Assembly (NCBI GenBank): GCA_029561255.1
Contig: JAKQJH010000257.1
Coordinates: 1-38,564 of the forward strand
Reading direction: 5' to 3'
Source of the DNA: Bacteroidota bacterium
GTDB lineage: Bacteria; Bacteroidota; Bacteroidia; Chitinophagales; Chitinophagaceae
Length of the DNA: 38,564 nt
The notes under the pieces were generated by a model, which was given only the letters and a program-made list of their open reading frames with translations, had not been told where the DNA came from and searched no databases. Made by a program: the position numbers and the translations under genes. Shown in pieces: positions 1 to 38,564 of the stretch. The stretch's first letter is position 1, and every line of letters begins with the position of its first letter.

Positions 1-53
1 ATATAATACGCGGCTTCTGCGAGGCAGCCGGTATAGATTTGTTCAATTTTCAT
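1..53 (-). CDS. MBL-fold metallo-hydrolase, 5' fragment
   Basis: Only the first 17 codons lie in the window; the gene runs off the left edge on the minus strand. The start is the ATG at 53-51 and the readable N-terminus is MKIEQIYTGCLAEAAYY. From memory this resembles the start of Bacteroidota MBL-fold hydrolases of the persulfide dioxygenase/glyoxalase II type, often linked to rhodaneses. The metal-binding HxHxDH motif would be further left and cannot be seen. It is divergent from the small thioredoxin cluster that starts at 310, which suits a shared sulfur or redox role. The family call rests on a short N-terminus and genomic context, so it is tentative. Confidence 0.55.
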   Translation of the reverse strand, partial: MKIEQIYTGCLAEAAYY

Positions 54-100
54 TGCGCATTTATTTAATGGATGGTGTATATGTTCATTACATGAAACTG

Positions 101-129
101 CCAGGAGTAAATTTGGGTATTACTCCCGG
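101..129. promoter_or_regulatory. inverted repeat in divergent promoter region
   Basis: CCAGGAGTAA at 101-110 faces TTACTCCCGG at 120-129, with 9 of 10 positions pairing and a 9-nt spacer. A TAAATTTG at 108-115 matches the Bacteroidota -7 consensus TAnnTTTG and sits inside the repeat. It could be an operator or a leader hairpin in the divergent region between the MBL gene and the cluster at 310. Function is inferred only from position. Confidence 0.35.
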
Positions 130-180
130 TAGTTTATGTGCTTCTGGTCACCCAAAGTAAATCCCACGTGACGAAACCAT

Positions 181-198
181 GACTGACCGTCGTCAGTC
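181..198. promoter_or_regulatory. perfect palindrome, possible operator
   Basis: GACTGAC, a 4-nt spacer CGTC, then GTCAGTC form a perfect 7-bp inverted repeat in the 256-bp divergent intergenic region 54-309. It may be a regulator-binding site for either neighbouring transcript. No U-tract follows, so it is not a classical terminator. Nothing else recognisable was seen in this intergenic region apart from the repeat at 101-129. Confidence 0.35.
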
Positions 199-309
199 CG
201 GTACCTGCTTTCGCTCTGTTTGCTGAAAACAGGATATCCGGGTTTTTTTTGTAACTATAGTCACCCCTTTCCCGGTTCCGATTCAGGAAATTTGCAGAAA
301 TGACTGAAC

Positions 310-567
310 ATGAACATATTTGACCGGATTAAAAGCGGGTGGACCACCCTGAAATTCATTCGGGTTGGGCTGGGTTCGTTAATTTTGTATTCTTCCATCA
401 GTGAAGGTCAGGTGCCTGGTATATTTCTTGGCGGGTTTTTCCTGGTCTTTTCATTAGTAACCGATGGCGTTTGTTGTGCAGGAAATGCCTGTTATACACC
501 GCCAGCCAGAAATTTGAATCAAAAAACAGTTGAAAATACAGACTATGAAGAACTGGGTGCTAAATAA
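310..567 (+). CDS. DUF2892/YgaP-like small membrane protein
   Basis: An 85-residue protein with two hydrophobic segments at about 18-30 and 36-52, typical of the DUF2892 (YgaP transmembrane) family. A Cys-rich motif GVCCAGNAC follows the second segment (C55, C56, C61). In other Bacteroidota such proteins sit beside rhodaneses and MBL hydrolases, which fits the divergent gene at 53. It starts the run DUF2892-like, DUF6132-like, thioredoxin, DUF983, all closely spaced or overlapping, so they are probably one operon. Its exact function is unknown; a membrane anchor or Cys-based redox or sulfur role is inferred from the cysteines and neighbours. Confidence 0.7.
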   Translation: MNIFDRIKSGWTTLKFIRVGLGSLILYSSISEGQVPGIFLGGFFLVFSLVTDGVCCAGNACYTPPARNLNQKTVENTDYEELGAK

Positions 568-754
568 CAAGTGGACCATCGCCGGGGTAGTTTTGGGAGC
601 CGTGGCGGGTTACCTTTACTGGCAGCAGATTGGCTGCAGCAGCGGCACCTGTATGATTACGTCCAAATGGCATAACAGTACCGCCTACGGAGCCCTGATG
701 GGCGGATTATTGTTCAGTATGTTTAAAAAAGAAAAACATGCAGACAAGCAATAA
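545..754 (+). CDS. DUF6132-like small membrane protein
   Basis: I place the start at the ATG at 545, giving 69 residues; an in-frame TTG at 530 would add five. Either start overlaps the upstream gene, which stops at 567, suggesting translational coupling. There are two hydrophobic helices with the motif IGCSSGTC (C31, C36) between them, as in the DUF6132 family. The two cysteines near the membrane face, together with the adjacent thioredoxin whose ATG at 738 overlaps this 3' end, suggest a thiol or sulfur-transfer function, but none is established. Confidence 0.65.
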   Translation: MKNWVLNNKWTIAGVVLGAVAGYLYWQQIGCSSGTCMITSKWHNSTAYGALMGGLLFSMFKKEKHADKQ

Positions 755-1061
755 AAAAGAAAGTTTTGGGGAACTGATCCGGGGAAACACCCCAGTATTG
801 GTGGATTTCACGGCCACCTGGTGTGGTCCCTGTAAGATGATGAAACCCGTATTGGAGCAATTACATCAGCGGATGGGCGATAAAGTGCGGATCATTAAAA
901 TTGATATAGATCAGAGTCCCGCTGCGGCACAGGCTTACAATGTACAAAGTGTACCTACCCTGTTATTATTTCAGCAGGGCAAGCAGTTATGGCGGCAATC
1001 CGGGGTTATTCAGGCGACGCAGCTGGAGAAGATCATTGAACAACACACAACCAACGAATAA
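738..1061 (+). CDS. thioredoxin
   Basis: A 107-residue single-domain thioredoxin that reduces protein disulfides. The redox motif WCGPC is at residues 28-32 and the cis-proline segment SVPTLLLF has its proline at 73. The length is that of the classical family. It has no signal peptide, so it should be cytoplasmic. The start overlaps the 3' end of the DUF6132-like gene by 17 bases, and the DUF983 gene begins 2 bases after its stop. This packing indicates one operon, so this is a context-specific thioredoxin rather than obviously the main housekeeping one. I did not assign trxA because several paralogues are usual in this phylum. Confidence 0.92.
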   Translation: MQTSNKKESFGELIRGNTPVLVDFTATWCGPCKMMKPVLEQLHQRMGDKVRIIKIDIDQSPAAAQAYNVQSVPTLLLFQQGKQLWRQSGVIQATQLEKIIEQHTTNE

Positions 1062-1063
1062 GT

Positions 1064-1522
1064 ATGTCAGACAAAAAAGAAAACCGTGGCTACCTCGCTT
1101 CTGCCTTAACCTGTCATTGTCCCCGTTGCCGAGAAGGAAAATTATTCAAGCATCCGTTATCCCTCAGTTTCAAAAAGAACCTCGAAATGTATAAAAGTTG
1201 CCCGGTTTGTGGTCAGATGACCGAAATCGAGGTCGGTTTCTATTATGGCACCAGTTATGTAAGTTATGCCATGACAGTTGCCCTGAGTGTGGCCACATTG
1301 GTCGCCTGGTGGGTCATTATCGGTTTGTCTACCGAGGATAACCGTTTTTTCTATTGGATGGGCTTTAATGCCGCCTTCCTGATCATCCTCCAGCCCTGGC
1401 TGATGCGCCTGAGCCGGAGTCTCTGGATCTCCTGGTTTGTGAAATTTGACCCTTATTGGAAGGAAAATCAGCCTGAAGACTTCTCTGAAAGATTAAATGC
1501 AGACCAGGCTGGCAACTGGTAA
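1064..1522 (+). CDS. DUF983 zinc-ribbon membrane protein
   Basis: A 152-residue protein. The N-terminus has a zinc-ribbon-like pattern, CHCPRC at 17-22 and CPVCG at 46-50, followed by two long hydrophobic segments around 67-90 and 97-116. This is the usual DUF983 architecture; the family has no established biochemical role. It is the last gene of the cluster starting at 310, only 2 bases after the thioredoxin stop. Its stop is 39 bases before the tRNA-Ser. Four to five well-placed cysteines suggest metal binding, which is inference. Confidence 0.8.
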   Translation: MSDKKENRGYLASALTCHCPRCREGKLFKHPLSLSFKKNLEMYKSCPVCGQMTEIEVGFYYGTSYVSYAMTVALSVATLVAWWVIIGLSTEDNRFFYWMGFNAAFLIILQPWLMRLSRSLWISWFVKFDPYWKENQPEDFSERLNADQAGNW

Positions 1523-1534
1523 CCCGAAAACCCC

Positions 1535-1542
1535 TATTTTTG
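1535..1542 (+). promoter_or_regulatory. candidate -7 box for tRNA-Ser
   Basis: TATTTTTG matches the Bacteroidota -7 consensus TAnnTTTG and ends 19 bases before the tRNA. I see no good TTTG -33 box at the expected spacing, so the assignment rests on the -7 match and position. Confidence 0.4.
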
Positions 1543-1561
1543 TGCCCCTTTTGAACCAAAC

Positions 1562-1649
1562 GGAGACCTGCTCGAGCGGTTGAAGAGGCACGCCTGGAAA
1601 GTGTGTATACCTCTAAAGGGTATCGAGGGTTCGAATCCCTCGGTCTCCG
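1562..1649 (+). tRNA. tRNA-Ser(GGA)
   Basis: Read by eye as a cloverleaf. The acceptor stem pairs GGAGACC (1562-1568) with GGTCTCC (1642-1648). The anticodon stem CACGC/GTGTG (1589-1593 and 1601-1605) encloses loop CTGGAAA, so the anticodon is GGA (1596-1598), reading UCC and UCU. A long variable arm (CCTCTAAAGGG region) is typical of class II serine tRNAs, and the T-arm has GGTTCGAATCC. The 3' CCA is not encoded. Its 3' end, from 1634, is repeated at 8577-8595 and serves as the integration site of the element downstream. Confidence 0.95.
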
Positions 1650-1652
1650 CCT
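1634..1652 (+). repeat. attL, core direct repeat
   Basis: AATCCCTCGGTCTCCGCCT is identical to 8577-8595. This copy is the genuine tRNA-Ser 3' end (T-arm distal half and acceptor strand plus three bases), so integration leaves the tRNA intact. Confidence 0.88.
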
Positions 1653-1657
1653 CAATT

Positions 1658-1696
1658 AAGCGTAAATGATTATAAAACAATCACTTACGCTTTTTT
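1658..1696 (+). terminator. rho-independent terminator after tRNA-Ser
   Basis: A 14-bp stem with one imperfect pair, arms at 1658-1671 and 1679-1692, encloses a 7-nt loop and is followed by a T run through 1696. It lies inside the element, immediately after attL, and so terminates the tRNA transcript with element-supplied sequence. Confidence 0.8.
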
Positions 1697-1704
1697 ATTT
1701 TGTT

Positions 1705-1725
1705 CTGGTAGCGGTTTAGGTATCA
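1705..1725. repeat. left-end integrase arm-type sites
   Basis: CTGGTAGCGGTTT at 1705-1717 is an exact copy of 8516-8528. The overlapping GTTTAGGTATCA at 1714-1725 is identical to 8438-8449 and is the reverse complement of 8499-8510. Repeats of this kind just inside both ends of a tyrosine-recombinase element are expected to be integrase or excisionase binding sites; binding itself is inferred. Confidence 0.65.
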
Positions 1726-1828
1726 ATTTCTCATTCAAAGTTAATCTACATAACAATATATCCAAACATTCACGCCTGAAAAACAGCCCACCCATTGCCA
1801 GATTAATTTCAGCAAAATTCAAGTTCTG

Positions 1829-4291
1829 TTATATCACGTCATACACCTCGTCCTTGTCTAAGAAACCGTACTCTTCAATTTGCGGTAAAATCTTAAGTCC
1901 AAGATGCTCGTTTGAATTAGCTAACTCTTTTAACTCAACTACTGCCAAATTATGCTCAGTTAAACAGCGTCTAATTTGATACCAGCCTGCATCCCAAGTA
2001 TCAATTTTCCATTTGTTGGTGGCCATTTTGTTAAGATTAGAATAAAAGATTCGATAAACTGTTTTTGCATTTTCGATTACAATCTTAGCCTTTTCTGATA
2101 AGCTAATCTTAGACAGCCAGTCAGCAACAAAGCGATTTTGATCGTTCACAATTTGAAGTTTGAAGTCCGGGTCTTTAATGTCCCAATACTTAATTTCTTC
2201 CAATCGGAACGGGAAAAAGTTATTTTTTATATTGTACGTTTTGCCCAAATATTGAACATTCGTTAATGCAGTTGTTTGATTTGAGTTAGAGAATAAACTC
2301 CAAATAATACAGTCATTATAAAATTCTTTTGAAGGCTCGGTATGTGGCACAAGAAATTGGTTTCTATCATTCAGCCAAGTGGGTTTTGGAATTTTCCTTA
2401 CAGCATATAGGGTCAAAGCTTTTTCAAAATTTTCCTTAATTACCGTGAAGGCCCCAGCACTAACACTCGGTGAAGAAAGAATGGAAACATATTTTGCATT
2501 TTGAAAATCATTGCCTTTGCTGCAAATTGAAGCTAAAAAATCTGGCCTTGCTCTATGTCTTGTATCTGTGTTTCCGTCTTTCACTGTTATGCCGTTGCTT
2601 AAAGCAGGCAATATGTAGTCATTAGAATTTTGTGGCCTCTGAAACCAATAATTCAAAACATCTTTTCTCTTAATTAATTGCAAATGCTTTACGCCAATTG
2701 TCGCCGCCTCACTATTTGAAATGTCTATTTCAACTGATTTCCTTTCACCATGCTTTGATAAGTTCCAAATCAAAAAGGAAATTGGAAAATCTCCTGTAAC
2801 GCCATGAAAGCATTTTGAGTGAAATAAGAACCCCTTTTCAAATTTATAGTTGAAATGCTTTTCCCTATATTCAACACTATCAGGCGCGTTCAAATACTTC
2901 AATGTAGAGAACATACCTAAATATGAATTTTTAGGAAGTTCATTAACAATACGAAACATAAATTGCGCAAACAGTTCACGTTTAACGTGTCCTGCATCTT
3001 CTTTATCCATTTCGTTTTCAACTTTTGTTTTGCTAACACCTTTTTTCGAACTACCATCAGATTTGGCATCTTGAGCCGTTGCAAAAGGTGGATTGATATA
3101 TACAATCCAAGTAATATTAGGGTCAGCTAATTCATCTCGCAATTTTTTTGGGAGTTTCCAATTTGGTTCAAATGGCAAATTACCTTTATTGAAAACATAC
3201 TCTACATCATCGTTCAAATAGTCGTATTGAAAACAAGTTGCGCTAGGAAAAACTTTCTTTAAATGGTCCGCTTCGCTGCCATGCAGTGTGGACATGTAAA
3301 GATACTTATATGATTCGGCAGGCAAATGATATTCGAGATTACCTGTTCCGGCAGCCATATCCCAAATTCGAAACTTACCTGATTTAAACCAATTTTTCCC
3401 AAGTACTTCGTTCCAATAATGAATTGCTTTTTGCCCGAAACGCAACGGAGTGTAAAATTCTCCTTCAAATCTTCTTTGACTTTCGTCTGTTAATCTATCA
3501 AGTTTTGCATGAATACCATTAATAGTTTCAGCCTTCTCTACATAATCGTATACGCTCCAAAAATAGTCGTAGTCCTTCATAAGGACTTTTTGTGTTTTTG
3601 AATTTTTGTCTTCGAAAGTGAAAACAACACGGCTATTATCCTTATCAATAATTATTTTGTCACGTTGAATATTTGCAAGGAAATAAAATGACGGTTTGTA
3701 GCCATTAATAATGTATGGACCGATTACATTTCTCCAATGTTCAAAAACAGCCTCAAAATTCTCTTCATTAATAACTTTTTTATCACCAAAATCCAAAATC
3801 ATTTGGGGATTAAAAGCGTTTTCGAGATTCTTTTTAAACGCTTCATGCTCTTGTTTTTTTATAATTGAGTAGACATGAAGTTTCTCGGTTTCAGGCTCTT
3901 TAACTAAATGGTCAACAAGTTTCGGATCGGGTTTACTCGCTGGCCTTTCCCACTCGTATGCATCGTTGGTGTAATAGGTTGCCCATTTTCGAGTTTCTGT
4001 AATTGTTGCTTCGTTTTTATCAGCAAGGCAGATGAAAAAAGGAATCGCCTTTTCAACTTCAACATACTTTAGACGCCTAATGTAATAAAGCGATTGAGCA
4101 AGAATTGTCGCAAGAGCTTTTAAATTGTGAAAGTTCTTATCTGCCTTAAACTCAAATAGAACTTGTGGAGTATATAGATCGTTTCTGTGGGAGGTATTGT
4201 ATTTAATCTTAAAATAAGTTGCATATATACCCCTTACTTCATCCTCCTGCGTTGATTTGTCAAGCTGCTTTTTAAATTCGTCAAATGTCAT
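1829..4291 (-). CDS. nuclease plus N6-adenine DNA methyltransferase, type IIG-like
   Basis: An 820-residue protein that appears to combine restriction and modification. The N-terminus carries a PD-(D/E)XK-like set: D38, then E47-x-K49 in FEFKAD, then QxxxY at Q66-Y70, as in RecB-type and HsdR nucleases. The middle has the adenine-MTase motifs: FYTP at 279-282, the SAM-binding DMAAGTGN at 311-318, and the catalytic NPPF at 400-403. The remaining 400 residues have no motif I recognise and probably include the target-recognition region. It is a stand-alone gene next to attL with no separate HsdS or HsdR, as expected for defence cargo. About 200 bp of non-coding DNA separates its start from the next gene. 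The target sequence is unknown. A phage-type orphan methyltransferase is the main alternative if the N-terminal nuclease is inactive. Confidence 0.82.
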   Translation of the reverse strand: MTFDEFKKQLDKSTQEDEVRGIYATYFKIKYNTSHRNDLYTPQVLFEFKADKNFHNLKALATILAQSLYYIRRLKYVEVEKAIPFFICLADKNEATITETRKWATYYTNDAYEWERPASKPDPKLVDHLVKEPETEKLHVYSIIKKQEHEAFKKNLENAFNPQMILDFGDKKVINEENFEAVFEHWRNVIGPYIINGYKPSFYFLANIQRDKIIIDKDNSRVVFTFEDKNSKTQKVLMKDYDYFWSVYDYVEKAETINGIHAKLDRLTDESQRRFEGEFYTPLRFGQKAIHYWNEVLGKNWFKSGKFRIWDMAAGTGNLEYHLPAESYKYLYMSTLHGSEADHLKKVFPSATCFQYDYLNDDVEYVFNKGNLPFEPNWKLPKKLRDELADPNITWIVYINPPFATAQDAKSDGSSKKGVSKTKVENEMDKEDAGHVKRELFAQFMFRIVNELPKNSYLGMFSTLKYLNAPDSVEYREKHFNYKFEKGFLFHSKCFHGVTGDFPISFLIWNLSKHGERKSVEIDISNSEAATIGVKHLQLIKRKDVLNYWFQRPQNSNDYILPALSNGITVKDGNTDTRHRARPDFLASICSKGNDFQNAKYVSILSSPSVSAGAFTVIKENFEKALTLYAVRKIPKPTWLNDRNQFLVPHTEPSKEFYNDCIIWSLFSNSNQTTALTNVQYLGKTYNIKNNFFPFRLEEIKYWDIKDPDFKLQIVNDQNRFVADWLSKISLSEKAKIVIENAKTVYRIFYSNLNKMATNKWKIDTWDAGWYQIRRCLTEHNLAVVELKELANSNEHLGLKILPQIEEYGFLDKDEVYDVI

Positions 4292-4491
4292 TTTTTCTGA
4301 TTGATTATAAATGTATTGGCCTATTATTATTACCCTAACATTTGTAATCTCGAATATACAATGAATTTATTTAATTTATTTCCATTGCTTTTTCAGGCTT
4401 GCAGATTTCAGCTTGAATAAATTGTTATGACAATACAGATATTGTTCCAATCATGAATACAATCTGGGAAGTTTAAGGAAAAGTGCACATT

Positions 4492-4812
4492 TTAAACAAA
4501 TTGATCCTCTTTCTGATCGCCCTGCGGTATCTTATCAGCCTTACAAACTTTTAACACAGAATCTTCAGTTGGGTATTGTCTTCCCTCATTCCAAATGATC
4601 GATCCCTTGTTACTCCGGTTTATTTTATCACAAAATTTCCGGTATTCCGTTTCGTTATACTCTTTGCCGTTATATTCATAAAATCCGGGTTTAGTATTCT
4701 TTTCCGTGAATACATAGATTTTAGGAGGGCTAAATACGTTTGGGCTTACTTTACCCTCTCTAACCCTCTGTAGGATTTTTAATTTGTCGTTGCGGGTGAA
4801 TTGCTTATTCAA
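4492..4812 (-). CDS. small hypothetical protein, paralogue of next gene
   Basis: 106 residues, family not recognised. It is basic and hydrophilic, with no signal peptide or membrane segment. The N-terminal stretch TRNDKLKILQRVREGKVS aligns without gaps to TRSAKISLLKAVKSGEAS of the 82-residue protein encoded just upstream. Both also have a PP dipeptide shortly after (SPPKIYVF and CPPTWLL), so the two look like tandem duplicates with divergent C-termini. It overlaps that gene by 8 bases and is the last of a three-gene run starting at 5340. A role in the mobile element is likely, but no function can be stated. Confidence 0.7.
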   Translation of the reverse strand: MNKQFTRNDKLKILQRVREGKVSPNVFSPPKIYVFTEKNTKPGFYEYNGKEYNETEYRKFCDKINRSNKGSIIWNEGRQYPTEDSVLKVCKADKIPQGDQKEDQFV

Positions 4813-5053
4813 GATTGAACCATTTGCTTTTTATTCCCTCTGGGGGTAAAATAAATACCTTGCCTTTGTCCGTAACAACCCGGACCGTCTCCCCCCAGGT
4901 CTTCTTTAAGTCCTGACATAATTCATCCGGTGACTCAAACTGATTTAAAAGCCATGTAGGGGGACAAATAGCCCTTTGCAATTGAATTTCCTTAATAGAG
5001 GCTTCGCCGGATTTCACGGCCTTTAAAAGGCTTATTTTGGCTGACCTGGTCAT
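4805..5053 (-). CDS. small hypothetical protein with shared N-terminal module
   Basis: 82 residues, family not recognised. The N-terminus TRSAKISLLKAVKSGEAS is related to that of the 106-residue protein downstream (same spacing of K, L, V and G residues). The C-terminal half (VRVVTDKGKVFILPPEGIKS) is unrelated to that neighbour. Its start overlaps the stop of the DUF5681-like gene by 4 bases, and its end overlaps the next gene by 8 bases, so all three are probably translated from one message. The shared N-terminal segment may be a small helical interaction or DNA-binding module; this is inference. Confidence 0.7.
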   Translation of the reverse strand: MTRSAKISLLKAVKSGEASIKEIQLQRAICPPTWLLNQFESPDELCQDLKKTWGETVRVVTDKGKVFILPPEGIKSKWFNLE

Positions 5054-5340
5054 TCTGCATTCTTTAACTCCTCGATTATCTTATCTAACTGGTCCTCCGG
5101 CAATCGGTCAAATTCGGTCTCAATCTGGACCGCCTGCAATTTCGGGAGTCCGTATTGAAGCAAATCACAATAGAGTTTTACCCTGCTTTTAGGGGACAAC
5201 AAATTAAAATCTGTCATAACCTGTTCGAATTTGTCCTCTAAAAAGCCAGTCACCATTTCCCTGAGCTGGCCAGTGCTTTTATTAGTTGCCCCCTTTGGCC
5301 TCCCTTGCGGGTTTCCGCTAGTCCCTTTCTCAAATGCCAT
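5050..5340 (-). CDS. DUF5681-like protein, possible small-terminase relative
   Basis: 96 residues. The N-terminus has the GTSGNPQGRPKGATN signature at 6-20, which is the hallmark of DUF5681 proteins found in phages and mobile elements, where a small-terminase or packaging role has been suggested. The rest is helical and acidic toward the C-terminus (LPEDQLDKIIEELKNAE). In a typical phage this would sit beside a large terminase; none is present here, so the protein may either be a remnant or act on a helper phage's packaging. It heads a tightly overlapping three-gene run. The family match is good; the biological role is inference. Confidence 0.65.
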   Translation of the reverse strand: MAFEKGTSGNPQGRPKGATNKSTGQLREMVTGFLEDKFEQVMTDFNLLSPKSRVKLYCDLLQYGLPKLQAVQIETEFDRLPEDQLDKIIEELKNAE

Positions 5341-5475
5341 AGCCTTGTATTTTGCTGTTATTTACAATCGGGAAGGATGCCTTATATATTACAAAGCGCC
5401 TAGCCCGGAAATCTTCTTCTTTGTGTCTTAGACCTGCTCCTCACAATCTGTCTCTGTCCAAAAAATGACAATAAC

Positions 5476-6249
5476 TTACGTCCCTAGATATGTAATAGCA
5501 GTTCGTTTAGGAATAAGAATAGCACCCCTATAATAAAATGAGTGTGCAGGTGCCTGATTAATAGCCTTTAAATGCTTATAATCAATGTGAGATATGCCAG
5601 AAATAAAAATCGCAAAAATTTTTGTGGCCTTAATCTTTCCCAATGATTCCAATTTTCTAACAATCCGGCCACCCGATTCCTTGGACATCCGCCCGTTTCT
5701 ACATTTACCCTGAAACATCAACCCAACCCCTATACAAGAGCAACCACTATAACTTGAAACACTTTCATTTGATAAATCCGGGAGAATATTCATTCCCTCC
5801 GTAACCTCACGTAACTTTATTCCGTGCTTCTTTCTGTTATAGTCTTGTTGCCTAAGACTTGTATTAAGTATTGGTAATCTTAATAAGTTCAATTGATTGT
5901 TATTATCAACTTCCACCGCAGCCGTTTGGTTTCCGCCGCCTGACCATTCTTTCAACTTGTCAAATCCAATAAATGTCATATTGCTATGATGACGACGGGC
6001 CAAACCCAACTCTTCTAATATTTTTATATGAAAATTTAATGTTGTAGGGCTGCACTTTATCAATTCAGCCGCTTTTCTCCCGGTGAAATCATAAATAGTA
6101 CAGTTCTTATAAAGCGCTTTCAGACGTACGAAATACGCCAGAGATAACAGCCAGCTGCCCTCATTAGCTAAATTTATCAGCTTAACAGGCAGGTAAACCC
6201 TGCTTCTATAATATTTTTTAGTCCGCACCGCCACTTTATCTTTAATCAC
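5476..6249 (-). CDS. double winged-helix protein, possible replication initiator or regulator
   Basis: 257 residues, not confidently assigned. Two segments look like helix-turn-helix or winged-helix units. One is around 55-92 (GRKAAELIKCSPTTLNFHIK followed by ILEELGLARRH). The other is around 190-215 (MSKESGGRIVRKLESLGKI). Two winged helices in one protein occur in plasmid and phage replication initiators and also in element-encoded transcription factors. Its start overlaps the stop of the upstream HTH gene by 8 bases, indicating coupling, and a 135-bp gap separates it from the DUF5681-like operon. I see no nuclease, primase or ATPase motif, so DNA binding is all that can be claimed. Confidence 0.65.
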   Translation of the reverse strand: MIKDKVAVRTKKYYRSRVYLPVKLINLANEGSWLLSLAYFVRLKALYKNCTIYDFTGRKAAELIKCSPTTLNFHIKILEELGLARRHHSNMTFIGFDKLKEWSGGGNQTAAVEVDNNNQLNLLRLPILNTSLRQQDYNRKKHGIKLREVTEGMNILPDLSNESVSSYSGCSCIGVGLMFQGKCRNGRMSKESGGRIVRKLESLGKIKATKIFAIFISGISHIDYKHLKAINQAPAHSFYYRGAILIPKRTAITYLGT

Positions 6250-6517
6250 TTTTCTTTACTGTAAGCGCTTCCATAACCTCTTTCAGGTTATAACGAATTG
6301 TTACACCAATTTTTACATAGGGAATTTTCCCCTTTTGCCTCCACCGGCTTGCAGTTGCCGGACCTATTCCCAAAAAACCGCAAAGCTCTTTCTCATTGGC
6401 CAATTTTGCGGGAAATTCAGGATGAATGATTGAGCCAGGTTGCGGGATCTTCGCTGTAATTACCTCTCCAATAATCTCCTTTAATTTACCCTCTTCCACA
6501 AACACCATGTTTCCCAT
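6242..6517 (-). CDS. excisionase-like HTH_17 DNA-binding protein
   Basis: 91 residues from the ATG at 6517. A longer in-frame reading from 6601 would overlap the preceding gene and adds an implausible hydrophobic stretch, so I reject it. The C-terminal half, from LANEKELCGFLGIGPATASRW to the arginine-rich wing (KIPYVKIGVTIRYNLKEVMEAL), is a MerR/excisionase-type helix-turn-helix. It begins 10 bases after the stop of the 66-residue HTH gene and overlaps the 257-residue gene. Candidate roles are excisionase (directionality factor) or repressor of the element. Confidence 0.75.
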   Translation of the reverse strand: MGNMVFVEEGKLKEIIGEVITAKIPQPGSIIHPEFPAKLANEKELCGFLGIGPATASRWRQKGKIPYVKIGVTIRYNLKEVMEALTVKKSD

Positions 6518-6527
6518 TTTAAACAGA

Positions 6528-6728
6528 TTATTTATTAGTAAAAAGATTAAACAAATCACTACGCTTGAAATATAGCTTTCGATGCCTGAGCTTATACCCA
6601 ACTAGCGCACCATCATTTCTGAGTTTGTTTAAAGTACTTCGACTAATGCCTAATAAGTTTAGGGCTTCGGCTGTAGTTAGGAATTCCCCAAATGGGTGTT
6701 TGACTGAATTATCTTTTTCTGATTCCAT
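6528..6728 (-). CDS. excisionase-like HTH_17 small protein
   Basis: 66 residues consisting almost entirely of one helix-turn-helix domain: FLTTAEALNLLGISRSTLNK, then YKLRHRKLYFKRSDLFNLF. This matches the Xis/MerR-type HTH_17 family seen with Bacteroidota tyrosine integrases. It is the first gene of the minus-strand run downstream of the integrase and is followed within 10 bases by a second HTH_17 gene. That makes one of the two the likely excisionase and the other a regulator; the sequence does not say which. Confidence 0.78.
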   Translation of the reverse strand: MESEKDNSVKHPFGEFLTTAEALNLLGISRSTLNKLRNDGALVGYKLRHRKLYFKRSDLFNLFTNK

Positions 6729-7058
6729 ATAAACCCGTCACGGTTTTTAGATTATACAAAACGTGTGCTTTCTACGGGACACACTTTGCCCTGTTTCTTC
6801 TTTGTGTGCTGTGACGCGATTAATTGGATAATGTCAACCTCTGTCTGTGGCTAAGGTTGTTTTCTTCAACACTTCCTATTCTTTGTGCAGAATCTGTGTA
6901 GAGTGATATTCTGCAATAAAATTACATATTAAACAGTAAAACTCACTAAAGCTTTCACTTAATACTTATTCACAAAAACAGGCATTTTCCAGTGAAAAAT
7001 GGTGAGTAAATCCGTTGTAAAATGGCTCGAAAGAATGCAAAAAATTATTATTACAGTG
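6729..7058. other. 330-bp intergenic region between integrase and HTH operon
   Basis: No gene is visible. The region must hold the integrase 3' end and the promoter of the minus-strand HTH operon. A direct repeat GTGTGCT occurs at 6763-6769 and 6804-6810, 41 bp apart, and could be operator half-sites. A TATAAT-like string lies on the minus strand about 25-30 bp before the ATG at 6728. I see no convincing terminator and no RNA gene. Confidence 0.4.
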
Positions 7059-8429
7059 TTACACCGCTTTCAATTTGACGTCCTGAAATACTTGCCCCCA
7101 GGCATTACGCATTGTCTCTTTCTTACGTTGGTTTGTTATATCTACGTACCGTTTAAAACTACGGTAGTCATCATGGCCACTTATTTCCATAACCTCTTCC
7201 GCACTCATACCCTTTTCAAGTGAAAGGGTACAAAAGCTTTTCCTGCCAGTGTGAACACTGATTAACTCATATTTGGGGTAAACGTTCCGGCTCTCCCGGT
7301 TCCCGTACATTCTGATAATTTCCACAGGGTTATTAATCCCGGCTATTTGGCATAACTCCTTGATATACAAATTCAGTTTTACGTTGGACATTAACGGTAA
7401 AGGAAAAGCCCTGTCCTTGTATTTGTTGATAATCTCATAAGAGAAAGGATTAAAAGGTATCACTAAGGGGACCAGTTTTTTCCGCTTTGTTTTCTTAATC
7501 ACTATTTCGATGCAGTCCGTCTTTATATGCTCCCACCGCAACCGGTTCAGGTCGCTATACCGCAACCCTGTAGCACAGGAAAAACAAAAAATGTCCCGGA
7601 CCTGGTCCAACCGCTTGTTACCAGTTAAATCCAAATTGTAAAGGGTGGTGAACTCCTTTTCTGTGAGGGCAATGACTTCTAATTGTGGTTTCTCTATAGT
7701 GAAAGTAATGGCCGGGACCGCAACCCCCTGTTTCCGTGCATAGGCTAAAAAGGTTTTCAGGGTGCTTAACTGCTTTGCTATAGTAATATTATTCAGCCTG
7801 ACCTCCCTTGCCTTACCCTTTATGGTCTCCATCCGGGGAACGGCTAAGAAGTTTTGAAACTGGTCGAAAAACTGATCGTTAATAGTAGAAAATTCAACCC
7901 TTGTTCTGCTGGCCTTCTCATAGGCCATCAGATGCCTTTTAAGGGACTTATATACCGTCAGGCTTCCGGGTTCCCTTGTCGCTGAATTAGCGGCTATATA
8001 CTGATCTATGAACTCATAAACGAAGTTGGTCCGGGCTTCCTTCTTTGTTTCCGGTTTGTCCAGCTCTTTTAGTTCCTTCAGGACCATTTCGGATGAATAG
8101 ACAACCCCGGACAACCTAAACCGCTGCTCAATATCTTCTATGAAGTTTCTTAGCTGGTCCAGTCTTTTATTAATGTCCCTGATTTTGTCAATAGTGGGGA
8201 TAGTTAGTACCTTAACCCCCGGATAAGCCCTTTTTATAGTCACATCCTTTACAAATACGGCTAATTGGTTGGTAGCTTCCCAATTTTCGGGGAACAAGGA
8301 TTCCCCTACCCCGTAATATTTCCGTCTTCCCTTGATGGAATAAGTTAATTCTAATGGCTGTTTGCCGCTTTCGTTTACTTTGTTTGCTCTGATTACATAG
8401 CGTAGTGTTCCGCCTTTTTTGCGTTTCAT
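7059..8429 (-). CDS. tyrosine recombinase/integrase of the tRNA-Ser element
   Basis: 456 residues from the ATG at 8429; an in-frame TTG at 8462 would add 11 residues encoded within the arm sites, which is less likely. The N-terminal half has the arm-binding and SAM-like core-binding domains of Bacteroidota integrases. The catalytic domain shows CATGLRYSDL (catalytic Arg), a KTKRKK lysine segment, HTGRKSF (His and Arg of HxxR), GHDDYRSFKRY (second His) and the nucleophilic Tyr in RYVDI. The full R-K-HxxR-H-Y set is present, so the enzyme should be active. Gene and attR are 148 bp apart, with inverted repeats between them. It should catalyse site-specific integration into tRNA-Ser(GGA). Confidence 0.93.
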   Translation of the reverse strand: MKRKKGGTLRYVIRANKVNESGKQPLELTYSIKGRRKYYGVGESLFPENWEATNQLAVFVKDVTIKRAYPGVKVLTIPTIDKIRDINKRLDQLRNFIEDIEQRFRLSGVVYSSEMVLKELKELDKPETKKEARTNFVYEFIDQYIAANSATREPGSLTVYKSLKRHLMAYEKASRTRVEFSTINDQFFDQFQNFLAVPRMETIKGKAREVRLNNITIAKQLSTLKTFLAYARKQGVAVPAITFTIEKPQLEVIALTEKEFTTLYNLDLTGNKRLDQVRDIFCFSCATGLRYSDLNRLRWEHIKTDCIEIVIKKTKRKKLVPLVIPFNPFSYEIINKYKDRAFPLPLMSNVKLNLYIKELCQIAGINNPVEIIRMYGNRESRNVYPKYELISVHTGRKSFCTLSLEKGMSAEEVMEISGHDDYRSFKRYVDITNQRKKETMRNAWGQVFQDVKLKAV

Positions 8430-8437
8430 GTTATTCT

Positions 8438-8528
8438 GTTTAGGTATCAAATCGGGTATCAATTTTCTTGATACCCATTAATGGCAATTTATTCCATGTG
8501 ATACCTAAACCCGCACTGGTAGCGGTTT
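8438..8528. promoter_or_regulatory. nested inverted repeats: integrase arm sites and upstream region
   Basis: GTTTAGGTATCA (8438-8449) faces its exact reverse complement at 8499-8510. Nested inside, GGGTATCAA (8454-8462) faces TTGATACCC (8468-8476) across a 5-nt loop. Thus four GGTATCA cores lie between the integrase start and attR, with a fifth at the left end of the element (1719-1725). CTGGTAGCGGTTT at 8516-8528 repeats 1705-1717. The array covers the integrase upstream region, so the same sites may control both recombination and int transcription. Confidence 0.7.
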
Positions 8529-8576
8529 TTATTGAGTGAGGGCTATCACTGACTATCATTCACAATCAGTATTTAT

Positions 8577-8595
8577 AATCCCTCGGTCTCCGCCT
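8577..8595 (+). repeat. attR, core direct repeat
   Basis: An exact 19-bp copy of the tRNA-Ser 3' end at 1634-1652. The bases upstream do not form a tRNA, so this is the displaced half of the original target, marking the right boundary of the element. Confidence 0.88.
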
Positions 8596-8597
8596 TC

Positions 8598-8630
8598 GCC
8601 CTCCGAAGCTAAAGCTACGGAGGGCTTTTT
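8598..8630 (+). terminator. rho-independent terminator, probably the original tRNA-Ser terminator
   Basis: GCCCTCCG (8598-8605) pairs with CGGAGGGC (8618-8625); AGCT/AGCT can extend the stem inside, and TTTTT follows. It starts 2 bases after attR. On a chromosome without the element it would directly follow the tRNA, so it is most likely the tRNA's native terminator. Confidence 0.7.
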
Positions 8631-8670
8631 GTTGAATCACTTTTCTGAACAAATTTTATCAGGGGCTTCG

Positions 8671-8727
8671 GCGGACATGTCCGCTCTTGTCCTCCGTAGC
8701 TTTAGCGAAGGAGGGATTCGCCCTCCG
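8671..8727. repeat. palindromic repeats of the CCTCCG family
   Basis: GCGGACATGTCCGC at 8671-8684 is a perfect 14-bp palindrome. CCTCCGTAGCTTTAGCGAAGGAGG at 8691-8714 resembles the terminator stem at 8598-8625 read in the opposite sense. GGAGGG at 8710-8715 then pairs with CCCTCC at 8721-8726. This compact cluster fills the space between attR and the oxidoreductase gene and could also help terminate that minus-strand gene. Confidence 0.5.
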
Positions 8728-8742
8728 AAATCACACCCTGTC

Positions 8743-9858
8743 TTATTTCCTTCCTTTTTTCAGCTTCACTGTTTTCCCCGATTTTGCCGATTTTCTTGCC
8801 GCGTCCAGGATTTCCATTACCAGTAAATTATTTTCAAAAGATGAAAGATCATAGGGTTGCATGACCACTTTCTTTTTAATTACTGCCGCAAAAAAAGCAA
8901 ACGGGTCATCGTAGGGGGCAGCTTGCTCTGGCAGCCTCTCTGTTGTTTCAGTGAAGCCATCATATCCTTTTGCCATACGAACACGCAGATCATGACGATT
9001 ATCGGCGTAAATCACGCCTCTCCTGCCGTACACTTCCATGTCTTTCCGGCCAATGGGCCAGTTCCAGGAAGGTTGAATAATTACTTTGCAATCTTCATAT
9101 AAAAGAATAATGGTTGCTTCATCATCCACCAACGGATTATTCTGCCGCTGTAACTGCTGCGTAACCGCAGTAACTGACAGGGGTCTTTTGCCCCTCAGCA
9201 TCCAGGTGGCGATATTGGCACCATAACATCCAAAATCAGTGATAGCACCTCCCCCGTTTTGTACGGGATCAATCAGCCAATCGAGAAATTCTTTGTTTAC
9301 CCCAATCTCTTTGGGGCCCCTGTGCCCATCCCTGATGATGAGTTGCACCAGGCTGCCTACACTGTCAGCCTGTAGCAGTTCATCTGCTTTATGAACCGTG
9401 GGATACCAGGTGGTTTCATAATTTACCAGTAAATGAATATTATACCTGGCCGCCAGTGACTGCATTTTAATGGCCTCCTTTACATTCAGGGCCAGCGGTT
9501 TCTCCACCATTACATGAATCCCGAGTGGCGCACAGGTTTCTACCACTTTCAGATGTTCAGCAATCGTCCCGAAAGCGGCAACGGCTTCGGGTTTTTGGGC
9601 AGTTACCAATTCTTCAATGCTGTTATACAGTTTGCTTAGCGGGAATTGATATTGCTGCGCATAACGCATTGCCAGCTCTTTGTTCGGTTCAACGATTCCG
9701 GCAATAGTGATCTCGCCCCGCTTTTCGCTATTAAAAATCCAGTGCACATGGGTATGCGTAAGACCGATAACTCCGATATGCAATGGAGCTGAAGTTTGTG
9801 CCTTGACGGCATTCAGAGAAACTACTAAAATGAAAAGGAGGTGGAGCGACTTCATCAT
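8743..9858 (-). CDS. secreted Gfo/Idh/MocA-family oxidoreductase
   Basis: 371 residues. A signal peptide (MMKSLHLLFILVVSLNAVKA) implies export. The Rossmann segment HIGVIGLTHTHVH begins at 27, and the family's catalytic VEKPLAL motif (E119-K120-P121) follows. The C-terminal domain holds GGGAITDFGCYG, where the Asp is kept and the usual later His is replaced. NAD(P)-dependent sugar dehydrogenation or related chemistry is expected; the substrate is not predictable. It lies between the mobile element and an adenylate cyclase on the same strand, with no close operon partner. Exported members of this family are common in Bacteroidota that degrade glycans. Confidence 0.85.
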   Translation of the reverse strand: MMKSLHLLFILVVSLNAVKAQTSAPLHIGVIGLTHTHVHWIFNSEKRGEITIAGIVEPNKELAMRYAQQYQFPLSKLYNSIEELVTAQKPEAVAAFGTIAEHLKVVETCAPLGIHVMVEKPLALNVKEAIKMQSLAARYNIHLLVNYETTWYPTVHKADELLQADSVGSLVQLIIRDGHRGPKEIGVNKEFLDWLIDPVQNGGGAITDFGCYGANIATWMLRGKRPLSVTAVTQQLQRQNNPLVDDEATIILLYEDCKVIIQPSWNWPIGRKDMEVYGRRGVIYADNRHDLRVRMAKGYDGFTETTERLPEQAAPYDDPFAFFAAVIKKKVVMQPYDLSSFENNLLVMEILDAARKSAKSGKTVKLKKGRK

Positions 9859-9916
9859 TTCTATTCATTGAAGTAGTGAAAATACGAAGTTAAATTTTCA
9901 TTCGGATGTTGGTGTC

Positions 9917-9951
9917 ACTACTCACCACTCACTATTCACCACTCACCACTC
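9917..9951. repeat. heptamer array, ACTCACC type
   Basis: Five consecutive 7-bp units: ACTACTC, ACCACTC, ACTATTC, ACCACTC, ACCACTC. The array overlaps the 3' end of the minus-strand cyclase gene: it encodes the last residues (VVSGE) and supplies its TAG stop at 9934-9932. No inverted partner array was seen nearby. Confidence 0.75.
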
Positions 9952-11926
9952 CCCGTTGTTCGCCCATCGTAATTACCTGCGCTATCTCCTCCTTTGGGTG
10001 ACCAACCCTTCCCTCCAGGAAGTACATGTCGATATCGCCTATATTCTTTGCATTAATCTTACCCCGGTAGGAACAGGCAAAACGGTCTTTTACCAATTCA
10101 TAAACGGAGGAGGAAACATTGATCTTACCCGGTTCTCCATTGCTTTCCATCCGGCTGGCAATGTTTACGGTACTGCCCCAGATATCATAGGCATACTTAC
10201 GCTTTCCTACCACCCCGGCCACAATGGGGCCAACGTGAATACCTATGCGCATTTCCCAGGGTACCAGTCCGGCATCCATCCGCTTCTGATTATGCCGCAA
10301 TGCATAGTTGCGCATTTCAATGCCGGCCCGGATCATATTCTCCACATGGTTTTCGTCGGGCGTTGGAATACCTCCCGCACACATATACGCATCCCCGATG
10401 GTTTTGATCTTTTCTAGATTGTATTTCTCCATGATCTCGTCAAAGACCACAAAGCAGGTACTGAGTTCTTCCACCAGGTCCTGGGGCTGCATCTTATCCG
10501 CAATAGCCGTAAATCCTTTAAAATCGGTAAACATAACGGAGACCGATTCGAAATACCTTGGTTGTGATTTACCTGTAGTCTGTAACTCTTTGGCCACTTC
10601 CTCCGGCAGAATATTGAGCAATAATCCCTCGATCTCTCCTTTCTGTTTGTCAACTATTCTATGTGTTTTAACCTTGATCCGGTAGTTGCGGTAGATCAGC
10701 AAGGCAATCAGCAGTACCAGGACCAGGCCGACGGTTGCCGCTGTCTTCATCAATTGCTGCCGTTTTAGTTTCTGATCACTCAGGGCTTTATCCTTTGTTA
10801 ACAGATTAATTTCGCCCTGTTTTTTCTGCAGGTCAAAATCAAATTGCAGGGTTCCTAGTTTTTTATCAGTTTCACTGTTATAAATCTTTGCTGTTATGGC
10901 AGAATAAAAGGACTGGTATTCAAAAGCCTTCTTATAATTGGCCGTCTGAGAAAAGGCTTTTGCCATTTCCTGGTAGAGATCTTTCAGTTCATGATTGGCC
11001 TCTATTTCCAGGGCCGTTGTTTCTGCCTTTGCAAACTGATTAAGGGCGGTGACGAAATCGCCTTTCTTCACATATACATTTCCCAGTCCCATTCTTGACT
11101 GCACCTGTCCCATTTTACTATTGAACTTCTCTGCCAGGCTCACGGCGGCATTATGATTCCGGAGAGCCAGATCAAACTGTCCTGTTTTGTTATACACTTT
11201 TCCCAATGCATTGTAGGCATTCAGACTACCTTCCGTATCCCCATACGCTTTCAGCGCCTTGTTAAAATAGAGCAGGGCTTTTGTATGATCATTCCTTTCA
11301 TAATAAATAGATCCGATATTCACCGATATGGCGCCCAGCTCGGTTTGCTTATCCAGTTCCTCGCATAATTTCAGCGCCTTTTCATAATACTCCAGCGCTT
11401 TATCATAGGTAGCCGGCTTGATAAAATAAACACCGCCTACATTATTCAACGCGATCAGGATCCTGAATTTATCCCCGGCCAGTTCAGAATACCGCAACGA
11501 CTGCAGGTAATTCTCCAGGGCCTTGGTGTCATCACCCCGGTCATAATATACCACCCCGATATTGCTGTACAGATTGGCGATCCCGCTGTTATCCTTCATA
11601 TCGAGAAAGACCTGGAGCGATTGTTTATAAAAATCAAGCGCCTCGATGTGCATACCCTGGAAATAATAAACGATCCCCGTATTCTTCAAAGCCAGGGCTT
11701 CTCCTTTCTTAAACCCGATCGATTGGGCCATCGTTTTTGCCTGGTTTGAAAGGGCAAAGGCTTTTGCCGTATCACTGCTGAAAAACTCTTTAGTTTGTTG
11801 CAGCAGGGCATTCACTTTTACGGTATCACCTGCCGGCAATGATCCGGCATCACCGGAAGCCTGGGCAAAACCTGGTAAAGTGGATACAAACAAACCGATG
11901 GTTATAAGGATACTTTTGAATTTCAT
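9932..11926 (-). CDS. TPR-containing class III adenylate cyclase
   Basis: 664 residues. A signal peptide (about 1-22) is followed by tandem TPR repeats at roughly 30-350, one transmembrane helix at about 395-413, and a C-terminal class III cyclase domain from about 455. Metal-binding Asp residues are D468 (MFTDFKGF) and D512 (IGDAYMC). K508 and D581 match the adenine-selecting Lys/Asp pair of adenylate rather than guanylate cyclases. N588 and R592 match the transition-state residues. The layout puts the TPRs in the periplasm and the cyclase in the cytoplasm, so it may convert an envelope signal into cAMP. The last five residues and stop come from a heptamer array. It is about 50 bp downstream of the giant S8 gene on the same strand. 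Confidence 0.92.
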   Translation of the reverse strand: MKFKSILITIGLFVSTLPGFAQASGDAGSLPAGDTVKVNALLQQTKEFFSSDTAKAFALSNQAKTMAQSIGFKKGEALALKNTGIVYYFQGMHIEALDFYKQSLQVFLDMKDNSGIANLYSNIGVVYYDRGDDTKALENYLQSLRYSELAGDKFRILIALNNVGGVYFIKPATYDKALEYYEKALKLCEELDKQTELGAISVNIGSIYYERNDHTKALLYFNKALKAYGDTEGSLNAYNALGKVYNKTGQFDLALRNHNAAVSLAEKFNSKMGQVQSRMGLGNVYVKKGDFVTALNQFAKAETTALEIEANHELKDLYQEMAKAFSQTANYKKAFEYQSFYSAITAKIYNSETDKKLGTLQFDFDLQKKQGEINLLTKDKALSDQKLKRQQLMKTAATVGLVLVLLIALLIYRNYRIKVKTHRIVDKQKGEIEGLLLNILPEEVAKELQTTGKSQPRYFESVSVMFTDFKGFTAIADKMQPQDLVEELSTCFVVFDEIMEKYNLEKIKTIGDAYMCAGGIPTPDENHVENMIRAGIEMRNYALRHNQKRMDAGLVPWEMRIGIHVGPIVAGVVGKRKYAYDIWGSTVNIASRMESNGEPGKINVSSSVYELVKDRFACSYRGKINAKNIGDIDMYFLEGRVGHPKEEIAQVITMGEQRGVVSGE

Positions 11927-11977
11927 CTTTCTACTGATTAATCGTTTCAGGGTTAGTAATGGATGATACTTATTTAA

Positions 11978-14900
11978 TTATTCTTTTACAAACCGGATCG
12001 CTTTCACTAGACCGGTTTCTTTATAACGCAACAGGTAGAGTCCATTGGCCAGACCAGACACATCCAGTTCCACACTGTTGCCGGATATCCGTCTGCTGAT
12101 TTTAACGGTACAGGCCCTTCCGCTCACATCATAAATAAACAGGCTCTTGTCGTTCAGCAATCCTTGTTGTAAAGTAATGATCACCCTGTCAGATGCCGGA
12201 TTCGGATAGAGCACGGCATTACCGGTTTTGGTTTGCTCAGCGGCCGGATCCGGCTGCTTCGTTACTTCCTCATTATTATCCGGTGTGTCTTCTGTTTCCA
12301 TTTCATCCGGTATTTCCTCCCATTCCGAGCGACCTGTCGTGCTGCATCGTTTTGAGGTGGCCCTTGCCGTTACAGATTCTGTTACCAGGGTATTACACTC
12401 ATAGGATCGTAGTTCCCATTTCAAAGCGGTTCCGTCGAATGGAACTTCAAACCGGGTAGTGCCGTTTCCAGGCAGGAAAATCACCTCTTGCTGAGAAGCA
12501 TCAAATGAACCGGTGGAGGAGAGTTTATTATTCACCCCTACCGGAATGTATACCGGTGTACTGTTGCTGTTCTTGGAATAGAAACGGGCCACATACCGGC
12601 GGTTCTGTGGTACATACGACGCGCCTCTGTCCTCCACGCACTGCAGGTAGGTATCCACATCATCCGCATTTCCACCTTTGGGATTAATGTAGAGCTGACT
12701 GTTAATATAGGTCACGAAATAATTACTACTGTTGGCAAACGGATTGAGCAGCGGTATAATGGTATATACTCCAGCCGCCCCGGTACAGGAAGGACTTAAT
12801 GAATGTGACACAGTTGGATTATCGCCGTTTTTCAGCCCGGTGATCGTAGACGTAAATACCGGTAAAGCCTGTCCTTTATAGATCCATTTCAGGTCGGCCT
12901 TCACTTCCAGGCTTATTTTTTTGATCTCAAACGTTACACCAGGCACCAGACTTAACAGGTAATTTGTTCCGGCTGATAGTGTATTCAGCGTATAAGCATA
13001 TGTACCGGCATTGTTACCTGGCACCCTGCCGAGTGTCCCGGTGAATGATCCTGCATTCAGTCCGGCGTTAATGGTATAGGTAAACACCGGATCAGCGGCT
13101 CCATATAATTTAAATTGTCCCGCGTTTGCTGTTATCGTTACGGGTTTGGCCATGATGGCAAACCGGGCACTGCCACCCAGCGTGAGCATATAATTGTTAC
13201 CGGCACTGAGGGAACCTAATGTATAAGCATACAGGCCCACATCCGAACCGGATTCCCTGTCCAATGAACCATTGAATTCATCATTCGGCTGAAGGGTTTC
13301 GCTGGCCGTATAGGCAAATACGGGATCCGCATCACCATACAGTTTGCTTTGATCAGCAACAGGTGTTATTACAATCGCACGACTGGTTATAGCAAATGTA
13401 TTTTCTCCTCCGACACTGAGGGTATAATTAGGTCCGGCGCTGAGCGTACCGATTGTATACGGATAGTTTCCGGCATTATTACCACTTTCACGACTAATGG
13501 CACCCGTAAAATCAGAGACACTTAATCCGGCATTATTGGTATAAGTATAAACCGGATCCGCACTGCCATATACTTTTTGCTGTCCGGCTACAGGCGTTAC
13601 AACAACAGGCGCTGGTAAAATGGTCACCACTCCTGCGAGGTGCGTGATTTCAAAATTAGGATTGACAAATGATCCCGGAATCACATACTGCTGTCCGGCA
13701 TCGAGTCCGGTTACCATATTCAGTGATTTCAGCGGATTGACACCCTGTCCTATTTCGGTTGTATCCAGCACCACGGCTGTTCTTTCTTCACTGTTTACAA
13801 TAGGTATTGCCTGTCCATTGACAATCGTCACCGCCTGGCCATTCACAATTGTTACCGCCTGGCCATTTACAATCGTCACCGCCTGGCCATTCACAATCGT
13901 TACCGCCTGACCATTCACAATCGTTATTGCCTGACCATTCACATAAGATTCCTGGGCCACCAATCCTTTTGATCGTACACCGGATATGGCATTCAGCATT
14001 GTGGTTTGTGCGGCATTATTGTTGAAGTCCAGAATAGATTCCTGGGTGATATCCACCACATTGGTGCTACTGGTAATATAAGAACCATTGACTAATTCTT
14101 TATTTTGTATCGTACGGGTCGATTGCAGGGATTGAGGTCCGGCCTGGAAACTAAGCTGGTTGATTTCCGGAGCGGTTAAGACTTCGGGAATCGTATCGGT
14201 GACTACGCCATTTACAATGGTAACGGCCTGGCCATTCACAATCGGAATGGCTTGTCCGTTTACAATGGTGACCGCCTGGCCATTCACAATGGTAACTGCC
14301 TGACCATTTACAATCGGAATGGCTTGTCCGTTTACAATGGTGACCGCCTGGCCATTTACGAGACCTAATACATCTTTGCCCGAACCATCTTTGGCCAGTT
14401 GTGACTGGTGCGTGGTTTGAATGGCATCTAATACCGTACCCACACTGGGGATATTGGCCCCGTCAGCCGCATTGGTCAGTGCATAATTAAATTGAATATC
14501 CGGTATTTTCTGCAGGTAAGTGACCGTGGTATCACGGGCCGTTACGGTTACCGGCAGTTTTCCGATGGTCAGTGTACCATTGGTGAATGTATAATTATAC
14601 AATTCATTCATTCCGATATCCACCGGATCGGTTTCACTGAATACCCGGTTGGGGGTAATCGAATAGGTTCCTACATTACTTAAAATATCATTGTTGGCAG
14701 AGGAAGTCAGGGTCAGCTGATCCAGCCCCAATTGCTGCGTGGTTAATCCGGGTGCTGGCAAATCAGCCAGGGCCACGCCATCCACCGTCACAGTGTAGGT
14801 AAATTCAGGGAAGGACTGGGCATACTTCTTGGTTTTGTTTTCCGCTTTCACCACCACATTCTTTTTAACGACATCAAAGAATTTGAGTGTATCACTCGTG

Positions 14901-17900
14901 CCCCCGTCGATACCGGTAGAAAATAACGGTGGTGTATACACGGAGATGGCCGGATCGCCCACAAATGCCGGCACTTCAGCCGTTGCCGTATCTCTTCCGG
15001 CACTGAGATAGAGTAAGGTTAGGCTGGAATCACGGAAACGCACTACCGATGTGGGACTCAGGTTTAATCCGGTTATGGTTAAGGTAAACGGACTGCTGCC
15101 GGGTATGGTATTGGGCGGCACGACGAGTTGAATCAATGATGGATCCGGTGCGGCAAAACTGCGCATGGCGGCATCCGCATTGATAAAGCCGGCTCCTGAA
15201 GCAAAATTATAGCCAGGGCTGCTACCCAATGGAGTGGCCGTGCTTTTCAGTAAGGTTTTGATTTCGTACGCGGATACCGACGATTGATTCAGGAATTTTT
15301 TCTTTCCTTCCATTAGTAAGGCCGCTACTCCGGCCACGTGCGGGGCCGCCGCGGACGTACCAAAGAAGTTGGAATACTCAGTATCCGGATCATTGGGCTG
15401 ATCAATGCCCATGTTTACCGTTGTATTCACGCCATCAGGTGCCACGAGATCCGGTTTATTACGCACGATATTGTTTACTACCGTACCACCAATCGAAGAA
15501 AAAGCCTGCAGGGTGGCTTTACGATCAAAGCGGGCTGCCCCCACCGTAATAGCGCTGTCTGCATTGGATTGTCCGATAATGGTGGAACCACCGCTATATC
15601 CATTAAAAGTGATATCCCCCTGGAACACCACGATCTTAAACCGGGGCGGCGGATTGCTACCATCGTTAACTGTATTATTCACGACCAGCATATGTGTGGA
15701 GGCAGGCCCTGAATAGATAAAAGGTAAAAATTCAATCGGATCCCCGTTCAGGTTATCCCGGTTAAATCCAAACAAGGCAGTACCATCCGTATTGGGTGTG
15801 AGATAAATATCGAGATCATTTTTGGTGCCGTTGCTGGCGGTCTCTCCCAGAGAATAGATACTGTCCAGCCATTGCAACACGATCGTGTATTGCTGTCCGG
15901 GAACCAGGGTCACATTCAGGAACGGATTGCCTGAGCCAAGATCGTGTGCTTTACCACCCAGGTTACCGGGTGCCGTCATAGGAGTAAATACGCCATCAAA
16001 TGATTTTTTGGCAAAATTTCCGGCAGCTGAAATATAGGTCGCGCCAGCGGCAGTTACTTCACCTACGGCATTGGCCACCACCCCGTCTTTCAGGAAGGGT
16101 TCGGTGATATACGTAATATCGTCGGTGATAATATTACATCCGGCAGCTTTTAATTCACGTATCCCATCCGCAAAATCATTGGCGGTTTCAATGCCGGTTC
16201 TGAAATACAATTGGGCCTTGGGAGCAATATCATGAATGATCTGCAACATCGCCCTTCCTTCATCTGAGCGGACAAAACGGGATTCCTTTAATACAGTTAC
16301 CGGGTTCTCATTATTTGGATTACCGGCACCGGGAAGGTCTTTCTCCCGCACATCATCAGCGGCCGTACTATTGACCGGATTGGAGGAAGCGGAGGCGATG
16401 GTACCAAAGCTGTTGGATAACACGCCTATCTTGATTCCTTCCCCGCTCAGGTTATATCCCAATCGTACCAGGTCTGCTTTTATCGTGGTATCTCCCTGTG
16501 TTCGGGTCAATCCGGCTGTGATGTTACTATAGTTGGTAAAGGCGCGGTAATAAGGACGGGCATAAACGATCCGGGGGGAAAGATCCGGATCCGTATTCAG
16601 ACTGAGCAGTTTGTTGATCGGGAACAGTCCGGTAATAATCAGCTGACTGGCATCCTCGCCCAGCAGGTCGGTCATCTGCCAGGGTCCACCGGTGGCGGTG
16701 AGCTTGCCTTTTACATAACTGTATTCTCCGGCCTTTACAATTACATCAATAAATATTTTTCCATTCTGAATATCAAAGAAAGGGGAAGGCGTTCCGTTAT
16801 TCTGCACTACAGCCTGCAATTCCGAACCGATGATATCACTTACTTTACCGGTCACGATCACCGTATCGGTGGATGAGCAACCCGGATTGGAGGTTACAGT
16901 CAAGACATAGGTACCTGCGGAATTCACGGTAATAGTAGCCGCATCGGGAGCGGTGCTGATCACCCCGCCATTAATAGCCTGCCAGTTATAGGTGACCCCT
17001 GAAGTACCTGAAGTACCGGTCAATGTGGTCGGGTTTTCAAAATCCAGCGCCTTATCCGGTCCGGCATTGGCATTGGGCGGTGTACAGAGATTATACGGGG
17101 CAAAATTTACGGTTACACCTCCCTGTAAGTTGATCTGCGTACCACTCCAGAGTGCTCCTTTAATAGAAGAGGAAGGACCGTTGGGAGCGCCTATTTTTAT
17201 AGCGGCATAAGGAGCCCAGAGTGTTCCTAACCAGCCGGAAGGATTACCGGATCCATTGGAACCGTTTGACATATAAAAGGCGGCAGTATGATCATATGGA
17301 TTAGTAGAGCCTGTTCCATGAGTCTCTACATAAATCCGGTTGGCAGAACCACCATTGATGGTACTGAAACCGGCTTTATTCAACCGGACATCCCCGTGAA
17401 TATAAATTTTGAAATCACCGGTGGCAGTATTATTAAAATTATAAACGATACTGCTGTTTGGACCTGTGGTGGTGAATGATTTAAACACATAAACACCCGG
17501 ACCGGATAAGGTCAGTTTTTTATTATTCCCCAGGTTTACATTTCCATATACACCGGGCGCAATCGTAGCCGTATTGGAAATATTTGTTGTCCCGAAATTG
17601 GGAAAATCAGTAATGGGCGGCATCGCAGGTAGTCCCGGTAATTCAGGGCTGCCATATACCACCCCACCTGCGGGGGCTGGGCCTATATATGGATAAACAG
17701 AGGAAGGAGCCGGCAAAGTTACATTCCCATAGATGGTGCCACCTGCTACAGTGACTTTCCCGTTTGCATTTATATTGCCAGTTAACGGATTTCCGCTGAC
17801 ACCCAGGATTGTACCCGTTCCGGTTGCAATCACGTTTCCCGGTACACCCACAGGGCTGAGTCCCGCTGAAAGATTCCCTTTCACTACATTACCACTGAAA

Positions 17901-18208
17901 AGCTGAATGGTACCTCCACTATATATATTTCCATTTAAGGTAAGTGAGCCTGTTGTTTTGACCAGGTTATAACTACCCACAGAACCGAGACCAGCCCCTT
18001 GAATGGTAGCCTGCAGATGACAGGAAGTGCCGATCAACACTCCGTATCCCGGAGCAGACGGGGTGGTTTGTCCGGCCGCCTGTTTCCCTCCGAAAAGAAC
18101 ATAATCAGAAATACTGGTTTGTGCCTGCAAAACAGCAGCAGGCAAAGTGGCGCCAAATAAGAATACAATACAGATAAGGCGCAATGGCCCTTTCGAAATG
18201 AAGTTCAT
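11978..18208 (-). CDS. giant T9SS-exported subtilase-like protein with MBG repeats
   Basis: About 2,076 residues from the ATG at 18208, chosen because a clean signal peptide (MNFISKGPLRLICIVFLFG, ending AQ) begins there; an upstream ATG at 18292 would add 28 residues before it. Domain order by approximate residue: polymer-like beta region 40-370, Ig/PKD-like domain 380-455, S8-type region 590-975 with GTSAAAPHVAG around the catalytic Ser and SAAGN for the oxyanion site, MBG-type repeats from 1115, two VNGQA repeat blocks near 1285-1470, three more MBG repeats (KxYGxADPVxxYT) to about 1770, and a C-terminal T9SS sorting domain (YPNPASDRV, SGLANGLYLLRY). It should be exported by type IX secretion and surface-bound or released. 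The His and Asp of the protease triad look substituted, so activity is uncertain. Confidence 0.9.
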   Translation of the reverse strand: MNFISKGPLRLICIVFLFGATLPAAVLQAQTSISDYVLFGGKQAAGQTTPSAPGYGVLIGTSCHLQATIQGAGLGSVGSYNLVKTTGSLTLNGNIYSGGTIQLFSGNVVKGNLSAGLSPVGVPGNVIATGTGTILGVSGNPLTGNINANGKVTVAGGTIYGNVTLPAPSSVYPYIGPAPAGGVVYGSPELPGLPAMPPITDFPNFGTTNISNTATIAPGVYGNVNLGNNKKLTLSGPGVYVFKSFTTTGPNSSIVYNFNNTATGDFKIYIHGDVRLNKAGFSTINGGSANRIYVETHGTGSTNPYDHTAAFYMSNGSNGSGNPSGWLGTLWAPYAAIKIGAPNGPSSSIKGALWSGTQINLQGGVTVNFAPYNLCTPPNANAGPDKALDFENPTTLTGTSGTSGVTYNWQAINGGVISTAPDAATITVNSAGTYVLTVTSNPGCSSTDTVIVTGKVSDIIGSELQAVVQNNGTPSPFFDIQNGKIFIDVIVKAGEYSYVKGKLTATGGPWQMTDLLGEDASQLIITGLFPINKLLSLNTDPDLSPRIVYARPYYRAFTNYSNITAGLTRTQGDTTIKADLVRLGYNLSGEGIKIGVLSNSFGTIASASSNPVNSTAADDVREKDLPGAGNPNNENPVTVLKESRFVRSDEGRAMLQIIHDIAPKAQLYFRTGIETANDFADGIRELKAAGCNIITDDITYITEPFLKDGVVANAVGEVTAAGATYISAAGNFAKKSFDGVFTPMTAPGNLGGKAHDLGSGNPFLNVTLVPGQQYTIVLQWLDSIYSLGETASNGTKNDLDIYLTPNTDGTALFGFNRDNLNGDPIEFLPFIYSGPASTHMLVVNNTVNDGSNPPPRFKIVVFQGDITFNGYSGGSTIIGQSNADSAITVGAARFDRKATLQAFSSIGGTVVNNIVRNKPDLVAPDGVNTTVNMGIDQPNDPDTEYSNFFGTSAAAPHVAGVAALLMEGKKKFLNQSSVSAYEIKTLLKSTATPLGSSPGYNFASGAGFINADAAMRSFAAPDPSLIQLVVPPNTIPGSSPFTLTITGLNLSPTSVVRFRDSSLTLLYLSAGRDTATAEVPAFVGDPAISVYTPPLFSTGIDGGTSDTLKFFDVVKKNVVVKAENKTKKYAQSFPEFTYTVTVDGVALADLPAPGLTTQQLGLDQLTLTSSANNDILSNVGTYSITPNRVFSETDPVDIGMNELYNYTFTNGTLTIGKLPVTVTARDTTVTYLQKIPDIQFNYALTNAADGANIPSVGTVLDAIQTTHQSQLAKDGSGKDVLGLVNGQAVTIVNGQAIPIVNGQAVTIVNGQAVTIVNGQAIPIVNGQAVTIVNGVVTDTIPEVLTAPEINQLSFQAGPQSLQSTRTIQNKELVNGSYITSSTNVVDITQESILDFNNNAAQTTMLNAISGVRSKGLVAQESYVNGQAITIVNGQAVTIVNGQAVTIVNGQAVTIVNGQAVTIVNGQAIPIVNSEERTAVVLDTTEIGQGVNPLKSLNMVTGLDAGQQYVIPGSFVNPNFEITHLAGVVTILPAPVVVTPVAGQQKVYGSADPVYTYTNNAGLSVSDFTGAISRESGNNAGNYPYTIGTLSAGPNYTLSVGGENTFAITSRAIVITPVADQSKLYGDADPVFAYTASETLQPNDEFNGSLDRESGSDVGLYAYTLGSLSAGNNYMLTLGGSARFAIMAKPVTITANAGQFKLYGAADPVFTYTINAGLNAGSFTGTLGRVPGNNAGTYAYTLNTLSAGTNYLLSLVPGVTFEIKKISLEVKADLKWIYKGQALPVFTSTITGLKNGDNPTVSHSLSPSCTGAAGVYTIIPLLNPFANSSNYFVTYINSQLYINPKGGNADDVDTYLQCVEDRGASYVPQNRRYVARFYSKNSNSTPVYIPVGVNNKLSSTGSFDASQQEVIFLPGNGTTRFEVPFDGTALKWELRSYECNTLVTESVTARATSKRCSTTGRSEWEEIPDEMETEDTPDNNEEVTKQPDPAAEQTKTGNAVLYPNPASDRVIITLQQGLLNDKSLFIYDVSGRACTVKISRRISGNSVELDVSGLANGLYLLRYKETGLVKAIRFVKE
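13797..13940 (-). repeat. 24-bp tandem repeats encoding VNGQAVTI, block 2
   Basis: Six 24-bp units in the S8 gene encode VNGQA followed by ITI, VTI (four times) and IPI. Nucleotide identity between units is very high, which makes copy-number change by slippage plausible. Confidence 0.85.
14216..14359 (-). repeat. 24-bp tandem repeats encoding VNGQAVTI, block 1
   Basis: Six 24-bp units (VNGQA with VTI or IPI endings) lie in an MBG-rich part of the S8 gene, separated from block 2 by about 90 residues of non-repeat sequence. The two blocks are the same length and nearly the same sequence. Confidence 0.85.
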
Positions 18209-18640
18209 TTCCGTTGGTTTTTGGTGGTTTGCAAGAGAATCAAAGTGGTTGTTCGGTCGGATAAGGTGGATTTTCAATAAACACCCTTTCATATTGAGGA
18301 TGGCTCAATTGAAAAATGAACATTGCTACGCATCAGGTAGATTAAGTCACTGCTTTTAAATAGGAATAGTGGGAATGAGGTGGGCAGGAAAAATTTAATC
18401 TGATAAGAAACATGGTCTTACTCCATGGTTTATTATCGAACCATCAAGATACTGTTTTTTTCTATGGTCAGGTAATTATTTATAGTTTACCGTTACTGTT
18501 TAACGACAGATACCATATTGGCAAACAAATATTTAACGAGAATTGTCCCTGGCATCATTTAATTGAAAATTAGCAGCAAAAAGATTGATAATTGTCAACA
18601 GCTCCTGCATTTCCCGGAATCCAGTACCTTCCGTGCTATT
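18209..18640. other. divergent intergenic region, S8 gene and acyltransferase
   Basis: No gene is visible in these 432 bp apart from the rejected N-terminal extensions of both neighbours. The region must contain the two divergent promoters. A 6-bp inverted repeat ATTGAG/CTCAAT at 18293-18309 and short weak palindromes near 18411-18427 and 18471-18491 are the only structures seen. No clear TAnnTTTG box was found in either direction. Confidence 0.4.
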
Positions 18641-19210
18641 ATGTATTACTTCTGGAAATTCTATTTCAAACTCATCGGCTGGAAGTTACGGGAACCCTTT
18701 CCCGGCCCCTTACCTAAGGCAGTATTGGCGGTCGGACCGCACACCAGCTGGCAGGATTTTATTATCGGGGTAGCAACAAGGAGTCTGATGCGGATCGGAC
18801 CCATTTACTTCCTCGGAAAAAAAGAATTGTTTGACGGTCCTTTTGGCTGGCTGTTCCGGGCCTTAGATGGCAAACCGGTGGACCGCTTCAGTAATAAAGG
18901 GATGGTGGAACAGGTGGCTGAATTATTCAGTAAGGACCCTAATTTCAAGATTGCCCTGGCCCCGGAAGGTACCCGTAAACGGGTGGATAAACTCCGCACC
19001 GGCTTTTATCATATTGCCGAAAAGGCGGGCGTACCGATCGTACTGGTAGGATTTGATTTTAAAACCAAACAGGTTTGTTTTTCGAACCCATTGTATCCCT
19101 CCAATGAAGAACAGGATATGAAAACAATACACAATTTCTACGGGAGCATGACAGGAAAATTTCCAGAGAAAGATTTACAGCACTTAGGGAAGCTAGAAGC
19201 TAGCATCTAG
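18641..19210 (+). CDS. 1-acyl-sn-glycerol-3-phosphate acyltransferase-like protein
   Basis: 189 residues from the ATG at 18641; an in-frame TTG at 18563 gives an unlikely 26-residue extension. The PlsC-type motif HTSWQD (H34-x4-D39) is the catalytic pair. The second block, PEGTRKR (108-114), matches the phosphate-binding EGTR motif, and GVPIVLVGFD matches the later conserved segment. It probably transfers acyl groups in membrane-lipid synthesis at the inner membrane. It is a short family member without an obvious long transmembrane region. Its final residues KLEASI and the TAG stop are encoded by a heptamer array, and it converges with the TatD gene across that element. Confidence 0.85.
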   Translation: MYYFWKFYFKLIGWKLREPFPGPLPKAVLAVGPHTSWQDFIIGVATRSLMRIGPIYFLGKKELFDGPFGWLFRALDGKPVDRFSNKGMVEQVAELFSKDPNFKIALAPEGTRKRVDKLRTGFYHIAEKAGVPIVLVGFDFKTKQVCFSNPLYPSNEEQDMKTIHNFYGSMTGKFPEKDLQHLGKLEASI

Positions 19211-19306
19211 AAGGAAACAGCCCCTCCTGTGAATTTGTGTCTAAATGAACAAAAAGTTCCTCGTTTTACGGCATTCCCCTTCTCGCTTCTAGCTTTTTGC
19301 TGCTAG
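19190..19306. repeat. heptamer-flanked element, core type A, copy 1
   Basis: Left array: AAGCTAG, AAGCTAG, CATCTAG (19190-19210). Right array, inverted: CTTCTCG, CTTCTAG, CTTTTTG, CTGCTAG (19279-19306). The core between them includes GCCCCTCCTG and AAAAAGTTCCTCGTTTTAC. Positions 19197-19270 align without gaps to 30204-30277, about 60 of 74 bases identical. The left array gives the stop of the acyltransferase (19208-19210) and the right array gives the stop of tatD (19291-19289), so the element sits exactly between two convergent genes and ends both. Confidence 0.75.
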
Positions 19307-20071
19307 CTTACTAAACAATTCCCGCACATTCCGCTCCGTTATCTCTGCAACTTCTTCAATAGAAATGTTTTTCAAACCGGCCAGTTTCTCCACCACATAT
19401 TTCAGGTAGGATGGTTCGTTTTGTTTCCCCCGGAAAGGCACCGGGGCGAGATAAGGTGCATCGGTTTCCAGTACTACTTTATCGAGACTGATCGTATCAA
19501 ACACTTTGTCAAGCCCGCCGTTTTTAAAGGTTACGACCCCGCCAATTCCGAGATAAAAACCAAGATCCATAATCTGTTGGGCCTGGACCGTGTTTCCGGA
19601 AAAGCAATGAAACACCCCTTTTAGCTTTCCGTTCTGGTTGCGTCTGACCACTTCAATACACTCATCGGTGGAGTTCCGGGAGTGGATAGCGATGGGCAAA
19701 TCAAATTCCAGTGCCCAATGGATCTGTTCTTCAAATGCGAGGTATTGCTGTTCGGTAAAAGTCTTGTCCCAGTAAAAATCCAGCCCGATCTCCCCCACGG
19801 CCACAAATCCACCTTTTTCGAGGTAGGCGCGGGCAATTTTCAATTCCTCCCGGAAATGCTCCTTGACATAGCAAGGATGGAGGCCCATCATGGGTCTGCA
19901 CTGGCCGGGATATTGACGGGCCAGTTCCAGCAGGGCAGCATGGGATTCTGAGTCGATGGCCGGTAGCAATATATTACTAACTCCCTCTTTTTCAGCTCGT
20001 TCCAGCATTTCCTTCCGGGTTTCGGCAAATTCTGGCAGGTAAATATGGGCGTGGGTGTCCGTAAGTTTCAT
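19289..20071 (-). CDS. tatD: TatD-family metal-dependent deoxyribonuclease
   Basis: 260 residues, the normal length for TatD/YcfH-type hydrolases. All metal ligands are visible: H7 and H9 in DTHAHI, E94 in VGEIGLD, H130 in IAIHSR, H155 in FHCFSG and D204 in ETDAPYL. It is cytoplasmic, with expected 3'-5' DNase or phosphodiesterase activity. YcfH- and YjjV-type paralogues share these motifs, so the symbol is a family label. The C-terminal SKLAAKS and stop are encoded by the inverted heptamer array at 19279-19306. No operon partner is evident; the gene upstream is divergent. Confidence 0.9.
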   Translation of the reverse strand: MKLTDTHAHIYLPEFAETRKEMLERAEKEGVSNILLPAIDSESHAALLELARQYPGQCRPMMGLHPCYVKEHFREELKIARAYLEKGGFVAVGEIGLDFYWDKTFTEQQYLAFEEQIHWALEFDLPIAIHSRNSTDECIEVVRRNQNGKLKGVFHCFSGNTVQAQQIMDLGFYLGIGGVVTFKNGGLDKVFDTISLDKVVLETDAPYLAPVPFRGKQNEPSYLKYVVEKLAGLKNISIEEVAEITERNVRELFSKLAAKS

Positions 20072-20188
20072 GAAAAAAGGGGTTCAGGCCGCAAAACTCT
20101 GCAAAAAACTTTAAGATTCCCTTAAACTTTTCGGTCCGGGAACGTTCCTAAAGAAGTTAACTTGTCAACCCAAATCAAAACATAGTTT

Positions 20189-21091
20189 ATGAAACTCAGG
20201 CTTATTAAGGCTGTTTACATTATTATCAGCTTCCTTTTTACCTCTTTTATCTTCACTTCCTGCCAGAAAGAGCAGAGTCAGAGTGAACAGGATGCCCAGG
20301 AAGTGGAAGCATCCCGCATCTCCGGAGAGTCAGAATCAGAAGCGGAAACCGTTTTCAATGGTGTTTTTGACGATGCCATGGGCGTAAACGATGAGGTTGG
20401 AATTGGTGGTACCGGTGTTTTTGGACGCCTGAACGTTTGTCCAACCGTTACGATCACCCGCCCGAATCTCCCCGATCTTTTCCCGGTCCGCGTTGAAATG
20501 GATTTCGGTGCCAACGGATGTATAGGTCCTGACGGTCATTTCCGGAAAGGAAAAGTTATTACCGTTTATACGAAGCGTTTACTGATACCCGGAGCGGTTG
20601 CCGAAACCAGTTTTGATGGCTTTTATGTAGATAGTGTACATGTGGAAGGCACGCATAAAATCACGAATATCAGTACGGTAGTCACAGCCGGTACCCCCCC
20701 AGTTGATCGTAAATTCAGGGTGGTAATAATCAATGGCAAACTGACAAAACCCAATGGCAATTATATCTCATGGAACAGTGAGAAAACCATTTCCCAGGTT
20801 GAAGGACTGGGAACCATCCTTCCGATGGATGATATTTTCAAAATAGAAGGTGGAAGCCGTGGACAGGTTAAAAGAGGAAATCTGCTGGTTGGTTTTAATT
20901 CCAACATTACGGAACCTCTGATGAAACGCTTTAATTGCCGCTGGATTGCCAAAGGAATCGTGAAAACAGTGCGGTTAAATGCAAGCACCAACAGCCCTTG
21001 GGTAGCCACTTTAAACTTCGGTATCGGCAATTGTGATAACCTGGCGGTCCTGACAATTAATGGAGTTTCTTACCAAATTACTTTGCCGTAA
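20189..21091 (+). CDS. lipoprotein of unknown function
   Basis: 300 residues. A lipoprotein signal with lipobox FTSC (C25) follows a hydrophobic stretch, so it should be anchored in the envelope. A Glu/Ser-rich linker follows (about 27-60), then a beta-rich domain with no family I recognise. Paired cysteines (VCPTVTITRP, NGCIGPDG, FNCRWIAKG, GNCDNL) may form disulfides. In the upstream region, TTTAAG/CTTAAA (20110-20126) and the palindrome GGAACGTTCC (20138-20147) could be regulatory. A strong bidirectional terminator follows at 21145. It is a single-gene transcript by layout. Confidence 0.75.
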   Translation: MKLRLIKAVYIIISFLFTSFIFTSCQKEQSQSEQDAQEVEASRISGESESEAETVFNGVFDDAMGVNDEVGIGGTGVFGRLNVCPTVTITRPNLPDLFPVRVEMDFGANGCIGPDGHFRKGKVITVYTKRLLIPGAVAETSFDGFYVDSVHVEGTHKITNISTVVTAGTPPVDRKFRVVIINGKLTKPNGNYISWNSEKTISQVEGLGTILPMDDIFKIEGGSRGQVKRGNLLVGFNSNITEPLMKRFNCRWIAKGIVKTVRLNASTNSPWVATLNFGIGNCDNLAVLTINGVSYQITLP

Positions 21092-21144
21092 TAAAAAAAT
21101 TATTATACCTTTAAACCAGTTTTCATAGGGTACGGATTAAAAAC

Positions 21145-21179
21145 GGGCCAGGGTTTCTACCCAGGCCCTAACTTTTTTT
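21145..21179. terminator. bidirectional rho-independent terminator
   Basis: GGGCCAGGG (21145-21153) pairs with CCCAGGCCC (21160-21168) apart from one central mismatch, across a 6-nt loop. A T run follows on the plus strand and an A run precedes it, so it can serve the lipoprotein gene and the convergent deacetylase gene, whose stop overlaps the end. Confidence 0.85.
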
Positions 21180-21816
21180 AGCGAAGCCTGTCATTTTTTC
21201 CTCCCAAAATGGCAGAAAATTCAAATCCCTTTTTACTAAAGTGCTCCAATACAAGGGGTAACGTATTACTCATTTTCGGCCATGCTTTTTCACTATCGTG
21301 GAATACCACAATGGAACCATTGTTCGTATGCCTGGCAACATTCTCAAAACAATTTTCTGCACTGACCGATTTGTCGAAGTCGCCGCTCAGCACATCCCAC
21401 ATTATAATACGGTAATGATGCATTTTTTTGACCTGGGCCGACCTGATCTTTCCATAAGGCGGCCGGAAAAGCGGGGATTGAATATACCGTTTGGCCAGAC
21501 CTACATTCCGTAAATATGTCTCCGTTTTGGTGAACCAGCCATTCAGGTGATCCTGTGTATGATTACCTACCGAATGACCTTCTGCTACTATCCGCTGGAA
21601 AATTTCAGGGTAAGCTGCCACATTTTTTCCCAGGCAGAAAAAAGTAGCTTTTGCCTCATACTTTTTCAAGGTATCGAGCACAAACGGGGTGGCTATGGGA
21701 TGCGGGCCATCATCAAAACTCAGGTAAATTTTTTTCGCAGAAGTATCCATCTGCCATATCCTTCTTGGATAAAGTCGTTTCAGCCACCAGGGTGTTTTAA
21801 TCAGATAGTTTCGCAT
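21178..21816 (-). CDS. polysaccharide deacetylase (NodB domain, CE4-type)
   Basis: 212 residues from the ATG at 21816; a longer reading from 21852 only adds a basic extension. NodB-domain motifs are all visible: SFDDGPHP with catalytic and metal Asp (33-40), GNHTQDH with the two metal His (H86 and H90), RPPYG (118-122), WDVLSGDFD and a final VVFHDS with the catalytic His. These are the residues of zinc-dependent CE4 N-deacetylases acting on peptidoglycan, chitin or other GlcNAc polymers. No clear cleavable signal peptide is seen; the N-terminus is short and basic with WWLKRLYPRR, so location is unclear. It is divergent from gltX with 61 bp between the starts. Confidence 0.88.
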   Translation of the reverse strand: MRNYLIKTPWWLKRLYPRRIWQMDTSAKKIYLSFDDGPHPIATPFVLDTLKKYEAKATFFCLGKNVAAYPEIFQRIVAEGHSVGNHTQDHLNGWFTKTETYLRNVGLAKRYIQSPLFRPPYGKIRSAQVKKMHHYRIIMWDVLSGDFDKSVSAENCFENVARHTNNGSIVVFHDSEKAWPKMSNTLPLVLEHFSKKGFEFSAILGGKNDRLR

Positions 21817-21863
21817 TGTCTGAAATAGTCCCTGAATTCTTTTACCCGGCAAGGAAGGCCATC

Positions 21864-21871
21864 TATCTTTG
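21864..21871 (+). promoter_or_regulatory. -7 box immediately upstream of gltX
   Basis: TATCTTTG fits the Bacteroidota TAnnTTTG -7 consensus and ends 6 bases before the gltX ATG at 21878. Transcription would therefore begin at or very near the start codon, giving a leaderless or nearly leaderless message. Confidence 0.5.
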
Positions 21872-21877
21872 CTGCCT

Positions 21878-23401
21878 ATGAATAAAAGAGTCAGGGTTCG
21901 TTTTGCTCCCAGTCCTACCGGCGGCCTGCACCTCGGCGGCGTCAGAACTGTATTGTTTAATTATTTATTCGCCCGAAAACATGGTGGCGATTTCCTGGTG
22001 CGGATCGAAGATACCGACCAGAACCGTTATGTGCCCGGCGCGGAAGAATATATTTTTGACACCCTGAAATGGTGTGGTCTGGAGCCTGATGAAAGTGTGC
22101 AGCATGGGGGTAATTATGGCCCCTATCGTCAGAGTGAACGAAAAGCCAGTTACCGGATATTCGCTGAACAATTGGTAAATGCCGGTCATGCGTATTATGC
22201 ATTTGATACCCCGGAAGAACTGGAAACCATGCGGCAGGAATATAAAACGCCGGAAAATCCTTCCCCGCAATATGACCACAGCATCCGGATGAAAATGCGG
22301 AATTCCCTCAGCTTAACCGCTGAGGAAACTGCGCAATTACTGGCCAACGGCACCCGCCATGTGATCCGTATTAAAATGCCGGAAAATGAAACCGTCAGTT
22401 TCACCGATATGATCCGTGGCGAAGTGAGTTTTGAGTCTGGTACCGTAGATGATAAAGTATTATTGAAAGCCGATGGCATGCCTACCTATCACCTTGCGGT
22501 GGTGGTGGATGATCAGGCCATGGAAATATCTCACGCTTTCCGCGGGGAAGAATGGCTGCCCTCGGCCCCGGTGCATATACTATTATGGAAATATCTTTTC
22601 GGTCTGGACCAGATGCCCCAATGGGCGCACTTTCCCCTGATCCTCGGACCGAGTGGTAAGCTTAGCAAAAGAGATGGGGCTAAATATGGTTTCCCCGTTT
22701 TTGCCATGAACTGGACTGATCCAAAAACAGGTGAGCTTACCGAGGGCTTTAAAGAAAAAGGATTCTTACCCGAAGCCTTTATCAACCTGCTGGCCCTGCT
22801 TGGCTGGAATGAAGGCACCGAACAGGAGATCTATACCAAAGAAGAGCTGATCCAAAAGTTCTCCATGGAACGGGTACACAGTGCCGGGGCGAAATTTGAT
22901 TATGAGAAAGCGAAGTGGTTTAATCATGAATGGCTGAAGCGGTTGGAGGTTGGAAGTTTGAAGTTGGAGGTTAAGACCCTGCTGACTGAAAAAGGCATTA
23001 CTGTAACCGACGATTCGGTATTGGAAAAAGTAATTGGTTTGGTGAAAGACCGTTGTCAGTTGCTCACCGATTTTGTACAACAGTCCGACTATTTCTTTAA
23101 AGCACCGGAAACTATCGATACAGCAGCGGTGAAACCGAAGTGGAATGAAGCCAAACAATTATTCTTTGCGGAACTGATCCGGAATTATGAGCTGGCTACT
23201 GACTGGGAGGCCCATACGCTGGAAAATAATTTAAAGGAGATCGCTGCAGTAAATGACCTCAAGCCAGGTGAACTGATGCTTCCCCTCCGGATTATGCTGG
23301 TGGGTGGTAAATTCGGTCCGGGGGTTTTTGATATTGCCGCTATACTGGGAAAAGCAGAAACCATCAAACGGATGGAGACGGCTCTGGCCTTGTTGCAATA
23401 G
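21878..23401 (+). CDS. gltX: glutamyl-tRNA synthetase
   Basis: 507 residues from the ATG at 21878 (an in-frame TTG lies three codons upstream). It charges tRNA-Glu, and possibly tRNA-Gln if the cell uses the transamidation route. The class I signature is complete: FAPSPTGGLHLGG is the HIGH region and GKLSKRDGA is the KMSKS loop. The EDTDQNR and RGEEWLPS segments also match. Length is normal for bacterial GluRS. The odd feature is an in-frame 7-bp repeat array at 22942-22972, which encodes RLEVGSLKLEVK after the KWFNHEWL helix. It converges with the aldo/keto reductase, whose stop is 16 bp away. Confidence 0.95.
   Translation: MNKRVRVRFAPSPTGGLHLGGVRTVLFNYLFARKHGGDFLVRIEDTDQNRYVPGAEEYIFDTLKWCGLEPDESVQHGGNYGPYRQSERKASYRIFAEQLVNAGHAYYAFDTPEELETMRQEYKTPENPSPQYDHSIRMKMRNSLSLTAEETAQLLANGTRHVIRIKMPENETVSFTDMIRGEVSFESGTVDDKVLLKADGMPTYHLAVVVDDQAMEISHAFRGEEWLPSAPVHILLWKYLFGLDQMPQWAHFPLILGPSGKLSKRDGAKYGFPVFAMNWTDPKTGELTEGFKEKGFLPEAFINLLALLGWNEGTEQEIYTKEELIQKFSMERVHSAGAKFDYEKAKWFNHEWLKRLEVGSLKLEVKTLLTEKGITVTDDSVLEKVIGLVKDRCQLLTDFVQQSDYFFKAPETIDTAAVKPKWNEAKQLFFAELIRNYELATDWEAHTLENNLKEIAAVNDLKPGELMLPLRIMLVGGKFGPGVFDIAAILGKAETIKRMETALALLQ
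22942..22972 (+). repeat. heptamer array inside gltX, GTTGGAG type
   Basis: Units GTTGGAG, GTTGGAA, GTTTGAA, GTTGGAG, then GTT. The same heptamer forms the array at 28567-28600 in non-coding DNA. Here it is in frame and adds a hydrophobic and charged heptad-like segment to the protein without a frameshift. Confidence 0.75.
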
Positions 23402-23417
23402 ATCATTCCGCCGCAAA

Positions 23418-24407
23418 TCAACCCTGCTTTTGTATTTGCTCCATCAGCGAAACAAAAGTACTGCTGCCCAAAGATTCAATCAGTTTGAGGTCTTGCACAT
23501 CCAGCTGAAACAATCCCGTTGTATTGCCCTGTACCTGTTCCGGCGTGCGGATACCCGGAATGATCACGGACACTTCCGGATAACTGAGCAGGTAGCTTAA
23601 AGCCAGCTGCGTTTTGCTGCAATTATATTTTTCACAGAGCTGCCAGACCGGGGCAAGCGCCTGCGCACAAGCTTCCACGATTGAGGGTACCAGCCGTTTA
23701 CGTCGGTGATCATTTTCAGGAAATGAAGCCCCTCCATCAAATTTACCTGTGAGCAGACCAAACTGCAAAGGCATGCGGGCAATGATCCCGTATCCTTTTT
23801 CGCCCGCCACTTTCAGCAGCGGAAGACTGTGCTGGTTGATCAGGTTCAGTACCAGCTGAAACCCATTCCCGAATTCATGTTCCATCAAATACCCCGCTTC
23901 CGGAAAAGGATCAAATGTATTAAGGGAGAGTCCCCAGAAGCGGATCTTTCCGGCCTGTTGCAATTGGAGCATGGCATCAATACAATCTCCCTGTTGTAAA
24001 TGGGTCAAACGGGCAGTATGTAATTGATAAAAGTCAATGCGGTCTCTTTTGAGCCTTTTCAGGGATTGGTCACAAGCTGTTGTGATATACTCAGCAGAAT
24101 AATCCACGGTGAATTGTTCATTCCGCGACACATTCCCCACTTTGGAGGCAATCAGGATCTCTTTCATCTGCCCGATTGTTCTACCCAGTAATTCCTCTGA
24201 ATGGCCCAGTCCATAAATATCAGCGGTATCAAAGAAGTTAATACCGGCCTCAACGGATGCCAGGATAGCTGCTTCCGACACACGATCATCCACATCCCCC
24301 CATCCGATGGCCGTGGAGCCAATCATGGCTCCGCCGCCAATGGCCCAGGCTCCAAAGCCAATTTCACTGACCCGCAGGTCCGTATTTCCGAATTTCCGGT
24401 ATTGCAT
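23418..24407 (-). CDS. aldo/keto reductase
   Basis: 329 residues. It has the catalytic tetrad of the AKR superfamily: D60 (NFFDTADIYG), Y65, K89 (LIASKVG) and H130 (YQLHTA). The C-terminal VSVIIPGIRTPEQV is the NADPH-binding segment typical of the family. There is no signal peptide. Substrates are probably small carbonyls or sugars. It is divergent from the B12-binding gene, with about 60 bp between starts, and convergent with gltX. No operon partner is present, so nothing in the context narrows the substrate. Confidence 0.9.
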   Translation of the reverse strand: MQYRKFGNTDLRVSEIGFGAWAIGGGAMIGSTAIGWGDVDDRVSEAAILASVEAGINFFDTADIYGLGHSEELLGRTIGQMKEILIASKVGNVSRNEQFTVDYSAEYITTACDQSLKRLKRDRIDFYQLHTARLTHLQQGDCIDAMLQLQQAGKIRFWGLSLNTFDPFPEAGYLMEHEFGNGFQLVLNLINQHSLPLLKVAGEKGYGIIARMPLQFGLLTGKFDGGASFPENDHRRKRLVPSIVEACAQALAPVWQLCEKYNCSKTQLALSYLLSYPEVSVIIPGIRTPEQVQGNTTGLFQLDVQDLKLIESLGSSTFVSLMEQIQKQG

Positions 24408-24440
24408 GCTGTAATTTACAGGGTAGTGAAGGAAAGCACC

Positions 24441-24448
24441 TAATTTTG
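24441..24448 (+). promoter_or_regulatory. -7 box for B12-binding gene
   Basis: TAATTTTG fits TAnnTTTG and lies 19 bases before the ATG at 24468, implying a leader of roughly a dozen bases. A TTTA about 20-25 bp further upstream is only a weak -33 candidate. Confidence 0.45.
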
Positions 24449-24467
24449 TATCCTGAAATTTTGCCAG

Positions 24468-24875
24468 ATGAACAGACCTATCAGAGTATTAGTGGCCAAA
24501 TGTGGACTCGATGGCCATGACCGCGGTGCCAAAGTAATTGCCACCGCCCTGCGGGATGCAGGAATGGAAGTAATTTATACCGGACTTCGTCAGACCCCCG
24601 AGATGGTGGTGAACGCCGCCCTGCAGGAAGATGTGGATGCCATTGGTATCAGCATTCTGTCCGGTGCACACAATACCGTTTTCCCGAAAGTGATTACCCT
24701 GATGAAAGAAAAACAACTGGATGATGTATTACTGACCGGCGGTGGAATTATTCCGGATGAAGACATTGAGGAGCTTAATAAAATCGGCGTGGGCCGCCTT
24801 TTCCATCCGGGTACCAATACCCATGAAATTGCGGACTATATTACTGGTTGGGTAAAAGAACACCGTAATTTCTAA
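24468..24875 (+). CDS. cobalamin-binding subunit, methylmalonyl-CoA mutase type
   Basis: 135 residues forming a single B12-binding domain. The base-off signature D15-x-H17-x-x-G20 (GLDGHDRG), the SILSGAHNT loop and the GGGIIPDED segment are all visible. Stand-alone proteins of this size match the small or C-terminal domain of acyl-CoA mutases that rearrange carbon skeletons. The catalytic large subunit is not in the window and would have to be encoded elsewhere. It has its own candidate promoter. About 200 bp with no recognised feature separate it from the ATP-grasp operon at 25073. Confidence 0.88.
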
Positions 24876-25072
24876 CTGTTACATCCCCGTTTTACTGACC
24901 GGGTAACCCCTGGCCTGGTTTTGATTTTCACCCCCCAAAGGGTCCACGGAATAATTGTTTAATTCAATTATCCATCTTATCTTCCGGCTGCGCAGTGATT
25001 ACTACTGTTGCCCGCTACGGTTACATCCACTTAGACTACCACTACTTCTTTTTTATCGTAAACTGATTACGT

Positions 25073-26518
25073 ATGGAATCTCATTCCCTTCTGGCGAGCT
25101 ATGGTACAGACCCCCGTGTCTGGGATGAAATGTTCGGCAAAAACGGCATCCGTTCCGCCTACCAAAACATTGTGTCCGCCATCCAGGATTTGTCAGCCGA
25201 TGAAATGACCCATAAGGATGAACTGGCCAAAAAATTATTTATGAGCCAGGGCATCACCTTTACGGTTTACAGCAGCGGCGAAGGGATTGAAAAAATTTTC
25301 CCCTTCGACATCATTCCCCGTATCCTGGAAGCAGCCGAGTGGAAACATATTGAAGAAGGCATCAAACAGCGGCTGAAAGCGCTGAATATTTTCCTGAAAG
25401 ATATTTATCACCAGCAGTTCATCATTAAAGACGGGATCGTACCGGCCAAACTGATCTACTCCTGTCCCAACTTCGTGCGGCAGATGGTGAATGTGAATGT
25501 GCCCTTTGATATCTATACCCATATTTCCGGCATCGATCTGATCCGGGATCATGACGGCACTTATTATGTACTGGAAGATAACCTGCGTACCCCCTCTGGC
25601 GTTTCTTATATGCTGGAAAACCGCAGTATCACTTACCGAATTTTTCCGGATCTGTTGCCTCGTAATAAGGTTCGTTCCGTAAAAGATTATCCGGATCTTT
25701 TATTGAAAAATCTGGTTACCCTGGCCAATCGCCAGAAAAGTGACCCCACCGTGGTATTGCTCACTCCCGGTATTTATAACTCTGCCTATTTTGAACATAC
25801 CACCCTGGCCCGGATGATGGGCATTGAGCTGGTGGAAGGCAGTGACCTCCTCGTGGATAATCATAAAGTGTACATGAAAACCACCAGCGGACTGAAGCAG
25901 GTGGACGTGATCTATCGCCGCGTGGATGATGATTTTATTGATCCGTTGGTTTTCCGGGGCGACAGTATGCTTGGTGTACCCGGCATTTATGGCGCTTACC
26001 GTACCGGCAATGTGGCCATTGTAAATGCCATGGGCAACGGAGTGGCCGATGATAAGGCCGTGTACTCTTATGTACCTGCCATGATCCGTTACTACCTCAA
26101 TGAAGAGCCGATCCTGAAAAATGTACCCACCTATCAGCTGGAACTTCCTGAAAACCGGAAACTGGTTTTTGAGAATATGGATAAAATGGTGATCAAGAAA
26201 ACCAATGAGTCCGGCGGCTATGGGATGCTGATCGGCAGCGCCGCCACGGAGAAACAAATGGAAGAATTCAGAGTGGCGGTGGAGGATGATCCGCGCAGTT
26301 ATATCGCGCAGCCGATCATCAGTCTTTCCTCCGCGCCCTGTTATATCAATGGCATCCTGCAGCCAAGACGGGTAGACCTGCGTCCCTTTGCCTTGTACGG
26401 ACCGGACGGCATTGATATTGTACCAGGCGGACTGACCAGGGTGGCGTTGAAGGAGGGGTCGTTGGTGGTTAACTCTTCACAAGGTGGAGGCAGCAAAGAT
26501 ACTTGGGTACTTGAGTAA
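25073..26518 (+). CDS. circularly permuted ATP-grasp type 2 protein
   Basis: 481 residues, the usual length for the DUF404/DUF407 (COG2308) circularly permuted ATP-grasp family. Readable signatures include SGIDLIRDHDGTYYVLEDNL, RTPSGVSYMLENR, IVNAMGNGVADDKAVY, KKTNESGGYGMLIG and the C-terminal SSQGGGSKDTWVLE. The domain is predicted to be a peptide or amide ligase using ATP. It is followed by alpha-E and transglutaminase genes, the set described by comparative genomics as an amidoligase system (often with the proteasome-like Anbu peptidase). No natural substrate is known to me. The gap to the next gene is filled by a heptamer-flanked element. Confidence 0.9.
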   Translation: MESHSLLASYGTDPRVWDEMFGKNGIRSAYQNIVSAIQDLSADEMTHKDELAKKLFMSQGITFTVYSSGEGIEKIFPFDIIPRILEAAEWKHIEEGIKQRLKALNIFLKDIYHQQFIIKDGIVPAKLIYSCPNFVRQMVNVNVPFDIYTHISGIDLIRDHDGTYYVLEDNLRTPSGVSYMLENRSITYRIFPDLLPRNKVRSVKDYPDLLLKNLVTLANRQKSDPTVVLLTPGIYNSAYFEHTTLARMMGIELVEGSDLLVDNHKVYMKTTSGLKQVDVIYRRVDDDFIDPLVFRGDSMLGVPGIYGAYRTGNVAIVNAMGNGVADDKAVYSYVPAMIRYYLNEEPILKNVPTYQLELPENRKLVFENMDKMVIKKTNESGGYGMLIGSAATEKQMEEFRVAVEDDPRSYIAQPIISLSSAPCYINGILQPRRVDLRPFALYGPDGIDIVPGGLTRVALKEGSLVVNSSQGGGSKDTWVLE

Positions 26519-26523
26519 TGGCA

Positions 26524-26595
26524 AGCTACGAGCTACGAGTTACGAGCCAAAAGTCCGAAGTATCAGGCTCGCCATTCGTAACTCGCCACTCGCAA
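26524..26595. repeat. heptamer-flanked element, AGCTACG type, short core
   Basis: Left array AGCTACG, AGCTACG, AGTTACG (26524-26544). Right array CTCGCCA, TTCGTAA, CTCGCCA, CTCGCAA (26568-26595) reads as an inverted, diverged version of the left. The core is only about 23 bp. The element starts 5 bases after the ATP-grasp stop and lies inside the operon, so it would be transcribed and could fold. Confidence 0.7.
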
Positions 26596-26647
26596 CCCTG
26601 TACTCTTGAATTAAAACAGATTTTACAAATTTTTAGAGAGATTACTT

Positions 26648-27583
26648 ATGCTTAGTCGTGTCGCCGATTCCGTTTTCTGGATGGCCCGTTATATGGAACG
26701 GACCAATGGGATGTTGCGGATATTACGAACCAATTATATTTCCTCGCAGGATGAAGTAAAGGATTTCAACTGGCATACCCTGTTGCGTAATTACAGTGAT
26801 GCCGGGGCGGAGGAGATGGAAGCCATCGGGAATAATTCGGTGCGGGTGATGGAACACCTTTTGCTGGATAAACAGAACGGCGGTTCGGTGATCAACAATA
26901 TCACCCGGGCGCGGGAGAATGGCCGGGCGGTGCAGGATCACATTACCAAGGAAGTATGGCAATGTCTCAATGATTATCATCACCTGATCCGGGATAAGAA
27001 TATTTATACCCAGGTAAAATCGGGTGATCCCGTAACGGCCCTGGACTCTCTGATCTACCAGGGGATGCTGTATCACGGTACGGTTGACATTACTATGGCA
27101 AGAGGCGAAGGGTTCAATTATCTGAATGCGGGTAAATTCCTGGAGCGGGCTATTTTGTCGGCGGATATGCTGAATATCAAACTCACTGAACTGGGGTATA
27201 AGCTGGAAGCGCCTGTGGAACTGCCTGCGCTCCGTTACCTGCTGTATTCCTTATCCGGGTATGAGTTATACCTGAAAAGTCACCGGGGCAACCTGCAGGC
27301 CGATTTTGTGATTCAGCAGATCGTGTACAATGAGCAGTTCCCCCACTCGATTGCCTATTGCCTGAAACAGTTGTTCCGCTATTTTGAGCGGCTGGAGCCG
27401 GAGAGTCTGCCGGAGAATTACAAGCAGCTCGAATTCCTGATCGGGCGGGCCATGAATAATGTTAAGTATAGTATTATCAATACCTCCGATGGCGAAGGCC
27501 TGAAACAGTTTCTGCAGCAGACCCGGAACGAGCTGATCGGGATTGCGGCTGCTTTTAATCAATTTTATTTCGGCAATACCTGA
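26648..27583 (+). CDS. alpha-E domain protein (DUF403)
   Basis: 311 residues, all-helical, matching the alpha-E (COG2307) family that accompanies circularly permuted ATP-grasp proteins. It begins with LSRVADSVFWMARYMERTNG, a family hallmark, and contains YQGMLYHGTVDITMARGEGF, followed by NYLNAGKFLERA. No enzyme motif is apparent; a partner or scaffold for the ATP-grasp ligase is the accepted guess. It is 130 bp after the ATP-grasp gene and 21 bp before the transglutaminase gene, same strand, so the three are probably co-transcribed. Confidence 0.9.
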   Translation: MLSRVADSVFWMARYMERTNGMLRILRTNYISSQDEVKDFNWHTLLRNYSDAGAEEMEAIGNNSVRVMEHLLLDKQNGGSVINNITRARENGRAVQDHITKEVWQCLNDYHHLIRDKNIYTQVKSGDPVTALDSLIYQGMLYHGTVDITMARGEGFNYLNAGKFLERAILSADMLNIKLTELGYKLEAPVELPALRYLLYSLSGYELYLKSHRGNLQADFVIQQIVYNEQFPHSIAYCLKQLFRYFERLEPESLPENYKQLEFLIGRAMNNVKYSIINTSDGEGLKQFLQQTRNELIGIAAAFNQFYFGNT

Positions 27584-27604
27584 TTTACCGCAACTTTGTA
27601 ACCC

Positions 27605-28561
27605 ATGCCTGAGTATCATATCAAACATATCACCCGTTACACCTACGCATCCCCGGTTATTGACAGTGCCAACCAGGTGATGCTATTCCCGATCAGTGAC
27701 CTGCAGCAGGAAGTGAAGCAACATGACCTCCTGATCTCGCATCACCCCTCGGTGGAAGTATTCACCGATTATTTTGGCAACCAGGTGGGCATCTTCTCGC
27801 TGATCAAACCACATGCTGAACTACGGATCCAATCCAAAATCCATGTGATCACCAGCGAAGTCAGTCTGCCGGAGGATGAAACACCCGCCGATGCCCAATG
27901 GGAAAACTTATCGCTGATCCGCGAACAGTTTCCCTACATGGACTTTATGTTGCTGGAAAATTTTGATGCATATGATGAAGTCCTGAACCTCTCCCAGGAT
28001 ATGATCCATCCTGAAACCACTCCGTTTGCCGCAGCCGTAAAAATGTCTGCTTTTGTATTTGAGAACTTTGAGTACAAAAAAGGAGTGACCAGTGTGGAAA
28101 CGCAGGTGGATGAGATACTCAAACTCAAAGCGGGCGTCTGCCAGGACTTTGCGCATGTATTACTTGTTATGCTGCGACTGGTAGGCATTCCCGCCCGTTA
28201 TGTCAGTGGCTATATCTGTCCCAAGAACCACGAACTCCGTGGCGAAGGTGCCACCCATGCCTGGGTGGAAGCCTATATTCCTTTCTATGGCTGGCTCGGT
28301 CTCGATCCCACCAATAATTGTATCGTGAGCGACAAACATGTCCGCCTGGCCGTAGGCCGCAGTTTTACCGATTGCACCCCGATGAAGGGTACATACAAGG
28401 GCTCCTCCGAACATGTATTGGAAGTATCCGTACTTATTGACAATGGAGAAGAGAAAAGGGAGGAAGAAGAGCTGCAGCCTGTATTTTCTTACCAGGTACA
28501 CAATCCGGCGGTTCCGAATAATTCTTATAGACGATTTATGGAAATGCAGCAGCAGCAGTAG
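27605..28561 (+). CDS. transglutaminase-like cysteine protease
   Basis: 318 residues. An N-terminal beta domain (HIKHITRYTYASPV onward) is followed by the transglutaminase core with the catalytic triad C179 (GVCQDFAHV), H218 (ATHAWVEAY) and D234 (GLDPTNN). The RYVSGY segment after the Cys helix is also typical. It has no signal peptide. As third gene of the ATP-grasp and alpha-E set it may hydrolyse or ligate the amide bonds made by the ATP-grasp partner; this is a family-level inference. The protein ends in a run of glutamines, and a GTTGGAG heptamer array begins 6 bases after the stop. Confidence 0.9.
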   Translation: MPEYHIKHITRYTYASPVIDSANQVMLFPISDLQQEVKQHDLLISHHPSVEVFTDYFGNQVGIFSLIKPHAELRIQSKIHVITSEVSLPEDETPADAQWENLSLIREQFPYMDFMLLENFDAYDEVLNLSQDMIHPETTPFAAAVKMSAFVFENFEYKKGVTSVETQVDEILKLKAGVCQDFAHVLLVMLRLVGIPARYVSGYICPKNHELRGEGATHAWVEAYIPFYGWLGLDPTNNCIVSDKHVRLAVGRSFTDCTPMKGTYKGSSEHVLEVSVLIDNGEEKREEEELQPVFSYQVHNPAVPNNSYRRFMEMQQQQ

Positions 28562-28566
28562 CAGGG

Positions 28567-28600
28567 GTTGGAGGTTGGAGGTTGGATAGTTGGAGGTTGG
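28567..28600. repeat. heptamer array, GTTGGAG type
   Basis: GTTGGAG, GTTGGAG, GTTGGAT, one extra base, GTTGGAG, then GTTGG. It begins 6 bases after the transglutaminase stop. The same unit occurs inside gltX at 22942-22972. No inverted partner array is visible downstream. Confidence 0.7.
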
Positions 28601-28699
28601 CGGGAAGCCGCTTAACGAAATGAAATATAATTTAATGGAATAAGTCTCCTGCTTTAAATCTGTACTTTAAACGATAATAGTATAACTGTGGTTGAAAAA

Positions 28700-29257
28700 T
28701 CATGGAATACCTAACTCTCTTATGATTATTCCTTCAATACCGGCAAGAAACTCTTTATCTAATTCACCGCTGTAGAATATAGTCGAATTATAGAAAGCTG
28801 AATAACGTGAACAGTGAAAGCAACCTGTATAATACGTGCTGTCTTTCGGGGTTCTGTTAACGATATTTAATTGGGCAAGTATCTGCGACCATTTAGTTTC
28901 TTCCAGTTCCATATATCGTCCCTCAAAACGTTGATTCCGAAGCGCCTCTTCAATTGTCAAAAAAACTGATTTCCCTATCGGATATAATTGTGTGAATTTG
29001 CAAATGATACCTCGACTACTTTTACTCACAAGCAGCGTCCAGGATGTATCATATTCATCAGTAGATTTAGTATAACCAAAAATTAAAGAATCTTCCTGCC
29101 GGAAGCCAGCTGAGATATATGGCGGCAAATTATCCAGGTAAGCGTTTCGTTGACTTGAAACCTGTTTAATCTCTTTGTTTTCAGTGATTGAACAAGAGAG
29201 AACAATTATTGATGTTAGAAAAACTATAAACCGCATTATTTTGTTTGTATGTAACAT
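28700..29257 (-). CDS. lipoprotein of unknown function, AT-rich
   Basis: 185 residues from the ATG at 29257; an internal ATG at 29236 directly precedes the signal peptide (MRFIVFLTSIIVLSC) and is also possible. The longer reading from 29341 adds a stretch unlike a leader. The lipobox VLSC predicts a lipid anchor. The mature part is soluble-looking with CFHC near the C-terminal third and no family I know. The gene is plainly AT-richer than its neighbours and stands alone between two plus-strand genes, suggesting later acquisition. Confidence 0.65.
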   Translation of the reverse strand: MLHTNKIMRFIVFLTSIIVLSCSITENKEIKQVSSQRNAYLDNLPPYISAGFRQEDSLIFGYTKSTDEYDTSWTLLVSKSSRGIICKFTQLYPIGKSVFLTIEEALRNQRFEGRYMELEETKWSQILAQLNIVNRTPKDSTYYTGCFHCSRYSAFYNSTIFYSGELDKEFLAGIEGIIIRELGIP

Positions 29258-29413
29258 AATACAACATTTTTCCTCATTTTTTGGAGGAACAATGCTATTC
29301 TCCGTTCTATGAAAAGTATAATAAAAGAATAAACATTTCAAATAATGATGATTTCCTAAATTTATGGAAAATAAAACGACTAATTATTAACCAGTCATCT
29401 TTAAAACAGTCCC

Positions 29414-30190
29414 ATGTACCAGACACTCCTCCTCCTCCCCGAAAATGGCATCCTCACCGTGGTGATCAACCGTGCGGATAAACTCAATGCGCTGAACAAG
29501 GATGTGTTCACCGAACTGAACCTGGTACTGGATGAAGTGGAGAAATCATCTGCCATTAAATCAGTGATCATTACCGGTGCCGGCTCCAAGGCTTTTGTGG
29601 CCGGGGCGGATATCACCGAATTCAAAGGCATGAGTAAAGAAGAGGCAATGGCCGTTGCTAAAAGAGGGCAGGATGTCTTTGCCCGGATAGAAAACTCGTC
29701 CAAACCCATTGTGGCTGCTGTAAACGGATTTGCGCTGGGCGGTGGTTGCGAACTGGCAATGAGTTGCCATTTCCGCGTAGCGGCTGAAAATGCAAAATTC
29801 GGTCAGCCCGAAGTGAATCTTGGTTTAATCCCTGGTTATGGTGGCACACAACGACTGGTGCAACTGATCGGGAAAGGCAAGGCCATGGAACTACTGATGA
29901 GTGCACACATGATTGATGCCAACGAAGCCAAAGCGCTTGGGCTGGTGAATTATGTAACTACACCTGAAACCCTGCTTGATCATACCCGCAAAATTTTAGA
30001 AACCATCAACAGCAAGGCTCCGTTGGCAGTAGCCGGTTGTATAAAAGCCGCCAATGCCGTTTATGATGAAAGTAAAGATGGGTATGCCCTCGAGATTGAG
30101 GAATTCGGGAATGCGTTTGATACAGAAGATATGAAGGAAGGGGTGAGTGCGTTTTTGGAAAAACGGAAAACGACCTTCACAGGAAAATGA
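29414..30190 (+). CDS. enoyl-CoA hydratase/isomerase (crotonase family)
   Basis: 258 residues, the typical length for short-chain enoyl-CoA hydratase. The oxyanion-hole segments FVAGADITEF and NGFALGGGCELA are present, and both catalytic glutamates are kept: E113 (GGGCELAMS) and E133 (FGQPEVNLGLIPG). This pair indicates true hydratase activity in fatty-acid or amino-acid breakdown, hydrating trans-2-enoyl-CoA. It is cytoplasmic and monocistronic by layout. A degenerate heptamer array begins 6 bases after the stop, at 30197. Confidence 0.92.
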   Translation: MYQTLLLLPENGILTVVINRADKLNALNKDVFTELNLVLDEVEKSSAIKSVIITGAGSKAFVAGADITEFKGMSKEEAMAVAKRGQDVFARIENSSKPIVAAVNGFALGGGCELAMSCHFRVAAENAKFGQPEVNLGLIPGYGGTQRLVQLIGKGKAMELLMSAHMIDANEAKALGLVNYVTTPETLLDHTRKILETINSKAPLAVAGCIKAANAVYDESKDGYALEIEEFGNAFDTEDMKEGVSAFLEKRKTTFTGK

Positions 30191-30196
30191 TAAAAC

Positions 30197-30277
30197 AAGC
30201 GAGAAGCTATAGACTAGAAGGGGAAAGCCCCTCCTTAGAATCTTTATCTAAATAAACAAAAAGTTCCTCGTTTTACC
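30197..30277. repeat. heptamer element, core type A, copy 2 (right arm lost)
   Basis: A degenerate left array (AAGCGAG, AAGCTAT, AGACTAG) leads into the same core as 19211-19270, including AAAAAGTTCCTCGTTTTAC. Positions 30204-30277 align gap-free with 19197-19270. Unlike copy 1 it has no inverted heptamer array to the right. Confidence 0.7.
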
Positions 30278-30360
30278 TGATCCTTACGAACGTCCTACTT
30301 TTTACCAATACAAGATTCCTCCTTCGTCGGAATTTCTATTGGAAGATCGTGATTGCTTTT

Positions 30361-30481
30361 ATCCCTCGCTTCGCTTCGGGATGACAAAACAGCCCGTATC
30401 CTGTACAGACGAAACAGTCCGTTCTCATAAAACTAAATTTCTAAGAAAGCTTGTCACCCCGAAGCGAAGCGAGGGGTGGAT
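30361..30481. repeat. long inverted repeat with CGAAGCGAAG arms
   Basis: The left arm (30361-30385) contains CCTCGCTTCGCTTCGGGATGA. The right arm (30453-30481) contains its near-complement CACCCCGAAGCGAAGCGAGG. The spacer is about 67 bp. The transcript could form a strong hairpin. Confidence 0.7.
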
Positions 30482-30570
30482 ACAGTTGTAGTGGAATTGT
30501 ATTTGAATTCCGACGAAGGAGGAATCTTGTATTTGTCACGAGAAGGAATCTTCTTTTTTTCTCTTAATAA

Positions 30571-30666
30571 CAATATTATTCAACCCCATTCGGGGTTGCA
30601 GGGCATTGGGGGCACACTACCCCGGGTTTCACCCGGGGCTATTAAAAGTTTAAGCCCTTCGGGCTA
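30571..30666. repeat. triple-hairpin repeat unit, copy A
   Basis: Three palindromes occur in a row: CAACCCC/CGGGGTTG, CCCCGGG/CCCGGGG around TTTCA, and AAGCCC/GGGCT around TTC. Copy B at 31002-31095 has the same three hairpins in the same order and orientation with nearly the same spacing. Confidence 0.8.
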
Positions 30667-30828
30667 TGCTGTACCTTCGAGAAATATCAATTGCCGCGAG
30701 GACATTTCATTTCATAGTGGATGTTAAACAGTGGGCAACGAAAAATCACATTGGCACCACTACCATTTCGAGCGCAGCGAGAAATCTTGTATTCCCTTTT
30801 TCTCTCCTACACAGCCGTCATTCCGAAC

Positions 30829-30951
30829 GAAGTGAGGGACCTTGTATTTGAGCTTTGCTCCCTTACCAACAAACGCAGTGAGGGACCTTGTATTTGAGCT
30901 TTGCTCCCTTACCAACAAACGAAGTGAGGGACCTTGTATTTGAGCTTTGCG
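30829..30951. repeat. 46-bp tandem repeat, about 2.7 copies
   Basis: Units begin at 30829, 30875 and 30921 (GAAGTGAGGGACC or GCAGTGAGGGACC, then TTGTATTTGAGCTTTGC). The first two units are almost identical and the third is cut short. There are no unique spacers, so it is not a CRISPR array. Confidence 0.85.
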
Positions 30952-31001
30952 CCATTTATTCTAGCGTAGCGAGGAACCTTGTATTTACCTTTCATCAACA
31001 T

Positions 31002-31095
31002 CAATATTCAACCCCATTCGGGGTTGCGAGACATTGGGGGGCGCCCTACCCCGGGTTTCACCCGGGGCTATTAAAAGTTTAAGCCCTTCGGGCTT
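31002..31095. repeat. triple-hairpin repeat unit, copy B
   Basis: Second copy of the unit at 30571-30666. Differences cluster in the linker between the first and second hairpins; the hairpins themselves are conserved. It ends 11 bases before the fucosidase stop region and might act as a terminator for that minus-strand gene. Confidence 0.8.
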
Positions 31096-31105
31096 GGCAT
31101 TACGA

Positions 31106-33229
31106 TCAATGAAAGAGCATCCCCCCAGACATCTCTTTCTTCTCCCCACCTTCCTCCCGGATATGCACTTTCAACCCATTACCCCCACCACTATCAAAAT
31201 AGATGATCTTTATTTTATGATAGCCCATAGCAAGCAGGGCCTTGCCGCTCTTTTCTTCCATGCCATGGTTGCCGTCATTGTTCACGATCAGTTCATCGTC
31301 GATGAATAACTGGCTGCCATCATCACTGGAGGTAAAGAATTCCATCATTTGCTGCTTATCCAGCCGGATATAGCCGGTGAACAGCAAGCCGTATTTTTCT
31401 TTACGCAGTTTGAGCGATTCATTGATCACAGAGGTAGTGCCTTTCTTTAAAGCGGCACCCGTCTCCACCGAACGGATATCGAGATTCTCGCCCTCGTAGT
31501 AACTGTACTGTAATCCGGAAGAAGTAGTTCCCACCACCTGCGCCTTCATCAGGTTGTACACCCGGAAATCACCCTTGGTCTCTCCGCTGGGCAGCAAACC
31601 CGCTTTAACGGCCATAGCTTTTACCGGACCAGTATTCCCTAAAATGAAGGGGGCTTTATACACACCCGACTTTGTGGTAACCGCGCTGCCATCAGTCGTA
31701 TAATAAACTTTTGCCCCGGGTAGGGCTTGTATGGTTACTTCCGGACGCATGGGGTCTTTATAAACTGCATTAATTATTGGCTTAGCGGTAAAAGCGCCGT
31801 ACTGTTTGATCCTAACCACCCAGGCCCAGGGAGCTTTCATGCTGGATGGATTGTACTCGGGCAATTGCACTTCCACATTGGCACCCGTTTGTCTCCATAC
31901 CAGGGACTGACCGGTGGATAACAGATCCAGTTTTGTACCCACAGGTAATTGAATATCCTTTAAAACCATTTTCCGGTTTTGCGGATAACGGGGTAGAATC
32001 GCATAGAGATTATTAGCCGTTGGATTATAGGTATAGAATACTTCCTTTACTGCATAACCCGGATCAGGATCCACCGTAATCTTGAGCAGCATATCACCAT
32101 GACGATCGGTGTAATCTCTCCGGCCGGCACTCCACTGACTGGTCGTTTTCCAGCGACGGGTATTATAAATCGCTTCGCCGTTGAGCTTCAACCACTCTCC
32201 CATCTGCAATAAACGGTCCTGCATGATGGGTGGGATCTTGCCGTGTTCATCGGGACCGATATCGAGTAAGAAATTTCCACCGCGGCTGACTTTATCGATC
32301 AACTGCAAAATGAGTGATTGCGTACTGTTATAGTCCCAGGCATCTTCTTCGCGGTTATAGCCATAACTGAAACCCATGCCCCGGCTTTCTTCCCAGGCAT
32401 GATCTTCAAAATCGAGATCGGGCTGGTACTCGGGGGTAAAGATGCCCCCGTGTTTGAAACGGATCCCGGCACCCCAGCGATCATTCACCACCACTTTCTC
32501 TTTCACCACGCTTTCGTTGTACAACCAGGCGAGGAACTGCTGACTCTTCCATAATTCAGCCGGCGCATCCCAATCTCCATCCGTCCAGAATACATCGGGC
32601 TGATACCGGTTGATTAAATCTTTCATCTGTGGCCAGGTATGCTGCTCCGCAAATTTGGCAGGATCCGCTTTCCATAACGGGTTGAACCATTCGTAGAGGG
32701 AATAATACATACCAGCCCGTACGGTTGTTTTGCGCACCGCGGTAAACAGATCACCAATCAGATCACGTTTGGGTCCTACGTCTGCGGAAGTCCAGGGAAA
32801 ACTCCATGCCTTCCGGGTCTCCTCACTGGGCCATAGGGAATAACCATCATGGTGTTTGGACGTTAGTACAATATATTTTGCCCCGCTCTTCTCAAAGAGC
32901 TTAGCCCATTCATCGGGATTAAAGAGTTCGGCTTTGAAATCCCTTGCCAGGTCATAATAATTCCGGTCGCCGAACTTCGCCTGGTGGTATTTCAGTACAG
33001 CACTGTCTTTCCGCCCCTGCATATACTGCTGATACCATTCCGAATAATTGCCCTTGGCGGTATAACCCGGCACGGCATACATACCCCAGTGAATGAAGAT
33101 GCCAAACTTATCGTTGCTGAACCAGTTGGGCACGGGACGTTTGTCGAGACTTTCCCAGTCGGGGGTGTAGGGTTGTGCCTGTGCAATCGTGTTAATCAAA
33201 AGGCAAATGGCAAGCAGGTTCTTTTTCAT
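31106..33229 (-). CDS. GH29 alpha-L-fucosidase with C-terminal PA14-like domain
   Basis: 707 residues with a signal peptide (MKKNLLAICLLINTIAQAQ). The GH29 catalytic domain spans about 25-380. It shows WFSNDKFGIFIHWG, TSKHHDGYSLWP (H126-H127-D128) and VFWTDGDWD, where D217 is the expected nucleophile. A chitobiase-like C-terminal segment (VYYTTDGSAVTTKSGVYKAP) and a PA14-like module (GLLFTGYIRLDKQQMMEFF, SSDDGSQLFIDDELIVNNDG) follow and may bind glycan. It releases terminal alpha-L-fucose. Its start is 5 bases after the stop of the second GH29 gene, so the two are co-transcribed. Confidence 0.92.
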   Translation of the reverse strand: MKKNLLAICLLINTIAQAQPYTPDWESLDKRPVPNWFSNDKFGIFIHWGMYAVPGYTAKGNYSEWYQQYMQGRKDSAVLKYHQAKFGDRNYYDLARDFKAELFNPDEWAKLFEKSGAKYIVLTSKHHDGYSLWPSEETRKAWSFPWTSADVGPKRDLIGDLFTAVRKTTVRAGMYYSLYEWFNPLWKADPAKFAEQHTWPQMKDLINRYQPDVFWTDGDWDAPAELWKSQQFLAWLYNESVVKEKVVVNDRWGAGIRFKHGGIFTPEYQPDLDFEDHAWEESRGMGFSYGYNREEDAWDYNSTQSLILQLIDKVSRGGNFLLDIGPDEHGKIPPIMQDRLLQMGEWLKLNGEAIYNTRRWKTTSQWSAGRRDYTDRHGDMLLKITVDPDPGYAVKEVFYTYNPTANNLYAILPRYPQNRKMVLKDIQLPVGTKLDLLSTGQSLVWRQTGANVEVQLPEYNPSSMKAPWAWVVRIKQYGAFTAKPIINAVYKDPMRPEVTIQALPGAKVYYTTDGSAVTTKSGVYKAPFILGNTGPVKAMAVKAGLLPSGETKGDFRVYNLMKAQVVGTTSSGLQYSYYEGENLDIRSVETGAALKKGTTSVINESLKLRKEKYGLLFTGYIRLDKQQMMEFFTSSDDGSQLFIDDELIVNNDGNHGMEEKSGKALLAMGYHKIKIIYFDSGGGNGLKVHIREEGGEKKEMSGGMLFH

Positions 33230-33234
33230 TTTAA

Positions 33235-34659
33235 TTATTTTTCAAGCAGTTGTTCGTTAATTAAATATGCATTTACAGTCTGCAAATTATCCCTGTTCTG
33301 CATATCCGTTAAGTATATCTCAATGCTTTTGGCAGTAGTTACAGGAAAAGAAAGAATTCTTTTATGCCCGATTGTAGTTCCTGTAATTTCTGATCGAACA
33401 TCTCCATTTATAATCACAATTCTAAAACCTGTAATCGTCTGACCGTTTGCTATCCTTTCATTCAGAACTATACAATTAATTTTTTCTGGTTTTGAAAACG
33501 AAATCATTTGCTCATTCTTATGTACCGGAACTTTATTAAATTCACTTTTCTTGTCTTTAGGAATAAAAACACTGCTTCCATCAGCCCTTCCATTACCCCG
33601 GTTGTCGATTTTAAAATACAATTTTCGCCCGCTTAATAAATCACTTTTAAAAGCCCGGTCACGCAGATTTCTGAATCCAGCTAACGCCAACGAATCATTC
33701 TGATGAATCTTCCCTCTCCGGTCCGGTGGAATATTCAATAACAGATTCGCTCCTCTGCCCACACTCTTTAACCAGAGATCAAATAAATTTTCCGGCGTTC
33801 TTACTTTATTGTCTTCCGCTTCGTGATAGAACCAGCCCGGACGGATGCTCACATCACATTCAGCCGGTATCCAGGCCTTGCCGAATTTGTTTCCAGTATT
33901 TAATGTGTCCTGTGTGGGGCCGCCTTTGCCCGGGGTGAATCCAACGGTGTCCAGTGTATTCCAGTTGGTCTTGCCGGCAATTCCACTTTCATTTCCCACC
34001 CAACGCACATGTGGTCCGATATCACTAAAGACAACCGTATTCGGTGAAAGTTCTTTTACCGTCTTTTTATAACGGGCCCAGTCATACACCTGCATTTTTC
34101 CATTGGGACCTTCTCCATTGGCACCATCCCACCAGAGCTCCCAGATGGGACCATAGTTGGTGAAGAGTTCTTTCATCATATTCACAAATACATCATTGTA
34201 TTTCTCAGTACCATAATCAGGATGATTGCGGTCCCAGGGAGAAATATAAACACCAAACTTCAATCCATATTCCTTGCAGGCTGCCGAAAGTTCTTTCAGT
34301 ACATCTCCCTTCCCGTTTTTCCATTTGCTCTCCCGCACCGTATGTTTGGAATATTTACTGGGCCATAAACAAAAACCATCATGGTGTTTGGCGGTAATGA
34401 TCACGCCCTTGGCTCCGGCGGCTTTCGCCGTACGTACCCATTGGCGGCAATCCAGTTCCGTTGGATTAAACATATCCGCCGGCTCCGTCCCATGTCCCCA
34501 CTCCAGATCGGTAAATGTATTGGGCCCGAAATGGAAGAAGAAATAGTATTCCATATCGTGCCAGGCGAGCTGGGAGGCGCTGGGTTTGGGCTGAGCCAGA
34601 ATACAATTAGCTAAGAGGATAAAAGAGAGAAAGAGGGAAAGAGGTTTAATTATACGCAT
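33235..34659 (-). CDS. GH29 alpha-L-fucosidase, second type
   Basis: 474 residues. The signal peptide (MRIIKPLSLFLSFILLANC, then ILAQ) is followed by a GH29 domain with FFHFGPNTFTD, TAKHHDGFCLWPS and ELWWDGANGEG; D178 is the expected nucleophile. The motif set (WWDGANGEG rather than WTDGDW) matches the GH29-B group, often alpha-1,3/1,4-specific. That subgroup call is inference. The C-terminal domain is an F5/8-like beta region. Its signal peptide and upstream DNA are near-copies of those of the GH95 gene at 34791-37049. It precedes the 707-residue GH29 by 5 bases. Confidence 0.9.
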   Translation of the reverse strand: MRIIKPLSLFLSFILLANCILAQPKPSASQLAWHDMEYYFFFHFGPNTFTDLEWGHGTEPADMFNPTELDCRQWVRTAKAAGAKGVIITAKHHDGFCLWPSKYSKHTVRESKWKNGKGDVLKELSAACKEYGLKFGVYISPWDRNHPDYGTEKYNDVFVNMMKELFTNYGPIWELWWDGANGEGPNGKMQVYDWARYKKTVKELSPNTVVFSDIGPHVRWVGNESGIAGKTNWNTLDTVGFTPGKGGPTQDTLNTGNKFGKAWIPAECDVSIRPGWFYHEAEDNKVRTPENLFDLWLKSVGRGANLLLNIPPDRRGKIHQNDSLALAGFRNLRDRAFKSDLLSGRKLYFKIDNRGNGRADGSSVFIPKDKKSEFNKVPVHKNEQMISFSKPEKINCIVLNERIANGQTITGFRIVIINGDVRSEITGTTIGHKRILSFPVTTAKSIEIYLTDMQNRDNLQTVNAYLINEQLLEK

Positions 34660-34703
34660 ATGGTTGAATTGGTTTATTCTGATAAAATGTGAAACTTTTC
34701 AGG

Positions 34704-34805
34704 ATGAGTAATGAGTAGCCCGGGAAAAGTCATTACGAATTAGTAACTGTATCAAAGCTGTAAAGTATCTTCCCATTTACTCATTACTCATTATTCATTA
34801 CTCAT
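34704..34805. repeat. heptamer-flanked element, core type B, copy 1
   Basis: Left array ATGAGTA, ATGAGTA (34704-34717). Right array TACTCAT, TACTCAT, TATTCAT, TACTCAT (34778-34805) is its inversion. The core contains a 28-bp stretch (34747-34774) identical to 37155-37182. The right array encodes the end of the GH95 protein (MSNE) and its stop at 34793-34791. Confidence 0.78.
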
Positions 34806-37049
34806 TCTCACGGATTGCCCCTTACTCATCGGCACCATCATCACCCCATCCCTCACCTTCACCTTACTCCTGTCAATACCGGTAATCGTCCAGTTCTTAA
34901 ATGGCAAACGCAGCAAACAGGTGCCTCCCGCCTCACTTTTCACCACCACTTCCTTCACCACCCCATTTTCTTTTACAGCGGATACCAGGAAGGCCCTTTC
35001 GGCACGAAGCGTACGGAAAGATACATCCTTCCATCTTTCCGGTATAGCAGGAAATACTTCTATAACTCCTTCCCTTGTTTGTATTAATAACTCCTGTACA
35101 CCCTGGGCAAAGGCAAAATTACCTTCCAACGTAAAAGGCCGGTAGGTAAAGTTTGAATACTGACCGCCTTTCTGATCCCCGTTGAGGTGAAAGCTATTGG
35201 AAGAAACAAAATTGGAGGCGAATTTATTCAGCATACTCACGGCACTATCGGCTTCGCGGCAACGGGCATACATACAGGCCATCCAGCTGAACGAGTAACC
35301 ACACCATTCGCGGGTACCGAGTTTTTCGATATGACGAAGGGAAAGATCGATCAGTTTTTTGTCTGCTGCTTTATCGACATTCAGTAAACAAAGCGGGTAG
35401 ATCGCCATATAAGGAGAGAGATGACGATGGGATTGGTCGAGGTTTTGATTGGGTGCTACGGTCAGACCGGTTTCATTGGCATCGAAAGCACCCAGTTTTT
35501 CAATAGCATCCTCCTCAGCAAGAATCACTGGCGGAAAGAACTGATTAAAATGCTGAATGAGCTGTTGCTTTGCATACCTTACAAACTTGACCAGGGCCTT
35601 ATCATAATTTGTGGTATACCTGAACCAGGCTTTCACCGAATTATCGTGATACTCCGGACTTGAACTCAGGGCTATAAAGCTGGGATCCAGTTCTTCTTTC
35701 TCCAGGTACCGGTAAAGAAAAAGTTCCACATCAGTTAACCATGCAAGTGCCTGTTCATAATCTGTTCTTTTTTTACTAAACATCGCCTGCCAGTAAAAAT
35801 GTTGCGCCAGCCAGGCCGATGTGGTCGGACTCATTGAATACTGGATCCATCCCCCCATTTCCTTACCACTGATGGTGGTCACACCGGGCACATTCAAACC
35901 GGGTAATTCAAAATATTGTCTGGTCCACCGTTCATTTTCTTTCCGCACTTTCAATAACCAGTTGGTATACCCGGCTGTAAGATCCAGATGATTAGAAGCA
36001 TAACCCGGCCAGTAGCTGAGTTGTGTATTAAGATCATGATGAAAGTCGCCTTTCCAGGGTGGCAGGTTGCCATTGTCGGCGGTCCAGATAGCCTGTAAGG
36101 AGATGGGTGGTGTATTACCCCTGGCCACACAGGCGAACTTATACATATCGAGGTAGTACTGACGCTCGATCTTTTCATCCGGTATACGTAAGGATGACCG
36201 GCTCCAGTAATCCTTCCACCAGGCGATATGCGTAGGCCAGAACGTGGGTTCGGCTTTGGTAAAGTCAGGTTTAATTAACACCGCTGGTTTATCATTACTG
36301 ATGGTCCATTGGCCAATGACCCGGTACTTTGCCGGACGAAACCATTGCACCAGCACTTCATAATAGTGTCCCTGGTAGGTGGGTTGGTGATAACGGATAC
36401 TGCTATGTGTTTTTGTAACTGTTCCTTTTGCATAACCCAGTCGTTCCAGTCCCTGACCTTCCACACTGCTCCCGGTGCCTCCTGCCTTTCCGGAGTTATA
36501 TGCAGGGATCATTAATTCAGGAATCATATCGATCGTACAATTTTCAAAACCAAAATAACCGGTCTCCCGCGTGGCATGGATATAATTATTAAACACAACC
36601 CCATTCTCAAACAACATCGTACTTAAACCATTATTGATATGCAAACGGCCGGAACTCAGTTTGCCCAGCTTTGCCAGGTCAAATTCAATCGCCGCTCCGG
36701 GTATCTTGGTAGGTGCCGGGTATTTTTCATAAGGCTCATCCCCAATCTTTTGTACAGAGTCGTACTGGTTCCTGATCACTTTCTCCACCACCCAGCTGAA
36801 CTTCAGTTTGTCGATCTCCGGCATCGGACGATCATCCCAGAGATCCACCCTGTCCAGCGACAAGCGCAGTTTATTTTCTTTCTGCCAGATCAACGCACCG
36901 AGCCAGCCATTGCCCAATGGTATTCCTTCATCCCAGCGTTGCGGAAGCTGGTTGAACTGAAGATCATGCGCAGGTTGGGGTTGAGCAGCAATACAATTGG
37001 CTAAGAGGACAAAAGAGAAAAGGAGGGGAAGGGGTTTGAGGATGGGCAT
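34791..37049 (-). CDS. GH95-family alpha-L-fucosidase-like glycoside hydrolase
   Basis: 752 residues with signal peptide MPILKPLPLLFSFVLLANC then IAAQ. The GH95 architecture is recognisable: N-terminal beta domain with IPLGNGWLGALIWQ, then an (alpha/alpha)6 region with LQAIWTADNGNLPPWKGDF, HHDLNTQLSYWPG and LDQSHRHLSPYMAIYP, and a C-terminal beta domain. GH95 enzymes usually cleave alpha-1,2-linked fucose, though some act on L-galactose. One of the two catalytic Asn positions appears to be Asp here (D339, with N341 kept), so specificity may differ. Its last residues MSNE and stop come from a heptamer array. It shares a 5' module with the GH29 gene at 33235. Confidence 0.88.
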   Translation of the reverse strand: MPILKPLPLLFSFVLLANCIAAQPQPAHDLQFNQLPQRWDEGIPLGNGWLGALIWQKENKLRLSLDRVDLWDDRPMPEIDKLKFSWVVEKVIRNQYDSVQKIGDEPYEKYPAPTKIPGAAIEFDLAKLGKLSSGRLHINNGLSTMLFENGVVFNNYIHATRETGYFGFENCTIDMIPELMIPAYNSGKAGGTGSSVEGQGLERLGYAKGTVTKTHSSIRYHQPTYQGHYYEVLVQWFRPAKYRVIGQWTISNDKPAVLIKPDFTKAEPTFWPTHIAWWKDYWSRSSLRIPDEKIERQYYLDMYKFACVARGNTPPISLQAIWTADNGNLPPWKGDFHHDLNTQLSYWPGYASNHLDLTAGYTNWLLKVRKENERWTRQYFELPGLNVPGVTTISGKEMGGWIQYSMSPTTSAWLAQHFYWQAMFSKKRTDYEQALAWLTDVELFLYRYLEKEELDPSFIALSSSPEYHDNSVKAWFRYTTNYDKALVKFVRYAKQQLIQHFNQFFPPVILAEEDAIEKLGAFDANETGLTVAPNQNLDQSHRHLSPYMAIYPLCLLNVDKAADKKLIDLSLRHIEKLGTREWCGYSFSWMACMYARCREADSAVSMLNKFASNFVSSNSFHLNGDQKGGQYSNFTYRPFTLEGNFAFAQGVQELLIQTREGVIEVFPAIPERWKDVSFRTLRAERAFLVSAVKENGVVKEVVVKSEAGGTCLLRLPFKNWTITGIDRSKVKVRDGVMMVPMSKGQSVRMSNE

Positions 37050-37073
37050 ATGGGAGAATTAGTTTGTTTTTTT

Positions 37074-37228
37074 TAATGAGTAATGAATAATGAGTAATGA
37101 GCCTGCCTGCCGACAAAGGCAGGTAGCTCCGGAAAAGTCTTTACAAATAAGTACCTGTATCAAAGCTGTAAAGTATCTTCCCTTTTACTCATTACTGATT
37201 ACTCATTACTGATTACTCATTACTCATC
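37074..37228. repeat. heptamer-flanked element, core type B, copy 2
   Basis: Left array TAATGAG, TAATGAA, TAATGAG, TAATGAG (37074-37101). Right array of six units alternating ACTCATT and ACTGATT, ending ACTCATC (37187-37228). Core as at 34718-34777, with 28 bp identical (37155-37182). A 22-bp palindrome (CCTGCC at 37102-37107 with GGCAGG at 37118-37123) is inserted here and absent from copy 1. Confidence 0.78.
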
Positions 37229-37262
37229 TCTTCTTTCAGACTGCTTCTATCTGCAAGCCCCC

Positions 37263-38564
37263 TCACTCATTCATCGACTGCACCCCCACCACCGCCGAAG
37301 CAGTATTGCGGTGCAAATCAAAAATGACCATTTCATTCCTGCCCTTGTTCAACCAGGCGGCCGGACAGTATAATCGCTTTTGCGGTCCGATATTCCAGAA
37401 ACGCCCGAGCAGGTGTCCGTTTACATAGACCATCCCTTTCCCATAATCGCTGAGATCAAAAAAAGTATCCCCGGTTTCTTCGAGCGTAAACTGGCCGGTG
37501 AAAAACTGGCCGTTGCGGCCCCTGGCATCAAACCGGGGTTGTTTGAGTGCCTTTGCCACAAAAGCCTCGCTCATAGGTAAGGAATAATGCTGCCAGTTCA
37601 TCAGGGTCATGCCGTTCAGGGTCACCCGGTCGGTGATACCCTTACGGTCGATCATGAACTGGGCAAAGTTGATATGTCCCATTCCTTCCACCAGTATATC
37701 CAATACCGGGTTTTGGGTAGTAGTTGTTTTGGGTAGATCCACCGTCCACTTGCCGCCATCCCGGAATACAGTATCAATAAACACCCCATCTAAAAACACC
37801 AGCGCATAATCATGCGGTTCCCAGATGGTCAGTTTGCCGCTTTTATGACCGATCAGTTCGGTCCGGTAGAGCATCAGTCCCTGGTTCTGATCCAGCATTT
37901 CCATCGGCAGAGGCTGCGGACTGATAATCGGTGGTGGCAGCACATCCCAGATAGACTGGACCCGTTTCATTGGAATTTCCTGCACATAGATCACCCGTTG
38001 CGGAGCAGGGATATCCGGCAAGGGTGCTGCACTGTATTTACTGATCAGGTTGCGGAGCAAAAAATATTTAGCCGTGGGTTGTCCCTGTTCATTGATCGGG
38101 GCATCGTAATCATAACTGGTGATATCCGGTTGGTAGGCCGTGGGCGAAAAGGCATTGGCACCGGCGGTGAACCCAAAATTGGTCCCCCCATGGATCACAT
38201 AAAAATTTACAGAACGCCCGGTCTTCAATAGAAACTCAACTTCCTTTTTTAGTTCATTCGTATCCGGCCGTTGCCATTTTTCGCCCCAATGAGTAAGCCA
38301 TCCGGGATAGGTCTCACTGCTGAAAGCCGGTACATTGGGGTTTCTTTTTTTCGCCTGTTCAAAATCAGCTTCACTGCTGCCGCTGTCAAGTCCAATAGCG
38401 GCGCCATCGATATTACCGGCTTCGAGCATATAGGGAGTAGGACCATCGGCCGTATAAAAGGGTACATTGATTCCGTTACTCAGCCACAACTGACGTAAGC
38501 GCTCCAGGTAGGCTTTATCATTCCCGTAACTGCCGTATTCGTTTTCGATCTGAACCATCAGGAT
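37263..38564 (-). CDS. GH35 beta-galactosidase, 3' part
   Basis: The reading frame is open to the right edge, so the 5' end, including the signal peptide, is outside the window; 433 codons are visible. The catalytic acid/base lies in MVQIENEYGSYG (the Glu of NEYG), and the nucleophile Glu is in AFSSETYPGW. YVIHGGTNFGFTAGAN is another strong GH35 signature. The C-terminal half has the galactose-binding-like beta domains usual for the family (GMVYVNGHLLGRFWNIGPQK). It removes terminal beta-galactose. Placed directly upstream of GH95 and GH29 fucosidases on the same strand, it could take over after fucose is removed, for example on fucosylated galactose side chains. Confidence 0.93.
   Translation of the reverse strand: MLMVQIENEYGSYGNDKAYLERLRQLWLSNGINVPFYTADGPTPYMLEAGNIDGAAIGLDSGSSEADFEQAKKRNPNVPAFSSETYPGWLTHWGEKWQRPDTNELKKEVEFLLKTGRSVNFYVIHGGTNFGFTAGANAFSPTAYQPDITSYDYDAPINEQGQPTAKYFLLRNLISKYSAAPLPDIPAPQRVIYVQEIPMKRVQSIWDVLPPPIISPQPLPMEMLDQNQGLMLYRTELIGHKSGKLTIWEPHDYALVFLDGVFIDTVFRDGGKWTVDLPKTTTTQNPVLDILVEGMGHINFAQFMIDRKGITDRVTLNGMTLMNWQHYSLPMSEAFVAKALKQPRFDARGRNGQFFTGQFTLEETGDTFFDLSDYGKGMVYVNGHLLGRFWNIGPQKRLYCPAAWLNKGRNEMVIFDLHRNTASAVVGVQSMNE

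Follow-up and report, generated by a model that had tools for sequence, protein, structure and literature searches.

Why does one stretch of bacterial DNA carry so many short tandem arrays that keep a 7-bp period while changing in sequence, and what sets their position? We examined this question in a 38,564-nt stretch, called the window below, which comprises contig JAKQJH010000257.1 of assembly GCA_029561255.1 (Bacteroidota bacterium, Chitinophagaceae). A first-pass annotation of this DNA had described at least nine heptamer loci, four of them with the array repeated in inverted form across a core. Tandem Repeats Finder located period-7 arrays at 9915-9951, 19189-19213 with 19279-19309, 22941-22972, 26524-26547 with 26568-26593, 28566-28600, 34777-34810, 37074-37101 and 37185-37227. 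The arrays are therefore real, with three qualifications: the 30197 locus is degenerate, the left arm at 34704 has only about two units, and the 22941 array lies inside a coding sequence. The four inverted loci (19190, 26524, 34704 and 37074) are likewise genuine; judged from array coordinates, their cores measure about 65, 20, 58 and 83 bp. The features are as follows.

9915-9951, minus strand: G-sense array of GTGGTGA/GTAGTGA units, covering the stop of minus-strand ORF 9932-11926 (guanylate cyclase/TPR protein)
19189-19213, plus strand: left arm, GAAGCTA array over the 3' end of ORF 18563-19210 (acyltransferase)
19214-19278, plus strand: core of the 19190 element, with conserved motif AACAGCCCCTCCT at 19216-19228, plus CTCGTTTTACGGCAT
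19279-19309, minus strand: right arm, inverted CTTCTCG/CTTCTAG array that overlaps the stop codon of the convergently oriented TatD ORF 19289-20071
22941-22972, plus strand: GGTTGGA array within glutamyl-tRNA synthetase ORF 21869-23401
26524-26547, plus strand: left arm, AGCTACG array beginning 5 bp past the stop of CP_ATPgrasp ORF 25073-26518
26548-26567, plus strand: short core of the 26524 element
26568-26596, minus strand: right arm, inverted CTCGCCA/CTCGCAA array
28566-28600, plus strand: single G-sense GGTTGGA array beginning 4 bp past the stop of transglutaminase ORF 27605-28561
30197-30276, plus strand: GAAGCTA-like array and core, a degenerate version of the 19190 element, right after ORF 29414-30190
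34704-34718, plus strand: left arm (distal), comprising about two GTAATGA units
34719-34776, plus strand: core GGGAAAAGTC...CTGTAAAGTATCTTCCC, near-identical in the sister species
34777-34810, minus strand: right arm, TTACTCA array; read on the minus strand, this is a G-sense array spanning the stop codon of ORF 34791-37049 (GH95)
37074-37101, plus strand: left arm, TAATGAG array
37102-37123, no strand assigned: REP-like palindrome CCTGCCTGCCGACAAAGGCAGG between the left arm and core of the 37074 element
37124-37184, plus strand: core of the same family as that at 34719-34776
37185-37227, minus strand: right arm, array of TTACTCA/TTACTGA units lying 35 bp beyond the stop of ORF 37263-38558 (GH35)

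The 30197 copy matches the 19190 element at 83% over 80 bp and is not among the Tandem Repeats Finder arrays. The AACAGCCCCTCCT motif, with S allowed at one position, occurs 25 times in the genome, compared with 0 occurrences of a reversed control. Palindromes resembling CCTGCCTGCCGACAAAGGCAGG were also found inside other arrays.

To quantify the periodicity we used a simple lag score, which gives seven runs at period 7 in the window and zero or one at each period from 4 to 6 and from 8 to 13. An unselected sample of 41 contig stretches (280 kb, picked without regard to repeats) contains 39 runs at period 7 versus 3 at period 6 and 5 at period 8, with none at periods 4, 5 or 9-13. First-order simulations of these stretches (one per stretch) produced no runs at periods 4-13. 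Period 7 is thus commoner than 6 or 8, the reverse of the outcome that the first-pass annotation had named as counting against its proposal. A constant period with varying sequence is borne out by the 145 arrays we collected, which have 45 dominant units. The idea that each unit is specific to its locus is not: 22 of these units are shared by at least two arrays, and 23 occur in one.

The arrays are strongly concentrated at gene ends, which we took from longest-ORF calls without a gene finder. Of 44 intergenic arrays, 24 are no more than 6 bp from a stop codon, whereas uniform placement predicts 5.2 and gave at most 12 in 2000 simulations. The G-rich strand, which is also the purine-rich strand, is the sense strand in all 25 stop-anchored arrays from the random stretches and the window. 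The same polarity was found in 30/30 arrays on contigs selected by hits and in 16/19 arrays (three exceptions) in G349, a genome from another family. In other named genomes (80 loci), arrays at stops were sense in 51 cases versus antisense in 18. Near starts (within 60 bp), antisense arrays outnumber sense arrays by 7 to 2. Stop anchoring and strand polarity, which are absent from the first-pass annotation, are the strongest regularity in these data. The host bacterium has very many short heptamer tandem repeats, and they tend to sit at stop codons in a fixed orientation.

Arrays rich in stop codons might create the gene ends at which they are found. This bias predicts that C-sense arrays at 3' ends would be read through and appear inside ORFs near their ends. 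Of the ten arrays that we listed inside ORFs, one might fit this prediction: a CCGGTGG run of 17 bp in L013, located 140 bp before the end of a short ORF. Because there is only this case, and because stops are conserved between species, we disfavor the creation of stops as an explanation.

An array of the opposite (C) polarity follows within 200 bp downstream of 11/25 stop arrays, compared with 13/235 gene ends that lack a stop array (measured at 20-230 bp). This arrangement raises the question of whether paired arrays act as barriers to read-through at 3' ends. Rho has a YC spacing preference, and C-rich, G-poor downstream arrays with YC at 7-nt spacing could load Rho with one contact per subunit. 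Such a barrier would work without complementary arms, and arrays are enriched in convergent intergenic regions (14/42 arrays versus 41/217 regions, P 0.019). Other observations fit poorly. No further array occurs within 200 bp of 12/25 stop arrays, and some C-strand units (TTTTTAC, AACTTAT) lack YC. In addition, the genes on either side of the 26524 element are separated by only about 30-50 bp in G009 and G010, and a strong terminator between them would split a likely operon. We consider such a transcript-level function, Rho loading included, unlikely to explain the arrays.

We compared the arms of the inverted pairs and found that they behave as modules. In the host genome, the G strand is on the left in 14/14 strict inverted pairs. 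This holds for 2/5 pairs in other genomes of the order, the remaining three being composite arrays with a slightly negative left G skew (-1 to -3); for 15 pairs in other named genomes, the tally of 11 versus 1 leaves out three pairs with zero G skew. Where a stop array is followed by an array of opposite polarity, the units are complementary in 6/11 pairs and non-complementary in 5/11 and 12/16. With only 6/11 complementary, pairing of the arms is not the rule. One core was found with five left-unit families among 48 copies and with five right modules among the 24 copies whose right module could be typed, in a table covering copies whose left unit was on our list of recognized units. For the AACAGCC core, 21/23 typed heptamer right arms fail to match the left unit's complement. 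The same units and cores turn up at many loci, with left arms, cores and right arms joined in modular fashion, which requires copying from one locus to another. The local 7-nt generation proposed in the first-pass annotation therefore stands in part: the constant period and the 7-bp steps described below agree with it, but a purely local origin is not supported.

The dispersal of copies, the inverted arms that flank conserved cores and a 26524 site that is filled in the host but empty in G009 and G010 are reminiscent of MITE-like elements. Such non-autonomous elements would use the arms as terminal inverted repeats and depend for movement on a transposase or recombinase supplied in trans. The arrays themselves are mostly one-sided, however: an inverted partner lies within 220 bp of 32/145 arrays, leaving 113/145 without one. 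The 21/23 mismatched right arms of the AACAGCC core also speak against such elements. Scanning 20 of the 67 listed ORFs of the window revealed one tyrosine recombinase (ORF 7059-8462) and no transposase. No array occurs within about 900 bp of any of six PF01797 (RAYT-type) hits, and the RAYT flanks shown (L069, L071 and L072) contain GC-rich palindromes rather than heptamers. We rejected mobilization by RAYT enzymes because the flanks shown carry other repeats, and we find a MITE-like origin as a whole doubtful.

A further possibility is that inverted arms exist to pair, forming 3'-UTR or bidirectional terminator hairpins that protect mRNA or end transcription. The G004 copy of the 34704 element is predicted to fold at -58 kcal/mol (z -13, with 0/200 shuffles as good). 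The 19190 element, in contrast, barely beats its shuffles (z -1.5, 16/200 as good), and non-complementary array pairs are common. None of 30 terminator-like sites in 19000-38564 coincides with an element in a scan limited to loops of 3-8. We therefore rejected intrinsic terminators as an identity for the elements and, since the arms are frequently non-complementary, hairpin formation as an essential feature. A known structured RNA was also rejected, as no Rfam family reached the gathering score in the window. A hairpin function as the reason for the arrays is very improbable.

Two further mechanisms were weighed. G-tracts on the sense strand could act in the transcript as quadruplexes, as proposed for GGGNATC repeats, and the position and strand rule matches the one given by Rehm et al. 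2015 (PMC4692102); yet four G3 tracts occur in 0/58 arrays and four G2 tracts in 16/58, while stop polarity is complete in the same stretches, making this reading highly implausible. Telomerase-like synthesis, in which a reverse transcriptase or specialized polymerase copies a 7-nt template, would account for a fixed unit length with many unit sequences, but it requires a separate template for each unit family. The first-pass annotation had advised looking for a linked reverse transcriptase, transposase or polymerase. G000, G004 and G349, all array-rich, yielded no RVT_1 domain (these genomes are 76%, 83% and 98% complete, so that the absence is not firm for the first two), whereas one is present in each of the array-poor genomes G009 and G013. 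We give templated synthesis hardly any credence. Loss of mismatch repair was rejected as a cause because MutS_I is present in all eight genomes tested, array-rich and array-poor alike.

We then considered how the arrays change between species, comparing the host with its sister species G004 (two diverged species, 18 loci). Eight host loci with a G004 fragment match of at least 98% were left out because contigs so identical may be shared by both bins, and 16/39 typed fragments had no place in G004. The array cut-off was looser here than in the unit census and the stop-distance count. An array is kept at 16/18 loci, including L029 4983, which was scored as shared by eye where the automatic G004 row is empty. 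The L066 18704 locus has two G004 matches, L149 (92%, without an array) and L162 (83%, with an array); we took L162 as the counterpart because the flank beyond the array matches too, and its orthology is ambiguous. Seven of the 16 kept arrays share no exact heptamer, though two of these changes (L067 and L050) are close variants rather than new families. L052 9898 differs between the species in its unit but matches in the core and in both flanks. The 3' end of the guanylate cyclase/TPR gene of the window carries, in G004, a GTAATGA array with an inverted partner.

Comparing unit counts between close relatives, as the first-pass annotation had suggested, revealed 7-bp length steps at several loci (-7, +7 and +28). 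On sequence comparison these steps are consistent with slippage or unequal exchange. Differences of 4, 8 or 23 bp at other loci (L052, L067 and L068) are not produced by slippage of whole units. Farther afield, the 26524 element is absent in G009 and G010, whose empty sites are too diverged for a target-site duplication to be read, and by eye no array is present at the aligned 3' end corresponding to 28566 in either genome. The array segment in gltX stays within one residue in length in relatives with other units or none. Stretches from G004, G009, G010 and G001 were partly picked through hits or synteny and are unsuitable as density estimates.

These results favor a model in which the arrays are polarized heptameric simple-sequence repeats that are dispersed, mosaic, fast-evolving and concentrated at 3' ends, and we think this model is probably correct. 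Slippage in 7-nt steps or unequal exchange would make and resize the arrays. Shared junctions and cores would let ectopic recombination or gene conversion swap and spread them, and they may survive immediately after a stop codon, where they would do little damage. Their orientation would be filtered by a strand-sensitive process at the level of the transcript or of the non-template strand, with purine-rich RNA after the stop and C-rich, G-poor RNA before the next gene. Hairpins from complementary arms would be a by-product in some copies only.

A broader proposal, which we put forward tentatively and hold to be less probable than this model, is that heptamer arrays form one cross-phylum class. 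This class would be defined by an exact period of 7, stop anchoring and polarity, with G/purine-rich sense strands at stops and C-rich ones ahead of starts. It would depend neither on quadruplexes or hairpin pairing nor on any single unit. Its arrays would be written and rewritten by an unknown strand-aware process that works in 7-nt steps at the ends of transcription or translation.

Several repeat systems invite comparison. Cyanobacterial STRRs are heptamer tandem repeats, and in the tRNA-Leu intron two complementary arrays form a heptanucleotide stem. The STRR unit sequences known to us differ from the units here, and we know of no stop-codon rule for STRRs. REP/BIME repeats with RAYTs are mosaics at gene 3' ends with inverted pairs and modular combinations, as are the arrays here. 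Unlike REP/BIME, our arrays lack a fixed palindrome, and the RAYT-type genes lie amid other palindromes.

Closer parallels come from two published heptamer systems. Rehm et al. 2015 (PMC4692102) describe GGGNATC heptamers in Xanthomonas and Nostoc that are dispersed, mainly intergenic and generally without a link to mobile elements, and they connect GGGAATC heptamers to G-quadruplexes. Most repeats are either on the coding strand within 50 bp of stops or on the non-coding strand ahead of ORFs, and four units are preferred. Convergently oriented inverted pairs number 70 in Xcc, and close relatives differ in repeat length and sequence at conserved positions. MacGregor 2015 (PMC4679880) reports TAACTGA direct repeats in Beggiatoaceae, Cyanobacteria and five Bacteroidetes, as 7-bp intergenic arrays that are patchy across phyla and intermixed with other heptamers. 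Two Cyanothece strains differ mostly by 7-nt indels, and arrays in the Maribeggiatoa genome mostly point at start codons, just upstream of which they end. The first-pass annotation knew no description of an inverted-array design in Bacteroidota; these accounts, with inverted pairs in Xanthomonas and heptamer arrays in Bacteroidetes, show that the design is not new.

Our arrays resemble the Rehm type in being tandem 7-bp units that are dispersed and mostly intergenic, in having the G strand sense at stops (25/25) and mainly antisense near starts (7 versus 2), and in forming inverted pairs whose G strands converge on the core (14/14 in the host, 2/5 in other genomes of the order). They differ in lacking the GGGNATC consensus and its quadruplex potential (no array of 58 with four G3 tracts), in having many units within one genome rather than one consensus, and in being anchored no more than a few bp from the stop. 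Conserved cores with differing arms, and unit changes at the same stop codon, also set them apart. They share 7-bp intergenic arrays with the TAACTGA repeats but begin at stop codons, unlike the start-directed arrays of Maribeggiatoa. The position-and-polarity rule described for quadruplex-capable Xanthomonas and Nostoc heptamers thus holds here for arrays that lack the canonical quadruplex motif, and within one genus one unit takes the place of another at a given stop codon. Together these points suggest a more general cause, such as slippage and exchange combined with a strand-sensitive filter at gene ends, and the comparison of G000 with G004 and G349 provides a system for testing the origin of the 7-nt period. 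We conclude that the seven-base arrays of this bacterium represent a new and abundant form of a little-understood class of repeats known from Xanthomonas, Nostoc and Beggiatoaceae.

Heptamer arrays were present at the window loci listed in the first-pass annotation, with the one at 30197 merely in degenerate form. The window is contig 303 of a draft host genome (3.63 Mb, 413 contigs, 76% complete). We assessed chance periodicity by scoring lag matches for each period in 41 contig stretches (280 kb) picked without regard to repeats. Period 7 gave 39 runs, compared with 3 at period 6 and 5 at period 8, which confirms the excess by the annotation's own proposed check. No runs were found at periods 4, 5 or 9-13 in these stretches, and the 40 runs at period 14 mostly re-count period-7 arrays. 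Simulated DNA (one first-order simulation for each of the 41 stretches) yielded no runs. Since the 39 runs come from unselected stretches, the excess extends beyond the window, and at a looser cut-off these stretches and the window together hold 58 arrays in ~318 kb. The heptamer arrays are real and more orderly than first supposed.

We defined gene ends by longest-ORF calls. Stop codons lay within 6 bp of 24/44 intergenic arrays; uniform placement within the same gaps put a mean of 5.2 arrays near stops, with a maximum of 12 in 2000 trials. The G-rich strand was the sense strand in all 25 stop-anchored arrays from the random stretches and window, and in 30/30 from contigs selected by hits. 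Anchoring and polarity, like the 7-bp period, are established features of the arrays. In the host genome, every strict inverted pair (14/14) had its G strand on the left. An opposite-polarity array followed within 200 bp of 11/25 stop-anchored arrays in the random stretches and window, compared with 13/235 gene ends lacking a stop array (20-230 bp downstream); another 2/25 had G or neutral arrays alone downstream and 12/25 had none. Stop array and opposite-polarity partner had complementary units in 6 of the 11 pairs, and in 4 of 16 such pairs on hit-selected contigs. Polarity is steadier than pairing when these fractions are set against the strand rule, and is thus the more constant feature. 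The inverted-array design noted in the annotation is present; it looks like one outcome of a polarity rule rather than what underlies that rule. Convergent gaps were moderately enriched (14/42 arrays vs 41/217 regions, P 0.019), and depletion from divergent gaps (4/42 arrays) was not significant (P 0.13).

The arrays also proved to be modular. In 60 host-genome stretches plus the window we counted 145 arrays with 45 dominant units. The annotation had described units as locus-specific, a description that fails for 22 of the 45, which occur at two or more arrays; the other 23 occur at one. The commonest units were AAGCGAG (15 arrays), AATGAGT (14), AAGTACG (13), AAGCTAG (10) and ACCACTC (8), counts that are biased toward AAGC units because 19 of the 60 stretches were selected by their match to the window element at 19190. 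An inverted partner lay within 220 bp of 32/145 arrays. Many arrays run into an adjoining conserved motif, AACAGCCCCT(C/G)CT, which occurs 25 times genome-wide vs 0 for the reversed control. A slightly relaxed AACAGCCCCT-type motif gave 48 copies with a recognised left unit (the table being restricted to left units on our list), comprising five left families. The right module could be typed in 24 of these (CGTACTT 13, TTTTTAC 5, CTTCTCG-type 4, GACTNC 1, REP-like 1), and none was assigned in the other 24. Left and right modules show no fixed pairing around this core, and modular combination is established as well. A second core family, GGGAAAAGTC...GTAAAGTATCTTCCC, carries TAATGAG arms at window positions 34704 and 37074, and some arrays contain REP-like palindromes (CCTGCC...GGCAGG). 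Two stretches outside the window (L012 8800-8968 and L013 5280-5460) hold chains of differing heptamer arrays joined by a common AACAGCCC-type linker, with 48-bp spacing in L012.

We sampled other genomes of the order for similar arrays. The sister species G004 had 2 period-7 runs in 16 kb of unselected contigs. Among other relatives, G001 had 4 in 60 kb, G007 had 2 in 20 kb alongside 4 at period 9, and G009 (39 kb sampled) and G010 (20 kb) had none; 120 kb drawn from four further families in the order likewise had none. Of 396 genomes of the order, 8 contain the pattern GAAGCKAGAAGCKAGAAG, with 30 occurrences in the host and 18 in G349, an array-rich genome from another family. Unselected G349 DNA (43 kb) gave 14 period-7 runs, with 2 at period 6, 0 at period 8 and 1 at period 9. 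Across all ten G349 stretches, 16/19 stop-anchored arrays were G-sense. Elsewhere in the order, G349 included, five strict inverted pairs were seen, three of them with a slightly negative left skew. (TAATGAG)x3 occurs at 80 loci or more; those listed lie in many filamentous cyanobacteria and in Chryseobacterium, Marinifilum, Cloacimonadota and Chloroflexota records. Some genomes contribute several of the 80 listed loci, in which the counts were 51 sense vs 18 antisense for arrays no more than 10 bp from a stop, and 23 antisense vs 6 sense for those equally close to a start.

We followed turnover in G004, which is closest to the host by glutamyl-tRNA synthetase comparison (94% across residues 2-377). 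A search with 39 coding fragments located 25 places in G004 for 23 host loci. Fragments on G004 contigs 484, 468, 491 and 297 were 98-100% identical to the host and others 83-95%; the two drafts may share a strain or contain cross-binned contigs. At 16 of the 18 diverged loci (fragment identity <98%), an array was kept at the corresponding gene end. Heptamers were in common at 9 of these 16 (one judged by eye) and at none of the other 7, two of which have close unit variants. Lengths differed by -7, +7 and +28 at L016 12218, L038 156 and L066 18704, and by 8 and 23, outside 7-bp steps, at L067 and L068. At L052 9898 both flanks and core match, the unit differs and the net length difference is 4 bp. 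The window's GTGGTGA array at 9915 corresponds to a TAATGAG element in G004. Both 7-bp steps at some loci and unit differences at others are established, so some loci look like whole-unit slippage and others like replacement. The element at 26524 is missing from G009 and G010, where the flanking genes lie ~30 and ~50 bp apart.

One array lies inside a gene, gltX (window 22941-22972; also L076, L078 and L082), where the unit changes between species and protein length stays constant. It sits in a variable segment whose length varies by at most 1 residue among aligned relatives. At the DNA level the unit is GGTTGGA in the host and G004 and GTTTGAG-like in G009 and G001, and G010 has no array; the remaining relatives were compared as protein alone. 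Turnover of this array thus shows up as amino-acid change.

Array length may change by slippage or unequal exchange, and units could switch by ectopic recombination or conversion. Arrays may be tolerated immediately past stop codons, with a strand-sensitive filter perhaps acting on them. The annotation proposed looking for a linked reverse transcriptase; none of the array-rich genomes examined yielded such a domain. MutS was present in 8/8 genomes examined. We found no heptamers at the flanks of RAYT-type genes (PF01797 hits), no Rfam match within the window and no terminator-like sites on the elements scanned. Hairpin potential was strong in the G004 copy of the 34704 element (z -13) and weak in the 19190 element (z -1.5). 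RAYT-like genes for Y1 transposases lie at L069, L070 and L071, with a tandem pair among them on contig 121; CAACCCC/GGGGTTG palindromes surround L069 and L071. These genes and palindromes make up a REP-like system of the host genome that is separate from the arrays. The window has three further features:

7059-8462: tyrosine recombinase (Arm-DNA-bind_5 and SAM_5 domains), left of the arrays, possibly marking the edge of an integrated element.
13809-14359: 24-bp and 72-bp tandem repeats within a 2104-aa ORF, perhaps a repetitive surface protein.
30826-30950: 46-bp tandem repeat (2.7 copies, 97%) downstream of the fucosidase genes. Segments of 30200-31110 have matches scattered over many sites in G004 and G010.

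Among the literature matches listed (titles and abstract openings, with subscription journals thinly covered), no account of such arrays in Bacteroidetes, or of their placement at stop codons, came closer than the following work. MacGregor 2015 (PMC4679880), which cites Mrazek et al. 2007, reports TAACTGA arrays ahead of start codons and in five Bacteroidetes; Mrazek and Huang 2014 (PMC4060949) also belongs to the earlier literature. Rehm et al. 2015 (PMC4692102) describe heptamers of the GGGNATC type that follow the location and strand rule seen here, form inverted pairs (70 in X. campestris) and vary among relatives. The authors tie these heptamers to quadruplex formation and report that a function was not found. 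Unlike those heptamers, 0/58 arrays here contain four G3 tracts, so the quadruplex reading does not transfer and we rejected it. The arrays described here belong to a class that is already known, though little studied, and are a new variant within it.
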